Made by a program: the position numbers and the translations under genes. A model generated the notes under the pieces. The model saw nothing but the letters and a program-made list of their open reading frames with translations. It did no database searches and was not told the DNA's origin. Shown piece after piece: positions 1-64,000 of a stretch of DNA of 64,000 bases. Each line of letters opens with the position of its first letter. Positions within the stretch are counted from its first letter, which is position 1. The stretch is from Halolamina salifodinae (GTDB taxonomy: Archaea; Halobacteriota; Halobacteria; Halobacteriales; Haloferacaceae), in assembly GCF_017874235.1 (NCBI RefSeq), contig NZ_JAGGLC010000006.1, positions 124,001-188,000 of the forward strand, read 5' to 3'.

Positions 1-1
1 C

Positions 2-1192
2 CTCTCGGAGATCGAGCCCATGATCGCCGAGCCGTCGATGCCCGACAACGTCGTGCCCGTCCGCGAGGCGGCCGGCCAGTCCGTCGAGCAGGTGATGATC
101 GGCTCCTGTACCAACGGCGCCTACGAGGACATCCTCCCGACCGCGAAGATGCTGGAGGGCCGCGAGGTCAACAAGAAGACCGAGATGATCATCGCGCCCG
201 CCTCGAAGCAGGCCTCCGAGATGCTGGCCCGCGAGGGCTGGACCGCGGAGCTGATGGCCGCCGGCGTGAACTTCTCCGAGGCGACCTGTGGCGCCTGTAT
301 CGGGATCGGCCACGTCCCCGGCAGCGACACCGTCTCGCTGCGGACGTTCAACCGCAACTTCGAGGGTCGCTCGGGTATCGAGGACGACTCGGTCTTCCTC
401 TGCTCGCCGGAGGTCGCCACCGCGGCGGCGATCAAGGGCGAGATCATCGACCCGCGTGATCTGGCCGACGAACTCGACGACCTCGAGGACCCCGGCTTCG
501 AACTCGGTCGGGGCTACGACCGACAGGACGCCGACCTCATCGCCCCCGACGAGGCCGTCGACGACGAACTCGTGAAAGGGCCCAACATCGGCGACGTGCC
601 GCTGAAGGACGCGCTGGAGCCGAACCTCGACGGTGAGGTGCTGCTCCGCATGGGCGACAACATCACGACCGACCACATCATCCCGGCCACCTCGGACATC
701 CTGAAGTTCCGTTCCAACGTGCCCAAGCTCTCGGAGTTCACGCTCTCGCGTGTCGACGAGAGCTTCGCCCAGCGCGCGCTGGACGCCGACGGCGGCTTCC
801 TCGTCGCCGGCGAGAACTACGGGCAGGGCTCCTCGCGTGAACACGCGGCGCTCTGTCCGATGTACCTCGGCGTCGAGGGCGTCCTCGCGCAGTCGTTCGC
901 CCGCATCCACAAGGCGAACCTGTTCAACTTCGGCCTCGTCCCGCTGACCATCGACGAGGACGACTACGAGAACATCGAGCAGGGCGACAACGTCGAAATC
1001 GTCGACGACGTGGGTCAGGGTGTCCGCTCCGGCCAGGAGGAGTTCACCTTCCGCGTCAACGGCGAGTGGGAGGGCACGGCCCACCTCGACGCTTCCGAGC
1101 GAGAGCGCGAGATCCTCGCAGCGGGCGGGAAGCTCTCGTGGACGAAACAGCAGACCCAGGGCGGTAGCGGTGCGGCGCCCGCGGACGACTAA
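2..1192 (+). CDS. acn: Aconitate hydratase, C-terminal part (5' end outside window)
   Basis: Interconverts citrate and isocitrate in the TCA cycle; cytoplasmic [4Fe-4S] enzyme. The reading frame is open from base 2, so this is the last ~396 residues of a protein usually 650-900 long. Visible family motifs are SCTNGAYED, which carries one cluster cysteine, TCGACIG with the two others, and, in the swivel domain, RMGDNITTDHI and GENYGQGSSREHAAL, which bind substrate. No disruption is seen. The ATG at base 20 is internal to the conserved domain and is not the start. It is followed by a repeat-rich spacer. Confidence 0.97.
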   Translation, partial: LSEIEPMIAEPSMPDNVVPVREAAGQSVEQVMIGSCTNGAYEDILPTAKMLEGREVNKKTEMIIAPASKQASEMLAREGWTAELMAAGVNFSEATCGACIGIGHVPGSDTVSLRTFNRNFEGRSGIEDDSVFLCSPEVATAAAIKGEIIDPRDLADELDDLEDPGFELGRGYDRQDADLIAPDEAVDDELVKGPNIGDVPLKDALEPNLDGEVLLRMGDNITTDHIIPATSDILKFRSNVPKLSEFTLSRVDESFAQRALDADGGFLVAGENYGQGSSREHAALCPMYLGVEGVLAQSFARIHKANLFNFGLVPLTIDEDDYENIEQGDNVEIVDDVGQGVRSGQEEFTFRVNGEWEGTAHLDASEREREILAAGGKLSWTKQQTQGGSGAAPADD

Positions 1193-1207
1193 GCCAGTCA
1201 CGTTGAC

Positions 1208-1254
1208 GAGAGCCGCCGGCTCTCGTCTGCCAACCAGAAATCTTTGATTTCTGG
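1208..1254. repeat. Pair of perfect palindromes after acn
   Basis: Two adjacent hairpins with 3-nt loops: GAGAGCC-gcc-GGCTCTC (1208-1224) and CCAGAAATC-ttt-GATTTCTGG (1234-1254), separated by gtctgccaa. The second hairpin and its flanks recur at about 22989 and 27640 (and degenerately at 23220) inside larger elements. It could form a transcript-end structure for acn, but there is no clear T-tract after it. Confidence 0.8.
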
Positions 1255-1258
1255 TGAC

Positions 1259-1455
1259 GGCTCGCGACCCACCGTGTCACGGTGGCGGAGCCTGTTGCCG
1301 TGACTGTGTATAGCCGACCACGGCTCGTGACCGGCGATCACCGTCGGGTGATCGCTCGGCGCCTGTTGCCGTGATCGTGTCGAAGCCAATCGCGGTTCGT
1401 GACCTGCCGTGACCGCCGTGTCACGGCGACGGAGCGCGATGCCGCGATTGTGGCC
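1259..1455. repeat. Three units of the 72-bp palindrome-core repeat family
   Basis: Units begin with a GGYTCGYGACC motif at 1259, 1322 and 1394. Each then has its own palindrome (CACCGTG/CACGGTG; GCGATCACC/GGGTGATCGC; GCCGTGAC/GTCACGGC), followed in the first two by GCCTGTTGCCGTGA and TGTG. Unit spacing is 63 and 72 bp. The stems differ completely between units while the flanks are conserved. The same family is present at 10076-10312. The remainder of the spacer (1456-1582) holds a short GCGATATCGC palindrome and A/T-rich sequence ahead of rimI. Confidence 0.8.
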
Positions 1456-1582
1456 TAAAAATCACGACCCGCGATATCGCGGGCCACCCACCATCTCCGT
1501 TTTGCGGTTTTCACCTAAAAACGAGCCACAGCGTCGCCGGTGGCCACGGTGCTTATGCCGTCGAACGCCCTAGCCGCCGTAC

Positions 1583-2080
1583 GTGACCTCCACTTCGGAG
1601 CCCCCGACTGCGGAGGACCTCACGATCCGCGAGGCGGGGCGCGCGGATCTGCTGGCGGTGTTCCGCATCGAGAAGGCGGTGTTCCCCCAGCCGTGGCCCT
1701 TCGCCTCCTTCGAGCAGTTCCTCGGCAACCCCGGCTTCCTCGTCGCTACCGAGGACGGCGCCGTCGTCGGCTACGCAATCGCCGACGTGACCGCCAGCGG
1801 GGGGCGGGATCTGGGCCACCTGAAGGATATCGCGGTCCACCCGAAGGCACAGGGCCGTGGGGTCGGGCGCGCGCTGCTGCGCCGCGTGCTGGTCTCGATG
1901 GCCGTCGCCGGCGCCAACGTCGTCAAACTCGAAGTCCGGGAGAGCAACGAGATTGCCCAGTCGCTGTACGATGACGTGGGGTTCGAGCGCGTCCGGCGGG
2001 TGCCGTCCTACTACGACGACGGCGAGGACGCCTACGTGATGGTGCTGGACATCGAGACGTGGAGCCGCGACGGCGCCTAG
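1583..2080 (+). CDS. rimI: Ribosomal-protein-alanine N-acetyltransferase RimI-like
   Basis: A 165-residue GNAT protein expected to transfer an acetyl group from acetyl-CoA to protein N-termini (archaeal RimI/Ard1 type). The acetyl-CoA loop is visible in the stretch VHPKAQGRGVGRALL near residues 89-103, followed by the KLEVRESNEIAQSLY region and the YYDDGEDA segment typical of RimI. A GTG start is used; it lies directly before the acidic N-terminus and no better start exists. It is convergent with the ccdA-like gene and overlaps its 3' end by 4 bp. Confidence 0.85.
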   Translation: MTSTSEPPTAEDLTIREAGRADLLAVFRIEKAVFPQPWPFASFEQFLGNPGFLVATEDGAVVGYAIADVTASGGRDLGHLKDIAVHPKAQGRGVGRALLRRVLVSMAVAGANVVKLEVRESNEIAQSLYDDVGFERVRRVPSYYDDGEDAYVMVLDIETWSRDGA

Positions 2081-2736
2081 AGCACGTCGAGCACGACCAC
2101 GGCGAGATACAGTTGACCGAGCCCTGCGGCCACCATCACGGCGCCGGCGGCCTGCCGGATTCGCCCCGTGTAGGAACCGACCGAGCGCCACACCTCGACG
2201 CCGGCGCCGGCCAGCAGCGTTACGCCCGCGAGCGGGGCGGCGACCCCGAGCGCGTACGCCCCGAGCGCGATCCCGCTCGCGGTGCCCTCGAGCGCGAGCG
2301 CTTGCGTGACGACGCCGAGGAACAGCGGGACGACACACCCCGCCGCGGCAATACCGTACACCGCGCCGAAGACGCCGAAGCCGACCAACGTGTTCGGCCG
2401 GCGCGGCAGCGGGATTTCGAGGGTCGGCGCGCCACTCCGGAACGTCACGACGCCGAGGGCGACGAGTCCCAGACCGACCAACGGTTCGAACAGCGGGAGC
2501 GCCCGGGTGAGCGGGCGGCCGATAGCGAGTACGAGGCCGCCCACGACTGCGAGCGCGAGCAGCGTGCCCGCCGCGGCCGTGACCGCGGCCGGGACCGCGG
2601 CCACGCGCTGGTCGCTCTCGCGGAGGTAGTAGCCGACGTAGCCCGGCAGCAGCGGGAACGCACACGGGGCGAAAAACGTCGTCACGCCCGCGCCCGCCGC
2701 GAACCCGACGACGCCGACGGTCCCCGGGTCAACCAT
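2077..2736 (-). CDS. CcdA-like thiol:disulfide transport membrane protein
   Basis: A 219-residue polytopic membrane protein of the CcdA/DsbD family, which carries electrons from cytoplasmic thioredoxin to extracytoplasmic thiol proteins. About six hydrophobic segments are visible, and the two redox cysteines sit in family context: APCAFPLLPGY (Cys ~25) and AAAGCVVPLF (Cys ~134). The ATG at 2736 was chosen over an upstream start because it gives a compact N-terminus and an 8-bp overlap with the TlpA-like gene, suggesting translational coupling. It is the last gene of the Sco-TlpA-CcdA operon; the natural partner is the adjacent thioredoxin. Confidence 0.88.
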   Translation of the reverse strand: MVDPGTVGVVGFAAGAGVTTFFAPCAFPLLPGYVGYYLRESDQRVAAVPAAVTAAAGTLLALAVVGGLVLAIGRPLTRALPLFEPLVGLGLVALGVVTFRSGAPTLEIPLPRRPNTLVGFGVFGAVYGIAAAGCVVPLFLGVVTQALALEGTASGIALGAYALGVAAPLAGVTLLAGAGVEVWRSVGSYTGRIRQAAGAVMVAAGLGQLYLAVVVLDVL

Positions 2737-3253
2737 TCCCGACCACCGCGTCCAGTTCCGTCCGGAGGGTCTCAGCGTCGACGAGGCCACCGTGTTCGAA
2801 CTGGACCGTTCCCGCGGCGTCAGTGATGGCGATGTACGGGAGTCCGTCTGCGCCGAAGGCGGCCATCAGATCGCTGCCGGGGTTGAGCCCGACGGTCCAC
2901 GCGCCGCCGTTCTCGGCCCACCAGTCGGCGATGTCGGCTCTCGTCAGCGACTCGCCGAGACGCTCGTTGGTCACGGAAACGAAGAGTACCTCGTCGTACT
3001 CGGTTCTGACGGCGTCGATAATCCCGATCTGTTCGCCACAGGGCGCACACCACGTCGCGAACAGGTCGACGACGGTCACTCGTCCCGGCGTGGGAACGGT
3101 CGCCGACCCCGATTCGGAGCCGGCCGCGTCGATGGTTTCGACGCGAATGGGGAGGGCTCCGGCGCCCGTCCCGGACAGGCCGCGGGCCGCCCAGAAACTC
3201 CCACCGGTCAGCCCGATGCCGGCGAGCGCGGCGAGCAGTCGCCGGCGGTTCAT
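2729..3253 (-). CDS. TlpA/ResA-like exported thioredoxin
   Basis: A 174-residue thioredoxin-fold protein with an N-terminal signal or anchor (MNRRRLLAALAGIGLTGG; twin arginines suggest Tat). The active site is WCAPC at residues 68-72 (Cys69, Cys72), the ResA/TlpA form. The family reduces haem-binding or copper-site cysteines outside the membrane, with electrons from CcdA, which is encoded immediately downstream with an overlapping start. The gene also overlaps the Sco gene by 4 bp. Role in cytochrome c or CuA-site assembly is inferred from family and context. Confidence 0.9.
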   Translation of the reverse strand: MNRRRLLAALAGIGLTGGSFWAARGLSGTGAGALPIRVETIDAAGSESGSATVPTPGRVTVVDLFATWCAPCGEQIGIIDAVRTEYDEVLFVSVTNERLGESLTRADIADWWAENGGAWTVGLNPGSDLMAAFGADGLPYIAITDAAGTVQFEHGGLVDAETLRTELDAVVGNG

Positions 3254-3924
3254 GCCTCTCGCAGGGCAGTTAGGTCGTCGATAACCGCCTGCTCGTCGGG
3301 GGTGGAGGTCTGGTACGCCCGTTCGACGTAGCCGTCCGCGTTGACGAGCAGCGTCAGGGAGGTGTGGGCGAACATGTACATGTCCATGTTCTCGGGTTCG
3401 GTACGCCGGAAGTCGACGCCGAACTGCTCCTGTACGACCGTTTTGGCACGCTCTTTGGACTCGGGTCGGAGGAACCGCCAGCCGTCCTCGCCGGTCGTGA
3501 CGTTCATCTCCTCGCCGTAGCTGGCGAGTCGGTCGGCGGTGTCCCGGGCGGGGTCGAACGTCACCGGCGCGAACGCCACCTCGTCGGCGTACTCGTTCGT
3601 CCGTGCGTGAGCCTGGACGTTTCGGAGCGTGCCGATGAGGACGGGACAGACCGTCTGACAGTGGCTGTAGAAGAACGTGAGCAGTCCGGGCCTCCCGAGG
3701 TCACGCAGTGACCACGTTCCCCCGGCCAGCGGTGCGGAGAGGTCCACGTCGGGGACGCGCTGGCCCCACGCCGGATAGGGCACGTCCTCGCTCTCGAAGG
3801 GTCGGTCGGGTTCGGCGAGCGCGACATCGGGGTTCGCATCTCCCAATCCGACGGCATCGAGACAGCCCGCCGTCGCACCGACGGGAACGGCGGCGGTCGA
3901 CTTGATGAACGTCCGTCGATTCAT
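3250..3924 (-). CDS. SCO1/SenC family copper chaperone lipoprotein
   Basis: A 224-residue thioredoxin-like protein with a Tat-style leader (NRRTFIK) and a lipobox ending at Cys21 (ATAGC), so probably a lipid-anchored exterior protein. The Sco copper site is complete: CQTVC (Cys89, Cys93) and a distal His187 in MFAHTSL. Sco proteins deliver copper to, or reduce, the CuA centre of cytochrome oxidase. It is the first gene of the operon with TlpA- and CcdA-like proteins. The divergent DUF5810 gene starts 119 bp away. Confidence 0.93.
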   Translation of the reverse strand: MNRRTFIKSTAAVPVGATAGCLDAVGLGDANPDVALAEPDRPFESEDVPYPAWGQRVPDVDLSAPLAGGTWSLRDLGRPGLLTFFYSHCQTVCPVLIGTLRNVQAHARTNEYADEVAFAPVTFDPARDTADRLASYGEEMNVTTGEDGWRFLRPESKERAKTVVQEQFGVDFRRTEPENMDMYMFAHTSLTLLVNADGYVERAYQTSTPDEQAVIDDLTALREA

Positions 3925-4043
3925 ACGGGTCAGTGGGCTCTCGTCCGCTTAGGCTGTTTGGTGCGAACGTCGAAATACCCGGCGTACGTCCCGACAAGCG
4001 CATCGAGCGCATCTGTTTTCCCCTTCGGGGCACAGTTTCGGGT

Positions 4044-4472
4044 ATGGGATACAGCTGTCCGGTCTGTGGCGCCCCCCAGCACGACGACGAGCATCTGGCG
4101 AACCACCTCGCGATGACCGCGATGCTCCACGGCGAGGACCACGAGGCGTGGCTCGACGACCACCTCGCGGAGTGGAGCGAGCACACGCCGCCGGAGCTCG
4201 CCGCGGAGATCGTCGAGGACGCCGAGGAGATCGACTACGAGGAGGCCACCGCCGAGCGCGCCGACATCCCCACGGAGGACGCGGACAGCCACGAACACGA
4301 CCACGCCGGCGGTCACCCGACCGAGGAACTCGCCGAGCCGTCGGAAGTGCCCGATTCGGGGCTCATCGACGAGGCCGCAGAGGCAGTCGTCGCCGAGGCC
4401 CGGGAGATGACCCGGGAGCGCCGGGAGAAGGTGGCGGAGAACGACGCGGAAGAGGTCGAGGACGACGCCTGA
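4044..4472 (+). CDS. DUF5810 family small zinc-ribbon-like protein
   Basis: A 142-residue highly acidic protein. The N-terminus MGYSCPVCGAPQHDDEHLA has a CxxC plus histidines, suggesting a small zinc-binding motif; the segment that follows, rich in His, Trp and Asp, is conserved in haloarchaeal DUF5810. The rest is an acidic, probably disordered tail. The ATG at 4044 places the Cys motif at the N-terminus as in relatives; an upstream in-frame start at 3933 would add a non-conserved leader. It is followed by the DUF5809 gene, a pairing I recall as common in haloarchaea. Function unknown. Confidence 0.85.
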   Translation: MGYSCPVCGAPQHDDEHLANHLAMTAMLHGEDHEAWLDDHLAEWSEHTPPELAAEIVEDAEEIDYEEATAERADIPTEDADSHEHDHAGGHPTEELAEPSEVPDSGLIDEAAEAVVAEAREMTRERREKVAENDAEEVEDDA

Positions 4473-4516
4473 CCGCGCACCGCCAGCGGTAAGCCCGTCC
4501 GCTCCGAGGTCCGACC

Positions 4517-4960
4517 ATGCGTACGGAAGGTGTTTTCGCCCCCGAGACCGAGGCTGAGGCGTTCGAATCCTTCGACGCCGTCGGGCCCGCCGCCCAGACC
4601 GTCGTGCGCGAGACGGCCAAGGCGATGGAGTTTGACCGCGAGGAGTACGACGAGCGCGTCACTGGCGACGTGGTGGAGACGGCCCGCGACGCGATGTTCG
4701 CGTCGCTGCTGGTCGTCAGCGTCGGCGACCGTGAAGAGTACGAGGCGTGGATCAACAACCACCCCAACTACGACGTCCACGAGACCGGCTCCGAGAACGT
4801 CGACAACGTCGTCTGGCATGCTTCGCCAGTCGCGGAGGCCGTGGTGGCGGCGACGTTCCAGTCCGAGCCGGAGGCGGCCGTTGCGACCCTCCGCCGGCAG
4901 GCGTTCGGCCGGATCTACCGGCCGATGTTCAAAGACGACGCCGGCGTGACCACCGAGTAG
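4517..4960 (+). CDS. DUF5809 family protein
   Basis: A 147-residue acidic soluble protein beginning MRTEGVFAPETEAEA, the hallmark of the haloarchaeal DUF5809 family. It contains the conserved block VVRETAKAMEFDREEYDER and no transmembrane segment or recognisable catalytic motif. It lies 44 bp after DUF5810 and 4 bp before the Nudix gene, so the three probably form one transcript. Function unknown. Confidence 0.85.
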   Translation: MRTEGVFAPETEAEAFESFDAVGPAAQTVVRETAKAMEFDREEYDERVTGDVVETARDAMFASLLVVSVGDREEYEAWINNHPNYDVHETGSENVDNVVWHASPVAEAVVAATFQSEPEAAVATLRRQAFGRIYRPMFKDDAGVTTE

Positions 4961-4964
4961 CCGA

Positions 4965-5546
4965 ATGAGCGACTACCCGCCCCAGGACGGCCGCCGGCAC
5001 GAACCGCTCCCGGAGCCACACCCAGACTGGCACGTCATCGAGAGCGTGCCGGAGTACGAAACCGGCTGGTTCGTCGCCGGCTACGACCGCGTCGAACAGC
5101 CCGACGGCACCGAGAAACGCTACTACTGGGCCGAGCTCCCGACGGCCGTCGTGATCACCGCCGTCACCGACGACCACGTGCTGTTCGTCGAGCAGTACCG
5201 GCCGACGATCCGCCACGAACAGCTCGAGCTCCCCGCCGGCGTCGTCGAGGCCGGCGAGTCCGCTACCGCCGCAGCCGAGCGGGAACTCGAGGAGGAGACC
5301 GGCTTTTGCGCGGACTCGCTGTCGGTGCTGGAGGAGGTCTGGGTCGCGACGGGCGTGCTCAGACACAAGCGCGCCTACGTGTTCGCGGAGGGACTCACCC
5401 CGACCCAGCAGGATCTCGACGACAGCGAGTTCCTCACGCCGCGGGCGGTGCCCGCCGACGAGGCGCTGCCGACGGCCCGGTCGCGGCCGCTCAACGAGGC
5501 CACGCTGCAGGGTCTGACGCTGGCCGACGAGGAAGGGCTGCTCTGA
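4965..5546 (+). CDS. Nudix hydrolase (ADP-ribose pyrophosphatase-like)
   Basis: A 193-residue protein with a complete Nudix box at residues 92-114 (G-x5-E-x7-RELEEETG), the metal-binding pyrophosphohydrolase signature. The preceding FVEQYRPTIRHEQLELPAG segment is typical of ADP-ribose/ADP-sugar pyrophosphatases. It likely removes toxic nucleoside-diphosphate derivatives in the cytoplasm; the exact substrate cannot be read from sequence. It starts 4 bp after the DUF5809 stop. Confidence 0.9.
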   Translation: MSDYPPQDGRRHEPLPEPHPDWHVIESVPEYETGWFVAGYDRVEQPDGTEKRYYWAELPTAVVITAVTDDHVLFVEQYRPTIRHEQLELPAGVVEAGESATAAAERELEEETGFCADSLSVLEEVWVATGVLRHKRAYVFAEGLTPTQQDLDDSEFLTPRAVPADEALPTARSRPLNEATLQGLTLADEEGLL

Positions 5547-5641
5547 CTTCCTAATCCAGCCTCCACGTGGCGCCGATATCGCGGGCCAGCCAGACGACCT
5601 GCTGCCGTGAGGTTCAACCCCGAGAGGCCGGTAGGCGGGGT

Positions 5642-6001
5642 ATGGACGAAATCTCGCCCGAGCGCGTGGCCGAACTGCTGGCCGACGGCGCCGACCCGAC
5701 GGTCGTCGACATCCGGGAGCCGCCGGCGTTCCGCCGGGGCCACATCCCGGGGAGCCTGAACGTCCCGTTCCGGCGCCTTCCCGACCGTGTCGCCGAACTC
5801 GCGGACGCCGACCATATCGTCACTGTCTGTCCACACGGCAAATCGAGCGTGCAGGCCGCGAAACTGGTCGAGTCCTACGAGGGTGTCGACGACGCCGCCG
5901 TCGAGAGCATGGCTGGTGGCTTGAGCGAGTGGGACGGTGAGATCGAGTCGGGCGCCGACGGCGACGCCGAACCCGACGAGGGTCCGGCGGCACCGTTCTA
6001 G
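5642..6001 (+). CDS. Rhodanese-like sulfurtransferase domain protein
   Basis: A 119-residue single rhodanese domain: VVDIREPPAFRRGHIPGSLN at the N-terminal half and the persulfide loop CPHGKS with catalytic Cys63. The C-terminus is an acidic tail. It probably carries sulfane sulfur in the cytoplasm for tRNA or cofactor thiolation, but the acceptor is unknown. The ATG at 5642 is preferred to an upstream in-frame ATG at 5567, because the earlier reading adds a non-conserved leader. Confidence 0.9.
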   Translation: MDEISPERVAELLADGADPTVVDIREPPAFRRGHIPGSLNVPFRRLPDRVAELADADHIVTVCPHGKSSVQAAKLVESYEGVDDAAVESMAGGLSEWDGEIESGADGDAEPDEGPAAPF

Positions 6002-6048
6002 ACCGGCTAGGTCGCGGTCGCGGCGACATATTCGGAATTCACCCCGGC

Positions 6049-8151
6049 CTACTCGCCGGAACGCCGCCGTCGGAGAGCGATAGCGGCCCCAACGGCGCCG
6101 ACCGCGGCCGGCGCACCGAACCCGGGGGTGGTCGTCGTCGAAGTCGCTGGTGTCGAAGTCGCTGGTGTCGAAGTCGCTGGTGTCGCAGTCGCGGGCTCCG
6201 TGACGCGCACGTCGACCTCGTTGCCCTCGACGCCGACGCGGTGGTCGCCGGCGTCGGGCATCCCGACGCGGTTCGTGACCGTCACCTGCTCGTCCGAGCC
6301 GAGGGTGACCGTCTCGGTCGCGATCTGCTCGCCGTCGCGCGTGAACGCCACCGTCGCGTTGCCCGGTACCGTCTCGTCGTTCGTCACGGTCGCGGTCACC
6401 GTCGCCTCGCCGCCGCGCTCGACGGATGTGGGTTGGACAGCCACCTCGGTCACCGTCGGCGTCGCCGGCTCCCGGACTCGAACGCTGAACTGCTCGTCGG
6501 CGACCGAGACGGTGTAGCGACCCGGCTCGGTGAACTGCCGTGCCAGCGAGGCGGTCGCTGTCTCCCCCGGTGGGAGCGTCCCGTTCGCCTCGTCGACGAC
6601 CCTGTCGGCGGCTCTGAGGGTCACGGTGTAGTCGCCGGCGGTGCCGCCGCGGTTCTCGACGGTCGGCCGGACCGAGAGCGTCTCGCCAGCCGCAAGCGTC
6701 ACGGGCGCGGGCAGGCTCGCGTTGCGGTACGGGCCGGTCGCACGCAGGTCCGTCGCCGTGTCGAAGTCGACCTGTAGCAGCGCGGCGTCGGCGCCGAACG
6801 CCTCGGTGTGAGCGCTCCGGTTCCAGACCGCGGGCACGTCGCTCGTCGTCGTGTAGCGCTCCGCGACGCTCCGGGTCTCCGCCGTAGCAGCGTTCCCGAC
6901 GGCCGCGAGGATGTCCCCGTTCGTGATGGGGCTCGTGTGGCCGTTGAGCGCGCTAAAGGCCCGCTGGAGCGTGGCGCCGCCGTCGGTCGCCAGCCGGATC
7001 CGGCGGTCGATCTCTCCCGTCACCAGCGCGCCCTTCCAGTAGTTGGCGTTGTTCGCCCAGCTAGTGGGGTCCGCGAGCACTGCCGAGGCCTGTGGGCTCG
7101 CGGTGCCGCGGCGTAGGAACTGGGTGAGATCGTCGTAGCTGGCGCCCGCCTGCTGGCTCAGTAGGACGGCGTACCACGTCGCGCTGGCCTCGGTGAACCA
7201 GCGGGCTGACTCGTTGGTCCGGAACGCCTGCCGGGTGTGGACGTACTCGTGGAGCCACGTGCTGCCGACGGTGTCGACGGAACGGCTTGCGCGCGTCCAG
7301 AAGTCGGTGTCGCCGATCTGGAGCCCCTGAACGGCCCAGCCGACCCGGCCTGTCGGCGCCGCGACGGCGAACACCCGTGGGTCGCGGTCGCCGACATGCA
7401 TCGCCCGCGAGGCGTTCCCGAGGCCGTCGAGGATCTGCTCGGGCGGGTCCGCGAGATCGGCTGCGTCGGGGACGATTAGCTGAATCTCCTGCCCGGCGAC
7501 CTGCCGAGTGTGGACTGTGTGGGCGCCGAGGAAAGCGGTCGCCTCGCCGGCGGCGCCCTCGCCGTCGACGCGAGTCGAGCGGTTCACCGAAATCGGCTGG
7601 TCGCCCCGGTAGCTCGACCGGAGGCCGACGGTGGGCTGGCGGACCAGCGCCCACTCACCCACGTCGGTGTAGAGGTACGACCCGTCGGCGCCCATCGGAC
7701 CGTCGCGGTCTGCAGTCCGATTGGCGGCCATCTCGTAGCGAAGCTCTGGGGTCGGCGTTTCGCCGTCCCACTCCCACGTCCGGCTGTCGATCTGACTGAA
7801 GCCGTCGGACTCGGTGACGGTCGATTCGGGGTCGAGCGTGACCCGGAGTCCGACCACCTCGTCGGGCGTGTCGAACGTCTGGACGACGCCGATGGAGCCC
7901 GGCTGCTCGGGCGTGAGCGACAGCACGGTGTCGACATAGATTGTCGGTGCCGCCGCTACGGTGGCGTTTGCGGTCTCGGTAGTAGTAGCGGCGTTGGGGA
8001 CGTTGGCGGCGTCGACGGCGTCGCTGGACGCCGTCGTGATTCCGGAGCCGGGCGCAGCGGTTGCGACCGCCGGCTGGCCGAGCACGACGAGTAGCACGAA
8101 CGCGACAGCGACGGCTCGAGGCACGTTCAAACGGTCGGCGCGGGCCGACAT
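6049..8151 (-). CDS. Secreted gluzincin-like protein with PGF-CTERM anchor
   Basis: A 700-residue exported protein. It has a signal peptide; a catalytic-type region around residue 300 with HEYVH and, about 20 residues on, FTEASATWYA, which fits an HExxH...E zinc metallopeptidase (peptidase MA-like); then two CARDB/Ig-like repeats at ~480-640; a Thr/Pro/Ser linker; and a C-terminal PGF-CTERM-like tail (PGFGAPAAVGAVG, hydrophobic segment, RRRR) that archaeosortase would process to a lipid anchor. The linker is encoded by three copies of a 15-bp repeat. A GTG 9 bp upstream is an alternative start. Substrate unknown; peptidase activity is inferred. Confidence 0.85.
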   Translation of the reverse strand: MSARADRLNVPRAVAVAFVLLVVLGQPAVATAAPGSGITTASSDAVDAANVPNAATTTETANATVAAAPTIYVDTVLSLTPEQPGSIGVVQTFDTPDEVVGLRVTLDPESTVTESDGFSQIDSRTWEWDGETPTPELRYEMAANRTADRDGPMGADGSYLYTDVGEWALVRQPTVGLRSSYRGDQPISVNRSTRVDGEGAAGEATAFLGAHTVHTRQVAGQEIQLIVPDAADLADPPEQILDGLGNASRAMHVGDRDPRVFAVAAPTGRVGWAVQGLQIGDTDFWTRASRSVDTVGSTWLHEYVHTRQAFRTNESARWFTEASATWYAVLLSQQAGASYDDLTQFLRRGTASPQASAVLADPTSWANNANYWKGALVTGEIDRRIRLATDGGATLQRAFSALNGHTSPITNGDILAAVGNAATAETRSVAERYTTTSDVPAVWNRSAHTEAFGADAALLQVDFDTATDLRATGPYRNASLPAPVTLAAGETLSVRPTVENRGGTAGDYTVTLRAADRVVDEANGTLPPGETATASLARQFTEPGRYTVSVADEQFSVRVREPATPTVTEVAVQPTSVERGGEATVTATVTNDETVPGNATVAFTRDGEQIATETVTLGSDEQVTVTNRVGMPDAGDHRVGVEGNEVDVRVTEPATATPATSTPATSTPATSTTTTPGFGAPAAVGAVGAAIALRRRRSGE
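6139..6183. repeat. 15-bp tandem repeat, three copies, in linker-coding region
   Basis: GAAGTCGCTGGTGTC is present three times in a row. On the coding (minus) strand it encodes repeats of the linker just before the PGF-CTERM tail. Being a multiple of 3, copy number can change without a frameshift, so linker length may vary among strains. Confidence 0.9.
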
Positions 8152-8213
8152 AGTTCCCACGTCACCGCCGCGGCCGGCGAGAGGGGTGAGAAGTCAGGTC
8201 GGCGAGAAGGGGG

Positions 8214-8519
<306 letters not shown>

Positions 8520-8532
8520 TTAGCCACCCGTA

Positions 8533-8748
8533 CTACAAAACAGTATCGGGGACGACACGGCGCGTTCGTCGGTTGGCCGGTTCCAATGCGGCCGTCGATG
8601 GTCTATTCCTCCCCCTCGTGGGGCCACTTGTGGACGTACGACCGCCTCGAGAGTCCCCGAGCAGTAGCTCACCGGGGGTGCGCTTCCGGTCGAACCCGCC
8701 GATTCGGGCGATATCCGGCCGTTCCTCGGCCGTCTGGAAGTAGTTCAC
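8533..8748 (-). pseudogene. Small haloarchaeal-type ORF with a probable 1-base frameshift
   Basis: A GTG start at 8748 overlaps the stop of the upstream 35-codon ORF (GTGA). It reads NYFQTAEERPDIARIGGF then DRKRTPGELLLG, which looks coding. After a run of four Cs at 8655-8658 (GGGG on the coding strand) the reading turns into Arg/Pro/Thr noise, while the +1-inserted frame continues as GLSRRSYVHKWPHEGEE and stops at 8603. One extra G would give an intact 48-residue protein. Either a real frameshift or a homopolymer error. No function recognised. Confidence 0.45.
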
Positions 8749-8852
8749 CCCGTCACCAGCCACACGACGCCGGCGACGACCAGCCCCGTGAACGCCGCCT
8801 TGAACAACAGCGCCCAGTACTCGGTCTCGTCTCGAGGGTCCCCGTCCGGCAC
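8745..8852 (-). CDS. Possible 35-residue single-span membrane protein
   Basis: GTG start, acidic N-terminus (PDGDPRDETEYWALL) then one hydrophobic helix (FTGLVVAGVVWLV) ending TG. The stop overlaps the start of the next small ORF by 4 bp (GTGA), a coupling pattern that supports translation of both. It is too short for certainty, and the start could be further upstream. Confidence 0.4.
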   Translation of the reverse strand: MPDGDPRDETEYWALLFKAAFTGLVVAGVVWLVTG

Positions 8853-8899
8853 TGCCGGAGCACTACGGAACGGGTAACTTCTGGGGATCTCGCTCCCGC

Positions 8900-9124
8900 T
8901 CAGAACGGGCCGTACGCCCGCACCAGGATCGCCAGCCCGACCAGCGCGGTGATCGCGCCGAAGATCTGGGTGGCGTCGATCTCCCACTCGTCGGCGACGT
9001 CGGTCTCGTTGCCCTCCTTCATCGCTGCCTTCCGGGCGGCTTGGTACGGTGCGAACACGTGAATCGATCCCGAGGCGAGCAGAAACAGCCCCGCGACTAA
9101 CGGCTGCCACCATTCGTAGGCCAT
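8900..9124 (-). CDS. Small two-span membrane protein
   Basis: A 74-residue protein starting MAYEWWQPLVAGLF, with two hydrophobic helices (about residues 8-25 and 52-68) separated by a charged loop (RKAAMKEGNETDVADEW). The ATG at 9124 is preferred to a start at 9205, which adds a non-conserved-looking leader. No family recognised. Downstream on the same strand lie the two tiny ORFs at 8852-8533. Confidence 0.6.
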   Translation of the reverse strand: MAYEWWQPLVAGLFLLASGSIHVFAPYQAARKAAMKEGNETDVADEWEIDATQIFGAITALVGLAILVRAYGPF

Positions 9125-9225
9125 GGCTGCTGGTTCTGGCCCGTCGGGCAAATCGGTTGTGGCGGCGAGGAGAGCCGGCGATGTCGTCGTCGCGGGGGTC
9201 GACACTGACGGCTGGCGGAAGATAA

Positions 9226-9461
9226 CCTGGACCGGGAGTCGAACACGGCGAGAAATGCTCGTTCGCTTCGCTTACTGTGCGTTCCTCGCCTGCTCGACGC
9301 CCGGTGACAGCTTTCGCTCCTCACTGTCGTTCGGAGACGAAAGCCTGGACCGGGAGTCGAACCAGAGCAGGAGGTGCTCGCCCACGTCCGTTCGCTGCGC
9401 GCCACCTGCAGGCTTCGACTCCGGGTACGGCTTCCGCTCGTCGCGTTCGCTCCTCGCAGGA
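9226..9461 (-). repeat. Two extra copies of the tRNA-Thr 3' end, ~119 bp apart
   Basis: The plus-strand sequence CCTGGACCGGGAGTCGAAC, the complement of the tRNA-Thr T-arm and acceptor 3' strand, occurs at 9226 and 9344 as well as inside the tRNA gene (9464). Spacing is 118 and 120 bp. Neither extra copy has a 5' acceptor, D-arm or anticodon arm, so these are not tRNA genes. The spacers contain GAGGAGCGAA-type segments. No coding gene is seen in this stretch. Confidence 0.85.
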
Positions 9462-9535
9462 AGCCTGGACCGGGAGTCGAACCCGGGAAGTCTCGATTAC
9501 AAGTCGAGTGCATGAACCACCCATGCTCTCCAGGC
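9462..9535 (-). tRNA. tRNA-Thr (anticodon TGT)
   Basis: A 74-nt cloverleaf on the minus strand: acceptor GCCTGGA/TCCAGGC with discriminator T; D-arm GCAT/ATGC; anticodon stem CTCGA/TCGAG around loop CTTGTAA (anticodon TGT, reads ACA); T-arm CCGGG-TTCGACT-CCCGG. No intron. The 3' CCA is not encoded. Its own 3' end is repeated twice downstream. Confidence 0.96.
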
Positions 9536-9549
9536 GCGGCCGGTGCTAG

Positions 9550-10032
9550 TCAGTCCTCCCTTGAGTGCATATCGCTTTCGGGTCCTTTCTCCATCTCCAC
9601 GCGGTGGGGTTTGTAGCCGTGTCGCGCGTAGAACCGCCGGGCGGCCTCGTTGGGCGCCAACACGTCCAAGACGATCCGGTCGGCACCCCCCTCGCGCAGG
9701 CGGTCCTCGGCGGCAGCCAGCAGGTCGCTCCCGGTGCCGTCCCCGCGGTGGCTCGGCCGCACGTAGATGTTCTCGATCACGCCGCGGTCGGCGTCCTGCC
9801 GGTAGCTCACCGTCTCCGGCGCGAACTCGACGAAGCCGGCGATCTCGCCGTCGTCAGTTCGGGCGACCAACACTCCCTCGGTGACGATGGAACGCGCCAG
9901 CCCCTCCCGGACCGACGCACGGTTGGGTTCGGCCAGTAAGTGCGAGCCGTGTGCGCGCTGGTCGCGCGCGAGGTCCACCCAGAGCGACGCCAGCCGATCC
10001 GCGTCGGCCATCGTCGCCGACTCGATCTCCAT
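9550..10032 (-). CDS. GNAT family N-acetyltransferase
   Basis: A 160-residue acetyl-CoA-dependent acetyltransferase. The CoA-binding loop is in VRPSHRGDGTGSDLLAAAE (about residues 92-110), followed by DVLAPNEAARRFYARHGY, the typical motif-B region. Substrate unknown. It ends 14 bp before the start of tRNA-Thr on the same strand, so the two could be co-transcribed. Confidence 0.85.
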   Translation of the reverse strand: MEIESATMADADRLASLWVDLARDQRAHGSHLLAEPNRASVREGLARSIVTEGVLVARTDDGEIAGFVEFAPETVSYRQDADRGVIENIYVRPSHRGDGTGSDLLAAAEDRLREGGADRIVLDVLAPNEAARRFYARHGYKPHRVEMEKGPESDMHSRED

Positions 10033-10075
10033 GTCCGGGATCGTTGGACCGCCCGCGGGTAAGAGCTACCGGATG

Positions 10076-10312
10076 CGGCGCGCGACCGCCCGCCGGCTCC
10101 GGCCGGCGGACGTGGAGCCTGTTGCCGCATCCGTGTGCTACCACCCCCGGCGCGCGACCGCCCGCCGGCTCCGGCCGGCGGACGTGGAGCCTGTTGCCGC
10201 ATCCGTGTGCTACTACCCCCGGCGCGCGACCGCCCGCCGGCTCCGGCCGGCGGATGTGGAGCCTGTTGCCGCATCCGTGTGCTACCACCCCGGCGCGCGA
10301 CCGCCCGCCGGC
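10076..10312. repeat. 72-bp tandem repeat, three full copies plus a partial
   Basis: Units start at 10076, 10148, 10220 and 10291 (periods 72, 72, 71; the last truncated). Each contains CGGCGCGCGACC, a GC-rich palindrome (CGCCGGC-tcc-GGCCGGCG), then GTGGAGCCTGTTGCCGCATC and CGTGTGCTAC. It matches the repeat at 1259-1455 in length and flanks but has a different palindrome. It lies between the divergent GNAT and FadB-like genes; an open frame through it is incidental. Confidence 0.92.
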
Positions 10313-10408
10313 TCTGCCCGGCGTCGACGACCACGCCGAACAACCCCGAGCCCGTTGCCGGTCCGGGAGAGGGAAACGTTCAACCGCTGCCCGACCGACG
10401 AGGGCCGC

Positions 10409-12382
10409 ATGGATCCCGAGGATATCGAACGGATCGCGGTGCTCGGCGCCGGCAACATGGGTCACGGCATCGCGGAGATGGCCGCACTGGCCGGCTACGA
10501 GGTGACGATGCGGGACATCAACGAGGAGTTCGTCCAGAACGGCTACGAGCAGATCGAGTGGAGCCTCGACAAGCTAGCCGAGAAAGACCAGATCAGCCGC
10601 GCCGACGCCGAGGGCGCGCTCGACCGCGTCACGCCCGTCGTGGACCTCGACGCCGCCGTCGGCGACGCCGACGTGGTGATCGAGGCGGTGCCCGAGAAGA
10701 TGGACATCAAAAGGCAGGTGTACCGCGACGTGATCGAACACGCACCGCCGGAGGCCATCTTCGCGACCAACACCTCCAGCCTCTCGGTCACCGAACTCTC
10801 GGAGGTCAGCGACCGCCCCGAGCAGTTCTGCGGGATGCACTTTTTCAACCCACCTGTGCGGATGCAGTTGGTCGAGGTCATCTCCGGCGCCCACACCGCC
10901 GAGGCGACCCTCGAGACCATCGAGGCACTCGCCGAATCGATGGGGAAGACGCCCGTCCGAGTCCGGAAGGACTCGCCGGGGTTCATCGTCAACCGCATCC
11001 TCGTGCCGCTGATGAACGAGGCCGCGTGGGCCGTCGAGGCCGACGACGCCACCATCGAGGAGGTCGACTCTACCACCAAGTACGACCTCGGGCTCCCGAT
11101 GGGCTCGTTCGAACTCGCCGATCAGGTCGGTATCGACGTGGGCTACCACGTGCTGGAGTACATGTACCAAGAACTCGGCGACGCCTACCGACCCTCCCCG
11201 CTGCTCGCCGAGAACGTCGAGAAGGAGGAACTCGGGAAGAAGACCGGCCGCGGCTTCTATGACTACGAGAACGGCGGCGTCCAGATCCCGACCGACGCCG
11301 GCCGCGAGGACCTGCAGGAGCGCCTGCTCGCGCTGATGGCCAACGAAGTCGCCGGCCTCGTCGCCGAGGACGTCGCCGACCCCGAGGCCATCGACGAGGC
11401 AGTCAAGCTCGGTGCCGGCTTCCCCGACGGTCCGGCGAAGATGGCCGACGACTACGGCCTCGAAGCGCTGGTCGAGCGCCTCGACGAACTCCACGAGACG
11501 ACGGGTGAGGCCCGGTACGAAGTCGAGGACTCCCTGCGCGAACTCGCCGAGTCCGGCGCCGGCTTCCACGGCACCGGCGACGACGGCTCCGACGCGACCC
11601 AGCACGAGACGCTGAACGTCTCGGTCGACGGCCGCGTGGGCCACATCGAGATCGCCCGGCCCCACCGGATGAACACGATCAGCGAGGAGCTACTGGGTGA
11701 ACTCGACACCGCCATCGACGAACTCGACGACGACGACGACGTACGCTCGGTCCTTCTCACGGGCGAGGGCGACCGCGCGTTCTCCGCGGGCGCGGACGTG
11801 CAGTCGATGGCCGCCGGCGGGGGCGACCCGCTGCACGCGGTCGAACTCTCGAAGATGGGCCAGGAGACGTTCGGCAAACTCGAGTCCCTCGACGCGCCGG
11901 TCGTCGCCGCCATCGACGGCTACTGCCTCGGCGGCGGGATGGAGCTAGCTACTTGCGCGGATCTCCGGGTCGCCAGCCGCCGGAGCGAACTCGGCCAGCC
12001 CGAGCACAACCTCGGCCTGCTGCCGGGCTGGGGCGGCACCCAGCGCCTGCGCCACATCGTCGGCGAGGGCCGGGCGAAGGAGATCATCTTCACCGCCGAG
12101 CGCTACGACGCCGAGGAGCTGGCGGCGTACGGCTTCATCAACGAGGTCACCGAGGACAGCGAACTGCTCGACCGCGGCTGGGAGCTGGCTCGCGACCTCG
12201 CGGCCGGCCCGCCCATCGCCCAGCGGTTCACCAAGCGCGCGATGCTCGCCGGCCGCGACGACACCGACGCCGGCCTCGAGATCGAGAGTCAGGCGTTCGG
12301 CCACCTGATGAACACCGAGGACCTGATGACCGGCGTGACGGCGTTCATGGGCGACGAGGAGCCGGAGTTCGAGGGGAAGTAG
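10409..12382 (+). CDS. Fused 3-hydroxyacyl-CoA dehydrogenase / enoyl-CoA hydratase
   Basis: A 657-residue bifunctional beta-oxidation enzyme. Residues 1-~290 are an NAD-dependent 3-hydroxyacyl-CoA dehydrogenase (GAGNMGHGIAEMAA Rossmann motif, HFFNPP, SPGFIVNRI); residues ~400-657 are an enoyl-CoA hydratase (SAGADVQSM, GGGMELATCADLR, PEHNLGLLPGWGGTQRL). The order (dehydrogenase first) is the reverse of bacterial FadB and is the usual archaeal fusion. The ATG at 10409 begins MDPEDIERIAVLGAG; the frame is open far upstream through the 72-bp repeats but that part is not protein-like. Confidence 0.95.
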   Translation: MDPEDIERIAVLGAGNMGHGIAEMAALAGYEVTMRDINEEFVQNGYEQIEWSLDKLAEKDQISRADAEGALDRVTPVVDLDAAVGDADVVIEAVPEKMDIKRQVYRDVIEHAPPEAIFATNTSSLSVTELSEVSDRPEQFCGMHFFNPPVRMQLVEVISGAHTAEATLETIEALAESMGKTPVRVRKDSPGFIVNRILVPLMNEAAWAVEADDATIEEVDSTTKYDLGLPMGSFELADQVGIDVGYHVLEYMYQELGDAYRPSPLLAENVEKEELGKKTGRGFYDYENGGVQIPTDAGREDLQERLLALMANEVAGLVAEDVADPEAIDEAVKLGAGFPDGPAKMADDYGLEALVERLDELHETTGEARYEVEDSLRELAESGAGFHGTGDDGSDATQHETLNVSVDGRVGHIEIARPHRMNTISEELLGELDTAIDELDDDDDVRSVLLTGEGDRAFSAGADVQSMAAGGGDPLHAVELSKMGQETFGKLESLDAPVVAAIDGYCLGGGMELATCADLRVASRRSELGQPEHNLGLLPGWGGTQRLRHIVGEGRAKEIIFTAERYDAEELAAYGFINEVTEDSELLDRGWELARDLAAGPPIAQRFTKRAMLAGRDDTDAGLEIESQAFGHLMNTEDLMTGVTAFMGDEEPEFEGK

Positions 12383-12430
12383 GCGGTCGTAGCGGCCGGA
12401 TCTTTTCACGGATTACGCGGCAGGGCCGCC

Positions 12431-13108
12431 GTGGGGCGTCGATATCGGAACGGCTGGTGGCTCGAACAGAAGTACTGGGTGGAGGGGCTGACACAGGCCG
12501 AGATCGCCGAGGAGTGTGGGGTGTCTGCGAGATGTATCCGGAAGTGGATGCAGAAACGCGGCGTCGAGACCCGGGAACTGGTCGGAGAGAACCATCCACA
12601 GCACGGCTGTGAGCGGGACGAGGAGACGAAAGAGAAGATATCGGAGACAATGGAGGGTAGAGAGTTCCCCCAGGAGACCATCGAGCGGTTCCGGGAAGCA
12701 CGACGAGGGTCGGAGCTTCCCGAAGAAACCCGTGAGCGGATTTCGGAGTCGCTCACTGGGCTGACCCGTCCCGAGTCAACTCGTGAGAAGATGTCCGAGG
12801 CCAGAACTGGGGAACGGAACCCGCGATGGAAAGGAAGTATCTCCGAGAGTTACGGTCCGGGGTGGGACCGAGCGCGTCGGCGAGTACGGGAGCGAGACGA
12901 GCTCTGTCAGAACCGTGGTGACGATGGATCAAACCGCCGACTCGACGTACACCATATCGTACCGTTCAGGCTGTTTGATCAGGCTAACGACGTACCGAAG
13001 TCGGCCGCTCACGACCCCGGGAACCTCGTTCTCCTGTGTCGTCCGTGTCATCGGAAGGCAGAACGGGACGAAATCGAATTCCACTCTTCGTTGGAACCGC
13101 CCGAGTGA
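12431..13108 (+). CDS. HNH homing-type endonuclease with NUMOD3 repeats
   Basis: A 225-residue protein with a GTG start. Residues ~1-45 form a helix-turn-helix (TQAEIAEECGVSARCIRKWM); ~60-135 hold three NUMOD3-like DNA-binding repeats (ETKEKISETMEG, ETRERISESLTG, STREKMSEARTG); ~140-215 form an HNH nuclease with DVHHIVPF and CRPCH. The first zinc pair is C159-x-x-R162 instead of CxxC, one base from TGT, so zinc binding may be impaired. Free-standing homing endonucleases of phages and archaea have this architecture. It ends 48 bp upstream of the intron-bearing tRNA-Glu. Confidence 0.88.
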   Translation: MGRRYRNGWWLEQKYWVEGLTQAEIAEECGVSARCIRKWMQKRGVETRELVGENHPQHGCERDEETKEKISETMEGREFPQETIERFREARRGSELPEETRERISESLTGLTRPESTREKMSEARTGERNPRWKGSISESYGPGWDRARRRVRERDELCQNRGDDGSNRRLDVHHIVPFRLFDQANDVPKSAAHDPGNLVLLCRPCHRKAERDEIEFHSSLEPPE

Positions 13109-13124
13109 ACGACGAAAAGACAGG

Positions 13125-13130
13125 TTTATA
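13125..13130 (+). promoter_or_regulatory. Box A (TATA) of tRNA-Glu
   Basis: TTTATA lies 27-32 bp upstream of the first tRNA base, the expected archaeal TATA spacing. It is the only such motif between the HNH stop and the tRNA. Confidence 0.75.
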
Positions 13131-13156
13131 CCTCCCCCTCGACCATATTTAGATAC

Positions 13157-13264
13157 GCTCGGTTGGTGTAGTCCGGCCAATCATTTCGGCCTTTCGGCTA
13201 AAATTCGGGCATTGCCCGTTTAGGAAGAAAGCCGATGACCGGGGTTCAAATCCCCGACCGAGCA
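13157..13264 (+). tRNA. tRNA-Glu (anticodon TTC) with 33-nt BHB intron
   Basis: Acceptor GCTCGGT/ACCGAGC with discriminator A, anticodon stem TCGGC/GCCGA, T-arm CGGGG-TTCAAAT-CCCCG. The intron is 13197-13229, between positions 37 and 38. A canonical bulge-helix-bulge can be drawn: central helix CTTT/GAAG (one G-U), 3-nt bulges CGG and AAA, and an intron stem CTAAA/TTTAG topped by CGGGC/GCCCG. Splicing gives the loop CTTTCGA, as in intronless haloarchaeal tRNA-Glu. The common haloarchaeal introns are in tRNA-Trp, Met and Gln, so an intron in Glu is unusual as far as I know. Confidence 0.95.
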
Positions 13265-13566
13265 TTTCTACGGCGAGCAACGGTCGCGAGCCGTTGCCGT
13301 GCGTCATCTGGGGTTTTGAACCCAGCAAGTCGCAGCAGCCGAGCGAAGCGAGGCTGACCGTCTTGCCTTGGTTCAAATCCCCGACCGAGCATTTCTACGG
13401 CGAGCAACGGTCGCGAGCCGTTGCCGTGCGTCATCTGGGGTTTTGAACCCAGCAAGTCGCAGCAGCCGAGCGAAGCGAGGCTGACCGTCTTGCCTTGGTT
13501 CAAATCCCCGACCGAGCATTTCTACGGCGAGCAACGGTCGCGAGCCGTGCGTCATCTGAGGTTTTG
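13243..13566 (+). repeat. 127-bp tandem repeat starting with the tRNA-Glu 3' end
   Basis: The block GGTTCAAATCCCCGACCGAG plus CA (T-arm and acceptor 3' strand) occurs at 13243 (in the tRNA), 13370 and 13497, exactly 127 bp apart. The intervening sequence, including a TTTCTACGGCGAGCAACGG segment and GAACCCAGCAAGTCGCAGCA, is almost identical between copies 1 and 2. Copy 3 has a 5-bp deletion near 13545 and diverges after about 13566. The sequence from 13567 to 13835 has no gene; it contains GGGACC/GGTCCC and CCGGC/GCCGG palindromes only. Confidence 0.95.
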
Positions 13567-13835
13567 AATCTGGGTGTGAGCGAGACGGGACCGAAGGTCC
13601 CGCTGACAGCCGGCACAGCCGGCCAGCAAGGCCACGAGGGCGAGGTGTGCTGTGCGCGTGGCTGAACCAACTCACGCCAGCGGCTTGGGCGTGGGGGCCG
13701 GGTCGGTTGGGGATGATTCCGGCGAATATCCGCCTGCAGAACGAGTGTCGTGATCGCTCGAGAACGGCCGAGGGAGTACATCGTCGGGAGGCTGCCTCTG
13801 ACAGCACCGTCGCTCCCTCGGCGGTCAGTCTGCGA

Positions 13836-14801
13836 CTACTTCTCGATGACGGTGCCGGCGGCGCCGACGGCGATGTCCGTGCTGCCGCGCCGGATCGACT
13901 TCAGGTTCTCCCCGGTCGGCGTCGATTCCTGCGACCAGGTGCCGTCGGCGAAGCTGAACAGGGCGCCGCCACCGCCGACCACGTAGCCCGACCCGTCCGC
14001 GAGTTCGATATCGCGGAACGAGGCGTCGCCGAGATCGGTCGGCGTCCACGCCGCGCCGTCCCAGTCGTGGACCATCCCGCCGTCGCCGGCCACGTGAACC
14101 TCGTCGCGCCCGTCGGAATCGACGGCATAGAAGTTCACGTTGGCGTCGGCGATGCCGATCCGCTCGTAGACCTCGCCGTCAGTCGTCTCGAAGACGGTTT
14201 GGTTGCCGTCGACGGCGTGCCCGTTGGTCGGGCCGTGGAAGTCGATCGCCTGGATCGCCGCGCCCGATCCCGGGGTCACCTGCGACCAGGTCTCGGTCGC
14301 GCCGTTCGCGGCACTGCTGTAGATCTTGCCCGAGTCGCCGGCGATGTAGACGTTGGCGTCGCCCGGCTCCCCGACGACGCTCACGTCGTTGAAGTTGTTC
14401 GTCACGTCGTTCGGCGCGGAATGGTCGATGAGCGAGCCCGTGAGCACGTTGTACTCGCCAATCGCGCCCGAGGCGCCGACGACCCAGAGCCGAGTCCCGT
14501 CGTCGGTGCTCGCGGCGCCGTAGAGGTCGTTGCTGTTACCCGTCGGACCGTCGTCGAGCACGCGCTGCCAGCCGAGATCCGTCCGGTGGAGTACCTCACC
14601 GCCGCCACCCACTGCGAACGGACCCACAGCGGTCTCCACGACGGCGTGGAGCGTCCGGGCGGTCGGCGTCTCGGCTGTCGTCCATTCCTCGGCGGCCGTC
14701 GCGGCGCCGGCGCTCCCGAGGAGGCCGCCGGCTGCGAGGAGGCCGCCGGTCGCTTTGAGCACGCTACGTCTCGTTCCGTCGAGTGTGGGGGAGTCGGACA
14801 T
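13836..14801 (-). CDS. Tat-exported beta-propeller protein
   Basis: A 321-residue protein with a twin-arginine signal (TRRSVLKATGGLLAAGG...ATAA). The mature part is Gly/Asp-rich with repeated blades containing VGGGG or VGASG followed by a Trp motif, resembling YCF48/BNR-type propellers (LWVVGASGAIGEYN, VYIAGDSGKIYSS, EVHVAGDGGMVHDW, GYVVGGGGALFSF). No catalytic residues or membrane anchor at the C-terminus are visible. Probably a free extracellular protein; ligand unknown. It stands alone downstream of the tRNA-Glu repeats. Confidence 0.78.
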   Translation of the reverse strand: MSDSPTLDGTRRSVLKATGGLLAAGGLLGSAGAATAAEEWTTAETPTARTLHAVVETAVGPFAVGGGGEVLHRTDLGWQRVLDDGPTGNSNDLYGAASTDDGTRLWVVGASGAIGEYNVLTGSLIDHSAPNDVTNNFNDVSVVGEPGDANVYIAGDSGKIYSSAANGATETWSQVTPGSGAAIQAIDFHGPTNGHAVDGNQTVFETTDGEVYERIGIADANVNFYAVDSDGRDEVHVAGDGGMVHDWDGAAWTPTDLGDASFRDIELADGSGYVVGGGGALFSFADGTWSQESTPTGENLKSIRRGSTDIAVGAAGTVIEK

Positions 14802-14974
14802 TGTGGGATCTCCGTCGACAACCGGGCTAAGGCATACGGCCTCTTTACTTCGGCTCTCGAAAACCCAGCCATCTCTCGCAGGCCGAGTCAGCCCCTGAGT
14901 GGCTGTTCAGGGGTTGAGCAGCTCGTCGGGTCGTGACGACAGTCCTTAACGGGGGAAACGACAAATACGGGCAA

Positions 14975-15922
14975 ATGGGTCGCGTGGCGTCTCTCGGCGT
15001 CCGGCAGCAGATACACGCCATGGCCGTCGTGAGTCGCCTGTCGGCCACCATCGGCTACAACGTCGCCTCGGTGCTGTTGGGGGTCGGCATCGGCGTTCGC
15101 GTCGGCGGCCTCCCGATCGGGGTGACTGCGTGGGTGGCCGCGGGCTACGCGGTGGCGACGATGCTCGCCAAACTGCAGGCCTCCGTCGCCGACGCCATCC
15201 ACGACCGCGCGGCCGACGCCACGAACCCTGGGAAGAACGTTATCGCCGCCGCCGTCGTGACGCTGGGCGTGCGCCGCGCGTGGGCCCTACTCGCCGGCTA
15301 TCTCGTCGCCGCGCTGGCGCTCTACGCTGCCGTCGCCGTCGTCGCCGGCACGTGGGTGCTGCTCGCGGGCGTTGCCGTCATCGTGTTCGGTTTTACCTAC
15401 TCCTATCCGCCGCGGTTCAAGGAGCGCGGGGTCTGGAACCACGTCGTTACGACCGGCGCCGACGCCGGCCTGCTCGTCCTCCCGATCGCCGCGCTGGTCG
15501 GCGGCCGCCTCACCCCGTCCATCGTCCTCGCCGTCGGCGTCGTCGCCTGCTACAGTTTCGGCTATCACGTTATCCATCAGGCGGCCGATGTCTACTTCGA
15601 CCGACAGGCGGGCATCAGCACGTTCGCGACGGCTATCGGCGTCGACACCACCGTCGCGGTCGCGGCCGTCGCGACCGGCGCGGCCACCGGCTTCGCGTTC
15701 GCGCTCGGCTACGTGCTCGCGGCCGTCGTCCTCGGGTGTTTGACGGCGTTCTACGTCGATCTGTTCTACTCGATTCAGCGCGTGGACCCGGAGACGGCCT
15801 CGCGGGAACTCACCGACCGCTTCAGCATCGCGTGGGTCGCGACGCTCGCCAACGGGGCGCTCGCGGCGGCGGTCTGGCGCCGCGTGCTGGGCTACCCGGT
15901 CGTCGACGCGCTACTCGCGTGA
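14975..15922 (+). CDS. UbiA-family prenyltransferase
   Basis: A 315-residue membrane protein with about eight or nine hydrophobic segments. Two Asp-rich motifs in the family positions are visible, ADAIHDRAADA and HQAADVYFDRQAG, which bind Mg2+ and the prenyl diphosphate. UbiA enzymes attach isoprenoid chains to aromatic or glycerol-phosphate acceptors; in haloarchaea they serve menaquinone, archaeal lipid or carotenoid synthesis, and the acceptor here cannot be told. ATG at 14975 is preferred to a GTG at 14933. Confidence 0.82.
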   Translation: MGRVASLGVRQQIHAMAVVSRLSATIGYNVASVLLGVGIGVRVGGLPIGVTAWVAAGYAVATMLAKLQASVADAIHDRAADATNPGKNVIAAAVVTLGVRRAWALLAGYLVAALALYAAVAVVAGTWVLLAGVAVIVFGFTYSYPPRFKERGVWNHVVTTGADAGLLVLPIAALVGGRLTPSIVLAVGVVACYSFGYHVIHQAADVYFDRQAGISTFATAIGVDTTVAVAAVATGAATGFAFALGYVLAAVVLGCLTAFYVDLFYSIQRVDPETASRELTDRFSIAWVATLANGALAAAVWRRVLGYPVVDALLA

Positions 15923-15965
15923 CGTAGCGGAAACCGATTTACCGCCGGGTTCCCCAGCGTTGGCC

Positions 15966-16769
15966 ATGGAGAGAGACGGCATCGACGGTGAGCGCGTCCG
16001 GGACGTGTTGCGAAAGCGTGCCGACGTGCTGGCCATCCTCTCGGCCGACGGACTCGACAAGCCAGTGCTGGGCGACGCGGTCGGCGTCTCCCGTTCGACG
16101 GTCGACCGTGCGGTCGCCGAACTCGTCGAAACGGGCCTTGTCCGGTTGGTCGACGGCGAGTACGAGGCCACCCATGCCGGGGAGCTGGGGCTCGAAACGT
16201 ATCGTGAGTACCGGGACGTGACTGACACGCTGGGGACAGCAGCGCCGCTGTTCGAGGCGCTCCCCGACGACGCGCCCGTCGGCACTGACCTGCTGGAAGG
16301 CGGCACTGTCACCTACGCCGACCCCTCGTTCCCCGAGGCGGCGCTGACGGAGGTGCTGGAGCGAATTCCCGAGGCCGAGACGCTCCGTGGGTTCGCGCCG
16401 GTAGTGAAGACCAACTACGTCTCGCTGCTGGAAGATGCCGTAGTCGAGGAGGGGCTGTCGGTCGAAATCGTCGTCAAGGAGCGGACGCTCGACTCGCTCC
16501 AGTCGGTCGCGGCCGCCCGCGACGAGGTCTCGGCCTTTTTCGCGGCCGACGCCGTCGACGTGTTCACTACCGACGAGGAGCTACCCTACGCCCTCTGGCT
16601 GCTCGACGGGCCGGATCTGGAACACGCCGGCATCACCGTCCACGAGAACGGCGCCGTCGTCGGCGTGCTGAGCAACGAACGCCCCGAGGCGGTCGCGAAC
16701 TACCGCGACCAGTACGAGGCGATCCGCGAGCGCGCGACCCGGTTCGACGCCGACGCGCTTCAGGAGTAG
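15966..16769 (+). CDS. Winged-helix regulator with FilR1-like domain
   Basis: A 267-residue transcription factor. Residues ~15-75 form a winged helix (LGDAVGVSRSTVDRAVAELVETGLV); the rest (~100-260) matches the FilR1/DUF1724-type effector domain of methanogen and haloarchaeal regulators, with the blocks VVKTNYVSLLEDAV and DEELPYALWLLDG. It has a cytoplasmic role; target and ligand are unknown. It begins 43 bp after the UbiA gene, so co-transcription is possible. Confidence 0.85.
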   Translation: MERDGIDGERVRDVLRKRADVLAILSADGLDKPVLGDAVGVSRSTVDRAVAELVETGLVRLVDGEYEATHAGELGLETYREYRDVTDTLGTAAPLFEALPDDAPVGTDLLEGGTVTYADPSFPEAALTEVLERIPEAETLRGFAPVVKTNYVSLLEDAVVEEGLSVEIVVKERTLDSLQSVAAARDEVSAFFAADAVDVFTTDEELPYALWLLDGPDLEHAGITVHENGAVVGVLSNERPEAVANYRDQYEAIRERATRFDADALQE

Positions 16770-16852
16770 CCCGGCGCGGCCGGCGGTGTTCAGATAATCG
16801 GGTCAAAAAGGAAACTGCATCTGTGAATCAGCCGGCATTCCTGGTGGCCTGC

Positions 16853-16967
16853 GGAAATCGAAGATTTCCGGGCGACGGAAACGGCTCGCCGTTTCCGTAG
16901 ATTGAAAGGGCGAGGCGTTCGTCGGGCGGCGGCGCCGCCCGGCGGCTAGAGGGAGCTCTGCTCCCTC
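16853..16967. repeat. Cluster of intergenic palindromes
   Basis: Contains CGGAAATC-gaa-GATTTCCG (from 16853), CGGAAACG-gct-CGCCGTTTCCG-type symmetry near 16876, GGGCGGC/GCCGCCC near 16923, and AGGGAGC-tct-GCTCCCT near 16950. All are perfect or nearly so, most with 3-nt loops, as in the other hairpin clusters. No coding gene is seen between 16770 and 17170. Confidence 0.8.
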
Positions 16968-16969
16968 CG

Positions 16970-17063
16970 TGCTCGGCGAACCCCGGCGAAGTAAGCACGT
17001 GAGCGACTGGAAGGAGCGAACGCGCACAGCGAGCCGCGGAAGCCGAGACAACCGAGGGCTTTC
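16970..17063 (+). repeat. AAGCACG...GGGCTTTC repeat, copy 1
   Basis: Shares with 50784-50886 the order: GCTCGGCGAACCCCGGC, GTAAGCAC, GAGCGAC, GGAGCGAA, CGCGCAGCGAG-like, then AGGGCTTTC. A shorter relative in reverse orientation is at 20797-20846. Non-coding, dispersed haloarchaeal-type repeat of unknown role. Confidence 0.7.
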
Positions 17064-17170
17064 AGCTGTTCCCACCACTTCTGCTGGTAGAAACTCCTTA
17101 TCTGAACACTACCGCGCGGCCGGCGCTCGGGAGCGAGAGGCCTATCCACGCGGGCCACGCAGGGCCGGCC

Positions 17171-17557
17171 ATGGGACTGGACGCGCTGCCGGAGTCATGG
17201 ACCGTCTGGAACGAACAGCCGGGCGGCCGCGTCATCCTCGCCTACCGCCCGGACGTGTTCGACGCCGACGAGTTCCCGGCGCCGTGTCTGCCGACCATCT
17301 ACGTCACCAACGGGTCGCGGGCCAACCGGCCCGGCGCGGGCCAGTATCAGACCGAGGAGTGGCACGCCACCCTCTTTGCCGAACCCGAGGTCGAACTCAC
17401 GAACGAGACCCGCGAGAGCCGCGAGGCGGCCGTCGACGCCGCCGTCACCGTCGCAGAGCGGTTCGCCGCGGGTGAGATCGACTACCGCGGCGCGTATCAG
17501 GAGCCCAGGGAGGCGTACCTCGACGAACTGGACGCGCGAACGGGCCGCGAGGCCTGA
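17171..17557 (+). CDS. DUF5820 family protein
   Basis: A 128-residue soluble acidic protein. The block GGRVILAYRPDVFDADEFPA followed by CLPTIYVTNGSR is diagnostic of the haloarchaeal DUF5820 family. No catalytic motif or membrane segment. It precedes the UPF0179 gene by 57 bp on the same strand. Function unknown. Confidence 0.85.
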   Translation: MGLDALPESWTVWNEQPGGRVILAYRPDVFDADEFPAPCLPTIYVTNGSRANRPGAGQYQTEEWHATLFAEPEVELTNETRESREAAVDAAVTVAERFAAGEIDYRGAYQEPREAYLDELDARTGREA

Positions 17558-17614
17558 GCCCCGCGTCGGCGCCCGGGCGGGAGCCTTAACCACGCAGCGA
17601 GGTAACGTCCACGC

Positions 17615-18064
17615 ATGTCCACCGTCACGCTCGTCGGCGCCAGACTCGCCGACCCGGGCCAGGAGTTCGTCTATCAGGGGGAGTCCTCGGCCTGCGACGG
17701 CTGTCCCTACCGGAGCCAGTGTCTGAACCTCGCCGAGGGAACCCGCTATCAGGTGACCGACGTGCGCGAGAACACCCAGATCCTCGACTGTGCGGTCCAC
17801 GACGAGGGGGTCCGGGCGGTCGAGGTCGAGCCGACTTCGATCCCCGCGAACGTGCCCTCGAAATCCGCCTATTCAGGGAGCAAGGCCAAACTCGCGGGCG
17901 AGTGCCCGCACACCGAGTGCCCCTCGCACCCGTTCTGTGAGCCGCTGGGCGCCGACTTCGACGCCGAGTACCAGATCGAGGAGGTCGTCGGCGACCCGCC
18001 CCACGAGACGTGTGAGTTGGGCCGGGACCTGACGAAGGTCGAGTTGGCGCCGAACAAAGAGTAG
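17615..18064 (+). CDS. UPF0179 family cysteine-rich protein
   Basis: A 149-residue archaeal protein of UPF0179. Eight or more cysteines are arranged as CDGCPYRSQC, ILDC and GECPHTECPSHPFC plus HETC, suggesting zinc or Fe-S binding. Length agrees with the family. Function unknown. The gene is convergent with the biotin carboxylase gene, with 18 bp between them. Confidence 0.9.
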   Translation: MSTVTLVGARLADPGQEFVYQGESSACDGCPYRSQCLNLAEGTRYQVTDVRENTQILDCAVHDEGVRAVEVEPTSIPANVPSKSAYSGSKAKLAGECPHTECPSHPFCEPLGADFDAEYQIEEVVGDPPHETCELGRDLTKVELAPNKE

Positions 18065-18082
18065 CCCGCCGCAGTCGACTGC

Positions 18083-19948
18083 TTACTCCAGCACCACGAG
18101 CACGTCGCCCATGTCGACGCTCTCGCCCTCGGAGACGAGGACCTGCGAGACGGTGCCGCCGCGCTCGGCGTCGATGTCGTTCTCCATCTTCATCGCCTCC
18201 AGCACCGCGACGGTGTCACCCGGTGCGACTTCGTCGCCGACCTCGGCATCGACCGACAGGACGGTCCCCTGCATGTCGACGGCGACGGACTCGCCGCCCT
18301 CCGGGACTTCCGGCGTGTCGGCGTCGGCGCCGCCGTCGCTGCCGCCACCGCTCCCGCCGGCCTGCGGCGGTCGGCTCTGGCCGCCGCTGCCGCCCACGTC
18401 GGGCGTCGGAATCGCGGGCGCGCCCTCCTCCTCGAGGTTCACGTCGAAACGCTTGCCGTTGACCTCGACGGTGAACTCCCGTTCGGCGGTTTCGGACTCC
18501 TCGCCCTCCTCGCTGCCGGTCGCCCCGGTGCCCCACTTCTCCTGGGCCTCGGCGACCCGGGCCTGATCGAGTTCCTCGTCGAGGTATTTGGTCGTGTGCG
18601 TCCCCGCGACGAACGCGTCGTCCTCGAGCATCAGCCGGTGGAACGGGGCGATGGTGACGACGCCCTCGATGTCGTACTCCGCCAGCGCGCGCTTCGAGCG
18701 GGCGATGCACTCCTCGCGGTCCGACCCGTGGACGATCAGCTTCGCGATCATCGAGTCGTAGTCGGTGACGAGTTCGTCGCCCTGCGCGAGCGCGTCGTCC
18801 ATCCGGACGCCGATGCCCCCCGGCGGGTCGTAGGTGGTGAGCGTGCCGCCGGTCGCCGGCTGGAACTCCTCGTCGGCGTGCTCGGCGTTGATGCGGAACT
18901 CGATGGCGTGACCGTCGAGGTCGACCCCCTCCTGTGAGAACGTGAGTTCGTCGCCGGCCGCGACCCGTAGCTGCCACTTCACGATGTCGATGCCCGTCAG
19001 TTCCTCCGTGACGGTGTGTTCGACCTGGATCCGGGTGTTGACCTCGAGGAAGTAGAAGTTCGCGTCGGGGCCGAGCACCTCGCCGGCCGCGGCGTCGCGG
19101 TCCTCCTCCTCGACGAGGAACTCGAAGGTGCCGGCGTTGTAGTAGCCGGCGGCGTCGGCGCCGCGGCGCGCGGCCGCGCCGATCTCCTCGCGGAGGTCGT
19201 CCGAGAGTGCGGGGCTCGGGCCCTCCTCGATCACCTTCTGGTGGCGGCGCTGAAGCGAGCAGTCACGCTCGCCCAGATGGCGGACGTTACCGTGCTCGTC
19301 GGCGAGGATCTGCACCTCGATGTGGCGGGGGTTCTCGAGGTAGCGCTCGAGATAGACGTTGGCGTTGTCGAAGTACGCCTCGCCCTCGCGTTTGGCGCTC
19401 TCGAACTGGCTCTCTGCCTCTTCGGGGCCCTCGACGATCTTCATCCCGCGGCCACCGCCGCCGCCTTCGGCCTTGATGGCGACGGGGTAGCCGAACTCGT
19501 CGCCGAACTCCGTGACCTCCTCGGCGCTCTCGGCCGGTTCGGTCGTCCCGGGGACGATGGGTACGTCGGCCTGCCGCATCGTCTGGCGGGCTTTCGTCTT
19601 CTCGCCCAACTGCTCCATCGCGTCGGCGGCCGGGCCGACCCACGTGATGTGGTCGTGGGCCTCGACCTTCCCGGCGAACTCCGCGTTCTCCGCGAGGAAG
19701 CCGTAGCCAGGGTGGATGGCGTCGGCGTCGGCCTTCTCGGCGGCCTCGATCACGGCCTCGTGGTCGAGGTAGGAGTCGGCCGCACGGGCGGGGCCGACGT
19801 TGTACGCCTCGTCGGCGTGGCGGACGTGACCGCCGTGTTTGTCGGCCTCCGAGTAGACGGCGACGGTGTCGACACCGAGTTCTTCGCAGGCGCGCATGAC
19901 TCGGACTGCGATTTCGCCGCGGTTCGCGACGAGCACCTTCTCGAACAT
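18083..19948 (-). CDS. Biotin carboxylase / biotin carrier subunit of acyl-CoA carboxylase
   Basis: A 621-residue protein: residues 1-~450 are an ATP-grasp biotin carboxylase ([54 protein letters not shown]), and after a Gly/Ser/Asp linker the last ~75 residues form a BCCP domain with the biotinylation motif EAMKMEND. It carboxylates biotin with ATP and bicarbonate for acetyl- or propionyl-CoA carboxylase; in haloarchaea the product feeds the 3-hydroxypropionate-type or polyhydroxyalkanoate precursor routes. The carboxyltransferase subunit is not in this window. Confidence 0.95.
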
Positions 19949-20004
19949 CTTTAGCAGCCGTTCTCACAGCCGGGACGTGATTCTGTCGGTCCGGACCGAG
20001 CAGC

Positions 20005-20724
20005 TCAGTTCCCGCCGTCCTCGCCGCCATCGGCGCCCTCGTCGCCGGATTCGCCGTGTTCGTGGGGATCGTGGCCGTCCTCATCGTGCTGGTGGCCGTC
20101 GTGGTCGTGGGCTCCGTGATCGTGGCGATGATCGTCGTGGTCATGCCCATCGTCGTCGCGACTCGCCAGCCCCACGAGGTGGCCGGCGGTCGAGAGGATC
20201 AGTTCCGCCCCCAGCGCGGCGGCGTTCTCGCTCCCCGGCAGGCAGAAGATGGGCACGCCGTCGGCGACGCCGGCAGTCGCGCGCGTGGCGACGACCATGG
20301 TGCCGATCTCCTCGTAGGAGCGCCGGCGGAACAGTTCGCCGAAGCCCGGGAGTTCCTTCTTCAGGAGTGGCCGGACTGCCTCGACGGTCACGTCGTCGGG
20401 CGTGACGCCGGTCCCGCCGGTGGTGATCACGGCCTCAGTGTCCTTCCGGTCGACGAACCGCTGGACGGTACTCTGCACTTTGTCGTAGTCGTCGGGGACG
20501 AGATCCCGGGTGGTGACCTGGTGGCCGGCGTTCTCGAGGGCGTCGGCGATCTGGTCGCCCGCGGCGTCGTCGTCGAGCGATCTGGAGGAGGATATCGTGA
20601 GGACCGCGACGCCGAGTTCGTCGCGGTCGTGGTGATGATGGTCGTGGGTGCCGGGTTCGCCGTGGTCGTGGTCGTCGTGGGAGTGGCCGTGATCCTCGTG
20701 GGAGTGGTCGTGATCGTCGCTCAT
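20005..20724 (-). CDS. MoaB/MogA-type molybdopterin protein with histidine-rich ends
   Basis: A 239-residue protein. The core (~40-190) is a MoaB/MogA domain, which adenylates molybdopterin during Moco synthesis: [19 protein letters not shown] and [11 protein letters not shown] are visible. Unusually, both ends are histidine/aspartate runs: about 13 His in the first 36 residues and about 12 in the last 50. Such tails resemble those of nickel/zinc-handling proteins and may buffer metal; this is inference. The ATG at 20724 opens with [17 protein letters not shown]. Confidence 0.9.
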
Positions 20725-20796
20725 GGCCCGGTGTCGGGTCGGGCGGTACAAAACACCGGCCGATCGTGGTTCTGGTGGTTTCGTGGGAGTCAGCAC

Positions 20797-20846
20797 ACCG
20801 AGAAAGCCCCTGTCCGCTCGGCTCGCGCGGCTCGCTGCGCGCCGAT
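20797..20846 (-). repeat. AAGCCCC repeat, partial copy 2
   Basis: CACCGAGAAAGCCCCTGTC followed by CGCTCGGCTCGCGCG is the complement of the 3' half of the repeats at 16970-17063 and 50784-50886. It lies in the spacer between the divergent moaB and RHH genes. Otherwise the spacer (20725-20941) holds only the promoters. Confidence 0.6.
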
Positions 20847-20941
20847 ACGAGCAGTCTAGCGGGATACCGTTTGGCTCGACACCCAGTACAGCCGACATAC
20901 CGGCAAAACGCCTATTGGTAAGACCAGCGTATTACGACTAT

Positions 20942-21220
20942 ATGTCTGGAGTAACCACGGAGAGTGACGGCGAGGACAGCATCGTCACGGTGAACTTCAA
21001 ACTCACCGAGTCGTTCCTCGACGAGATCGACGACACGTGGCAGGGACGCGGCTTCAACAGCCGAAGCGAGTTCATCCGCTATACGCTCCGAGACGCCATC
21101 GAGCACCCGACGTTCGACCGTGACGAACTCGTCGCGCTTCTCGACGCGGAAGCGGACATCCGCGAGGGGACGACGATGAGTTCCGAAGGGGCACGCGATC
21201 GGTTCGGAACTGATGAGTGA
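20942..21220 (+). CDS. Ribbon-helix-helix antitoxin
   Basis: A 92-residue protein with a CopG/MetJ-type ribbon-helix-helix at residues ~15-60 (VTVNFKLTESFLDEIDDTW and SRSEFIRYTLRDA) and an acidic C-terminal tail expected to bind the toxin. It likely dimerises and represses its own promoter. Its last 8 bp overlap the start of the RelE-type toxin gene, the usual antitoxin-first order. Confidence 0.88.
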   Translation: MSGVTTESDGEDSIVTVNFKLTESFLDEIDDTWQGRGFNSRSEFIRYTLRDAIEHPTFDRDELVALLDAEADIREGTTMSSEGARDRFGTDE

Positions 21221-21494
21221 GGAGGAATGGAGTTGGGAACTGGCCTCGACGGCCCAGGAGGACCTTGCTGTACTCTCGCCCGAGGAACAAGACCGGGTGC
21301 TCGACAAACTCGACGAGATCGTTACGTCACCGTGGCGGGATCCACCGGCATACGGTGAACCACTCCAGAACAGTCCGTACAAGAAGATCCGTATCGGGGA
21401 GTTCCGTCTCTCCGTGACGTTCCGAAGAGACGATCAGCGATTGATCGTCGCTCGAATCAAACGTCGGGGCGGTGCGTACACCGCTGACGACTGA
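21213..21494 (+). CDS. RelE/ParE superfamily toxin
   Basis: A 93-residue protein with the RelE/ParE fold signature: WELASTAQEDLAVLSPEEQDR, NSPYKKIRIGEFRLSVTFRR, then RLIVARIKRRGGAY. RelE-type members cut mRNA on the ribosome; ParE-type members poison gyrase. The Arg/Lys-rich strand and C-terminal Tyr favour RelE, but this is not decisive. It overlaps the antitoxin gene by 8 bp. Confidence 0.88.
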   Translation: MSEEEWSWELASTAQEDLAVLSPEEQDRVLDKLDEIVTSPWRDPPAYGEPLQNSPYKKIRIGEFRLSVTFRRDDQRLIVARIKRRGGAYTADD

Positions 21495-21579
21495 CTGGGT
21501 CGTTCGCCCGACTGAGTAACACTCTCGAAACCCCGAGGACCAACCACCGTTATGGCGACGCCTCCCCAACCCCCCGATC

Positions 21580-22620
21580 ATGAAGGCTGTCCAGTTCCAC
21601 GGCCACGGCGGCCACGACGTGATCGCGTACGACGAGGTGCCCGAGCAGACGCCCGGGCCGAACGAAGTCCGCATCGACGTGAAAGCCGCCGCGGCGAACC
21701 ACCTCGGCGTCTGGACCCGACGGGGGATGCCCGGCATCGACCTCGAGATGCCCCACACGCCCGGTAGCGACGCGGCCGGCGTCGTCATCGACGTGGGCGA
21801 GAACGTCGAGCGCTTCGACCAGAACGACCGCGTGGCCGTCTCGGCGGGCGTCGCCTGCGGCCGCTGTGAGTTCTGCCGCGACGGCGAGGCGTCGATGTGC
21901 GTGCGCTACCAGATTCTCGGCGAGCACCGACCGGGTGTCCACGCCGAGTACGCGACGGTGCCGGCGGACAACCTCGTCCCCGTCCCGGAGGGCGTCGATT
22001 GGGAGGTCGCTGGCTCCGCCGCACTGGTGTTCCAGACTGCGTGGCGGATGCTGGTCACGCGCGCGGAGCTCCAGCCCACCGACTCGGTACTGGTGCTGGG
22101 CGCCTCCGGGGGCGTCGGCCACGCCGCGGTCCAGATCGCCGACCACGTCGGCGGCGAGGTCTATGCGACAGCTTCCAGCGAGGAGAAACTCGGCTACGCC
22201 GCGGACTGCGGCGCCGATCACGTCATCGACTACACTGCACACGACTACGTCGACCGCATCCGGGATCTGACGGGCAAGCGTGGCGTTGACGTGGTGGTCG
22301 ACCACATCGCCGGCGAGTCGTGGTCGGACTCGCTGGCCTCGCTGGCGAAGGGCGGAAAGCTGGTCACCTGCGGCGCTACCGCGGGCGGCCAGCCCCACAC
22401 CGACGTGAACCGGATCTTCTGGAACCAACTCTCCGTGCTGGGGTCGACGATGGCCACCCCCGGCGAGGTGGACGACGTGCTCTCGCTCGTCTGGGACGGC
22501 ACGTTCGAGCCCCGGATCCGCGAGGTAGTGCCGATGTCACAGGCCGCTCGCGCCCACGAGATGCTGGAGAACCGCGAAGGCTTTGGGAAGGTAGTGCTTA
22601 AACCGGATAGTGAGCTCTGA
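21580..22620 (+). CDS. Zinc-binding alcohol dehydrogenase family oxidoreductase
   Basis: A 346-residue MDR-superfamily enzyme. The structural-zinc loop ACGRCEFCRDGEASMC has all four cysteines; the NAD(P) motif is GASGGVGHAA. The catalytic region (AANHLGVWTRRG) lacks the usual Cys-x-x-His pattern of classical ADHs, so it may be a quinone oxidoreductase-type enzyme that kept the structural zinc. The substrate is unknown. The next small membrane gene starts within its 3' end. Confidence 0.88.
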   Translation: MKAVQFHGHGGHDVIAYDEVPEQTPGPNEVRIDVKAAAANHLGVWTRRGMPGIDLEMPHTPGSDAAGVVIDVGENVERFDQNDRVAVSAGVACGRCEFCRDGEASMCVRYQILGEHRPGVHAEYATVPADNLVPVPEGVDWEVAGSAALVFQTAWRMLVTRAELQPTDSVLVLGASGGVGHAAVQIADHVGGEVYATASSEEKLGYAADCGADHVIDYTAHDYVDRIRDLTGKRGVDVVVDHIAGESWSDSLASLAKGGKLVTCGATAGGQPHTDVNRIFWNQLSVLGSTMATPGEVDDVLSLVWDGTFEPRIREVVPMSQAARAHEMLENREGFGKVVLKPDSEL

Positions 22621-22891
22621 GGACGGCGACGACGGCGGGTACGTGCATACGCCCGGCAGTGTCGAAGACGGCGACGCCGACGCCGAGAGCGAGGACGGCG
22701 AGCAGAGTGGCCCCAGCGGCTGGCTCCTCGTCGGCGTCGTCACGCTGGCGACGCTGGTGATCCCGGGGATCATCTACCTCTACCCGACGCTGCTGGCGGA
22801 TCACGTGCCGTTTCTGGTGGCGATGCTGGCGCTGCCGTTCATCCCGGCGCTGTTGCTGGGCGGGGTCGGTGTGTGGGCGATGAAGGAGTAG
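22610..22891 (+). CDS. Small two-span membrane protein
   Basis: A 93-residue protein with a GTG start overlapping the upstream stop by 11 bp. The N-terminal ~35 residues are acidic, followed by two hydrophobic helices (WLLVGVVTLATLVIPGIIYLY and FLVAMLALPFIPALLLGG). No family recognised. The overlap indicates co-translation with the alcohol dehydrogenase gene. Confidence 0.65.
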   Translation: MSSEDGDDGGYVHTPGSVEDGDADAESEDGEQSGPSGWLLVGVVTLATLVIPGIIYLYPTLLADHVPFLVAMLALPFIPALLLGGVGVWAMKE

Positions 22892-22930
22892 ACTTCTGTT
22901 ACGGTGGATATCCGGTGGTTGCGACTGCGA

Positions 22931-23386
22931 CGGTGAACGGCACCGCGGAGTTCCCATGACCTCTGGGACCGCAGCGTGCCGGACACGAGGTCCGGTCACC
23001 AGAAATCTCCGATTTCTGGTTGGCAGCCGAGAATCTGCGATTCTCGGCGACGTCGCAGGAAGGCGCCGCCTTCCTGCTGGCGAACGGGAGCTTCGCTCCC
23101 GTTAACGGCACAGCGCGGATTCCCCCTCCCCCCGCGGGCGCCGACGTCGGCGCCCGCGAGGTGTCCACCGCGACCGCGGTTGTGGCGGCGCGAAGCCGTC
23201 GCCGCTCCGGCGGCGTCATCAGAAATCGAAAATTTCTGATTGGCAGACGAGAGCTCCGCTCTCGTCGACGACGTAGCGCGAGGGGTGAGCGAGGGTTAAG
23301 CCCGAGCGAACCGGCTGGGGAGGCGTGAGGCTGTTGCGTGGTCAGCGGTGCGGTACAAGTGGCCAACGACCGAGATGCTGTTGCCG
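22931..23386. mobile_element. Hairpin-array element A (456 bp, non-coding)
   Basis: The right end (23350-23386), read in reverse, is CGGCAACAGCATCTCGGTCG then TTGGCCACTTGTACCGC, matching the left end of element B at 27308. The left end begins CGGTGAACGGCACCGCGGAG and resembles element C at 56162. Inside are at least six perfect palindromes with 3-nt loops: ACCAGAAATC-tcc-; GCCGAGAATC-tgc-; CAGGAAGGC-gcc-; AACGGGAGC-ttc-; TCAGAAAT/ATTTCTGA; GAGAGC-tcc-. No ORF of its own, so a MITE-like non-autonomous element is the best description. Confidence 0.65.
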
Positions 23387-23442
23387 TCGCTGCCGTAGTA
23401 ACCGTTGACCCCCGAAAAAGACTCAACTCCGAAAAGCCCGCC

Positions 23443-24057
23443 CTATCGCTCGAAACCAACACTGCCGTCCGCAACCGCTTCGCCCTCGTGATCGCGGCGC
23501 ATCGCGATTTCGAACCACGGACAGAGTCGAAGCTGCCGGTACCACTCGGGCTCTTCGTACAGCAGGTCGTAGTCCGCCCAGAGCAGCCCCTCGATCTCCT
23601 CGGTATCGGGGTCCAGATCCGTGTCGGTCAGCGTGACCTTCAGCACCGCACAGACCTCCCACTCCAGCCCCTCTCGCTCGTAGCGGCGTTTGTACTCGAA
23701 GCGGTCCGTCACGCGGAGGTCGTCGTACTGATCCGGCGTGACGCCCAGTTCCTCCTCCAGTCGCTGCTCGGTGGCGTCGACCTGACTCTGGCCCGCGACG
23801 GGGTGGGAGGCGACAGTCCCGTCCCAGTGCGTGTCCCAGAGGCGCTTGTTGGCGGCGCGCTGGGCCAGCAGAATGCGGCCCTCCTCGTCGAACACGAGCG
23901 CGGTAAAGGCGCGGTGGCGCTGCCCCTCGCCCGTGTGGGCGCCGAGGCGGTTCGCGAGGCCCGTTCGCTCGTCGTCGCCGTCGACGGCGACCACGTCCTG
24001 TGCGGCGTTGGGGTGGGGCTCCGTACCCCCGCCCGTGTTGGCGTTCTCGCTGCTCAT
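23443..24057 (-). CDS. idi: Isopentenyl-diphosphate delta-isomerase, type 1 (Nudix fold)
   Basis: A 204-residue Nudix-fold protein that would interconvert isopentenyl and dimethylallyl diphosphate for archaeal lipids and carotenoids. Visible: FTALVFDEEGRILLAQRA, LWDTHWDGTVASHP, the ATEQRLEEELG Nudix region, and EWEVCAVLKV. At the position of the catalytic Cys in bacterial/eukaryotic type 1 enzymes (xxCGHP) there is Ala83 (ASHP), which I recall in other haloarchaeal members; so activity or mechanism may differ. The ATG at 24057 is favoured over 24075. Confidence 0.82.
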   Translation of the reverse strand: MSSENANTGGGTEPHPNAAQDVVAVDGDDERTGLANRLGAHTGEGQRHRAFTALVFDEEGRILLAQRAANKRLWDTHWDGTVASHPVAGQSQVDATEQRLEEELGVTPDQYDDLRVTDRFEYKRRYEREGLEWEVCAVLKVTLTDTDLDPDTEEIEGLLWADYDLLYEEPEWYRQLRLCPWFEIAMRRDHEGEAVADGSVGFER

Positions 24058-24146
24058 ACGCGACCCATCGGCCACCGGGGGTAAGGTCGCTTCGATGCCG
24101 CGCGCGGCAGTTCGCTGGTGTGCGGGTCAGTTCGCTAGCGTCCCGA

Positions 24147-24833
24147 TCAGGCGTCGACGCCCAGTTCCTCCAGCAGCGTCAGCGCGGCCGCGTGGGAGGA
24201 GCCCGGGCCCCGAGCCGTCAGCAGGTCGCCGTCGACGGTGACGGAGGTGTCCGAATCGAGTTCGGCGTCGAAATTCGCGCCCGCGGCTTTGACCTCGTCC
24301 TCGACCCAGTAGGGGAGCTTTCGGCCGTCGGGCAGCAGGTCGTTCTCGTCGACGATGCCCTCCTCCCACGCGTTCGGGAAGCCAGTCACGTCGCGGCCGT
24401 CGACGAGGAACTCACCTTCGGCGTCGCGCGTGAACGCGAGAATCCCGACGGTGTGGCAGACGACCAGCGCGAGGCCGTCGTCGCCCTCGACAGCCGTTCG
24501 GAGCGCGGCGCGGGCGTGCACGTCCTGCGTGATGTCCCACTCGGCGCCGTGGCCGCCGGGGAACACGACGGCGTCGTACTCCGCCGGCTCAGCCGCGGCC
24601 AGCGGGGTCGGGTTGTTCAGTCGCTCGTCGGTCTCGTGGATCTCGCGGAGTTCCTCGGCCTCCTCCTCGCCGATGTCCTCGGGGTCGAGCGAGCGCTCGT
24701 CGACGACCGGGGGGTTCCCCGTCGGCGTCGCCACGTCGATGTCGACGCCCGCGTCGGTGAGCGTCGTGAGCGGGTCGATGCACTCCTCGGCCCAGTAGCC
24801 GTCCTCGCTGACGATAAATAGCGCGTCGGTCAT
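24147..24833 (-). CDS. DJ-1/PfpI family protein (Hsp31/glyoxalase III-like)
   Basis: A 228-residue class-I glutamine-amidotransferase-fold protein: VVFPGGHGAEWD near the centre, and the nucleophile elbow VVCHTVG with the catalytic Cys, as in Hsp31-type chaperones and deglycases. A role in stress protection or glyoxal detoxification is family-based inference. It stands alone between idi and the Lrp gene. Confidence 0.87.
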   Translation of the reverse strand: MTDALFIVSEDGYWAEECIDPLTTLTDAGVDIDVATPTGNPPVVDERSLDPEDIGEEEAEELREIHETDERLNNPTPLAAAEPAEYDAVVFPGGHGAEWDITQDVHARAALRTAVEGDDGLALVVCHTVGILAFTRDAEGEFLVDGRDVTGFPNAWEEGIVDENDLLPDGRKLPYWVEDEVKAAGANFDAELDSDTSVTVDGDLLTARGPGSSHAAALTLLEELGVDA

Positions 24834-24925
24834 GCATCCACAAGTGGGGGTGTCGGACGGAAAAGCTCACCAGCCGCGGCACGGGGTGGCGCGGCCGTGT
24901 CGCGTTAGGCGCCGAGCCGTTCGTC

Positions 24926-25342
24926 CTACGAGCCCAGCCGTTCGTCCAGAATGAGTCGGGTGGTGCTCTCCTCGACCTCCCCCTGCTCGCGGGCGCGGCT
25001 GATCAGTTCGTTCACCGCGCGGGTGTCGACACAGTCGACGACGAGCACGATGTCGTCCTCGCCGGAGACCTGCCAGACGAAGTCGACCTCCTCCCAGTCC
25101 GCGAGACGCTTGCCAACTTCGTCGGTGTTGACGTCCATCGCGACCGAGATCTCGATCATCGCCTTCACGTTCCCGGTCCGGGTGGTGACGGTGAACCGCT
25201 CGATGACGCCGTCCTCGACCATCCCCTCGACGCGGTTGCGCACGGTCCCCTCGCTCGTTCCGACCTGCTCGGCGATCTCGGTGTAGGGCGTCCGGGCGTC
25301 CCGCCGGAGGATGTTCAGGATCTCCCGATCGAGTTCGTCCAT
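24926..25342 (-). CDS. Lrp/AsnC family transcriptional regulator
   Basis: A 138-residue protein: N-terminal winged helix (ILNILRRDARTPYTEIAEQ and SEGTVRNRVEGMVEDGVI) and C-terminal RAM effector domain (VDFVWQVSGEDDIVLVVDC), which binds amino acids and oligomerises. It is divergent from carA, with a perfect 7-bp inverted repeat between them at 25374-25388. It probably controls carA and itself in response to an amino acid such as glutamine or arginine; this is inferred from position. Confidence 0.93.
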   Translation of the reverse strand: MDELDREILNILRRDARTPYTEIAEQVGTSEGTVRNRVEGMVEDGVIERFTVTTRTGNVKAMIEISVAMDVNTDEVGKRLADWEEVDFVWQVSGEDDIVLVVDCVDTRAVNELISRAREQGEVEESTTRLILDERLGS

Positions 25343-25373
25343 ACACCTCCCTGCCGCTCCCGCGCCATACCGG

Positions 25374-25388
25374 TTACGAATTTCGTAA
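25374..25388. promoter_or_regulatory. Candidate Lrp operator, TTACGAA-t-TTCGTAA
   Basis: A perfect 15-bp palindrome with one central base, 31 bp upstream of the lrp start and 50 bp upstream of carA. A second, spaced pair of half-sites, TTACG (25412) and CGTAA (25434), straddles the carA start region, and GTTATTAC at about 25408 is a plausible carA box A. Lrp proteins bind such short dyads. Confidence 0.6.
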
Positions 25389-25438
25389 GAATCCTTCGAA
25401 CGACACAGTTATTACGTTCGATGAGTACGTTTCTCGTA

Positions 25439-26497
25439 ATGAGCGCGTACATCGCGCTGGCCGACGGTCGTGTCGTGGAGGGACGCTCGCGTGCCCCCGG
25501 CACGGGCCGGGGTGAGCTGGTGTTTACCACCGCCTACACCGGCTACGAGGAGAGTCTGACTGACCCGTCCTACGCCGAACAGGTACTCACGTTCTCCTAC
25601 CCACTGATCGGGAACTACGGGGTCCGGGAGGAGCGCTTCGAGTCCGACCAGATCCAGCCCCGCGTCGCCGTCGCCCGCGAGTTCACCGACGACGTGGCCG
25701 AGTGGCTGGAGAGCGAGGGGATCCCGGCTATCGACGGTCTGGACACCCGCGATCTGGTCACCTCGATCCGCGAGCAGGGGGCGATGCGCTGTGGCGTCGC
25801 CGCCGGCCCGGACGCCACGCCCGAGCAGGCCCGCGAACAGTTGGAGCAGTGTATCGAGATGAGCGACCACACCGAGATCGGCGCGCAGGTCAGCGTCGAC
25901 GAACCCCAGCAGTATCAGGGGAGCGGCGTGAAAGTCACCCTCATCGACTGCGGCGCGAAGCAGTCGATCATCGAGGCCCTGACGGCCCGCGACGCCGCCG
26001 TCACCGTCCTGCCCTACGACGCGACGCCCGCCGAGGTCGCCGACACCGAACCGGACGTGGTGTTCGTCTCGAACGGGCCGGGCGACCCGGCGAACTTCGA
26101 GGCCGCCGGCGAGGTCGTCGAGGAGTTCGTCGGCGAGACCCCCATCGCGGGAATCTGTCTCGGCCAGCAGGTCGTCGCCCGCGCGCTGGGCGGCGAGACC
26201 GAGAAGATGGAGTTCGGCCACCGCGGCCTGAACCAGCCGGTTCGTGACCTCGAAACCGACCGCGTGGTGATGACGACCCAGAACCACGGCTACAGCGTCG
26301 CGGACCCGGGCGACCTCGCGGTCACGCAGGTCAACGTCAACGACGGCACCGCCGAGGGGCTGGAGGGCGTCGACGTCGACGTGCTCACCCGCCAGTACCA
26401 CCCCGAAGCGAACCCCGGTCCCCACGACTCGCTTTCCTTCTTCGACGACGTGATCGAGATGGCCGAGAACCGCGCGCCTGCGGTCGCCTCGGACTAA
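25439..26497 (+). CDS. carA: Carbamoyl-phosphate synthase small (glutaminase) subunit
   Basis: A 352-residue protein that hydrolyses glutamine and passes ammonia to CarB for carbamoyl phosphate, precursor of pyrimidines and arginine. N-terminal CPSase domain (GELVFTTAYTGYEESLTDPS, GNYGV), C-terminal class-I amidotransferase with VSNGPGDP, nucleophile Cys240 in AGICLGQQ, and QYHPEANPGP supplying the catalytic His-Glu. The ATG at 25439 gives the usual short N-terminus; an ATG 18 bp upstream is the alternative. carB is not in the window. Confidence 0.97.
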   Translation: MSAYIALADGRVVEGRSRAPGTGRGELVFTTAYTGYEESLTDPSYAEQVLTFSYPLIGNYGVREERFESDQIQPRVAVAREFTDDVAEWLESEGIPAIDGLDTRDLVTSIREQGAMRCGVAAGPDATPEQAREQLEQCIEMSDHTEIGAQVSVDEPQQYQGSGVKVTLIDCGAKQSIIEALTARDAAVTVLPYDATPAEVADTEPDVVFVSNGPGDPANFEAAGEVVEEFVGETPIAGICLGQQVVARALGGETEKMEFGHRGLNQPVRDLETDRVVMTTQNHGYSVADPGDLAVTQVNVNDGTAEGLEGVDVDVLTRQYHPEANPGPHDSLSFFDDVIEMAENRAPAVASD

Positions 26498-26552
26498 GCG
26501 GCGGCTGAGCCCGGCGCACAACCTTTTTCAGCCTCGTTCGCCTCTGATACGT

Positions 26553-27209
26553 ATGAGCTACGACGCGGTCGTGTTCGATAACGACGGCGTTCTGGTGGAC
26601 ACCACCGACTACGACGTTCTCCACGAAGCCGCGTGGCACGCGTTCGAGGAGGCCGGGATCGAGGACCCGGACCCCGAACACGTGGAGGACGTCGTCGTCG
26701 GCGTGACGCCCGAATCGCTGTCAGCAGTTTGTGACGTGTACGATCTCTCGGTCGACGAGTTCTGGCGAATTCGCGACCGAACGGCCCACGAGGCCCAGCG
26801 CGAACACGTCCACGCCGGCGGGAAGCCGCTGTTCGACGACGTGTCGACGTTGTCGGATCTGGACCTCCCGATGGGTGTCGTGAGTTCGAACCAACAGGAG
26901 ACGGTCGATTTCCTGCTCGATCATTTCGGCGTGTCGGGGCTGTTCGACACGGCCTACGGCCGACAGCCGACGATGGAGGACCTCCGGCGGCGCAAGCCGG
27001 ACCCGCACTTCATCGAGCAGGCGCTGTCGGATCTGGAGGCCGAGGACGCGCTCTACGTCGGCGACCGGGAGAGCGACGTGACGGCGGCGTTCAACGCCGG
27101 CGTCGACTCGGCGTTCATTCGCCGGCCCCACCGGAAACATCACCGGCTCTCGGTCGAGCCGACCCACGTCGTCGACGACCTGCACGACGTGCGCGCGCTC
27201 TGTCGCTGA
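26553..27209 (+). CDS. HAD superfamily phosphatase
   Basis: A 218-residue HAD hydrolase: motif I FDNDGVLVDT (nucleophile Asp, acid/base Asp), motif II VVSSNQQET, motif III with RRRKPDPHF, motif IV YVGDRESDVTAAFNAG. The helical cap of subfamily I lies at ~15-85. Members act on phosphoglycolate, sugar phosphates or nucleotides; the substrate cannot be read here. A single gene, followed by hairpin element B. Confidence 0.92.
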   Translation: MSYDAVVFDNDGVLVDTTDYDVLHEAAWHAFEEAGIEDPDPEHVEDVVVGVTPESLSAVCDVYDLSVDEFWRIRDRTAHEAQREHVHAGGKPLFDDVSTLSDLDLPMGVVSSNQQETVDFLLDHFGVSGLFDTAYGRQPTMEDLRRRKPDPHFIEQALSDLEAEDALYVGDRESDVTAAFNAGVDSAFIRRPHRKHHRLSVEPTHVVDDLHDVRALCR

Positions 27210-27307
27210 TTTTTGGAAGCTGTTCGGTGTGTCTCGGGGTCGATCGCTGAGGGCGTCTCTGCGGCATCCCGATGCAGTATCTCGAAGCGAGCTGGCTGCA
27301 ACAGCGG

Positions 27308-27719
27308 CGGCAACAGCATCTCTATCGTTGGCAACTTGTGACCGCCCCGCGCCGCACCGCGGCCACAGCCTCCCCAGCCGACTCGCTCCCTCCGGCAGAG
27401 CAAGTTCTGCCGTGCTCTCGTTCGCTTCGTCGCCGGCGGCGTCGCCGCCGGCTGTCACCGAAAGCCGCTGGCTTGCGGTTGCCCGAGGAGCTTCGCTCCT
27501 CCCCGCCAGCGGAACCTTCGGTTCCGCCCCGCTCACGAGAACATACAGTCGCTCGTCCTCCGAGGGAGCAAGTAGTTCGAGAGAGCACAGCTCTCTCGTC
27601 ATGTCGCCGAGAATCGGAGATCCTCGTCTGCCAACCAGAAATCTCTGATTTCTGGTGACCGGACCTCGTGCCCGGCACTCTGCGGTCACAATTTGCCAAC
27701 GAACGAAATGCTGTTGCGG
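27308..27719. mobile_element. Hairpin-array element B (412 bp) with 38-bp terminal inverted repeats
   Basis: The left end (27308-27345) and the inverted right end (27682-27719) match at 33 of 38 positions (core GCAACAGCAT...CGTTGGCAA.TTGTGACCGC). Between them are perfect palindromes with 3-nt loops: GCCGGCGGC-gtc-, GAGGAGC-ttc-, GCGGAACC-ttc-, CGAGAGAGC-aca-, ACCAGAAATC-tct-. No protein-like ORF. It is related to elements A (22931-23386) and C (56162-56513) and shares the CACAGCCTCCCCAGCCGACT block with C. The flanks (27210-27307, 27720-27774) hold nothing recognisable. Confidence 0.75.
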
Positions 27720-27774
27720 TCGGAGTTACCAGCCTAACCGCCGAGATACCGCTAAAACCCTGAAAATCCGAAAA

Positions 27775-29235
27775 TCACCGACCGCTACAGTCCACCACCG
27801 CCACGTCACAGTCCACCTCCCGAATCCGCTCGAACGTCGGCGGCGAAATCAGCCGTGACGCCGCCGAGCGCCCGCCCGAGGAGCCGATCATCACCAGATC
27901 GTACGCGCCGGCGTTCTCCGTGATGTACTCAGTAATCTCCGCCCGAGCAACCCGAGTCTCGACGGGCGCGTCGAACGTCTCGACGATGTTGGCGAGGCGG
28001 TGTTCGGCGTCGCGGCGCTCGACCTCGCTGCCGATACAGGTGCAGGCGCTGACGCGGCCGTACTCGCCGGCCAGTCGGGCCGCGAAGTCCATCATCGCGT
28101 GGGCGGAGTCGCCCGGTCGAGCGATGGGGGCGAGCACCCGGCGCCACCGCGTCGGCCCCATCGAGCGGTGCGCGATGGCGTCCACGGGCCCCGAAAGCAC
28201 CCGCCGGACGTACGGGGCGAGCGCGCCGTCCTCGGTCTCGTAGGGCGTCACGATCAGGTCGCAGTTCGCGCGCTCGGCGCTGTCCAGCGCCGTCGTCGCC
28301 GGGTCGCCGCTGGCGACGATGACTTCACAGGGCACTTCGGTCGCCTCGTGGACGCGCTCAGCCACCTCGTTCAGGCGTTCGGCGGTCTCCCGAACGCGCT
28401 CGGCGTCGGCCTCGTCCACCGATTCGGGGTCTGCCTCACCGCGGCGCGCGGCCAGTGCATCGGCGTCGACGCCGTCCAGCACGTCGAGCAGTACGACCTT
28501 GCCGCCGCTGTGGGCGGCCGCGATCCGCCCACCCATCATCGCTGTCTCCTCGGCTGTCTCGCCCCGCATCGGGACGAGCACGTGGTCGTCGCCGTGGGTG
28601 GTCCCGTAGAGGTAGGCCGCGCGCTGCTCGTAGAGGCGCTCGCGCCAGACCAGAAACACCCCCGCGACCAGCGTCGTCGAGAGGAAGACGCTGATCACGT
28701 ACGCCGCCCGGGGGTCGAGCGCGATTCCCGGGAGGACGACGGCGGGGCCGGTCGCCAGGTCGCTCACCAGCACCAGCAGCGCCGCGGAGAACGCCGACGC
28801 CTCCTCCACGTCGAACAGCCACGTTGCGGCCGCGGTCAGGGCGACGGCACCCGCCGCCGCGCCGGGGTGGACGATACCCCCTGTCGCCGCCGGGAGCAGG
28901 TGGCTCGCCGCTTCGAAGGAGAGCCAACCACAGAGCGCGCCCAGCGTGATGCCGCCGACGAACCGCCCCGGCGAGGCGTAGCGGCTCTCCGGGTTGGCAA
29001 ACAGCATGTACGTCCCGGAGGCCAGCGGCGGGAACAGCAGGTACGGCAGCGCGGAGACGGCGTTCGACAGCGTCGTCACCACCGCGATCAGCAGCGGGAC
29101 GAACAGCAGTACCGAGAGATGGAGGAGGTTGTCGGTGGTCTCGACCCAGCGGCGAAGGTCGCGTAGCTCCCGGCGCTCGATGGCGCGGGCCCGCCGGCAG
29201 GCCGCAAACAGTGCCTCGCGAAGCCGTGCTCGCAT
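27775..29235 (-). CDS. HPP-family membrane protein fused to two UspA domains
   Basis: A 486-residue protein. Residues ~40-205 hold five or six membrane helices of the HPP type (YLLFPPLASGTYMLFANPES); residues ~215-350 and ~355-486 are two universal-stress domains, the second with the nucleotide-binding-like end VMIGSSGGRSAASRL. HPP proteins include nitrite transporters, so this may be a nucleotide-responsive channel or transporter; that is inference. The gene stop is 4 bp upstream of the next minus-strand gene region's end-to-start spacing (nucleoside phosphorylase at 29241), suggesting an operon. Confidence 0.82.
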   Translation of the reverse strand: MRARLREALFAACRRARAIERRELRDLRRWVETTDNLLHLSVLLFVPLLIAVVTTLSNAVSALPYLLFPPLASGTYMLFANPESRYASPGRFVGGITLGALCGWLSFEAASHLLPAATGGIVHPGAAAGAVALTAAATWLFDVEEASAFSAALLVLVSDLATGPAVVLPGIALDPRAAYVISVFLSTTLVAGVFLVWRERLYEQRAAYLYGTTHGDDHVLVPMRGETAEETAMMGGRIAAAHSGGKVVLLDVLDGVDADALAARRGEADPESVDEADAERVRETAERLNEVAERVHEATEVPCEVIVASGDPATTALDSAERANCDLIVTPYETEDGALAPYVRRVLSGPVDAIAHRSMGPTRWRRVLAPIARPGDSAHAMMDFAARLAGEYGRVSACTCIGSEVERRDAEHRLANIVETFDAPVETRVARAEITEYITENAGAYDLVMIGSSGGRSAASRLISPPTFERIREVDCDVAVVDCSGR

Positions 29236-29240
29236 CCCGC

Positions 29241-30014
29241 TCAGAGCGCGGCGACGGCGTCCAGCGCGATGCCGATGGCGCGCTCGACATTGTTCTTGGC
29301 TTTCTCGGGCAGTTCACCCTCCTCGGTCTCGCCCTTCTGGGTCCCCTTCACGAGGTTGCCGTCGACGGTACAGATGGCGCCCGCCCGCATTCCGCGGCGG
29401 CGCGCCAGCGAGAAGACGGCGGCGGCCTCCATCTCGATACAGAGCAGGCCCGCTTTCTCCCAGTCGGCGACGAACTCGTCGCTCTCGTTGTAGAACGCGT
29501 CGTCGGAGACGATGGGGCCGACGTGGACGGCCGCCCCGGAGGGGCCGCTTGCGGTCGTGTCGGGCTCGTCCGACACGACCCCCTCGCTGGCCTCGGCGGC
29601 GTCGACGAGGTTCGAGAGCACGTCGTAGTCCGGGACGGCCGGGTAGGTCGCGGACTCGTAGCGCTTGCTGGTCCCCTCCTCCTTGGCGGCGCCGGTGGCG
29701 ACGACCATGTCGCCGATCTCGATCTCCGCCTGCAGCGCGCCCGTGGTGCCGACGCGCAGCACCGTCTCGACGCCGACGTTGTGGAGTTCCTCGATGGCGA
29801 TAGCCGCCGAGGGGCAGCCGATCCCCGTCGAGCAGATGGTCAGCTCGGTTCCCTCGTACTCGGCGTTGACGACCTTGTACTCGCGGTTCTCGGACACTTC
29901 CTCGACGTTCTCACACTGCGCGGCGATGCGGTCGACGCGGCCCGGGTCGCCCGGGATCAGCGCGATCTCGTTTACGTCACCCTCGCCGACGAGTAGGTGC
30001 GGCTGTTTGGCCAT
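29241..30014 (-). CDS. Nucleoside phosphorylase (uridine phosphorylase type)
   Basis: A 257-residue PNP/UDP-family protein. Motifs: IALIPGDPGRVDRIAAQ, ICSTGIGCPSAAIAIEEL, VLRVGTTGAL (phosphate site) and LLCIEMEAAAVFSLA (ribose/base site). It splits nucleosides with phosphate to the base and (deoxy)ribose-1-phosphate for salvage. The ATG at 30014 was chosen; an upstream ATG adds a low-complexity leader. deoC, which uses a downstream product of deoxynucleoside breakdown, lies 1.4 kb away. Confidence 0.93.
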   Translation of the reverse strand: MAKQPHLLVGEGDVNEIALIPGDPGRVDRIAAQCENVEEVSENREYKVVNAEYEGTELTICSTGIGCPSAAIAIEELHNVGVETVLRVGTTGALQAEIEIGDMVVATGAAKEEGTSKRYESATYPAVPDYDVLSNLVDAAEASEGVVSDEPDTTASGPSGAAVHVGPIVSDDAFYNESDEFVADWEKAGLLCIEMEAAAVFSLARRRGMRAGAICTVDGNLVKGTQKGETEEGELPEKAKNNVERAIGIALDAVAAL

Positions 30015-30103
30015 ACTCGCGGATGCCGCCGGCGAGGGCAAAAGCGCCGCGATCCGGGGGGACCGTCACAGCTTTCTTGCCGGCGCCGTGTGAGTCGTTC
30101 ACT

Positions 30104-30493
30104 ATGCCGGGGCGCAAACGCGGCCGAAGCCGCGCGCTGCGGGCCTACTACCACCCGCGACTGCCCGACCGCGTCGAGCGACTGCTGTTCGAGTCGGGCC
30201 GGCCCGGCCGCCGAAGCGTCGGCGAGCGTCTGGCTGCCCGGCTGGATAGGCTCCTGATCGTCGCCGGCCTCAGACTACTGGCGCTCGCGCTGTTCGTCGA
30301 TCTCGTCACGCAGCAGTATCTGGCGTTCACGGCGTTCAACGTCGCGCTCAGTCTCCCCGTGTTCGCGCTCACCATCTACCAGTTCGTCGCCGATCCGGGC
30401 CACAGGATGCTCGACGGCCGGATCCGGGCGCGCCTGCGACGCCTGCGACGGGACCGCCGCTGGTACAGCAAGCGGCGGAACCGCCGGCGCTAG
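30104..30493 (+). CDS. Small basic membrane protein of unknown function
   Basis: A 129-residue protein with strongly basic ends (MPGRKRGRSRALRAYYHPRL and a C-terminal Arg-rich RLRRLRRDRRWYSKRRNRRR) flanking two hydrophobic segments at ~50-95. Such basic composition is unusual in this acidic proteome. Convergent with the DUF63 gene (4-bp gap). No family recognised. Confidence 0.65.
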   Translation: MPGRKRGRSRALRAYYHPRLPDRVERLLFESGRPGRRSVGERLAARLDRLLIVAGLRLLALALFVDLVTQQYLAFTAFNVALSLPVFALTIYQFVADPGHRMLDGRIRARLRRLRRDRRWYSKRRNRRR

Positions 30494-30497
30494 TTTT

Positions 30498-31307
30498 CTA
30501 ACCAGTTATCGCGAACAGCAGGAGATTGTGCGCCCCCGGGCCGAGGCCGACGGCGGCGACGAACACGAGCAGGAGACGACCCTGCCGCGGCGCCTCGCGG
30601 ACCGACTCGGCGAGCAGCGCCGTGATCCCCGCGCCGAGGGCGAGTTTCACCAGCACGAACAGCCACGCGCTCCCGAGCAGGTCCGCGGTCGGCAGCGTCG
30701 CGCCGAACTCGATGATCGCCCGCGAGAGCGGCGTGCGCTCGGCGGCGCCGAGCACGTCGATACCGATAGCGGTGGAGACCGCGTCGACGCTGTGGGCGAC
30801 GACCGCCAGCGCACCTGCGGCGCCGGCATCGGCGACGTTCGGGTAGCCACGCCGGAGGCCGGACCAGACCGCGAGGCCGAGAACGACGCCGAGAACGGCC
30901 GCGATGGCCGGCCAGGCCGGCGTGAAGGTGCCGTCGATGATCCCCCAGCGGAGGCCGACAGCGAACGCGAGCAGTGCGAGACCGGTGCCGCCGGCGGCGA
31001 AGCCGCGCTCGGTGTCGAGAGTGAGGCCGTCGGCGGCCAGCCAGACCGCGCCGGCCAGGATGGCCGTCGTGAGATACGCCGACGGCGTACCGAGCAGCGG
31101 ATCAACGAAGTCCGGCGCGGCGCCGATGACGTGGAGGACGTGGAGCCACGCCCCCGCGAGCATCCACGGGACGAGCGCGAGCACGAGTCGATCCGAAACG
31201 GCCGGGTCGCGCTGCCGGAGCGCGGCCGCGACGGCGCCGCCCGCGAGCACGATAGCGAGCAGGTACGGCAGCGACGGCAGCGCGAACCCGGCAGGAAGCA
31301 GCGCCAT
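30498..31307 (-). CDS. DUF63 family membrane protein
   Basis: A 269-residue polytopic membrane protein with seven or eight hydrophobic segments. The blocks [18 protein letters not shown] and FVLVKLALG, together with the [14 protein letters not shown] region, match my recollection of archaeal DUF63. The ATG at 31307 begins [17 protein letters not shown], avoiding a non-conserved leader. Function unknown. Confidence 0.82.
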
Positions 31308-31444
31308 GGTCCCGGAGGGACCGGCAGCGCGGAAAGGTTTACGGAGCGAGTGGCCCCGGGCGGTTGCTGCTGGCGGGGCCGCGGTCAACGTCGACGACGA
31401 CGCGTAGCGGCGGTGTTTTCACCCAGGCGGGCCCAGTGGCGGCT

Positions 31445-32083
31445 ATGCACCGCGACGACCTCGCCCCCCGAATCGACCACACGGTTCTCGGCCCGGAGAC
31501 GACGTGGGCCGACACGGAACGCGTCCTCGACGAGACCGCCGAGCACGGCATGAACGCCTGCATCCCGCCCTGCTACGTCGCCGAGGCCGCCGACTACGCG
31601 CCGGACGTGACGCTGGCGACGGTGATCGGCTTCCCACACGGCCAGAACGCCCCCGCGGCCAAGCGCGAGGAGGCGGTCATCGCCGACGAGGACGGCGCCG
31701 ACGAACTGGACGTCGTGATCAATATCGGTCGACTGCAAGCCGGCGACACCGACGCCGTACAGGAGGAACTGGCCAGTATCGTCGCCGCGACGCCGCTCCC
31801 GGTGAAGGTGATCATCGAGACGGCACTGATCACCGACGAGGAGAAGCGCAACGCCTGCGCGGCCGCGGAGGCGGCGGGCGCCGAGATGGTGAAAACCTCG
31901 ACGGGGTTCGCCGACGGCGGCGCCGCGGTGGCGGACGTGGAGCTAATGAGCGAGTACCTCCCGGTGAAAGCCTCCGGGGGCGTGGGGAGCTACGAGGAAG
32001 CTATCGCGATGCTCGACGCCGGCGCCGAGCGCATCGGCGCGAGTTCGGGCGTGGAGATTCTCTCCGACGCGCCTGACGCCTAG
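31445..32083 (+). CDS. deoC: Deoxyribose-phosphate aldolase
   Basis: A 212-residue TIM-barrel class-I aldolase: cleaves 2-deoxyribose-5-phosphate to acetaldehyde and glyceraldehyde-3-phosphate. Visible: [42 protein letters not shown] with the Schiff-base Lys, and PVKASGGV with the second Lys. Completes nucleoside degradation begun by enzymes such as the phosphorylase at 29241. The ATG at 31445 gives the conserved N-terminus. Confidence 0.95.
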
Positions 32084-32091
32084 CCCGACTC

Positions 32092-33018
32092 CTAACTCTC
32101 CCGCGACCGCGGGTCCAGCCACGCGCTCGCGAGGTCGGTGACGATGCTGCCGCCGACGCCGACAAACACCAGCACCATCGTCGTCCCGAGGATCAGCGGG
32201 ATGTCGTTCTCCTGGGTCGCGCGGTAAGTCAGCCAGCCGATCCCCCGGATTCCCAGTAGCTCCTCGATCACCACCGCCGAGAGCACGAGCACCGAGAACA
32301 GCTCCGCGGCGGTCATCGAGAGCACCGGCACGAGCACGTTTCGCAGCACCCGGCGGTCAATGCCGTACTCGGAGAGCCCCTTCGCTCGGAGGTAGCGCAC
32401 GTAGTCGGCGTCGAACTCGTCGATGCTGCGCGATCTGGTGAGGCTCACCTGCCCGGCCAGCAGCGCCGCGGCGACGACGCCCGCGGGGACGAGCACGTCG
32501 TACAGCAGCGCCCAGTCGCTCTCGATAGCGACGACCGCGATGGCGGCCAGCCAGAACCCCGGCAGGCCGAACAAGACGTACGTCGCAAGGCGGCCCAGAC
32601 GGTCGAATCGACTGCCGCGCTCGCGGGCCGAGCGGATGCCGGCGGCGACGCCGACGACCCACGCTGTCACCGCGCCGGGGACGAGATACTTCGCGGTCCG
32701 GAGGCTGGCGTCGGCGACGACCTGTGTCACCGGTTCGCCCATGCTGGCCGAGAGCCCCCAGCGGAACAACGTGACGTTGACCATCCAGTCGAGGTAGCGC
32801 TGGTAGAGCGGGCGGTTCCGGCCCCGGACGGCCATGTACGTCTCGCGCATCTGCTCCATCTCCGCGGGAGTGGCGCCGGACCACAACGCGGTGCCGAGCA
32901 TCCCCCGGAGGTTCGTGTCCGGAGTGAACACGACGACGAGGAACGTCAGCGTGATCACTAGGTAGACGGCGAGGACGGCGAAGCCGGCCCGAGTGAGCAC
33001 ACGCGTGCGGAGGCTCAT
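32092..33018 (-). CDS. Opp/Dpp-type ABC permease (DppB-like)
   Basis: A 308-residue inner-membrane permease with six or so helices. The N-terminus (TRAGFAVLAVYLVITLTFLV) and the EAA-type loop (DADYVRYLRAKGLSEYGIDR) mark the DppB/OppB family of peptide/nickel importers. It is divergent from a DppC-like permease, with a 12-bp inverted repeat between. No solute-binding protein or ATPase gene is adjacent. Confidence 0.9.
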   Translation of the reverse strand: MSLRTRVLTRAGFAVLAVYLVITLTFLVVVFTPDTNLRGMLGTALWSGATPAEMEQMRETYMAVRGRNRPLYQRYLDWMVNVTLFRWGLSASMGEPVTQVVADASLRTAKYLVPGAVTAWVVGVAAGIRSARERGSRFDRLGRLATYVLFGLPGFWLAAIAVVAIESDWALLYDVLVPAGVVAAALLAGQVSLTRSRSIDEFDADYVRYLRAKGLSEYGIDRRVLRNVLVPVLSMTAAELFSVLVLSAVVIEELLGIRGIGWLTYRATQENDIPLILGTTMVLVFVGVGGSIVTDLASAWLDPRSRES

Positions 33019-33081
33019 CGGCGCGAGGCGGGGCGGAGGGGTGGTCGCATTGCGGGTATAGATGGGAGCAAGGCTGACTGG

Positions 33082-33115
33082 GTGATAAACGTTGTCGAGC
33101 GGGAACGTTTATCAC
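33082..33115. promoter_or_regulatory. 12-bp perfect inverted repeat between divergent permeases
   Basis: GTGATAAACGTT (33082-33093), 10-bp spacer, AACGTTTATCAC (33104-33115). TTTATC in each arm could act as a box A in opposite directions, the right one ~30 bp from the ATG at 33143. The symmetry suggests an operator overlapping both promoters. Confidence 0.65.
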
Positions 33116-33142
33116 TGCGCAAACGAACCTCAGAATCGTCCC

Positions 33143-34258
33143 ATGGTCCCCGACGTGGGGTGGCGGCGCCGCCGGGTCGAGCTCTCCGTCGTCGCACTGG
33201 CGCTCGTCGTCGCCCTCGCCCTCTACGACACGCAGGTGAACGACGGCTACACCGTCGGTACGTGGGCAGCGAGCACGCTGGACTGGCTGTTCATCGCCTC
33301 CAACGTCGTGCTGCTGTTCTACGGCGTGCTCCCCCTCCTCCAGAACCGCGAGCGCGCGGCGACGCTCTGGCAGGAGTTCCGCGAGACGCCGGAGGCAGTC
33401 GCTGGCGCCGCGTGGCTGGTGCTGGTGTACCTGCTCGGGACGTTCGGCCTCTTCTTCGTGCCGGCGCCGAAACTCGACTTCCTCAACGGGAACCAACCCC
33501 CGGTCTGGGCGACGATCCCCGAAGAGGAACTCCCCCACGACTGTGCCGGCCGGGTCGTCGACGGCCTCTGTCACGGCACGTGGCAGTACCTGCTGGGCAC
33601 CGACGTGAACGGCTACGCGATGGAGATTCTGCTGCTGCAGGGCCTGCACGTCACGCTCTACGTCGCCGTCATCTCGCTGGCGATGATCGTCCCCCTCGCG
33701 CTGGTGGTCGGCACCGTCGCCGGCTATCGCGGTGGGATGGTCGACACCGCCGCGATGCGGGCCGTCGAGGTGCAGGACGCGGTGCCGCCGCTGGTGGTGT
33801 ACCTGCTGGTCATCTGGATCACCGGCGAGTCGCTGCTGGTGGTCCTGCTACTGTTCGGCTTCCTCGGCTGGGGCGGCGCCGCCCGGGTCGTCCGCAGCGA
33901 GGCCCGACGCCTCCGGCAGTCGGAGTTCGTACAGGCTGCGAAGGTGCTCGGCGGCGACGACCGGCACGTCCTCACGAAGCACGTGCTCCCGGCGGTCTCG
34001 GTCGTCGCCGTGCCCACAGCGACCCAGCAGATCCCCGTGTTGCTCCTGACCGAGGCGGGGCTGGCGTTCCTCGGCCTGGAGGCGTTCGACCTCCAGTCCC
34101 TCGGAAACGTCATCGCCCGCGGCATCGCCGGCGAGGTGGCGATGACGACCAAATGGTGGGTCTCGGTGTTCCCGGGCGCCGCGCTGGCGGCGACGGTGGT
34201 GTCGTTCAAACTGGTCGGCGACGCGCTGGTGGAGGCGCTGGATCCGCGGGCGGACTGA
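33143..34258 (+). CDS. Opp/Dpp-type ABC permease (DppC-like) with extra N-terminal helices
   Basis: A 371-residue membrane protein. The core C-terminal ~220 residues form the DppC permease with EAA loop (EARRLRQSEFVQAAKVLGG) and LLTEAGLAFLGLEA. The N-terminal ~130 residues carry extra hydrophobic segments, more than in standard DppC (~300 aa). The ATG at 33143 lies 28 bp after the inverted repeat. Divergent from the DppB-like gene. Probably imports peptides or a metal complex together with that partner. Confidence 0.88.
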   Translation: MVPDVGWRRRRVELSVVALALVVALALYDTQVNDGYTVGTWAASTLDWLFIASNVVLLFYGVLPLLQNRERAATLWQEFRETPEAVAGAAWLVLVYLLGTFGLFFVPAPKLDFLNGNQPPVWATIPEEELPHDCAGRVVDGLCHGTWQYLLGTDVNGYAMEILLLQGLHVTLYVAVISLAMIVPLALVVGTVAGYRGGMVDTAAMRAVEVQDAVPPLVVYLLVIWITGESLLVVLLLFGFLGWGGAARVVRSEARRLRQSEFVQAAKVLGGDDRHVLTKHVLPAVSVVAVPTATQQIPVLLLTEAGLAFLGLEAFDLQSLGNVIARGIAGEVAMTTKWWVSVFPGAALAATVVSFKLVGDALVEALDPRAD

Positions 34259-34260
34259 CC

Positions 34261-34339
34261 GTCCACCGGTGCCAGAACACCGGCGCGGTTGCCCGTCACC
34301 GCGCCCGGTGGACACTCCCGCGCTGCACGGTCGCGGGAG
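34261..34339 (+). terminator. Two hairpins after the DppC-like gene
   Basis: GTCCACCGG (34261) pairs with CCGGTGGAC (34305), and CTCCCGCG (34315) pairs with CGCGGGAG (34332). They lie between the permease stop and the methylthiotransferase. No following T-tract, so transcription termination is only a guess. Confidence 0.3.
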
Positions 34340-34383
34340 CGCGGAACCGTCGCCCTTTTGCGCGCCGCTCGCCGAACGTCGAT

Positions 34384-35634
34384 ATGGCCCGTTACCACAT
34401 CGAGACGTACGGCTGTACGTCCAACCGGGGTGAGAGTCGGTCGATCGAGAGCGCGCTGCGCGACGCCGGCCACTACCGCGTCGACGGGCCCAAAGAGGCG
34501 GACGTCTCAATCCTCAACTCCTGTACGGTCGTCGAGAAGACCGAACGCAACATGCTGCGCCGCGCCGAGGAGCTGGACGACCAGACTGCGGACCTGATCG
34601 TCACTGGCTGCATGGCGCTGGCCCAGAGCGAGGAGTTCGAGCAGGCGGACCTCGACGCGCAGGTCCTCCACTGGGACGACGTGCCCGAGGCCGTCACGAA
34701 CGGCGAGTGCCCGACACCCGGCCCGGGCGTCGAACCCGTCCTCGACGGCGTCGTCGGCATCCTCCCCATCGCCCGGGGTTGTATGAGCAACTGCTCGTAC
34801 TGCATCACGAAGCAGGCCACGGGCCGCATCGACTCGCCCTCCATCGAGGAGAACGTCGAGAAGGCCCGCGCGCTGATCCACGCCGGCGCGAAGGAGGTCC
34901 GCGTGACTGGGCAGGACACCGGCGTCTACGGCTGGGACGACGGGAAGCGCGACCTGCCGGAACTGCTCGACCGCATCTGCGACATCGACGGCGAGTTCCG
35001 CGTCCGCGTCGGGATGGCCAACCCCGGCGGCGTCCACGGCATCCGCGAGGAACTGGCCGACGTGTTCGCCGAGAACGAGAAGCTCTACAACTTCCTCCAC
35101 GCGCCAGTCCAGTCCGGCAGCGACGACGTGCTGGAGGAGATGCGCCGCCAGCACCGCGTCGAGAAGTTCGTCGACATCGTCGAGACGTTCGACGACACGC
35201 TCGACCACTGGACGCTCGCGACGGACTTCATCGTCGGCTTCCCCACCGAAACGGAGGCCGACCACGAGCAGTCGATGGCGCTGTTCCGCGAGACGCGCCC
35301 GGAGCGGGTCAACGTCACCCGCTTCTCGAAGCGTCCCGGCACCGACGCCGCGGAGATGAAGGGCCTCGGCGGGCAGACGAAGAAGGACCGCTCGAAGGCG
35401 ATGAGCGAACTCAAGCGCGAGGTCGTCGCCGAGGCGTACGAGGAACTGATCGGCACCACCCGCGAAGTGCTGGTGGTCGAGGAGGGGACCGGCAACTCGG
35501 TGAAGTGCCGGGACGCCGCCTACCGGCAGATCATCGTCCAGAACGCCGAGGAACACGGCCTCGAACCCGGCGACTTCGCCGAGGTCGAGGTGACGAGCCA
35601 CCAGACCGTCTACGCGTTCGGGACGCCGGTCTGA
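34384..35634 (+). CDS. tRNA t6A37 methylthiotransferase (MtaB/CDKAL1-type)
   Basis: A 416-residue radical-SAM methylthiotransferase that converts t6A37 to ms2t6A in tRNA. The N-terminal UPF0004 domain has Cys11, Cys47 and Cys76 for the auxiliary cluster; the radical-SAM triad is GCMSNCSYC (Cys133, 137, 140); the C-terminal ~60 residues form a TRAM domain. The ATG at 34384 begins MARYHIETYGC as in archaeal relatives. Confidence 0.94.
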   Translation: MARYHIETYGCTSNRGESRSIESALRDAGHYRVDGPKEADVSILNSCTVVEKTERNMLRRAEELDDQTADLIVTGCMALAQSEEFEQADLDAQVLHWDDVPEAVTNGECPTPGPGVEPVLDGVVGILPIARGCMSNCSYCITKQATGRIDSPSIEENVEKARALIHAGAKEVRVTGQDTGVYGWDDGKRDLPELLDRICDIDGEFRVRVGMANPGGVHGIREELADVFAENEKLYNFLHAPVQSGSDDVLEEMRRQHRVEKFVDIVETFDDTLDHWTLATDFIVGFPTETEADHEQSMALFRETRPERVNVTRFSKRPGTDAAEMKGLGGQTKKDRSKAMSELKREVVAEAYEELIGTTREVLVVEEGTGNSVKCRDAAYRQIIVQNAEEHGLEPGDFAEVEVTSHQTVYAFGTPV

Positions 35635-35701
35635 TCGCCGGACGGCTCACCTCCCCAACCCCCACAAGGCTTGTTACGGTCGCGGCCGCCGTTTTCGGGT
35701 G

Positions 35702-36616
35702 ATGCCCTCCACCAGACGACAGTTCCTCGCGGGTAGCCTCGGCGTCACCGCGGCGCTCGCGACCGCCGGCTGTATCGACGATTCGCCCGGGACAGAAAGT
35801 GAGTCACCGACCGACTCCCCGCAGGGGTCCCCATCCGAAACCGAGACGCCGCCGCCCGAGTCCGCCGAGCGCTCCGTCGGCGGCGACACCGTCGCTGTCA
35901 CCGACATCGTCGCCGAGAAGGCCGTCAGCTACGAGTCACTGATGGGCGCAGGCGGCGTCGTCGCGCCCGAGGGGCGGCAGTTCGTCGTCGCCTCGGTCCG
36001 GAGCGATGCCGAACTGGAGATGGACCAGTTCTCGCTGCAGGCGGGCGGCGAGCCGTGGGCCGCAGTCGACCCCGGCGAGCACGGTGCCCGGAACTACTCG
36101 GTCGCCGACCACGAGGGTGGCGTCGTGGGCGAACCCGCCGCCAGCGGCGACGGGTCGAAACGCTACGTCGCGTTCGAACTCGACTCGCCGCTTTCGGCCG
36201 CGGATCCGCGGATCGTACTCGAACGCGGCGGCGAGTCCGGGGAGTGGGCGCTCCCTGACGCCACCCAAGAAACGCTCGCCGCATCGTCGCCCTCGTTCGA
36301 ACGCGACTCGCTCTCGGTTCCCGACTCGGTCCAGCAGGGCGAACCGCTGGAGGTGGAACTCACGGCCACGAACACCAGCGACACCGACGGCCGCTTCCTT
36401 GCGGCGGTCTACTGGCCGACCCGCCTGATCGCCGACGACGACGAGTCCCACCTGATCGAGAGCTCCGTCGCCGCCGGCGAGTCGACGACGGCGTCGCTCT
36501 CGCTCGACACCGAGTACACGACTGACACGAGCCGAACGGTCACGCTGCGCGTCGAGGGGCACGTCGACGCCGAGCGAGAGGTGGCTTTCGAAGCCAGAAC
36601 AGCGACGCCGGAGTGA
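35702..36616 (+). CDS. Tat-exported lipoprotein, two Ig-like domains
   Basis: A 304-residue protein with Tat lipoprotein leader (TRRQFLAGSLGV...ATAGC), a Ser/Thr/Pro/Glu linker, and two beta-rich halves (~60-185 and ~200-300) of which the second resembles a CARDB-type fold (LEVELTATNTSDTDGRF). Lipid-anchored exterior protein; ligand unknown. GTG 3 bp upstream is an equally possible start. Confidence 0.78.
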   Translation: MPSTRRQFLAGSLGVTAALATAGCIDDSPGTESESPTDSPQGSPSETETPPPESAERSVGGDTVAVTDIVAEKAVSYESLMGAGGVVAPEGRQFVVASVRSDAELEMDQFSLQAGGEPWAAVDPGEHGARNYSVADHEGGVVGEPAASGDGSKRYVAFELDSPLSAADPRIVLERGGESGEWALPDATQETLAASSPSFERDSLSVPDSVQQGEPLEVELTATNTSDTDGRFLAAVYWPTRLIADDDESHLIESSVAAGESTTASLSLDTEYTTDTSRTVTLRVEGHVDAEREVAFEARTATPE

Positions 36617-36618
36617 AC

Positions 36619-37533
36619 TCAGGCCACGCGCTCGTCGCGCCAGCGGTCGACATCCTCCTCCTTCCACTCGCCGAGTTCTTTCGGGTCGACGTGGACGAAC
36701 GCGTCGTCAACCTCGGGGAGGTCCCGGATGTCGTTGATCACCGCAGTCTCGATGTCGTGAGCCTCTCGGACGGTCATGTCACCCTCGACCTCGATGTGGA
36801 GGCTCACGTCGACCTCCGGGCCGACGTAGTGGGCGACCACGTCGTGGGCGCCCTGCACGTCCGGGTGTGAGAGCGCGGCGGCGACGATCTCCTGTCGGAG
36901 GTCATCGGGCGGCGCGGCGCCGACGAGGTAGCCGACGTTGTCCCGGACGATGTCGACGCCGGTGAGGAGGACGCCGACGGCGACGACCAACGCGGCGATG
37001 GGGTCGAGGACCGGATAGCCGACCGCGGCGCCGCCGGCGCCGATCAGCGCCGCGAGGGCGGTCAGCACGTCGGTGCGGTTGTCCTTCGCGGCCGCGACCA
37101 GCGCGGGCGAGCCGTGGTCCTTGCCGGCGGCCAGACAGTAGCGATAGAGCGCGAACTTCGCGACGGCGCCGCCGCCGAGGACGACCGCCACGAACGGCGA
37201 GACGGGCGCGTAGTTCCCCGCGAGCAGCGCGGTCACGCCAGACCACGCCACGCCCACGCCCGCCGCGAGCACGCCCGCGGCGACGAACAACGAGACGAAC
37301 GGCTCGATCCGCTCGTGGCCGTGGGGGTGTTCGAAATCCGGCGGTTGGGTTGTGAGATAGAGGCCGGCGACGACGACGGCGCTGTAGAGGGCATCGGCGC
37401 CGCTGTTGACCGCCTCGCTGGCCAGCGCGAGGCTTCCCGTCTCCAGCCAGACCCCGCCCTTCACTAACGCTAACGCGAGGTTGGCCACGAGGACGACGGC
37501 GCCGACCCGGCGGACGATCCGCTTGCGGTCCAC
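36619..37533 (-). CDS. Cation diffusion facilitator (CDF) transporter
   Basis: A 304-residue protein with six hydrophobic segments and the CDF signature SLALASEAVNSGADALYSA, a His-rich HPHGHERIEPF loop, DNRTDVLTAL in helix 5, and a cytoplasmic C-terminal domain. Exports divalent metal such as Zn2+, Mn2+ or Fe2+ against H+; specificity unknown. A GTG start at 37533 (DRKRIVRRVG) is chosen since the ATG at 37626 would overlap the divergent NSS gene's start; this is uncertain. Confidence 0.9.
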   Translation of the reverse strand: MDRKRIVRRVGAVVLVANLALALVKGGVWLETGSLALASEAVNSGADALYSAVVVAGLYLTTQPPDFEHPHGHERIEPFVSLFVAAGVLAAGVGVAWSGVTALLAGNYAPVSPFVAVVLGGGAVAKFALYRYCLAAGKDHGSPALVAAAKDNRTDVLTALAALIGAGGAAVGYPVLDPIAALVVAVGVLLTGVDIVRDNVGYLVGAAPPDDLRQEIVAAALSHPDVQGAHDVVAHYVGPEVDVSLHIEVEGDMTVREAHDIETAVINDIRDLPEVDDAFVHVDPKELGEWKEEDVDRWRDERVA

Positions 37534-37590
37534 GGGACGAGTGGGGACGCCATCGTACTTGAATGGTCGCTCTCGGTGAACCGGTAGGGA

Positions 37591-37596
37591 TTTATG
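37591..37596 (+). promoter_or_regulatory. Box A of the NSS transporter gene
   Basis: TTTATG lies 24-29 bp upstream of the ATG at 37620, consistent with a leaderless archaeal transcript. Confidence 0.5.
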
Positions 37597-37619
37597 TGAG
37601 ATAGACGGCTTGCGAAACC

Positions 37620-38963
37620 ATGGCACAACGAGAAACGTGGACGACGCGTGCGGGCTTCGTGCTCGCCGCCGTCGGTAGCGCAGTCGGACTGGGGAACATC
37701 TGGCAGTTCCCGTTCAAGACCGCGGAGAACGGGGGCGCGGCGTTCGTCCTCGTCTACCTGCTCGCGGCAGTACTGATCGGTCTCCCGACCATCCTCGGGG
37801 AGTTCGCCATCGGCCGCCGGGCGAAGCTCAACGCCGTCGAGGCGTTCGACCGACTCGACCATCCGGCATGGACAGTCGTCGGCGGCTTGGGACTGTTCAC
37901 GGGGCTCTGGATCCTGTCGTACTACAGCGTCGTCGGTGGCTGGGTCATCCGGTACACTATCGGCAGCCTGACCGGCGGCTACTTCGGCGGCACCGCGGCG
38001 TACTTCGGCGCCGTCTCCGCTGGCTGGGAGGCAATCGCCTTCCACGCGCTGTTCATGGCGCTGACCGCGGGCATTGTCGCGTTCGGTATCGAGGACGGTA
38101 TCGAGAAGGCGACGAAGCTGATGGTCCCCTCCGTCGTGCTGATGCTGGTGGGGCTTGCGGTGTACGCGTTCACGCTCGACGGGAGCGGCCCGGCGTACAG
38201 CTACTACCTCTCGCCGGACATGGACTACCTCGCGAACAACCTCGGGAGCGTGATCCCCTTCGCCGTGAGTCAGGCGTTCTTCTCGCTCTCGCTGGGGATG
38301 GGCGCGATGATCACCTACGCCTCCTACCTGAGTGACGACGACAGCCTCCCCGCGGACGGCGGCCTCGTCGTCGGCCTCAACACGCTCATCGGCGTGCTGG
38401 CGGGGCTTGTCGTGATCCCGCTGCTGTTCGTCCAGTTCAGTCAGATCCCCGAGACCGCCGCCGGCGGCGGCCCGGGTGCGCTGTTCGTCTCCGTCGCACA
38501 GGTGTTCGGCGGACTCGGCATCACGGGCCGCATCCTCGGCGCCCTGTTCTTCTTCGTCGTCCTGATCGCCGCGCTCTCCTCGGCGATCAGCCTGCTGGAA
38601 GTGGTGACGGCCTACTGCGTCGACAGGTACGAGTGGAACCGGATGGCGACCGCCTTTGGCTTCGGCGGCGTGCTGTTCCTGCTCGGGACGCTCTCGGCGT
38701 GGGACACGGCGTGGCTGGGCTGGTTCGACACGCTGGCTTACAGCGTGCTGCTGCCGGCCTCGGTGCTGCTCGGCGTCATCTTCGTCGGCTGGGTGTACGG
38801 GCCCGAGGCCGTCGAGGAGATGGAGAAAGGCGCCGACGGCGCCGGCCAGTACGCGACGCTCTGGATCTGGTGGCTCCGCACGGTCGTGTTCGTGGGTGTG
38901 CTCGTGACGCTGTATCTCGGCGTCACGTCCATCTACGCCTCGCCGGGCCTCCCCGGCCTCTAG
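37620..38963 (+). CDS. Sodium-dependent transporter, NSS/SNF family
   Basis: A 447-residue secondary transporter with about 11-12 helices. The N-terminal Na+/substrate site is VGSAVGLGNIWQFPFKTAEN, followed by NGGAAFVLVYL. Family members import amino acids with Na+. Convergent with the HIT gene, whose 3' end overlaps by 4 bp; a T-rich run (TTTTTCC GTTTTTT) at 38989-39003 may end this transcript. Confidence 0.94.
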   Translation: MAQRETWTTRAGFVLAAVGSAVGLGNIWQFPFKTAENGGAAFVLVYLLAAVLIGLPTILGEFAIGRRAKLNAVEAFDRLDHPAWTVVGGLGLFTGLWILSYYSVVGGWVIRYTIGSLTGGYFGGTAAYFGAVSAGWEAIAFHALFMALTAGIVAFGIEDGIEKATKLMVPSVVLMLVGLAVYAFTLDGSGPAYSYYLSPDMDYLANNLGSVIPFAVSQAFFSLSLGMGAMITYASYLSDDDSLPADGGLVVGLNTLIGVLAGLVVIPLLFVQFSQIPETAAGGGPGALFVSVAQVFGGLGITGRILGALFFFVVLIAALSSAISLLEVVTAYCVDRYEWNRMATAFGFGGVLFLLGTLSAWDTAWLGWFDTLAYSVLLPASVLLGVIFVGWVYGPEAVEEMEKGADGAGQYATLWIWWLRTVVFVGVLVTLYLGVTSIYASPGLPGL

Positions 38964-39508
38964 TCGAAGCGAAGCCGAACCGCCGCTGATTTTTCCGTTT
39001 TTTCTCCGTCCGGTAGCGTCGCGAACGCCCCCTGGAGTTTGTCGTAGCTGTCCTCCAGGGCCTCGACGATCACTTTCGTATCCGAGACCAAGGGCATGAA
39101 GTTCGTGTCGCCGCTCCAGCGCGGGATCAGGTGGGTGTGGAGGTGGTCGTCGATAGAGCCGCCGGCGGCGTCGCCGCCGAGGTTCTCGCCGGCGTTGACG
39201 CCGTCCGGGTCGAACCCTTCCTCGAGTGCGTCGATGGCCGCTACTTTCAGCTTCGCGTGGTCCAGTAGCTCCCCGTCAGAGAGGTCGGCCCACTCGCCCG
39301 TGTGGCGGTCGGGGATGACCATCACGTGCCCCGGCGCGTAGGGGGCGTTGTTGAGAATCACGAAGGAGTGCTCGCTGCGGGCGACGATTCGGCTCTCGCG
39401 GTCCGCGTCGCGGTCGGGGAGCACACAGAACGGGCAGCCCTCGATCTCCTTCTCCTCGGGGTCGCGCTCGACCCACTCGATCCGCCACGGGGCGAACAGT
39501 TCGTCCAT
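38960..39508 (-). CDS. HIT family nucleotide hydrolase/transferase
   Basis: A 182-residue HIT protein. Motif H-phi-H-phi-H is DDHLHTHLIPRW; a CPFC zinc pair is at residues 25-28 and a NNAPYAPGHVMVIP block precedes. Acts on AMP-linked or dinucleoside polyphosphate substrates (AP4A-hydrolase/phosphorylase type). Cytoplasmic. Single gene. Confidence 0.92.
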   Translation of the reverse strand: MDELFAPWRIEWVERDPEEKEIEGCPFCVLPDRDADRESRIVARSEHSFVILNNAPYAPGHVMVIPDRHTGEWADLSDGELLDHAKLKVAAIDALEEGFDPDGVNAGENLGGDAAGGSIDDHLHTHLIPRWSGDTNFMPLVSDTKVIVEALEDSYDKLQGAFATLPDGEKTEKSAAVRLRFD

Positions 39509-39658
39509 ACCGGCGGGTCGAGCGGTGGGGGGTTAGTGGTTCTGTTCCCGTCGAGCGCCACAGCCCGCGAAACCCGGATTAACCGGGGTTAACTCGGCCG
39601 GAATCCGGGTGCAGCGCTTGGGGTGTTTATCGCCCGCCACCCCCTGGGTCGATTCGCA

Positions 39659-39922
39659 ATGAACACGAAACTGATCGTCGGCGTCCTCGCGGCGCTCATG
39701 CTGGTGAGCGTGGCGGCGACGCCCGCCGTCGCGGCACAGCCATCCGACACCGCCGGCGCCGAGCAGGTCGAGGAGTGCAAGAACGCCGACAACGGCCCGA
39801 GCGGTGACGCCGGGCCGCCCGGGTTCGTGAGTAATCTCGTCCCGGACTTCCTCGGTGAGCTGTTCAGCTCGCTGCCCGTTCCGAACTTCGTGAAGTCGGC
39901 GTTCGGTGCGACGACCTGCTGA
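39659..39922 (+). CDS. Small secreted protein of unknown function
   Basis: An 87-residue protein with a clear signal peptide (MNTKLIVGVLAALMLVSVAA...AVAA). The mature part is ~60 residues with a Cys in EECKNADNG and a C-terminal Cys as the last residue (ATTC), which could form a disulfide. Small exported peptides of this size include halocins, but no family is recognised. Alone; spacing to neighbours >150 bp. Confidence 0.6.
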   Translation: MNTKLIVGVLAALMLVSVAATPAVAAQPSDTAGAEQVEECKNADNGPSGDAGPPGFVSNLVPDFLGELFSSLPVPNFVKSAFGATTC

Positions 39923-40234
39923 CGCCTCTCCATTTTCCGTAATCAAATCCAGATCCCGCCGGGGTCGTTGGCTTATTCGGGAAATCGCGACCAGTAGGCA
40001 GCGTCGCGTTACGTCCTCCACCTCGCGACAGTTCCGTTGCATCAGCATCGATACGGGATTCAGTTTCCACACAATGAGGGCCGGTACCAGACAACCCGAA
40101 ACACTATATCTGTACTGACGCAAACACTTGACAGAGCTGTCTGATGCTCCTCTCTTTCGTACGCGCCTGATTCTCTTTTTCAGGGATTTGGCACTGTCGA
40201 CGTACTACTCGCACAAGAGGACCGCAGTGTACCC
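39923..40234. other. Gene-free spacer (312 bp)
   Basis: Lower-GC sequence with no supported ORF, RNA gene or repeat. Short open frames here (e.g. antisense to 39533-40123) lack coding character. It precedes the GNAT gene at 40235. Confidence 0.6.
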
Positions 40235-40795
40235 ATGTCAGATACGACGTTCATCCACGGAGACCGTATCGAACTCAGACCGCTTGAGGAGGGAGATATT
40301 CCCCACCTTGTCGAAGCTGAGAACCATCCCGAAATTCGGCGCCACATCAGTTCCTTCCGTACCCCGCTCAGCGAATCCACCTATCGTGAGGAGCGCTGGC
40401 CACCGAGCGACAACGGCGTTACACTCGCGATAGTTCCGAAAGACGAAGCAGACTCCGACAAGGCGATCGGCTCTGCTTCGGTCGGAAATATCCAACAGCC
40501 CGACGGCTACGGAAACTTCAGCATATGGCTTCATCCGGATGCGTGGGGCAACGGATACGCGCTGGAGGCTGGAGCGTTCCTACTCGATCATGCCTTTCGC
40601 TCCCACCGACTCCACCGCATCTCAGCGACAGTGGCAGCGAGCAACGGGGCCTCCCGTCGACTCTGTGAACGGCTCGGGTTCGTTGAAGAAGGCGCGGCCC
40701 GCGAGTCGTGGTACCTCGACGACAAGCACGTCGACGCCGTCCACTACGGGCTGCTTGAACGCGAGTGGGAGGGGCCAGCCTCGGTACTCGACTAA
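40235..40795 (+). CDS. RimJ/RimL-type GNAT acetyltransferase
   Basis: A 186-residue protein of the RimJ/RimL group: [17 protein letters not shown] at the N-terminus, [16 protein letters not shown] for CoA binding, and [20 protein letters not shown]. Acetylates a protein N-terminus or an antibiotic-like small molecule; unknown. Codon use appears a little less GC-rich than its neighbours, and the upstream spacer is likewise lower in GC. Confidence 0.88.
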
Positions 40796-40808
40796 CCGCC
40801 ACCGGTGG

Positions 40809-40814
40809 GTTTAA
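40809..40814 (+). promoter_or_regulatory. Box A of malate dehydrogenase gene
   Basis: TTTAAT is 29-34 bp upstream of the mdh ATG (40843), within a 47-bp intergenic gap, consistent with a leaderless transcript of its own. Confidence 0.5.
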
Positions 40815-40842
40815 TCGCCGACTGGCCCAACCCAGAGACATC

Positions 40843-41757
40843 ATGACGAAAGTCAGCGTAGTCGGTGCGGCCGGGACTGTCGGCGCCGCGGCGGGCTACA
40901 ACCTCGCGCTCCGTGACGTGGTCGACGAACTGGTGTACGTCGACATCCCCGAACAGGAGGACGTGACCGTCGGGCAGGCCGCCGACGCCAACCACGGCAT
41001 CGCGTACGACTCCAACACCACCGTCCGACAGGGTAGCTACGCCGATACCGCCGGCTCCGACGTGGTGATCATCACCGCCGGCATCCCGCGCAAGCCGGGC
41101 CAGACCCGGATCGACCTCGCGGAGGACAACGCGCCGATCATGGCCGACATCGGCGCCTCGCTGGCCGAACACAACGACGACTTCGTCTCGATCACCACCT
41201 CGAACCCGGTGGACCTCCTCAATCGGCACCTGTACGAGGCGGGCGACCGCGACCGGAACAAGGTGATCGGCTTCGGCGGCCGTCTGGATTCGGCACGCTT
41301 CCGGTACGTGCTCTCCGAGCGCTTCGATACGCAGGTCCAGAACGTCGAGGCGACGATCCTCGGCGAACACGGCGACGCACAGGTGCCCATGTTCTCGAAG
41401 GTGCGCGTCGACGGCCGGGACCCCGAGTTCACCGCCGCGGAACGCGAGGAGATCCTCGGCGACCTTCAAGAGTCGGCAATGGACGTGATCGAACGGAAGG
41501 GCGCGACCGAGTGGGGGCCCGCGACCGGCGTCGCCCACATGGCCGAGGCGGTCATCAACGACACTGGCGAAGTCCTCCCCGGCAGCGTCGTGCTCGACGG
41601 CGAGTTCGGCTACGAGGACACCGCCTTCGGCGTCCCGGTCAAACTCGGCGCCGACGGCGTCGAGGAAGTAGTCGAGTGGGAACTCTCGGCCTACGAGTCC
41701 GACCTCATGGACGACGCCGCCGAGAAACTCCGCGAGCAGTACGCGACAATCGAGTAA
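40843..41757 (+). CDS. mdh: Malate dehydrogenase (LDH-like type)
   Basis: A 304-residue NAD-dependent dehydrogenase, oxidises malate to oxaloacetate in the TCA cycle. Nucleotide site [15 protein letters not shown]; substrate loop [13 protein letters not shown], where the Arg after PRKPG is the malate-specific residue; catalytic His in [13 protein letters not shown]. Length and sequence match halophilic malate dehydrogenase. The upstream in-frame ATG lies in the GNAT gene. Confidence 0.97.
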
Positions 41758-41799
41758 CCCCGGGAACGTTTTTGCCGACCGCGGTGTCACCGGGAACGC

Positions 41800-42702
41800 A
41801 TGGAGACTCGGTTCCCGACACCCGAACGGCTCGAACGCCGACGCATCGGCGTCTTCCTCCTCGTCGCCTTCGGCGTTTCGTGGGCGACGGCGCTGGCCAT
41901 CTGGGCCACCGGCGGCCTGACCGACAGCCCCGAGATCACCGAGGGGATCACGCTCGCGACCGTCCTCCTGCCGTCGGCGTATATGTTCGGCCCCGCAATC
42001 GGTGCCGTCGCCGCCCGACTCGCCACCGGCGAGGGGTGCCAGCACCACCGCCTCCGCCCCGAGTTCGAGGGGACGATGTGGCTCTACGCGGCGGCGTGGC
42101 TCGCGCCCGCGGGGCTGGTCGTCGCCGGCAGCGCGCTCTACTTCGCGGTGTTCCCCGGCCAGTTCGACCCGACGATGGCGGCGTTCCGCGGGCAGTTAGC
42201 GGCGGCCGGGGTGGCGATGGATCCCCGACTGCTGGCGGTGATTCAGATCATCGCCGCACTGACGGTCGCGCCGCTCATCAACGGGCTCCTCGCGTTCGGC
42301 GAGGAGTACGGCTGGCGGGCGTACCTGCTCCCGAAACTGTGGCCCCTCGGGCGCCGGCGCGCTATCGTCCTCACCGGCGTCGTTTGGGGCGTCTGGCACT
42401 GGCCGATCATCGCGATGGGGTACAACTACGGCTTCGACTACCCCGGCTTCCCGTGGACGGGGATGGTCGCGTTCCTCGCCTTTACCGTCGGCGCCGGGAC
42501 GTTCCTCGCCGTGCTGACCGAGCGAGAGGGGAGCGTCTGGCCCGCGAGCGTCGGCCACGGCGCGATCAACGCCATCGCCGGCGTCGCGGTGCTGTTCGTC
42601 GCCGGCCAACCCAACAGCCTACTCGGCCCGACGCCGGTGGGCGTGCTGGCGGCGCTGCCGTGGCTGGCGCTGGCTGTGTGGCTGCTCGGTGACTCCGACT
42701 GA
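41800..42702 (+). CDS. CPBP intramembrane metalloprotease (CaaX-type)
   Basis: A 300-residue membrane protein with about eight helices. The family motifs are complete: EEYGWRAYL (Glu-Glu and Arg), WGVWHWP (His), and GHGAINA (His, Asn). The family includes Rce1-like proteases and bacteriocin self-immunity proteins; its substrate here is unknown. It begins 42 bp after mdh. Confidence 0.9.
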   Translation: METRFPTPERLERRRIGVFLLVAFGVSWATALAIWATGGLTDSPEITEGITLATVLLPSAYMFGPAIGAVAARLATGEGCQHHRLRPEFEGTMWLYAAAWLAPAGLVVAGSALYFAVFPGQFDPTMAAFRGQLAAAGVAMDPRLLAVIQIIAALTVAPLINGLLAFGEEYGWRAYLLPKLWPLGRRRAIVLTGVVWGVWHWPIIAMGYNYGFDYPGFPWTGMVAFLAFTVGAGTFLAVLTEREGSVWPASVGHGAINAIAGVAVLFVAGQPNSLLGPTPVGVLAALPWLALAVWLLGDSD

Positions 42703-42814
42703 CGGTGTATCGGTCGGCACGGGCCACCATCATGACCTCCGCTATCGCTGCTTGTTATAGCCATTAATAGTCATGCGAACATGTTTTGGTCGGGAAGCGG
42801 GAATATCCAGTGGT

Positions 42815-43756
42815 ATGGTGACAAATGCCAATGAAGAGTACATCACCGACGAGGAGCGTAGAGAGTTCCTGAAAGCGCTCGGCGTCGGCGGAGCCGTCGC
42901 TGCGGGCGGAGTAGGGCTAACTGAGGTCCGGAACTCGATGACCGCAAGCGAGAGTGCCGGGCTGTCGGCGGTCGGCGAGTCGATCCGGGCCGACCTCGCG
43001 GGCCGGATGGACGCTGAGCTGATCGCGTCCCAACAGGCCACGGTCGCGACGGCGACCAGCCAGCTTTCGGGCGTCGTCGAGCGGGGACTGCCTGCCGACC
43101 AGCAGCGCCACGAGTTCGCCGCCGTCGAGGAGGCGGCGCGGCCGATCTTCGATCACCTGACCGAGGCAGGGTTCTTCGAGGTGACTACCGAGCACCTCCC
43201 GGCGTTCGAGCCGTCCTACCTGGAGTCGGCGGTGAGCTCGTTCGTCGGCACCGAGGCGCTCGCCGAACCCCTCTCGGGGATGGGGCTGGGCGAGGGTGCC
43301 GGCGTCGACATGCTCTCGGAAGTGATCGCCAACGCCGAGGAACTCGGCGAGCGCCACTGGGTCGCGACCGACGAGATCCCGCGAGCCGAGATCGAGTTCG
43401 GGGAGTACATCCCCTCGATGACCCGGGGCGCCGCCGGCGGGGCGCTGCTCTGGCTCAAGGATCTCGACCATCACCTCTGGAGCCACCAGGTCGTGCTGAC
43501 CGAGGAGATCCTCGCGGATGCGACCTGGCACGGCCAGTCGATGGCCGCGGGGTTCCAGCTAATGGCTGAGGGCGCAAAAACCATCGCCGCCGACGGCGAC
43601 GTGCTCGCAAACGACGAACTGACGGCGCTGCTGTCGACCGGCTTCGCCGTGCAGGCCATCGCACAGGGACTGCTTCCACAGGACGCCTACTGGGTGTCCG
43701 AGGAGATGCGCGGCGAGCGACGGACCGACCTGCAGCGAGTAACCCGCGGGAACTGA
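42815..43756 (+). CDS. Tat-signal partner protein of the PQQ dehydrogenase
   Basis: A 313-residue protein starting MVTNANEEYITDEERREFLK, with a twin-arginine motif (ERREFLKALGVGG) and a hydrophobic h-region. The mature part is mostly alpha-helical, with conserved-looking HHLWSHQVVLTEE and GGALLWLKDLDHH; no cofactor motif is recognised. It ends 10 bp before the PQQ enzyme, which has no signal peptide of its own. It may chaperone or carry the enzyme through Tat. A longer start at 42773 is possible. Promoter candidates: TTATAG and TTAATAG just upstream. Confidence 0.7.
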   Translation: MVTNANEEYITDEERREFLKALGVGGAVAAGGVGLTEVRNSMTASESAGLSAVGESIRADLAGRMDAELIASQQATVATATSQLSGVVERGLPADQQRHEFAAVEEAARPIFDHLTEAGFFEVTTEHLPAFEPSYLESAVSSFVGTEALAEPLSGMGLGEGAGVDMLSEVIANAEELGERHWVATDEIPRAEIEFGEYIPSMTRGAAGGALLWLKDLDHHLWSHQVVLTEEILADATWHGQSMAAGFQLMAEGAKTIAADGDVLANDELTALLSTGFAVQAIAQGLLPQDAYWVSEEMRGERRTDLQRVTRGN

Positions 43757-43766
43757 GGTGAGAGAG

Positions 43767-45647
43767 ATGCATCCAAACGACTTCATCAAACCCGACGTCA
43801 ACGACCACGACTTCGAGGAGGACGGGGAGCCGATGCTCGAGGAGAACGTCCACGAACTCCAGCAGGAGGTCCCCGGAGAGGACGTGACCGACCAGATGCT
43901 CCGGGAGGACATCGCGAACCCGAACTCCTGGCTCCACTACAATAAGGGGCTCGAACAGATCGGGTTCGCGCCGGCCACCCGGATCACCCCGGAGAACATC
44001 GGCGACCTGAGTCCCGAGTACATGATCGACGAGTACGGCGGGAGCCAAAACGAACCGATCATCGTTCCGGGCGACCCGCCGGTGCTCTACTACACGCAGG
44101 CCAGCCCCCAGGAGGTCCGGGCAGTCAACGCGCGGACCGGCGACGAGTACTGGCGGTTTGCCTACTCGAACGAGAACACGAAGGGGCTCACGCAGGCCAA
44201 CCGCGGCGTCGCGGTGTATCAGGACAAGGTGTACCTCGGTGCCCACGACAACAGCCTCATCGCCATCGACCGCTACACCGGCGAGCAGGTCTGGAAGACA
44301 AAGACGCTCACGCCCAAACAGGAAGAAGAGATGAGCGTCCCCGAGCGGATGGCGAACACGCAGGCCCCGGAACTGTTCGACGGCCTCGTGTTCAAGGGGA
44401 TGACCGGCTACTACGGTGGCTGGGGTGCCTACACGGCCGTCGACGCCGAGACCGGCGAGATCCAGTGGCAGTACGAGGTGATCCCCGAGGACGAGTGGGT
44501 CGGCGAATCGTGGCGCTACGGCGACGCCTCGCCGTGGAACAGCGCCGCCATCGACCCGGAGTCCCGGACCATCTTCATCCCGGGTGCCAACCCCGGGCCG
44601 ATGATGAACGGCGTCGTCCGGCCGGGGCCGAACAAACACTCCGACTCGGTCATCGCCCTCGACGTCGACTCCGGCGAGGAGAAGTGGACGACCCAACTGG
44701 TCGCCCACGACTGGCACGACTACGACACGTACAACACCCGGATCGTGGAGATGGAGGTCGACGGCGAGGTCAAACGGGTCCTCGAGGCGGTCAACAAGAC
44801 CGGCTACCTCTACTTCCTCGACATCGAGACGGGCCAACTCATCGAGCGTTCGCGGCCCTACGCGAAGCAGGGCGGCGAAGTCGACTTCATGGGGATTCTC
44901 CCGAAGGGCCAGGAGAACGCCGCGACCGTCTGGCCCTCCGACTGGGGGTCGACGGAGTGGACGCCCGACTCCTACAACCCACAGACGGGGCTGGCCCACA
45001 TCGCGGCCAACGACACGGTGAAACGCTACTGGTACGACGACTACGAGTACGATAGCTCCGTCGCGGAGGTCAACGTCGGCGGCGGCTTCCAACTCGTCGA
45101 CTACGAGGAGTTCCCGGACATCTCCGCCCACATCACCGCCATCGATCCGGCGACCGGCGAGGAGGTCTGGCGCGAGGAACTCGAACAGGACAAATACCAG
45201 TCCCGCGCCGGCGGGACGACAGCCGCCGGCGGCGGCGTCGTGTTCGCGAGTTCGCCGACGGCGAACCTCGTCGCCGTCGACGCCGAGTCGGGCGAGCGCG
45301 TGTGGGAACACAGCGTGACCGACCCGCCGCGAGGGATCACCGCCGCACCCGTCTCCTGGGACGACCCAGTCGAGTCGAAACAGTACGTCGCGGTTGCGAG
45401 CGTCGACGGGATCCAGGTGTTCGCACTCGAAGCCCAGGAGGAGACCGCGACACCGACCGAAACCGCGACAGAGACGGCGACAGCCACGGACGAACCGGCG
45501 GACACCGCGACTGACACGGAGGAAACGACGAGCACGGACAGTCCCGGATTCGGCGCCGCCGCCACCGCGGCGGGCCTCGGGAGCGCGGCGTACGCGGCCA
45601 AACGCCGATACGACGGCCAGAATGACGACGAGTCGGACGAAACCTGA
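43767..45647 (+). CDS. PQQ-dependent dehydrogenase-like beta-propeller with C-terminal anchor
   Basis: A 626-residue eight-bladed quinoprotein. Conserved: WLHYNKGLEQIGFAPATRIT, the tryptophan-docking motifs AVNARTGDEYW and AIDPATGEEVW, and HDWHDYDT holding the catalytic-type Asp. The adjacent-Cys disulfide of methanol dehydrogenases and a haem c domain are absent. The C-terminus is a Thr-rich linker and PGFGAAATAAGLG-type PGF-CTERM tail. No N-terminal signal peptide is present in the open frame; the previous gene has a Tat signal. GTG at 43758 is the alternative start. Confidence 0.88.
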   Translation: MHPNDFIKPDVNDHDFEEDGEPMLEENVHELQQEVPGEDVTDQMLREDIANPNSWLHYNKGLEQIGFAPATRITPENIGDLSPEYMIDEYGGSQNEPIIVPGDPPVLYYTQASPQEVRAVNARTGDEYWRFAYSNENTKGLTQANRGVAVYQDKVYLGAHDNSLIAIDRYTGEQVWKTKTLTPKQEEEMSVPERMANTQAPELFDGLVFKGMTGYYGGWGAYTAVDAETGEIQWQYEVIPEDEWVGESWRYGDASPWNSAAIDPESRTIFIPGANPGPMMNGVVRPGPNKHSDSVIALDVDSGEEKWTTQLVAHDWHDYDTYNTRIVEMEVDGEVKRVLEAVNKTGYLYFLDIETGQLIERSRPYAKQGGEVDFMGILPKGQENAATVWPSDWGSTEWTPDSYNPQTGLAHIAANDTVKRYWYDDYEYDSSVAEVNVGGGFQLVDYEEFPDISAHITAIDPATGEEVWREELEQDKYQSRAGGTTAAGGGVVFASSPTANLVAVDAESGERVWEHSVTDPPRGITAAPVSWDDPVESKQYVAVASVDGIQVFALEAQEETATPTETATETATATDEPADTATDTEETTSTDSPGFGAAATAAGLGSAAYAAKRRYDGQNDDESDET

Positions 45648-45707
45648 GGCCACGTCCGACCCCGCGAAGCCACAGCATCTATGGGCTCTGCGGCCGCAGA
45701 CGGCGGT

Positions 45708-46199
45708 ATGCGCCGCCGTGCCCTCCTCTCCAGTGCGCGCACCGCCCTCCTGACCACCCCGCTACTCGCGCTCGCCGGCTGTTCCGGGTTCGGGAGCGGC
45801 GGCAGCGAGTCGCCGACCGACACTGCCGAACCGACCGACACCGTCGAGTCGCCGTCATCAACCGACACCCCGACTGCATCGCCCACATCGACGCCAGCCG
45901 TGGTACAGACCCCCGACGGTCTCCGCGTGGTTGAGCACGCGCTCGTCCGCTCGAACGAGGGGACCGAGGACGAACTGGTCGGCGTCGACGCGGTGATCGA
46001 AAATACGGGCGCAGAAGCAACAGATGCGACCGCGACGGCTCGGTTCTACGATGGATCGGGAAGCCTGCTCGACGAGAGCGAGGCCGACACAACCGACCTC
46101 TCGTCCGGCGGTCGCTGGTCGCTGGAGCTACTGTTCGGCGGCAGCGGCGAGGCCGCCCGGGCCGTCGCCGACTACCGGCTGGTCGTGGAGCGGGTCTGA
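45708..46199 (+). CDS. Lipoprotein with Ig-like (FxLYD-type) domain
   Basis: A 163-residue protein: leader MRRRALLSSARTALL with lipobox LALAGC, then a Ser/Thr/Pro-rich linker (residues ~30-65) and one small beta domain (ELVGVDAVIENTGAEATDAT, ARFYDGSGSLL). Lipid-anchored outside the cell. ATG at 45681 is an alternative start. Follows the PQQ gene by 60 bp; convergent with the quinone oxidoreductase. Function unknown. Confidence 0.72.
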   Translation: MRRRALLSSARTALLTTPLLALAGCSGFGSGGSESPTDTAEPTDTVESPSSTDTPTASPTSTPAVVQTPDGLRVVEHALVRSNEGTEDELVGVDAVIENTGAEATDATATARFYDGSGSLLDESEADTTDLSSGGRWSLELLFGGSGEAARAVADYRLVVERV

Positions 46200-46200
46200 G

Positions 46201-47205
46201 TTACTCGTTGACCAGCAGGATCTTCCCGACGAACTCCCCGGACTCGGCCAGTTCGTGGGCCTCGTCGACGTCCGAGAAGCTGAAGCGCCGGTCGATGTGG
46301 GGCGCGACCGCGCCGTCGTCGACCAGCGTCGCGATGTCCTCGAGTTCGTCGCCGACGCGCTCCTGCCCCTCGCCCAGCAGCACCGGGAGGATGACCAGCA
46401 CGACCCCGAGTTCGAGGGACTGCTGGTGCATCGGCGCGAGCGAGAGGTCCTCGGCCGCGCTGGACTCGGTGGTGACGACGCTCCCGAACGGTCGAACGGC
46501 CTCGAACGCGGTCGCGAGGTGGTCGTCGCCGATGGGGTCGAAGACGGTGTCGAAGCCAGCGCCGTCGGTGTGTTCCGCGACGTACGCCCCGGGATCGGTT
46601 TCGGTGTAGTCGATGGCCGCGTCGGCGCCGAGATCGAGTGCAAGGTCACGCTTCTCGGCCGTCGATCCGGTAGCGACGACGTTCGCGCCGAGCCAGCGGG
46701 CGATCTGCACGCCGATGTGGCCGACACCGCCGCTGGCGCCGTAGACGAGCACGTCGTCGCCGAGGCCGACGTCGCTCTTGTCGGTGAGCATCTCCCAGGC
46801 CGTCAGCGCGACGACGGGGAGCGCCGCGGCGTCGGCCAGCGGGATCGACTCCGGCGCGTCGGCGAACGTCCCGGCGTGGCCGACGACGTAGTCCGCGAGG
46901 GCGCCCTGTCGACCGGCGCCGCCGGGCATCCCGTACACCTCGTCGCCCGCCTCGAAGCGCTCGACGCCTTCGCCGACGACGTCGACGACGCCCGAGATGT
47001 CACAGCCGAGCGTTGCGGGGAAATCCGGCGCGAACGGGTCGATGTGGCCCGCGCGGATCTTGTAGTCGACGGGGTTGACGCTGGAGGCGACGACCTCGAC
47101 CCGGATCTCGCCGGGGGCCGGATCCGGGACCGGCTGCTCGGTCTCGGTGAAAACACCCGGGTCGCCGTACTCCTCGATGACGTGTGCGGTCATCTCTGAT
47201 GGCAT
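46201..47205 (-). CDS. NADPH:quinone oxidoreductase-like MDR protein
   Basis: A 334-residue medium-chain dehydrogenase without zinc ligands. Motifs: ASSVNPVDYKIRAGH, YGASGGVGHIGVQIA (NADPH site), GDDVLVYGASGG and FDTVFDPIGDD. Reduces quinones or other alpha,beta-unsaturated carbonyls. Start codon choice is 47205 or 47193 (MTAHVIEEYGD). Confidence 0.9.
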   Translation of the reverse strand: MPSEMTAHVIEEYGDPGVFTETEQPVPDPAPGEIRVEVVASSVNPVDYKIRAGHIDPFAPDFPATLGCDISGVVDVVGEGVERFEAGDEVYGMPGGAGRQGALADYVVGHAGTFADAPESIPLADAAALPVVALTAWEMLTDKSDVGLGDDVLVYGASGGVGHIGVQIARWLGANVVATGSTAEKRDLALDLGADAAIDYTETDPGAYVAEHTDGAGFDTVFDPIGDDHLATAFEAVRPFGSVVTTESSAAEDLSLAPMHQQSLELGVVLVILPVLLGEGQERVGDELEDIATLVDDGAVAPHIDRRFSFSDVDEAHELAESGEFVGKILLVNE

Positions 47206-47310
47206 ACTCGAACGGAGGAACTACCCGGGGGAGAACTCGGCGGTAGTGACACGCGGCAGCGGCGCTGTTCGGTTGGGGTGTGCGAAAAAGTGGAAGACGG
47301 CGCTGTCGGC

Positions 47311-48573
47311 CTACTCGCCGCTATCGGACTCGTTGCGCGTGAGTTCGTACTGGAACCCGATGGTGTCCTGTGGCATGATCTCGACTCCCCACTCGCCCGT
47401 ATCGGGTGCGTCGAGGACGTAGACGAACTCGGTCTGACCGTTGTTATCGGCGTAGGCGCCCTCGGTGGTGCGCTGGCGGGCGCCGAGGTCGACGTGGCCG
47501 CGCTTGGAGACCTGCACGCGCTCGGCCTCGATGCGCTCACCGTCGGGCGAGACGAACGTGACGTTGAAGCTCGCCGCGTCGGCGTTCTCCGCCGAGCGGT
47601 AGTTCCGCGGCGTCAGCGTGAGCGTCACGTCGTCGGTGCGCTCGGTCACGGTGAACCCGGTCGTGAACGGCTCGCTGGGCTGTTCCCAGACGACGAAGTT
47701 CACGTTGATCTCCTGCCAGTAGTTCCCGCGGTCGGGCCGGTTGGGGTCTTTCAGACCCAGGTCGATGGAGGTGTCGTAGCGGCCGCGCTCGGCGTCCTCG
47801 CCCGGGGAGATGGAGATGGTCACCGTTGCGGTCTCGCCCGGCGCGATCTGGCTTGGCGCGTCGATGTCGATCCAGGACTGGTCGACCTGCTCCGAGCAGC
47901 CGGGACCGTGGCAGGTGCCGCGCTGCTTGGCGCGCTCGGGGCTCACCGGCACGGACTCCTCGCCGGTGTTCTTGATCACGATCTCCTTGGTGACCGTGTC
48001 GCCCGCTTCGACCTGCGTGCTGATGTACGTCTCAGAGAGGATCTTGACGGTCGGCTCCTTCCAGACGTTGACGCTGGTGTGGGCCGCGTGGATCGGTCGC
48101 GGCGGCTGGCCGGCGACCGGTTTCGTGGTCTGGTTGGTGAACGCGATCTGGCCGGAGTAGCGCGCGATCTCGGCGTCCTCGGGGATCGAGATGCTCACTT
48201 CGTACTCGACCTCCGCGCCGGCCTCGATGGTGTCGGGGCCGGAGATGTCGACCCACGACGCTTCGAGGGGGTTGCGGTCGGTCGGCGACGTGAACAGGTG
48301 CGGGTTCACGTCGACCGCCTCGTCCTCGCCGTTCTCGACGGTGACGGTGAACGTCCCGCTCTGGCCGGGCTTGAGGTCGAGGTAGCTCTCACGCGCGTCG
48401 ACGTAGAGCCGCGTGTAGTTCGTTTGACCGTCGCCGGCGTCGGCGCCGGTCGCAGTCGCGGTCGCGGCCGCGGGGGTGGCCACGTTCGCGCCTGCGTCGG
48501 TCGGTGCGACTGCCGCCGCGGCTGGCACACTAGCCAGTGCGACGACGAAGGCGATCAGGATGACTCGTTTCAT
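47311..48573 (-). CDS. Secreted multi-domain Ig-like protein
   Basis: A 420-residue protein with a Sec signal peptide (MKRVILIAFVVALASVPAAAA) and about three beta-sandwich domains (~55-155, 160-270, 275-400) with repeated motif GQSGTFTVTVENGEDE and GETATVTISISPGEDAE. A Cys pair lies in RGTCHGPGCSEQ. No C-terminal anchor. Unknown function; perhaps surface adhesion or archaeal glycan scaffold. Confidence 0.75.
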   Translation of the reverse strand: MKRVILIAFVVALASVPAAAAVAPTDAGANVATPAAATATATGADAGDGQTNYTRLYVDARESYLDLKPGQSGTFTVTVENGEDEAVDVNPHLFTSPTDRNPLEASWVDISGPDTIEAGAEVEYEVSISIPEDAEIARYSGQIAFTNQTTKPVAGQPPRPIHAAHTSVNVWKEPTVKILSETYISTQVEAGDTVTKEIVIKNTGEESVPVSPERAKQRGTCHGPGCSEQVDQSWIDIDAPSQIAPGETATVTISISPGEDAERGRYDTSIDLGLKDPNRPDRGNYWQEINVNFVVWEQPSEPFTTGFTVTERTDDVTLTLTPRNYRSAENADAASFNVTFVSPDGERIEAERVQVSKRGHVDLGARQRTTEGAYADNNGQTEFVYVLDAPDTGEWGVEIMPQDTIGFQYELTRNESDSGE

Positions 48574-48689
48574 GGGTTTGGCGTACGCTGACGACTCGCC
48601 ATGGAGGGCGGAGGGCAGCGAACAGGCGGCCGTTCGCTCGGTGACGTGAAATAGCTTCTGGGGATTGATGTGGGCGAGAAAAACGCCCG

Positions 48690-50438
48690 CTAGAGTCGTC
48701 GCCGGATGCGTTCGGCCGTCGTGGCGCCGATGCCGTCGACGTCCCGCAGGTCGTCCTCGCCGGCCTCGCGGACGGCGTCGACGGAGCCGAACCGCCGCAG
48801 CAGGCGCTTTCTGGTCTCCGGGCCGACCCCATCCACCTCGTCGAGCGCCGTTCCCACGTCGTCGCGGACGCTCTGGTGGTACTGGACGGCGAAGCGATGG
48901 GCCTCGTCGCGCACGCGCTGGAGCAGGTGAAGGTGGGGCGCGTCGTCGTCGAACCGCTCGACGTTGTCGGGAGTGATCACTAGCTCCTCGGCTTTCGCCA
49001 GCGCGATGCAGGGCACCTGCCAGCCGGTCTCGTCCAGCGCGTCCATCGCCGCGCCCAACTGCCCTTCGCCGCCGTCGATGAGCAGGAGATCCGGATCCGG
49101 GCGGTCGTCGCGCCCCTCGACGGCGCGCTCGGCCCGCCAGCGCACCAGTTCGCGCATGTTGGCGTAGTCGTCGTTCCGGTCGGTGAGCTTCTTGCGGCGG
49201 TAGCCGGACTTCTCGGCGCTGCCGCCGGCGAAGCAGACGTCGCTGCCGACGACGGCCTTCCCCTGTGCGTGGCTCACGTCGAACCCCTCGATGCGCTCGG
49301 GTCGGGGGATGTCGAGCGCCTGTCCCAGCGCGCCCACGGGGTCGTCGGCGCCGCCGACGCCGCTGCGGGCGTTCTTGAGCGCCAGTTCGACCAGCTTCCC
49401 CTCCCGGCCCGCGCCGGGCACCGACACGTCGACGCCGGCGGAATCGAGCCAGTCGAGCACGTCCTCGTCGTCCGGGCGCTCGGAGAGCAGAATCGCGTCC
49501 GGTAGCTCTCGCTCGGCGTAGTACTGCGTGAGGAAGGCCGAGAGGAGTGTGGCGACGCGGTCCTCGCCCTCCGGCGCATCGAGCCGGTGGCGGGAGCGGT
49601 CGACGAGCTGGCCGGAATCGGCGTGCAGACGCGCAACGGTCGCGTTCTCGCCCTCGACGACGGCCGCGAGCACGTCCACCTCGCGCCGACTGCTGGGCGA
49701 GGAAACGGCCTCACCGCCGCCGCCGTGGAACGCCTCGACGGCTTCCAGTCGGTCGCGGGCGTTGGCCGCGCGCTCGAACTCCTCCGCTTGGGCGGCCTGC
49801 TCCATCTCCCGGCCCAGCGGGTCGGCGAGCACGCCCGTCTCGCCCTCGAAAAAGCGGATCGCGCTCTGGACGTCCTCGGCGTAGCGCTCGGCGTCGATGG
49901 CGTCGACGCAGGGCGCCGAGCAGAGCCCCATCTCGTGGTCGAGGCAGGGCCGCTCGCGGTTCTGGAACTTGTGGTCCGAACAGCCACGCAGGCCGTACGT
50001 CTCCCGGATGGCCTTCACGACCGTCTCGACCTCGCCTTTCCGGGTGTAGGGGCCGAAAACCGTGGCCGCGTCGTCGGGGTCGCGGGTGATCTCGATACGG
50101 GGGTACTGGTGGTCCGTTAGCTGGACCAGCGGGTAGGATTTGTCGTCCTTCAGCCGGACGTTGTAGCGGGGCTGATGGCGCTTGATCAGGTTCGCCTCCA
50201 GCAGGAGGGCTTGCGTCTCGGTGTCGGTGACGGCGGTGTCGATGGCGTCGGCGCGGGCCACCATCCGCCGGATGCGGTCGCTGCGGGGATCGGCGTAGGA
50301 GCGCACGCGGTCACGGATGTCGACGGCTTTGCCGACGTAGAGCACCGTGTCGACGTCGTCGCCGCGTTCGAGGAAGCGGTAGACCCCCGGCTCCCGGGGG
50401 AGGTCGCGCGCGCGCTCTCGAACCTCGCTCGCGTCCAT
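48690..50438 (-). CDS. uvrC: Excinuclease ABC subunit C
   Basis: A 582-residue nucleotide-excision-repair endonuclease, making 3' and 5' incisions with UvrA/UvrB. The N-terminal GIY-YIG domain ([11 protein letters not shown]...[14 protein letters not shown]), a Cys-rich LCSAPC region, UVR motif, the RNase-H-like domain ([28 protein letters not shown]), and two C-terminal HhH motifs ([36 protein letters not shown]). Haloarchaea carry bacterial-type UvrABC. Confidence 0.96.
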
Positions 50439-50526
50439 CTATCCGGGGTAGGGGGTGGGCGCGTTTCAGCGTGACGCCCCATGATCGTGGAGCGCGTTTA
50501 GTCAGTGGGTTAGAACCACCGTGAAA

Positions 50527-50781
50527 GCCCCTTCCGATCCCACCCGACAGCATTCGCCGGGTACGAGGCCCGGCGCGGCATCCGGTCCCCGCTCCTCCCC
50601 GTCGCCGCCGGCGCTCGCTCGTTGCACTCGCTCGCGCGTTGGCGGCGACGCTACCACCGCATCCGGCGCGAAGCGCTCGCACCGCCATGCGCGAGCAAGC
50701 GCGAGGGATGAGCGAGTGAGCAGAGCGAACGAGCGAATCGGCTGGGGAGGATGAGGTTGCGGTGGGCGGGACTGAAAGGGG
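50527..50781. mobile_element. GC-rich element with short inverted termini (255 bp, non-coding)
   Basis: Left end GCCCCTTCCGATCCCACCC and inverted right end GCCCCTTTCAGTCCCGCCC match at 15 of 19 positions. Contains CCGGG/CCCGG and a CGCTCG-rich centre, and the block AATCGGCTGGGGAGGATGAG, which is related to the GGCTGGGGAGG block of elements A-C. No gene. Transposon-like origin is inferred. Confidence 0.45.
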
Positions 50782-50783
50782 CT

Positions 50784-50886
50784 ACTCGCTCGACGAACCC
50801 GGCCGACGTAAGCACTGCAGCGACCGAAGGGAGCGAAGCGCGCAGCGAGGCCCGGGAGTCGAGCGGGTAGGGGCTTTCTCGGTGTT
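50784..50886 (+). repeat. AAGCAC...GGGGCTTTC repeat, copy 3
   Basis: GCTCGACGAACCCGGCC, GTAAGCAC, GCGACCGAAGGGAGCGAAG, CGCGCAGCGAG, CGAGCGGG and AGGGGCTTTCTCGGTG follow in the same order as at 16970-17063. The 3' part is found in reverse at 20797. Non-coding; the remainder of the spacer to 51000 has nothing recognisable. Confidence 0.7.
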
Positions 50887-51000
50887 TACGACCAATCCAG
50901 TAACCCCTAGAACCCAAACTGACGTGGCAGTCGTCGATACAGCAACCGAGACCCATACCCGACCGTCGGCTACAAACCGACCCCGATCCAACCCCGAACC

Positions 51001-51258
51001 ATGCCCCGCGTCTGGCTCGTCGAACGCGATGTCGACAGCCGCAACCTCGTGACGATGACCTACGCCACCCCGGACGGCGAGCGCGCGTTCACCCGGCAGG
51101 CGGCGCTGGATAGCCTCGCACGCCGAGACGGTCCCACCGCCGCCGTCGATGTCGAGGAGGACCGACTCGAAACCGTCGGCGACCCCGAGACCGCCGCGCG
51201 ATACGCCGAGGAGGCCGAACGCGTCGCCGAGCGCCACGACCCCGAAGACAGTCTGTAG
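51001..51258 (+). CDS. Small conserved-looking haloarchaeal protein
   Basis: An 85-residue acidic soluble protein (MPRVWLVERDVDSRNLVTMT, then GERAFTRQAALDSLA, and an acidic C-terminus). Base composition of the third codon positions is high in G/C, which supports coding. No family or motif recognised. It stands 59 bp ahead of the ABC exporter genes. Confidence 0.6.
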   Translation: MPRVWLVERDVDSRNLVTMTYATPDGERAFTRQAALDSLARRDGPTAAVDVEEDRLETVGDPETAARYAEEAERVAERHDPEDSL

Positions 51259-51317
51259 GAATTCTGACCCCCTCGCGGAGCCGAAACCCTTTATCGGGAA
51301 CCGAAGCAACCCCGCCC

Positions 51318-52265
51318 ATGGCCGCTATCGAACTCGACGGGGTGACCAAGCGGTTCGGCGACGTGACCGCCGTCGACGGACTGGACCTGACGGTGGCTGA
51401 GGGCGAGGTGTTCGGCTTCCTCGGCCCCAACGGCGCCGGGAAGTCGACGACTATCAACGTCCTGCTGGACTTCGTCCGCCCGACCGAGGGGTCGGTGCGG
51501 GTGCTCGGGATGGACCCACAGCGCGAGAGCGTCGCCGTCCGGGAGCGCACCGGCGTGCTCCCGGAGGGGTTCTCCGTCTACGACCGGCTGACGGGCCACG
51601 AACACCTCGAGTTTGCCATCGAGTCCAAGGACGCCGACGCCGACCCGGACGCACTGCTGGAACGTGTCGGCCTCGCGGGCGACGGCGACCGCAAGGCCGG
51701 CGGCTACTCCAAGGGGATGGCCCAACGGCTCGCACTCGGGATGGCGCTCGTGGGCGATCCGGACCTGCTGATCCTCGACGAACCCTCCTCCGGCCTCGAC
51801 CCCGCCGGCGCGAAGGAGATGCGCGAAATCGTGCGCGAGGAGGCCGACCGCGGCGCGACGGTGTTCTTCTCCAGCCACGTGCTGGGACAGGTCGAAGCGG
51901 TCTGTGACAGCGTCGGCATCCTCCGAGAGGGGAAACTGGTCGCGCGCGACTCCATCAGGGGGCTGCGTGAGGCGGTCGGCACCGGCGCGACCCTCGAAAT
52001 CACCGCCGAGGGCGTCACCGACGACCAACTCGACGCCGTGCGCGACCTCGACGGCGTCGACGCCGCGACGACCGACGGGACCGTGGTGACGGTACAGTGC
52101 GATCCCGAGGCCAAGACCGCCGTCATCGGCACCTTGGAGGACGCGGGCGTCGTCGTCGACGACTTCGCCACTCGCGAGTCGTCGCTGGAGGACCTGTTCC
52201 TCGCCTACACGGAGGGTGACGCGCCGGGTGCTAGTGAGGCCGCGGACTCGGAGGTGGAGGCATGA
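51318..52265 (+). CDS. ABC-2 type exporter, ATP-binding subunit
   Basis: A 315-residue ATPase: Walker A GPNGAGKSTT, signature YSKGMAQRLALG, Walker B LLILDEPSSGLDP, H-loop SSHVLGQVEA, then a ~90-residue C-terminal domain (ITAEGVTDDQLDAV). CcmA/NatA-type. Drives the downstream permease, whose start overlaps its stop (ATGA). Substrate unknown. Confidence 0.94.
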   Translation: MAAIELDGVTKRFGDVTAVDGLDLTVAEGEVFGFLGPNGAGKSTTINVLLDFVRPTEGSVRVLGMDPQRESVAVRERTGVLPEGFSVYDRLTGHEHLEFAIESKDADADPDALLERVGLAGDGDRKAGGYSKGMAQRLALGMALVGDPDLLILDEPSSGLDPAGAKEMREIVREEADRGATVFFSSHVLGQVEAVCDSVGILREGKLVARDSIRGLREAVGTGATLEITAEGVTDDQLDAVRDLDGVDAATTDGTVVTVQCDPEAKTAVIGTLEDAGVVVDDFATRESSLEDLFLAYTEGDAPGASEAADSEVEA

Positions 52266-53152
52266 GCTGGGAGGCCGTCGCCCGGAAGGACTTCCGCGAC
52301 GCGGTGCGCTCGCGCTGGCTCTGGGTGCTGTCGGCGCTCTCGGTGCTCGTGTTCGCCGGCGCCGCCGTCGGCCGGCTGTACGTGGGCAACGGCGCCCAGA
52401 ACACCCAGGGGCTCGTGCAGGGGTTCCTCTTCTTCCTGAAACAGGGGACCGCGATCCTGATCCCGCTGACCGCGCTGGTGGTCGCCTACGGCGCCATCAC
52501 CCGCGAGCGGGAGTCGGGAACGATCAAACTCCTGCTCTCGCTGCCCCACTCCCGGGACGACGTGGTGCTCGGGAAGTTCCTCGGCCGCAGCGCCGTGGTG
52601 ACGCTGCCGGTACTGATCGGCTTCTTCGTCGCCTTCCTCGCGCTACTGCCCGCTGGCTCGGGCGTGGACATCCTCGTCTACGTCGAGTTCGCGCTGCTGA
52701 CCGCGCTGCTGGGCGTGGTGTTCGTCGGCATCGCCGTCGGCGTCTCCGCGGCCGCGAACACGAATCAGCAGGCGCTCGTGGGCGCCGGCGGGCTGTTCAG
52801 CATCTTCTGGTTCCTCTGGAACTTCTTCGTCAGCGGCGTCAACCGCGCGGCGACGGAGCTGTTCGGGCTCTCGAACCCCGCCCAGTTCCGGCTTCGGCTG
52901 GCGCTGAAGATCCTCAACCCGATTCAGGCGTACAAGACGCTGGTCGACAGCCTGTTCATGAGCGGCCTCGAAGCCCGCGTCCGGATGTTCAGCATGCTAC
53001 TCGGGATGATCCCGAACCAGCAGGCCGCGCAGGCGCTGGGCCCGGAGCTCTCGCCGCTGTTCGCCGATTCGATGGTGCTGCTGGCGATGCTGGTCTGGCT
53101 GGTCGTCCCGCTGGCGGTCGGGATCGTCTGGTTCCGCGAGGCGGAACTGTAG
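52262..53152 (+). CDS. ABC-2 type exporter, permease subunit
   Basis: A 296-residue membrane protein with six hydrophobic segments, starting with WEAVARKDFRDAVRSRW, the amphipathic N-terminus typical of NosY/ABC-2 permeases, and the ITRERESGTIKLLLSLPHSR loop. Overlaps the ATPase gene by 4 bp. Exports an unknown substrate. Confidence 0.92.
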   Translation: MSWEAVARKDFRDAVRSRWLWVLSALSVLVFAGAAVGRLYVGNGAQNTQGLVQGFLFFLKQGTAILIPLTALVVAYGAITRERESGTIKLLLSLPHSRDDVVLGKFLGRSAVVTLPVLIGFFVAFLALLPAGSGVDILVYVEFALLTALLGVVFVGIAVGVSAAANTNQQALVGAGGLFSIFWFLWNFFVSGVNRAATELFGLSNPAQFRLRLALKILNPIQAYKTLVDSLFMSGLEARVRMFSMLLGMIPNQQAAQALGPELSPLFADSMVLLAMLVWLVVPLAVGIVWFREAEL

Positions 53153-53210
53153 ACGCTCGACCCACAGAAACTATATCAGCCGTTCGACCGATCCGCGACG
53201 TACGCCCTCC

Positions 53211-53954
53211 ATGTCGGACGATGACGAGCGAGTGACCGTCGCGGGGTACGACCGACTCGCCGACGCCACGGACCTTGACCAGTGGGAGAGTCCGTGGGGC
53301 GACAGCCACTATCAGCGCCACTACGTCTGGCCCGCCGCTGCGTCGATGCTGCCGGAAGTAGACGGCTTGGACGTACTCGACGCCGGTTGTGGCGTCGGCT
53401 CTTACACCGAGTGGTTCCACGACAACGGCGCCGCCGTCGTCGCCGTCGACGCGAGCGAGGACGCACTCGCGAGCGCCCGTGAGCGATGTCCCGAGGACGT
53501 AACGTTCTACCAGCAGAATCTGACCGAACCGTTCGAGTTCGCCGATAGCGATAGCTTCGACCTCGTGTTCAGCAACCTCGTGCTGGACCACATCGAAGAT
53601 TGGTGCCCGGTCTTCGAAACGTTCGCCCGCGTGCTGCGTCCGGGCGGAACGGTGGTGTTCACCACAATTCACCCGTTTCGGCGCTACCTGAACCACCGCG
53701 ATGACCTGGCTAACTACTACGAGACCGAGGGGTACGTGGTCGAGTGGGGAAGCACGGACGTGGAGATCGAGTCGTACTACCGACCGATCGGGGAAGTGGT
53801 CAACGCCGTCGCAGACGCCGGATTCCGGATCGACGAGTTCCGCGAGGCTAGACCGCAGGAGAGTTACGAGGACCACCAGCCCGAGCGCTACGAGAGCGCG
53901 ATGGCGAAACCGGATACGCTGTGTGTCCGGGTCGAGTTGCCCGGGAACCGCTAG
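53211..53954 (+). CDS. Class I SAM-dependent methyltransferase
   Basis: A 247-residue protein with motif I VLDAGCGVGSYTEWF, motif II FDLVFSNLVLDHI, and VLRPGGTVVFTTIHPF. Small-molecule methyltransferase (UbiE/type 11 group). Substrate unknown. Convergent with gnd; the gap is 3 bp. Confidence 0.9.
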   Translation: MSDDDERVTVAGYDRLADATDLDQWESPWGDSHYQRHYVWPAAASMLPEVDGLDVLDAGCGVGSYTEWFHDNGAAVVAVDASEDALASARERCPEDVTFYQQNLTEPFEFADSDSFDLVFSNLVLDHIEDWCPVFETFARVLRPGGTVVFTTIHPFRRYLNHRDDLANYYETEGYVVEWGSTDVEIESYYRPIGEVVNAVADAGFRIDEFREARPQESYEDHQPERYESAMAKPDTLCVRVELPGNR

Positions 53955-53957
53955 CGA

Positions 53958-54857
53958 CTACTGCCGGGAGACCTCGTGCCGGCCGAACCCGTATCGCAGG
54001 CGGTTGGCGAGCCGTCGGGCGAATCGCCCCTCCTCGGGGGCGCGCGAGCCGAACCGCTCGGCGAGCGCCTGGTAGATGAGTGGGACGGGCACCTCCTGTT
54101 CCAGCGCCTCCTGTACCGTCCACGTGCCCGTCGAGCCACCGGCGACGTGGTCGGCGACATCGCCCAGATCGTTGCCCTCCTCGCGGAACGCCTCCTCGCA
54201 GAGTTCGAGCAGCCACGAACGAATCACGGCGCCGTTGTTCCACGTCCGGGCGACAGACTCCAGATCGAGGTCGTAGCGACCGTTCGCGAGCAGTTCGAAC
54301 CCTTCCCCGTAGGTCTGCATCAGCGCGTACTCCACGCCGTTGTGGACCATCTTCACGTAGTGGCCCGAGCCGGCGGGACCCATCCGGTCGTGCCCGGCGT
54401 TCCCGGTGGCGACGGCGTCGAAGACCGGGACCATCGCCTCGTAGGCCCACTCGGGGCCGCCGACCATCAGCGAGAAGCCGAGATGTGCGCCCGCGGGGCC
54501 GCCGGAGGTGCCACAGTCGAGGTAGGCGGCCTCCGTCTCCGCGGCCCGGCGCACGGACTTCTCGAAGTGGGAGTTGCCGCCGTCGACGACTACGTCGTCC
54601 GCGTCGAGGTGGGGTTCGAGGTCGTCCAGGGTGGCGTCGACGGGGTCGCCCGCCGGCACCATCAGCCAGATGCGTTTCTCCTCGCCGAGTCGGTCACAGA
54701 GATCCGCGACGCTGTCGGCGGGCGTCGCGCCCGCCTCGGCGGCCTCGGCGGTGGCCTCCGCGCTGAGGTCGAACGCGACCACGTCGTGGCCCGCGTCGAT
54801 AGTTCGGTCGACGACGATCTGTCCCATCCGACCGAGTCCGATGACGCCGAGTTCCAT
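53958..54857 (-). CDS. gnd: 6-phosphogluconate dehydrogenase (decarboxylating), short form
   Basis: A 299-residue protein, the short NAD-type 6PGDH found in haloarchaea and some bacteria rather than the ~470-residue NADP form. Visible: IGLGRMGQIV (nucleotide), VVDGGNSHF, GTSGGPAGAH, and KMVHNGVEYALMQ with the catalytic Lys and Asn. Converts 6-phosphogluconate to ribulose-5-phosphate and CO2; in haloarchaea it is the pentose-supplying oxidative step. Confidence 0.93.
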   Translation of the reverse strand: MELGVIGLGRMGQIVVDRTIDAGHDVVAFDLSAEATAEAAEAGATPADSVADLCDRLGEEKRIWLMVPAGDPVDATLDDLEPHLDADDVVVDGGNSHFEKSVRRAAETEAAYLDCGTSGGPAGAHLGFSLMVGGPEWAYEAMVPVFDAVATGNAGHDRMGPAGSGHYVKMVHNGVEYALMQTYGEGFELLANGRYDLDLESVARTWNNGAVIRSWLLELCEEAFREEGNDLGDVADHVAGGSTGTWTVQEALEQEVPVPLIYQALAERFGSRAPEEGRFARRLANRLRYGFGRHEVSRQ

Positions 54858-54999
54858 ACTCGGAACTGTGAGGGTAGCGTGGTAGCCGTTGCGGTCCCGT
54901 GCGGGCGTCGATGTCGCTGGCGTGCCGTGCGGTAGTAGGGACGCCCTGGGCCGGGGCAGTCCCGCGGGTATTTTGCCGCCGAGGGGCGACCGCCCGGGC

Positions 55000-56103
55000 A
55001 TGGACGAACGCATCCGTGAACACGCGAGGACGCTGGTCGACTGGAGTGCCCGGATCGAGGCGGGCGACAACGTGGTGCTGTCGGTCGCCGAGGGCGCCCA
55101 CGACCTCGCCGTCGCCGTCGCCGAGGAACTGGGGAAGCGCGACGCGAACGTGGTGACGCTGTACAACTCCGACGAAGTGAGCCGCGCACACACCCGCGCC
55201 CACAGCGACGAGTTCGACGAGGACCCCGAGTACGAGCGCGCGCTGTACGCGAACGCCGACTCGGTGCTGAGCCTCGGCGGCGGCCACAACACCACCGCCA
55301 GCGCCGACGTGCCCGCCGAGAAGCGCCAGGCGAAGGGCCGCGCCCGGCAGGGGATCCGCGAGGCACGGATGGACACCGACTGGGTGTCGACGGTCCACCC
55401 GACGCGCTCGCTGGCCCAGCAGGCCGGCATGAGCCACGAGGCGTATCAGGCGTTCGTCTACGACGCCATCCTGCGGGACTGGGAGGAACTGGCCGACAAG
55501 ATGGCGATGATGAAGGACCTGCTCGACGAGGGCAGCGAGGTCCGCATCGTCAAGGAAGACACCGACCTCACGATCTCCATCGAGGGCCGGACGGCGGTCA
55601 ACTCCGCCGCCAGCGTGGCCTACGACTCCCACAACCTCCCCTCCGGCGAGGTGTTCACCGCGCCCCACGCGACGGAGGGCGAGGTGTTCTTCGACGTGCC
55701 GATGACGATCAACAGCCAGCGCGTGCGGAACATCCACCTCACGTTCGAGGATGGCGAGGTCGTCGACTTCGCTGCCGAGCAGAACGAGGACGTCATCGCG
55801 GAGGTACTGGACACCGACGAGGGGGCCAAACGGCTGGGCGAACTCGGCATCGGGATGAACCGCGGCATCGACCAGTTCACCGACAGCATCCTGTTCGACG
55901 AGAAGATGGGCGATACGGTGCATCTGGCGCTCGGGCGGGCCTACGAGTCGAACTTCCCCGAGGGCAGCGAGGACGAGGCCAACGACTCGGCGGTCCACGT
56001 CGACATGATCACCGACATGAGCGAGGACTCGCGGATGGAGGTGGATGGGGAGGTGGTCCAGCGTAACGGGACGTTCCGGTGGGAGGACGGGTTCGAGGAG
56101 TAG
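55000..56103 (+). CDS. Aminopeptidase T-type metallopeptidase (M29)
   Basis: A 367-residue protein of the M29 family (thermophilic aminopeptidase). The conserved N-terminal domain (HARTLVDWSARIEAGDNVVL) is followed by EGRTAVNSA, FTAPHATEGEVFF and the metal-ligand region with ELGIGMNRGI, DEKMGDTVHLALGRAY and DSAVHVDMITDM. Cleaves N-terminal residues with dinuclear metal. The ATG at 55000 is supported by length. Followed by hairpin element C. Confidence 0.92.
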   Translation: MDERIREHARTLVDWSARIEAGDNVVLSVAEGAHDLAVAVAEELGKRDANVVTLYNSDEVSRAHTRAHSDEFDEDPEYERALYANADSVLSLGGGHNTTASADVPAEKRQAKGRARQGIREARMDTDWVSTVHPTRSLAQQAGMSHEAYQAFVYDAILRDWEELADKMAMMKDLLDEGSEVRIVKEDTDLTISIEGRTAVNSAASVAYDSHNLPSGEVFTAPHATEGEVFFDVPMTINSQRVRNIHLTFEDGEVVDFAAEQNEDVIAEVLDTDEGAKRLGELGIGMNRGIDQFTDSILFDEKMGDTVHLALGRAYESNFPEGSEDEANDSAVHVDMITDMSEDSRMEVDGEVVQRNGTFRWEDGFEE

Positions 56104-56161
56104 GTAGATCGGGTCGGAGGCGTCGATATTCTCGGTATCGGTTTTTGCTCTAGGACTGCAT

Positions 56162-56513
56162 CGGCGAACAGCACCGCGGAGTTCCCTTGGACACTTGTAA
56201 CGGCACCGCTCAGCACAGCCCACAGCCTCCCCAGCCGACTCGCTCGGGCTTAACCCTCGCTCGTCCCTCGCGCGCTCGTTCGCGCCGACGCGTTGTGCGG
56301 GCGACCCGTGCGTCGCCCGCACGGCCAGCGAGAGCTTCGCTCTCGCCCTGCTCACGTCACGCGCCACCACCGCGCGGTGCGGGTGCGGTGGACGCCTCGC
56401 GTCGGCGAATCGTCGCCGACGCCGGGGGAGGGGTGGGGACCCGGCGCTGCGCCGGACCTCGGGTCCGGCGCCCGGCTGTTTCTCAGGTGTCAACGATAGA
56501 GCTGCTGTTGCTG
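56162..56513. mobile_element. Hairpin-array element C (352 bp, non-coding)
   Basis: The left end CGGCGAACAGCACCGCGGAG resembles element A's left end; the right end, read in reverse, is CAGCAACAGCAGCTCTATCG then TTGACACC, like element B's left end. Internal palindromes: GTGCGGGCGAC/GTCGCCCGCAC, GCGAGAGC-ttc-GCTCTCGC, GCGTCGGCGA/TCGCCGACGC, CCGGCG-ctg-CGCCGG, GCCGGACC-tcg-GGTCCGGC. Shares CACAGCCTCCCCAGCCGACT with element B. No ORF. The rest of the spacer to 56638 has no recognisable feature. Confidence 0.65.
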
Positions 56514-56638
56514 CGGCTGTCCCGAAAACCGTACGCCATTCTGCCGTCGACACACCAGCAGTCCCCTATCGAGATACCACCAACTACCCAGTAAAACGGC
56601 CACCGAGATTTTCACCCCCACGCCACAACCCACGCCCC

Positions 56639-56914
56639 ATGCCCGAGTTCGACGCCGACGCCGTCGACCCGACGCTCCGACTGCTCTACCAGTCCGGCGT
56701 CGGCATCTCGCCCAGCGGCATCGCCGCCAACCTCCAGCACCGGATGAACGACCCACCCTCCAGAACCGCCGTTCTGAACGCGGTCCGGGAGCTATCCGAA
56801 GGCCGGTACATCCGCTCGATCAGCGACGTGGAGTCCTGCTACATCATCACCGACCACGGCCGGGACTACGTCGAGACGGAGATAGACGACGAGGCGATGG
56901 GGTTCGTCGACTAG
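56639..56914 (+). CDS. Small winged-helix-like protein
   Basis: A 91-residue protein with a predicted helix-turn-helix (GIAANLQHRMNDPPSRTAVL, then NAVRELSEGRYIRSI) and a DVESCYIITDHGRDYVETEI wing segment, resembling PhiH1-repressor-like haloarchaeal DNA-binding proteins. Likely a transcription factor. It overlaps the convergent DUF5806 gene by 4 bp. Confidence 0.75.
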   Translation: MPEFDADAVDPTLRLLYQSGVGISPSGIAANLQHRMNDPPSRTAVLNAVRELSEGRYIRSISDVESCYIITDHGRDYVETEIDDEAMGFVD

Positions 56915-57660
56915 TCAGTTTCGTGGACGTGCCCACACTCCGGGCACTTGACCTCCTCCCCGCGCACCTCCGCCGACGCCTCCCGCACCTCGCGCATCAC
57001 CCGCGAAATCTCGTCCTCCGCTTCCAGTTCCTCGTCGACGGAGAGATCCACACCCTCGACCTCCAGGAGGAACTTCGCGATCTCGGTCACCTCGTACATC
57101 GTGTCGTCGAGCTCCTCGGCCGTGTAGAACCCCGACATCGCACCGTAGAGGAACGTCGCGCCGGCCTTCGTGACCTTCTCCTCGAAGGACGCGCGGGCCT
57201 GATTCACCGCCTGCGGCGAGTAGGTGTCCGTCATAAAGGGCACCAGCCGCGGGAGGTTCTCGCCGATCTTGGTCATCTCGACGCCGGTCTCGGTCCGGAA
57301 GTCCGCACAGAGTCGCGCGATGGCCCACTCGCGGGCGGTGATGTACGTCCGCTCGCGCAAGAACTCGTTGACGCGGTCGTAGTCCGCGCGGTCCATCTTC
57401 GTGAACCGGGTGTACTCCTGTACGTCCTCGGGCACGTCGGCGGGCATGTCGTCGAGGCCAGTGCGCTCGTGGGTCGGCTGAGTGTCAGTCGGCTCGCTAT
57501 CGGTGGCGTCACGCTCTGTCGGGCCGTCGTCGACGCCTGCCGTGGGGGCGTCGCCCGCTGCATCGGGAGATTCGTCAGTCGGCGACTCGTACTCGGGCGA
57601 CTCGCGGTCGCCGGGCGTCGCTCGGTCGTCGTTTGCAGACGGCGTCGGATCCTCGCTCAT
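56911..57660 (-). CDS. DUF5806 family protein
   Basis: A 249-residue protein. Residues ~1-85 are a low-complexity acidic region; ~86-225 is the conserved DUF5806 core (YTRFTKMDRADYDRVNEFLR, EKVTKAGATFLYGAMSGFYT); the C-terminus has a lone CPECGH zinc knuckle. Start ATG 57660. Function unknown; widespread in haloarchaea as I recall. Confidence 0.85.
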   Translation of the reverse strand: MSEDPTPSANDDRATPGDRESPEYESPTDESPDAAGDAPTAGVDDGPTERDATDSEPTDTQPTHERTGLDDMPADVPEDVQEYTRFTKMDRADYDRVNEFLRERTYITAREWAIARLCADFRTETGVEMTKIGENLPRLVPFMTDTYSPQAVNQARASFEEKVTKAGATFLYGAMSGFYTAEELDDTMYEVTEIAKFLLEVEGVDLSVDEELEAEDEISRVMREVREASAEVRGEEVKCPECGHVHETD

Positions 57661-57768
57661 GCCCCTACCTGACACAGCCACGGACATAGGGCTACTCCTC
57701 CGCCGGCGGCCAGCGCGGGTCGACGCCCGCCCCGGGGGTTTATCAACCGAGGGGGCGTCCGGCCGGCC

Positions 57769-58137
57769 ATGAAGGTGCTGCTCGGGATCGGCGGGAGCGA
57801 CGACTCCATTCGGGCGCTGGAGGCGGTCGTGGCCCGCGCCGCGGCGGTCGGCGACGACCTCACCATCGCCATCGTCGAGAACCCCCGGTCGCCGCGTTCA
57901 CGCGAGGAGATCGCCGAACGGGCACGCGAGGAGCTCGAGGGCGCCGGTATCGACGCCCCGATCCGGCAGGTCGAGGGCAACCCCGGGAGCGAACTGGTCG
58001 ACATCGCCGAGCGCGGGGCGTTCGACGAGATCGCGCTCGGCGGCGGGCAGACCAGCCCCATGGGAAAGATCAACGTCGGCAGCATCGCGGAGTTCGTGCT
58101 GTTGAACGCCCGGACGACGGTCCGGCTGATCCGGTGA
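57769..58137 (+). CDS. Universal stress (UspA-like) protein
   Basis: A 122-residue single UspA-type domain (MKVLLGIGGSDDSIRALEAV; GNPGSELVDIAERGAFDEIA; GGGQTSPMGKINVGSIAEFV with a G-2x-G-9x-G(S/T)-like end). May bind ATP or act in stress. The GNAT gene starts 2 bp after its stop, so they form an operon. Confidence 0.85.
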   Translation: MKVLLGIGGSDDSIRALEAVVARAAAVGDDLTIAIVENPRSPRSREEIAERAREELEGAGIDAPIRQVEGNPGSELVDIAERGAFDEIALGGGQTSPMGKINVGSIAEFVLLNARTTVRLIR

Positions 58138-58138
58138 G

Positions 58139-58705
58139 ATGACCGGACCAACGCGCTATCCGGACGAACCCGTCGGCGGCTTCCCGTCGCCGCCCCGTAC
58201 CGTCGAGGACGCCGATGGCCGTGAGATCGATCTCCGGGCCTACGACGGCAGCGACGACGAACGCGAGGCGCTCCGGGCGATGTACGAGGCGTTCGACCCC
58301 GCCGACCGCGCACAGGGGATCCCGCCGAGTCGGCCCGGAAAACTCGAAGAGTGGCTCGACCGCATCCTCACCACCGAGTGCTGCAACGTGTTCGCGTGGG
58401 ACGGTGACGACGTGGTGGGTCACGCGACGCTGGTGCCCGAGAACGGCCCCGAGTCGCCCTACGAACTCGCCATCTTCGTGGTCCAATCCCACCAGGGCGC
58501 CGGGATCGGGACGGCGTTGATGAAGTCGATACTGGGCCACGGCGCCGACGAAGGCATCTCGAAGGTGTGGCTCACTGTCGAGCGTTGGAACCGGTCGGCG
58601 GTGGGTCTGTACGAGAAGATCGGGTTCGAAACCACCGACGCCGAGAGCTTCGAGTTGGAGATGGCGATCCGACTCGACGCCGGTCAGACCGAAAGCACGG
58701 GCTGA
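58139..58705 (+). CDS. GNAT family N-acetyltransferase
   Basis: A 188-residue protein with the CoA loop VQSHQGAGIGTALMKSIL and motif B WNRSAVGLYEKIGFE; an N-terminal segment of ~60 residues precedes. Start is 1 bp after the UspA stop. The last 22 bp overlap the 3' end of the convergent UspA gene. Substrate unknown. Confidence 0.87.
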   Translation: MTGPTRYPDEPVGGFPSPPRTVEDADGREIDLRAYDGSDDEREALRAMYEAFDPADRAQGIPPSRPGKLEEWLDRILTTECCNVFAWDGDDVVGHATLVPENGPESPYELAIFVVQSHQGAGIGTALMKSILGHGADEGISKVWLTVERWNRSAVGLYEKIGFETTDAESFELEMAIRLDAGQTESTG

Positions 58706-59091
58706 CTCGCGTAGCGGAGCACGTACTCCGCCGTCTTCTCCAGGACGGCCGCGCGGGTCCCGGTCTGGGGCTCGCGGGGGACGACGAGGAAGTCCGCGCC
58801 GTCCTCCTCGGCAGTGTCGAGGACGACGCTGCCGGGGTGTTGGCTGAGTCGGTCCGTCGAGAACCCCGAGACCGTCCCGGTAGCGACGTCGACGCCGTGG
58901 TCGGCCGCGATCTCCGTGGCTGTCTCTTCGTACTCCTCGGCGTCGCGGTCGGCGACCGCGCTCTCGCCGAGCACGTAGACGACCTGTACGTCGGCGTCGT
59001 AGGCTTCGGCGACGGTCGCCGCGTACTCGAGGGCGCGGGTCGACTCCTCGCTCCCGTCGACGGCCACGAGCACGAGGTCGAACGGATCCAT
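58684..59091 (-). CDS. Universal stress protein UspA family
   Basis: A 135-residue UspA domain: DLVLVAVDGSEESTRALEYA at the N-terminus and VVLDTAEEDGADFLVVPREP. The ATP-binding G-2x-G-9x-G(S/T) motif is replaced (PREPQTGTRAAVLEKTAEYV), so nucleotide binding is uncertain. The ATG at 59091 is preferred to 59265, which would include non-conserved leader. Convergent with GNAT by 22-bp overlap. Confidence 0.85.
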   Translation of the reverse strand: MDPFDLVLVAVDGSEESTRALEYAATVAEAYDADVQVVYVLGESAVADRDAEEYEETATEIAADHGVDVATGTVSGFSTDRLSQHPGSVVLDTAEEDGADFLVVPREPQTGTRAAVLEKTAEYVLRYASQPVLSV

Positions 59092-59439
59092 GGGTGTGAG
59101 TCCGGGCGGGGACGCAAAACCGTTTCCGTGCGAGGTCGGGGCAACTCCGCGACCGAAGCTCTCACGAGTGAAGCGGGTGAGAGCACGTCGGAGCTTGCTC
59201 CGACGGAGGGAGCGGAGGCAAACCGCCTCGAAAGCGAACGGCGAACGGAGTGAGCCGTGAGTCACGAGCGCCGTGGGGGAACCCCCGACACTAGTGAGGA
59301 TCGTATCTGGTAGTGATCTTCATCTGTCTCTTTACTTATGGAGGGAGGCTACAGGTTCGATGGGTTGCTACTGCGAAGATACCAACGCCACCGCCGAGTT
59401 CAAGAGTTCGTGATTCATAGTACTGTCAGATAATGGATT
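59092..59439. other. Gene-free spacer with a perfect hairpin
   Basis: Contains GTCGGAGC-tt-GCTCCGAC (59187-59204), a GAGCGGAGGCAAACCGCCTC palindromic run, and lower-GC sequence towards 59439. No gene supported; the short frames here are shadows. It ends at the orphan gene's promoter region. Confidence 0.6.
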
Positions 59440-59460
59440 ATGACCGATCGGGGTGAACGT

Positions 59461-60255
59461 ATGAACTCCGGGACGAAGATTCTGCACCAACAGGCAGTTC
59501 GAATTCCGCTGCCAGATGTGGAAGCAGAACGTTCCCACCACAAGAACATGGCGAGAATTGCAGCGGCTGGCGAGCGAAAGAGCGAGTTGCTCAACGACCC
59601 AGATGTCCCGTTAACGGAGGTATATGAGGACGAACTGGATGAAATGAGACAGAGTTTCAAACACCGTTTACACCAGATTGCTGGCGATGACTACTACGAG
59701 GTTGCGACCGCGTATCTCGATGGGGAGCGTGACGACTGGATCGGAGCACTCGCAGCGTATTACTTGGAGTGTTACTATCGTCTTCAGGAGCGATACACCG
59801 TTGACGAGCAAATTTTCTTCTTGGTGATTCTGCGATATCCGGACTGTTTCACGGTGAACCTCAGTTTCCTCACCGGCGATATCAGCCCCGCTGCAGTTCG
59901 ATACGAGTCCATCAAACACGTGGAGGCAAATCTCAACGAACACCACCAAGAACAGTACTACGCAGACTGTCAGTACTCCCAGCACAAGGCGTCGGAATAC
60001 CTTCGTGAGAGCGTCAACTGCATTCGGGAAGCGTTCCCGGATCCGGATACGACTCCGTATGAGCAACGCCAGTATGGGGGGTTTGTACACGTCACCGGGC
60101 GGGACGGCACGACGTTCGCAGAGGTCCTTGATTCACTCTCTGCAAACTCGGATCGGTTCGATGACGAGGCCACGTCCCCGAGCCTCGTATCGGAAGGCCC
60201 AGAGACCAGCCGAGCTAAGGAAACATATGTTTCGAACCCCGAGATCAAACTCTAG
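59461..60255 (+). CDS. Unrecognised protein in lower-GC DNA
   Basis: A 264-residue soluble protein, helical, with no signal or membrane segment. Visible features: SHHKNMARIAAAGERKSELL, EDELDEMRQSFKHRLHQIAG, DDWIGALAAYYLECYYRLQE, and a Cys/Tyr-rich middle. Codon use is clearly less GC-rich than neighbours, and an SD-like GGTGA lies 5 bp before the ATG. ATG at 59440 is an alternative start. Probably acquired horizontally; function unknown. Confidence 0.7.
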   Translation: MNSGTKILHQQAVRIPLPDVEAERSHHKNMARIAAAGERKSELLNDPDVPLTEVYEDELDEMRQSFKHRLHQIAGDDYYEVATAYLDGERDDWIGALAAYYLECYYRLQERYTVDEQIFFLVILRYPDCFTVNLSFLTGDISPAAVRYESIKHVEANLNEHHQEQYYADCQYSQHKASEYLRESVNCIREAFPDPDTTPYEQRQYGGFVHVTGRDGTTFAEVLDSLSANSDRFDDEATSPSLVSEGPETSRAKETYVSNPEIKL

Positions 60256-60351
60256 ATGAAGTTTCTTCCTAACGACTGTTGGGGATAGACCATCCCAGAA
60301 ACGCGAGTGGTGAGACCGGCACCCCGCTTACACGTCCCGCGCCCCAGTCAC

Positions 60352-61356
60352 TCAGAGCGACTCGGCCACGTCCTCGGCGAAGTAGGTCAGGATCAGGTCC
60401 GCGCCGGCGCGCTTGATCGACAGCAGCGACTCGTGCGCGACGGCATCGAGGTCCAGCCAGCCCTTCTCGGCGGCGGCCTGCAGCATCGCGTACTCCCCGG
60501 AGACGTTGTACGCCGCAACCGGGTGGTCGTGGTCCTCGCGCACCTGCGCGACCACGTCGAGGTACGGCAGCGCGGGCTTGACCATCAGCACGTCGGCGCC
60601 CTCGGTCACGTCGAGTTCGACCTCGCGGCGGGCCTCCCGGGCGTTCGCCGGGTCCATCTGATAGTGCCGGCGGTCGCCGAAGGCGGGCGCGCCGTCGGCG
60701 GCGTCCCGGAACGGCCCGTAGAACGAGGACTCGTACTTGGCGGCGTAGGACATGATCGGGCGGTTCCGGAACCCCGCCGAATCGAGACCGTCGCGGATGG
60801 CGCCGACCATGCCGTCGAGGCTGGCCGATGGAGCGACCATGTCCGCGCCCGCTTCAGCGTGGGAGACGGCGGTTTCGGCGAGCAGGTCGACGCTCTCGTC
60901 GTTCCGGACGGTGAGATGCGGGTCCTCGTCGGCGCCCGGTTCGACGATGCCGCAGTGGCCGTGTTCGGTGTACTCACAGAGACAGACGTCGGTGATGACG
61001 TAGGCCCCCGTCTCCTCGGTGATCGCTCGGACCGCGCGCTGGACGACGCCGTTCTCGGCGTAGGCGCGGGTCCCCCGGGCGTCCTTGAACTCGGGGATGC
61101 CGAAGATCATGACCGCCTCGACGCCCGTCTCGAGCACCTCCTCGACGCGGGAAACGGCCTGTTCGACGGGCACGCGCTCGTGGCCGGGCATCGTCTCGAT
61201 GGGGACGCGCTCGTCGGTAGTCGCGTCGACGAACACGGGCGCGATCAGGTCCGACGCCGAGAGGTCGGTTTCGGCGACGAGCGAGCGGACGCCGTCGGCC
61301 CGCAGACGGCGCGGGCGCCGGGCATCGTCGCGGCCGGGGCGAGGGGTGTGGTCCAT
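60352..61356 (-). CDS. hemB: Delta-aminolevulinic acid dehydratase (porphobilinogen synthase)
   Basis: A 334-residue enzyme that condenses two ALA molecules to porphobilinogen in haem/cobalamin/F430 synthesis. Visible: APVFVDATTDER, metal site DVCLCEYTEHGHCG (three Cys, zinc-type), MVAPSASLDGMV, YAAKYESSFYGPF and VLMVKPALPYLD with the Schiff-base lysines. Length matches the family. Confidence 0.97.
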   Translation of the reverse strand: MDHTPRPGRDDARRPRRLRADGVRSLVAETDLSASDLIAPVFVDATTDERVPIETMPGHERVPVEQAVSRVEEVLETGVEAVMIFGIPEFKDARGTRAYAENGVVQRAVRAITEETGAYVITDVCLCEYTEHGHCGIVEPGADEDPHLTVRNDESVDLLAETAVSHAEAGADMVAPSASLDGMVGAIRDGLDSAGFRNRPIMSYAAKYESSFYGPFRDAADGAPAFGDRRHYQMDPANAREARREVELDVTEGADVLMVKPALPYLDVVAQVREDHDHPVAAYNVSGEYAMLQAAAEKGWLDLDAVAHESLLSIKRAGADLILTYFAEDVAESL

Positions 61357-61445
61357 ATCGGAGCCAGCGGCCCCGGCGGCAAAACCGCGTCGCTCCGGGG
61401 GCCGGCATCCGCGTTCTTAACCGACTGGATCGCGTACTCTCGGGT

Positions 61446-61610
61446 ATGAAATGCCACTACTGCGAGGACGACGCCGTCTACGCCGCGGAGACGGACGGGA
61501 TCAAGGTCGGCCTCTGTGAGCAGCACTTCCAGGAGCGCGTCGAGGAGTTGGCCGACGACGAGGGGCTGGAAGCGCTGCGCGAGCAGACCGAGATCGACCG
61601 CGCGGAGTAA
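61446..61610 (+). CDS. DUF6757 family small zinc-ribbon protein
   Basis: A 54-residue protein (MKCHYCEDDAVYAAETDGIK, then VGLCEQHFQERVEEL). CxxC and CxxH form a single zinc knuckle, as in haloarchaeal DUF6757. Below usual ORF-length cutoffs. It lies 89 bp from the divergent hemB gene and converges with the DedA gene, whose stop is 3 bp away. Function unknown. Confidence 0.78.
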   Translation: MKCHYCEDDAVYAAETDGIKVGLCEQHFQERVEELADDEGLEALREQTEIDRAE

Positions 61611-61613
61611 TCG

Positions 61614-62135
61614 TTACCAGAGGACGTCGACGCCGAACACGTACAGCGCCGCCAGCGCCGACTCGAACAGCACCGTTCCGAGCGCCGAGAGCGCGACGAA
61701 CCGCGCCGTCTCCATCTTCGCCAACCCCGCCGGCACCGTCAACATCCCGCGGGTGAACAGCATCGCGTTGCTCCCGGTGACCGCCGGGCCGCCCCAGCGG
61801 TCGAACCAGCCGTCGAACCGGGTGAGGGTGCGGTCGCTCACGCGGAACCACCGATTCTGCAGGAGATACTCGCGACCGGCGCGTTTCGCGACCGTAAAGA
61901 GTGCGACCTGCCCGACGGTGGCGCCGAGCACCGCGACCGCGAGAATCGGCAGCAGGCGGTCGGGGCTGTGGCCAAGCAGGGCCAGTGACCCCGGGACGAG
62001 GAGTTCGCTGGGGACGAAGTACATCAACATCGCTCCCTCCAGCACGAACACGCCGAACAGGACGAGATAAGCCCACTCCGAGTGCAGCAGCGACTGGAGC
62101 CAGCCCGGCATCTCCGAGACGATCCCCTCGTTCAC
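61614..62135 (-). CDS. DedA / SNARE-associated family membrane protein
   Basis: A 173-residue polytopic membrane protein. The DedA-type blocks are FVLEGAMLMYFVPSELLVPG, FTVAKRAGREYLLQNRWFR and NAMLFTRGMLTVPAGLAKME, the last with the conserved Arg/Pro of the re-entrant segment. Proposed flippase for undecaprenyl-type or phosphatidyl lipids in the family. Confidence 0.85.
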   Translation of the reverse strand: MNEGIVSEMPGWLQSLLHSEWAYLVLFGVFVLEGAMLMYFVPSELLVPGSLALLGHSPDRLLPILAVAVLGATVGQVALFTVAKRAGREYLLQNRWFRVSDRTLTRFDGWFDRWGGPAVTGSNAMLFTRGMLTVPAGLAKMETARFVALSALGTVLFESALAALYVFGVDVLW

Positions 62136-62163
62136 GGCCGGTGGTATCGGTGTCGCGGGTAAA

Positions 62164-62997
62164 TCAGTTACTCTCCGCCAGGGAGACCGCCTCGGGCAGG
62201 TGCTCGCGTACGCGCTTCCACGCCGCCCGCGGGAGGCCGTCGACGGCTAACTCCTCCTCGTGGGCGTCGGTGCCGCCAGTGGCCAGCAGGTCGTGTTCCG
62301 AGATGGCGGCCTCGACGGGCCGCGGGTCGAGCGACTCGGGTTCGTCCGGCGAGACCGGGCGGTCGTAGGGGTAGTAGCGCTCGACAGCGTCCAACTCGGC
62401 CGTGAGTTCCAGCGCGGCCTCGGGGTCGTCGTAGCGAAGCGGGTGCGCGAGGCCGACGAACGCGCAGGCCTCCTCGAGCAGCTCCCGACCGGTCTCGAAG
62501 TCGGGTACCTCGCGGGCGACGTAGCAGGGGCCGTCGTCGCCGATCAGGTCGTCGAAGACGGCGCCAATGGTGTCGTAGTCGGCATCGCTCTCGACGACGG
62601 CGCGGGCGATGTGTGGGCGCCCTAGCCCTTCGTGGGGTTCGATGCCGAGGTCGACGCCCAACTCGGCCTCGACGTTCTCGACGATCCGGCGCCCGCGGTC
62701 GATCCGGTCCTGCTGGAGGCGTTCGACCTCCGCGGTCAGCGCGTCGGTCTCGGTCAGGCCGTAACCCAGCAGGTCGACGCGTTCGTCGCCGGCGTCGACG
62801 CGGAGTTCGATCCCGCGGACGATCAGCAGGTCGCCTCGGCGCTCGACGGGGACCGAGATGTCGGGGTGGTAGCGGTCGTGGTCGGTGACAGCGACGGCGG
62901 CGAGCCCCTCCTCGCGGGCGGTCGCGACGAGGTCGGGCAACGACAAGGTGCCGTCTGAGACGGTGGTGTGGGTGTGGAGGTCAGCAACGACGCTCAT
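62164..62997 (-). CDS. PHP-domain phosphoesterase
   Basis: A 277-residue PHP protein. Metal-binding motifs: DLHTHTTVSDGTLS, VTDHDRYHP, and GGTDAHEEEL near the C-terminus (His, Asp, His), with a RPHIARAVVESDADYD segment between. Acts on an RNA 5'-phosphate or nucleoside 3',5'-bisphosphate in the family. The ATG at 62997 begins MSVVADLHTHT. It starts 45 bp after the DUF5784 stop on the same strand. Confidence 0.9.
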   Translation of the reverse strand: MSVVADLHTHTTVSDGTLSLPDLVATAREEGLAAVAVTDHDRYHPDISVPVERRGDLLIVRGIELRVDAGDERVDLLGYGLTETDALTAEVERLQQDRIDRGRRIVENVEAELGVDLGIEPHEGLGRPHIARAVVESDADYDTIGAVFDDLIGDDGPCYVAREVPDFETGRELLEEACAFVGLAHPLRYDDPEAALELTAELDAVERYYPYDRPVSPDEPESLDPRPVEAAISEHDLLATGGTDAHEEELAVDGLPRAAWKRVREHLPEAVSLAESN

Positions 62998-63041
62998 TAG
63001 TCGAATCTGTCGGTCGCGGGAGAAACGCCTTGCGGTGTCGC

Positions 63042-64000
63042 TCAGTCGTCGATCCACTCGACCGCGTCCCCCAGATCAAGCGGGAGCCCCCCCTTCCGGT
63101 AGGCCTCGATGGTTCCGGAGGGGCGCAGCCGAAACACGACTGCCGGGCGGTGCCGGACTTCCGGCTGTTCGCCGGCGATAGCCAGCCAGTCGTCGTCCGG
63201 GAACGAGGAGCAGTCGACGAACAGCGTCACGCCGCCGCCGTGCTCCTCCAGTTGGCCGGTGGACTTGGTCTCGGCCGTCTCCCGGATGGCGGTGACCGGT
63301 GACGTGGCCGAGCGGTGTTTCGGCGGGAGCGGCCGGGTCACTTCCACCAGCGTCGCCTCGGCGTCGCTGGGGCGGCTGGCGCGATAGTCGATTGAGTGGC
63401 CCGTCGTCACGGCGGCCTCGGGGGTCACGTCGTAGCCCGCCTCCAGCAGGAGGTAGGCCGCGTTGAACTCCCCCATCGTCGCCGTCATCCGGGTGAGGTC
63501 CATCGTCTCGGAGGTGCCGAGTTTGCCGGCCATCGTCTCGCGGTACTCGTCGAGCGCGCCGGTCGACAGTAGCTCCTCGTAGAACGTGAGCGCCTCGTCC
63601 CGACTCGCGTCGGGGAAACCGGCGGCGTAGTCGTGGAAGAACGCGCGGGTGGTCTCCCGGCCGTCCTTCGACAGGAAGACGGGAAGGAAGAACCACGAGA
63701 GGTGCGGGTACTCCTCGAGCCACGGCGACTCCTCGGTGAGTTGGGCCAACAGCTCCCGCTCGGCCCAGCGCTTGACGGCGTAGGGGACCTCGTCGAGTCC
63801 CTGTTTGTCGGTGCGCCAGAGCGACGACGGCGTCTCGGTGTTGCCCAGCCAGTAGCCGGCGTCGTCGTCCCAGCAGAACAGCGCGGTGTCGCCGTTGTCC
63901 ATGTCGAACCGGACCGCCTCGAACCCCTGGGGGCCCTGGAACCACGGATCGTTCATCTCCGCGCCGATGTTGGCCTGGAGGGCCTGCAGTAGCTCGTTGC
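63042..64000 (-). CDS. DUF5784 family protein (5' end outside window)
   Basis: Haloarchaeal DUF5784, recognised from FDMDNGDTALFCWDDDAGYW, LGNTETPSSLWRTDKQG and LFVDCSSFPDDDW. The reading frame stays open to base 64000 (ELLQALQANIGAEMNDPWF), which matches the N-terminal continuation I recall for this family, so the ATG at 63956 is probably internal. About 318 residues are visible. Function unknown. Confidence 0.8.
   Translation of the reverse strand, partial: NELLQALQANIGAEMNDPWFQGPQGFEAVRFDMDNGDTALFCWDDDAGYWLGNTETPSSLWRTDKQGLDEVPYAVKRWAERELLAQLTEESPWLEEYPHLSWFFLPVFLSKDGRETTRAFFHDYAAGFPDASRDEALTFYEELLSTGALDEYRETMAGKLGTSETMDLTRMTATMGEFNAAYLLLEAGYDVTPEAAVTTGHSIDYRASRPSDAEATLVEVTRPLPPKHRSATSPVTAIRETAETKSTGQLEEHGGGVTLFVDCSSFPDDDWLAIAGEQPEVRHRPAVVFRLRPSGTIEAYRKGGLPLDLGDAVEWIDD

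Follow-up and report, generated by a model that had tools for sequence, protein, structure and literature searches.

The window, a 64,000-nucleotide stretch of the Halolamina salifodinae genome, contains three related hairpin arrays, A, B and C, which an earlier note took for either a non-autonomous, MITE-like mobile family or a conserved structured RNA locus. The question is which of these they are.

Elements in the window

The coordinates first assigned to A, B and C are correct. The count of three elements stands for these, but it missed a fourth copy, D (core at 50661–50757), and a lone module just past the stop codon at 1192. Their features are as follows.

22931–23386, plus strand: element A, whole, with the R1 core on the plus strand
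22935–22955, plus strand: left end of A, type T2, GAACGGCACCGCGGAGTTCCC
22998–23103, plus strand: four perfect hairpins of A (22998–23020, 23026–23048, 23055–23077, 23083–23103), read as REP-like modules
23133–23158, no strand: palindrome of A occupying the P2 position of the core
23183–23330, plus strand: R1 match of A, 69 bits, containing hairpins 23218–23240 and 23246–23266, read as an inserted REP-like module
23359–23386, plus strand: right end of A, type T1
27308–27719, minus strand: element B, whole, with T1 at both ends and an interior of mostly hairpin modules
27310–27338, minus strand: left T1 end of B
27362–27450, minus strand: weak R1 match of B, 29.8 bits
27432–27656, minus strand: five perfect hairpins of B (27432–27452, 27485–27501, 27509–27527, 27578–27598, 27634–27656)
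27690–27718, plus strand: right T1 end of B
50535–50885, plus strand: fourth copy D, borders by eye, in which R1 is wrapped differently, GCCCCTTCCGATCCCACC ... GCGGGACTGAAAGGGGC
50661–50757, plus strand: R1 match of D, 80.7 bits
56162–56513, minus strand: element C, whole, with the R1 core on the minus strand
56166–56186, plus strand: left end of C, type T2
56219–56290, minus strand: R1 match of C, 70.4 bits
56306–56471, minus strand: four perfect hairpins of C (56306–56324, 56328–56346, 56399–56422, 56449–56471)
56486–56513, plus strand: right end of C, type T1
1202–1257, plus strand: lone REP-like two-hairpin module, within another palindromic repeat and just past the stop codon at 1192

The terminal inverted repeats reported for B are real, with arms of 55 nt matching at 78%, of which the 38-bp arms originally described form the inner portion. 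In other copies the inverted ends are recognised by motif and are of mixed type (T1–T2 in 19 of 38 copies, T1–T1 in 4, T2–T1 in 4 and other combinations in 11). As had been noticed, the left ends of A and C have GAACNGCACCGCGGAGTTCCC in common and their right ends are alike; the latter also resemble the two ends of B. Perfect hairpins (stem of at least 7, loop of at most 5) number seven in A and five in B, in agreement with the five or more first claimed for each element, but only four in C; D has none under the same test. Over 100 dinucleotide shuffles, the mean counts were 0.24, 0.21 and 0.49 for A, B and C, with maxima of 3, 2 and 3.

Copies in the Halolamina salifodinae genome

A, B and C are three of at least 53 match clusters in the 2.75-Mb genome; many copies exist in this and other genomes, which disposes of one outcome that the earlier note had named as refuting it, that no other copies exist. 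Among the best 40 first-look candidates scored per query, and with the query included, B has at least 102 matches, A at least 100 and C at least 69. These were merged by hand into 58 places, of which 5 hold modules only; six further R1 matches, including D, lie outside the 53 places and were read individually. Match clusters reach up to 740 bp, and the copies are intergenic according to our own codon-score gene caller, from which all gene context is taken. One locus, L175, is a tandem array of seven exact 39-bp end units; a coding repeat (DSNRDSISFVGNW) was considered for these units and dropped, on inspection by eye only.

When the flanks of different copies were compared with one another (about 1 kb each, nearest 100 bp excluded), six matches were obtained. 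One is an overlap between adjacent loci; of the others, a gene pair matches at 68%, a second pair matches at 65% over 590 bp, and three span 54–136 bp. The flanks are thus almost all unrelated, and the single segmental duplication envisaged as the other refuting outcome does not account for the copies.

Structure and strand bias of the R1 core

R1 is a core of about 95 nt with the order GGYGGCGCG-hairpin-GCGCGAGGGAYGA-NN-GA-hairpin-GA-N'N'-GARTCGGYTGGGGAGG, and it is conserved as a structure. In Halolamina it sits within a core of about 220 nt that has additional palindromes and degenerate inverted ends. In an alignment of 30 sequences, the same one on which the structure was drawn, 99.4% of cells are paired, and 53 double-change cells were counted against 12.1 in shuffled alignments, none of 500 shuffles scoring as high. 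Among 80 model matches (77 distinct), pairing is 98.1% and double-change cells number 115 against 27.9. Two tandem G.A steps are kept in 78–80 of the 80 matches (GA is present at the four steps in 79, 78, 80 and 79 matches), and this double tandem-GA helix is retained across genera. In 43 cores from three genomes, 46 columns are invariant, unpaired motifs included.

The structural conservation of the core is also strand-biased. G-U occurs in 27 cells and A-C or C-A in 6 (p = 0.0003, with related sequences counted); without the one pair that holds nine G-U cells, the figures are 18 and 6 (p = 0.02). Helix P1 reverses this asymmetry, in small numbers (1 G-U, 6 A-C). Since a tandem G.A would read T.C on the opposite strand, the GA steps also count toward strand polarity.

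Distribution among Halobacteria

R1 matches are present in 76 of 145 Halobacteria genomes and 32 of 58 genera, and the remaining 69 sampled genomes gave none, under filters that lose weak matches. Matches listed per genome range from 0 to at least 29, and named matches to the exact pattern come from Natrinema, Natronococcus, Halopiger, Haloterrigena, Salinarchaeum and Halolamina. R1 is an interior part of the element, yet it is the most widespread part. With the compact copy L098 as single query, a plasmid collection yielded one match at 17% coverage, in a Natrinema thermotolerans record of 987 kb, whereas a phage collection yielded zero. Rfam has no family at gathering cut-off in 22000–57500; near B there are three sub-threshold matches only, the best with an E value of 0.12. 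Literature searches by topic and by motif letters, whose coverage mostly excludes subscription papers, returned no description that we recognised as these elements.

Shared sites between species

Many copies keep their site and orientation between species, while their sequences do not measurably reflect the site. Of the copies fetched from two other-species genomes, 20 of 40 (G003) and 10 of 20 (G005) match on both flanks, and orientation is preserved at 25 of these 30 shared sites. Orthologous cores, compared for 19 of the 30 pairs, are alike at 0.840, against 0.841 for cores of the own genome and G003 in general and 0.832 for the own genome and G005; within genomes the likeness is 0.846–0.865. 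Many copies look old and vertically inherited. The most similar long pairs within a genome are just 91–93% identical, so that no recent transposition is visible. The lost site memory could also reflect saturation imposed by structural constraint, and the excess of likeness within genomes is small. Site A lacks the element in three genomes (G002, G004 and G006), and some copies probably mark chromosomal breakpoints.

Hairpin modules

Two-hairpin modules tagged with CGTC are added to the R1 core and are also found alone. CGTC (GACG) stands at the outer hairpin ends and the hairpins form inverted dimers; the alternating arrays were read by eye. Eleven of 24 examined module sites are in frame within genes. 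Absence from orthologues was checked for two of the eleven: in RlmE, where the module aligns as GACG-TCG-hairpin-TGCCAA-hairpin-TGACG, five of six congeners are empty and one has a single unit, and the 17-residue module in AroE is absent from all six. In-frame insertion absent from orthologues is the pattern of RPE-like elements. The own genome has one Y1_Tnp match, in an IS200/IS605-like locus of 3.3 kb. That locus has no module by pattern but carries a single short TCTCGTC hairpin close to its left edge, and a dedicated RAYT or IS200 partner was rejected on this Y1-type search. By the same search no transposase gene is flanked by the repeats, as in REPs.

Alternative explanations

A less likely but substantial alternative is that the element is useful to the host, as a structured RNA, a 3′-end or terminator signal or a chromosome-organising site, and is held at its places by selection. 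The invariant columns, the cross-genus retention of the double tandem-GA helix and the sites and orientations common to several species would all fit. So would gene context: once the five module-only places are set aside, 21 of 51 gaps are convergent, compared with 15 of the window's 65 (p = 0.044), and 3 of 51 are divergent, compared with 14 of 65 (p = 0.019). However, the empty site A in three genomes, the variable number of copies listed per genome and the lack of an Rfam match argue against it. Nor does R1 run significantly with or against its co-directional neighbours (10 same, 17 opposite, p = 0.25), and three inspected copies of another family sit between divergent genes by our gene caller. 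A purely RNA account is further weakened by the near absence of wobble pairs from P1 and P2. The strand-biased structural conservation of R1 leaves the conserved RNA locus first suggested as a possible, if minority, reading.

Much of the MITE-like description survives: the family is dispersed, with inverted ends and a conserved secondary structure. Transposase-driven mobility is doubtful, and a classical MITE family, in which deletion derivatives of a TIR transposon depend in trans on the parent's transposase, is improbable. The degenerate inverted ends would agree with it, as would short, intergenic clusters at 53 places. However, the search for the target-site duplications that such elements might leave gave no signal: across 38 own-genome copies with both ends recognised, no offset (0–25) or length (3–6, 8 or 9) stood out, although duplications could have been lost from old insertions. 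For whole elements no cleanly bordered empty site came to light, so that their movement is inferred. The mixed end types and the wide spread of the interior R1 also speak against a MITE, and the copies read included no transposase bearing these ends, the genome having been searched by match only. A candidate mobiliser, the 3.9-kb interval between inverted R1 matches in a Halopiger record, was rejected, its four genes being ordinary by Pfam.

Weak palindromes are common in a GC-rich genome, but old segmental duplication or mere chance is already refuted by hairpin counts far above those of shuffles, the almost entirely unrelated flanks and R1 matches across 32 genera.

Comparison with known systems

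The SMR-A and SMR-B elements of Haloquadratum walsbyi are, in the part of PMC3119063 available to us, transposase-free and without target duplication; their inverted ends are unrelated to those of known transposons, and their mobilisation is called enigmatic. The R1 family is similarly dispersed in a haloarchaeal genome, with inverted ends and, in the copies examined, neither transposase nor target duplication. SMRs are commonly more than 95% alike within a type and differ between strains, and SMR-A often lies inside IS605-type or PATE elements (PMC3119063, same part); unlike them, R1 copies are diverged, many are common to several species and they have a conserved structured core, a comparison made by description only. 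The Haloquadratum PATEs, in the same portion of that paper, have near-terminal palindromes and IS605-type relatives, and lack target duplication, transposase and inverted ends. R1 elements resemble them in having near-terminal palindromes and, in the copies examined, no target duplication or transposase, but they have inverted ends and the single Y1_Tnp locus lacks the module, so that they do not qualify as PATEs.

The modules recall the CGTC-tagged REPs, including RPE-4 and RPE-6 of Rickettsia and dRS3 of Neisseria, which are hairpins with a CGTC/GACG tag, often inverted dimers, also located inside genes and without a dedicated transposase; they are placed in five phyla, and the accessible part of the source names only bacteria (PMC3733652). 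The Halolamina modules share the tag, the inverted dimers and the occasional location in genes. They depart from the canonical form, which that part gives as an 8–9-bp stem, a 4–5-nt loop, A-T in the first two stem positions and a CCA tail (PMC3733652): by eye, their loops are of 3 nt, the second pair is usually C-G and the tail is TTGGC(A). Protein-coding palindromes inserted in frame at varied places in housekeeping genes are described for Rickettsia, Wolbachia and the archaeon Methanocaldococcus jannaschii in work cited in the portion of PMC2996958 at hand. By description, the in-frame Halolamina modules are similar, but their unit type also builds intergenic mosaics.

Proposed explanation

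In our judgement A, B, C and D probably belong to a structured repeat that is non-autonomous, present in many copies and found across Halobacteria, old and homogenised within genomes, rather than to a demonstrated MITE. Insertions of the whole element would be rare. Ectopic gene conversion and recombination may keep copies alike within a genome, and such exchange would in addition trade ends and modules between copies, invert some copies and create chromosomal breakpoints. R1 itself would fold as a single strand and be recognised in that form, always with the polarity of the GGGGAGG strand, as is thought for REP, PATE and IS200/IS605 ends. The hairpin modules could form a second, REP-like layer that inserts independently.

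More tentatively, R1 might represent a new class of structured nucleic-acid element of Halobacteria. Its fold would be specific to one strand and contain two tandem G.A steps set back to back; bound by a putative protein of the host or element, it would serve as a portable platform whose ends differ by lineage. A separate archaeal REP-like system would then land on R1 and add in-frame peptides to housekeeping proteins.

If this is right, a folded repeat with no Rfam match is present in roughly half of the halophilic archaea sampled, in tens of copies in some genomes, and haloarchaea have a counterpart of the bacterial REP/BIME and RPE systems. The repeat family would also mark likely chromosomal breakpoints. 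Three questions would become testable: which agent moves palindromes of the CGTC type, by what means dispersed repeats stay alike within a cell while keeping their sites, and whether archaea generally gain new peptide segments through palindromic insertions in frame.

Elements in the window

Reading the sequence confirmed the three elements A, B and C of the earlier note, and a covariance model search located an extra copy of their shared core, absent from that note, at 50661–50757. The surrounding copy is termed D, and R1 denotes the structured core of about 95 nt, whose strand is marked by GGGGAGG.

22931–23386, element A
27308–27719, element B, its inverted arms 55 nt long and 78% identical
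50535–50885, copy D, R1 in a different wrapper, GCCCCTTCCGATCCCACC ... GGGACTGAAAGGGGC
56162–56513, element C

Perfect hairpins (stem at least 7, loop at most 5) number seven in A, five in B and four in C, compared with shuffle means of 0.24, 0.21 and 0.49 and maxima of 3, 2 and 3; the description of five or more palindromes per element thus holds for A and B and is one too high for C under this definition. By the same definition copy D contains no perfect hairpin. A wrapper similar to that of D is found at four R1 matches in the same genome (L238, L255, L256 and L257). Directly past a stop codon, window 1193–1450 holds another palindromic repeat (CCAGTCACGGC..GCCGTGACTG-like) with a REP-like module. 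A similar arrangement lies downstream of an MCM gene at locus L094, where the MCM helicase reading frame (L094:64-1503) also matches an intein-splicing domain model.

A dispersed family

The genome (2.75 Mb, nine contigs, the window being part of contig C6) gave at least 102 matches to B, at least 100 to A and at least 69 to C. Merged by hand, these matches comprise 58 places, a floor, of which five contain hairpin modules only. The proposal of a dispersed family with other copies is therefore upheld, with at least 53 places, which were fetched with their flanks. Shared ends arising from a single segmental duplication, the alternative raised alongside it, are excluded by flanks that are almost all unrelated, since comparison of flanks between different copies gave just six hits: one overlap, one gene pair (68%), one further pair (65%) and three of 54–136 bp. 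The closest long pairs inside one genome are 91–93% identical.

The elements are unevenly spread: one lies on contig C2 (490 kb), where 9.5 are expected (Poisson p 0.0008). Judged by eye, the 1.04–1.94 Mb region of the congener genome G003 is also sparse among the matches listed. Two of the 53 places are contig starts (C1:1 and C3:1), both opening inside elements, and assembly breaks therefore coincide with these repeats. Gene context, assigned with our own gene caller, is convergent at 23, co-directional at 29 and divergent at 4 of the 56 places with both flanks. Without the five module-only places (n = 51) the counts are 21, 27 and 3, compared with 15, 36 and 14 for the window gaps (n = 65), the places being more often convergent (p 0.044) and less often divergent (p 0.019).

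Anatomy and ends

With GGGGAGG rightmost, a copy consists of an outer end, GACCGC, palindrome P1, GAGTCCCCACCCCTCCCCCCGC, palindrome P2, GAGGCGTCCACCGC, R1, TGCGGTC and a second outer end. There are two main end types, T1 (..GCCAACGANNGAGATGCTGTTGC) and T2 (GAACNGCACCGCGGAGTTCCC), in mixed pairing: the 38 copies with both ends recognised comprise 19 T1-T2, 4 T1-T1, 4 T2-T1 and 11 others. Target-site duplications, a check proposed in the earlier note, gave no signal, none standing out in these 38 copies. Some copies have iterated ends; the right end of L175, in G003, consists of seven exact 39-bp T1 units. Short T2-type units (..ACACCGAACTCCGCGGTCAGG..) are repeated at the right end of L164.

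Structural conservation of R1

From 66 cores whose inner borders were recognised we aligned the 43 shortest (compact cores; 12 from this genome, 15 from G003 and 16 from congener G005). The alignment has 46 invariant columns, and RNAalifold assigns 37 pairs, 18 of them with at least one double change. For R1, an 11-pair structure was drawn on a set of 30 sequences, made up of 18 compact cores from the 43 and 12 of 13 stretches found with a strict pattern. In this set 99.4% of cells are paired, shifting the partners abolishes pairing, and double-change cells number 53 versus 12.1 in shuffles, with none of 500 shuffles reaching 53; pair types are no more numerous than in shuffles (457 of 500 reach the observed number). 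A second set of 80 model matches (77 distinct; 74 chosen loci), biased toward the model, is 98.1% paired with 115 double-change cells versus 27.9, again with pair types no higher than in shuffles (355 of 500 reach it).

At the four positions of the two tandem-GA (GA/GA) steps, GA is present in 79, 78, 80 and 79 of the 80 matches, and the two base pairs separating the steps vary with compensation. G-U cells in R1 number 27 versus 6 A-C/C-A (p 0.0003, related sequences being counted separately), or 18 versus 6 if one pair is dropped (p 0.02). The retained tandem-GA steps and this G-U excess both suggest that it is the GGGGAGG strand that folds. Unlike R1, P1 and P2 look like palindromes held perfect at the DNA level, because P1 has 1 G-U and 6 A-C in 378 ungapped cells and P2 has neither in 214.

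Distribution of R1

R1 is found in 76 of 145 Halobacteria genomes and 32 of 58 genera (E 1e-4, stricter filters), using a model built partly from lineages among those scanned. Matches per genome are floors, and several genomes hold at least 29 candidates. The 13 strict-pattern stretches from public genomes include Natrinema (3), Halopiger (2), Natronococcus, Haloterrigena, Salinarchaeum and Halolamina pelagica (1 each, the last with the core at full length) and Halobacteriales MAGs (3). The thirteenth comes from a MAG whose record title names Bacteroidetes, perhaps through a binning error. The named hits, together with the relatives of this genome, are the grounds for calling it haloarchaeal. 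In another family, R1 occurs in several genomes as inverted pairs spaced 85–226 bp apart (L246, L247, L248, L249, L250, L243 and L230). In contrast to the copies in this genome, three such pairs sit between divergent genes, as called by our own gene caller. The pairs enclose TTGCCACGATAGCAG-like words, which resemble the T1 end in several of the loci read.

Hairpin modules in genes

Copies of the two-hairpin unit, with outer GACG/CGTC and linker TGCCAA, also stand alone. Among 24 sites outside whole elements, drawn from the matches listed, 11 have the module in frame within an ORF whose codon score is positive to either side of it (L207 being the weakest case). The module is read in one and the same frame in all 11 and encodes peptides such as VDESRRLSSANQNAPRSGDV; the unit at L075 is a variant. 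Pfam names ten of the proteins: FtsJ (RlmE), Pyr_redox_2, DUF58, UDG, GNAT, Proton_antipo_M, FAA hydrolase, DHDPS, DUF5807 and shikimate dehydrogenase. The L207 protein has no Pfam match.

The RlmE site is empty in five of six congeners and holds one 51-bp unit in G006 and two in this genome, each trailed by GACG or GATG. In AroE, 17 module residues are missing from all six congeners, and the module is flanked by GGCGT and GACGT. These two insertions fit a 3–4-bp duplication. Residues around the DapA module are extra relative to 2yxg, with a 19-position gap; the alignment of AroE with 1nvt is less clear around the module. A second module, 94% like that of RlmE and about 840 bp from it, lies at L204:1090-1211 without a clear coding frame.

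The module resembles the CGTC-tagged REPs, which according to PMC3733652 apparently lack a dedicated transposase, in its tag, inverted dimers and location in genes; it differs in loop, second stem pair and tail. Palindromes within archaeal genes have a precedent, since in-frame cases in M. jannaschii are cited in PMC2996958. For whole elements, the SMRs of Haloquadratum come closest (PMC3119063). No description of R1 was recognised in literature searched by topic and motif letters. Left of IS200/IS605-like genes, L222 holds a hairpin (about 140–190) preceded by CAAGTGGTTCGAGA, a 14-mer common to L222 and elements L052, L062, L064 and L092.

Shared sites and diverged sequences

Of the copies fetched, 20 of 40 in G003 and 10 of 20 in G005 occupy the same site as a copy in this genome, as judged by flanking genes that match on both sides. 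Orientation is the same in 25 of these 30 orthologous pairs (p 0.0003, the species not being independent), and copies in this genome show no clear tie to gene direction (10 same, 17 opposite). Chance re-insertion at shared sites is therefore unlikely.

At site A, G001 has a short copy and G005 a copy of opposite orientation, G002 and G004 have different, hairpin-rich spacers, and in G006 the genes almost touch. The gene pair flanking B is non-adjacent, without a neighbouring element, in G001, G002, G004 and G006 (G004 and G006 being fragmented assemblies). G003 has an inversion between sites A and B, its breakpoints carrying a copy or a bare end-palindrome; rearrangement via the copies is the simple reading.

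Orthologous cores have a mean identity of 0.840 (the 19 of 30 pairs having both core motifs). Over all pairs, identity is 0.841 between this genome and G003, 0.832 between this genome and G005, and 0.846, 0.865 and 0.850 within genomes; orthologues rank from 3rd to 35th in similarity. The sites are old; the sequences are not. Gene conversion, described in polyploid Haloferax volcanii (PMC8223754), would explain this missing memory of site, and so would saturation under structural constraint. We infer that this structured repeat may be moved as a folded single strand.
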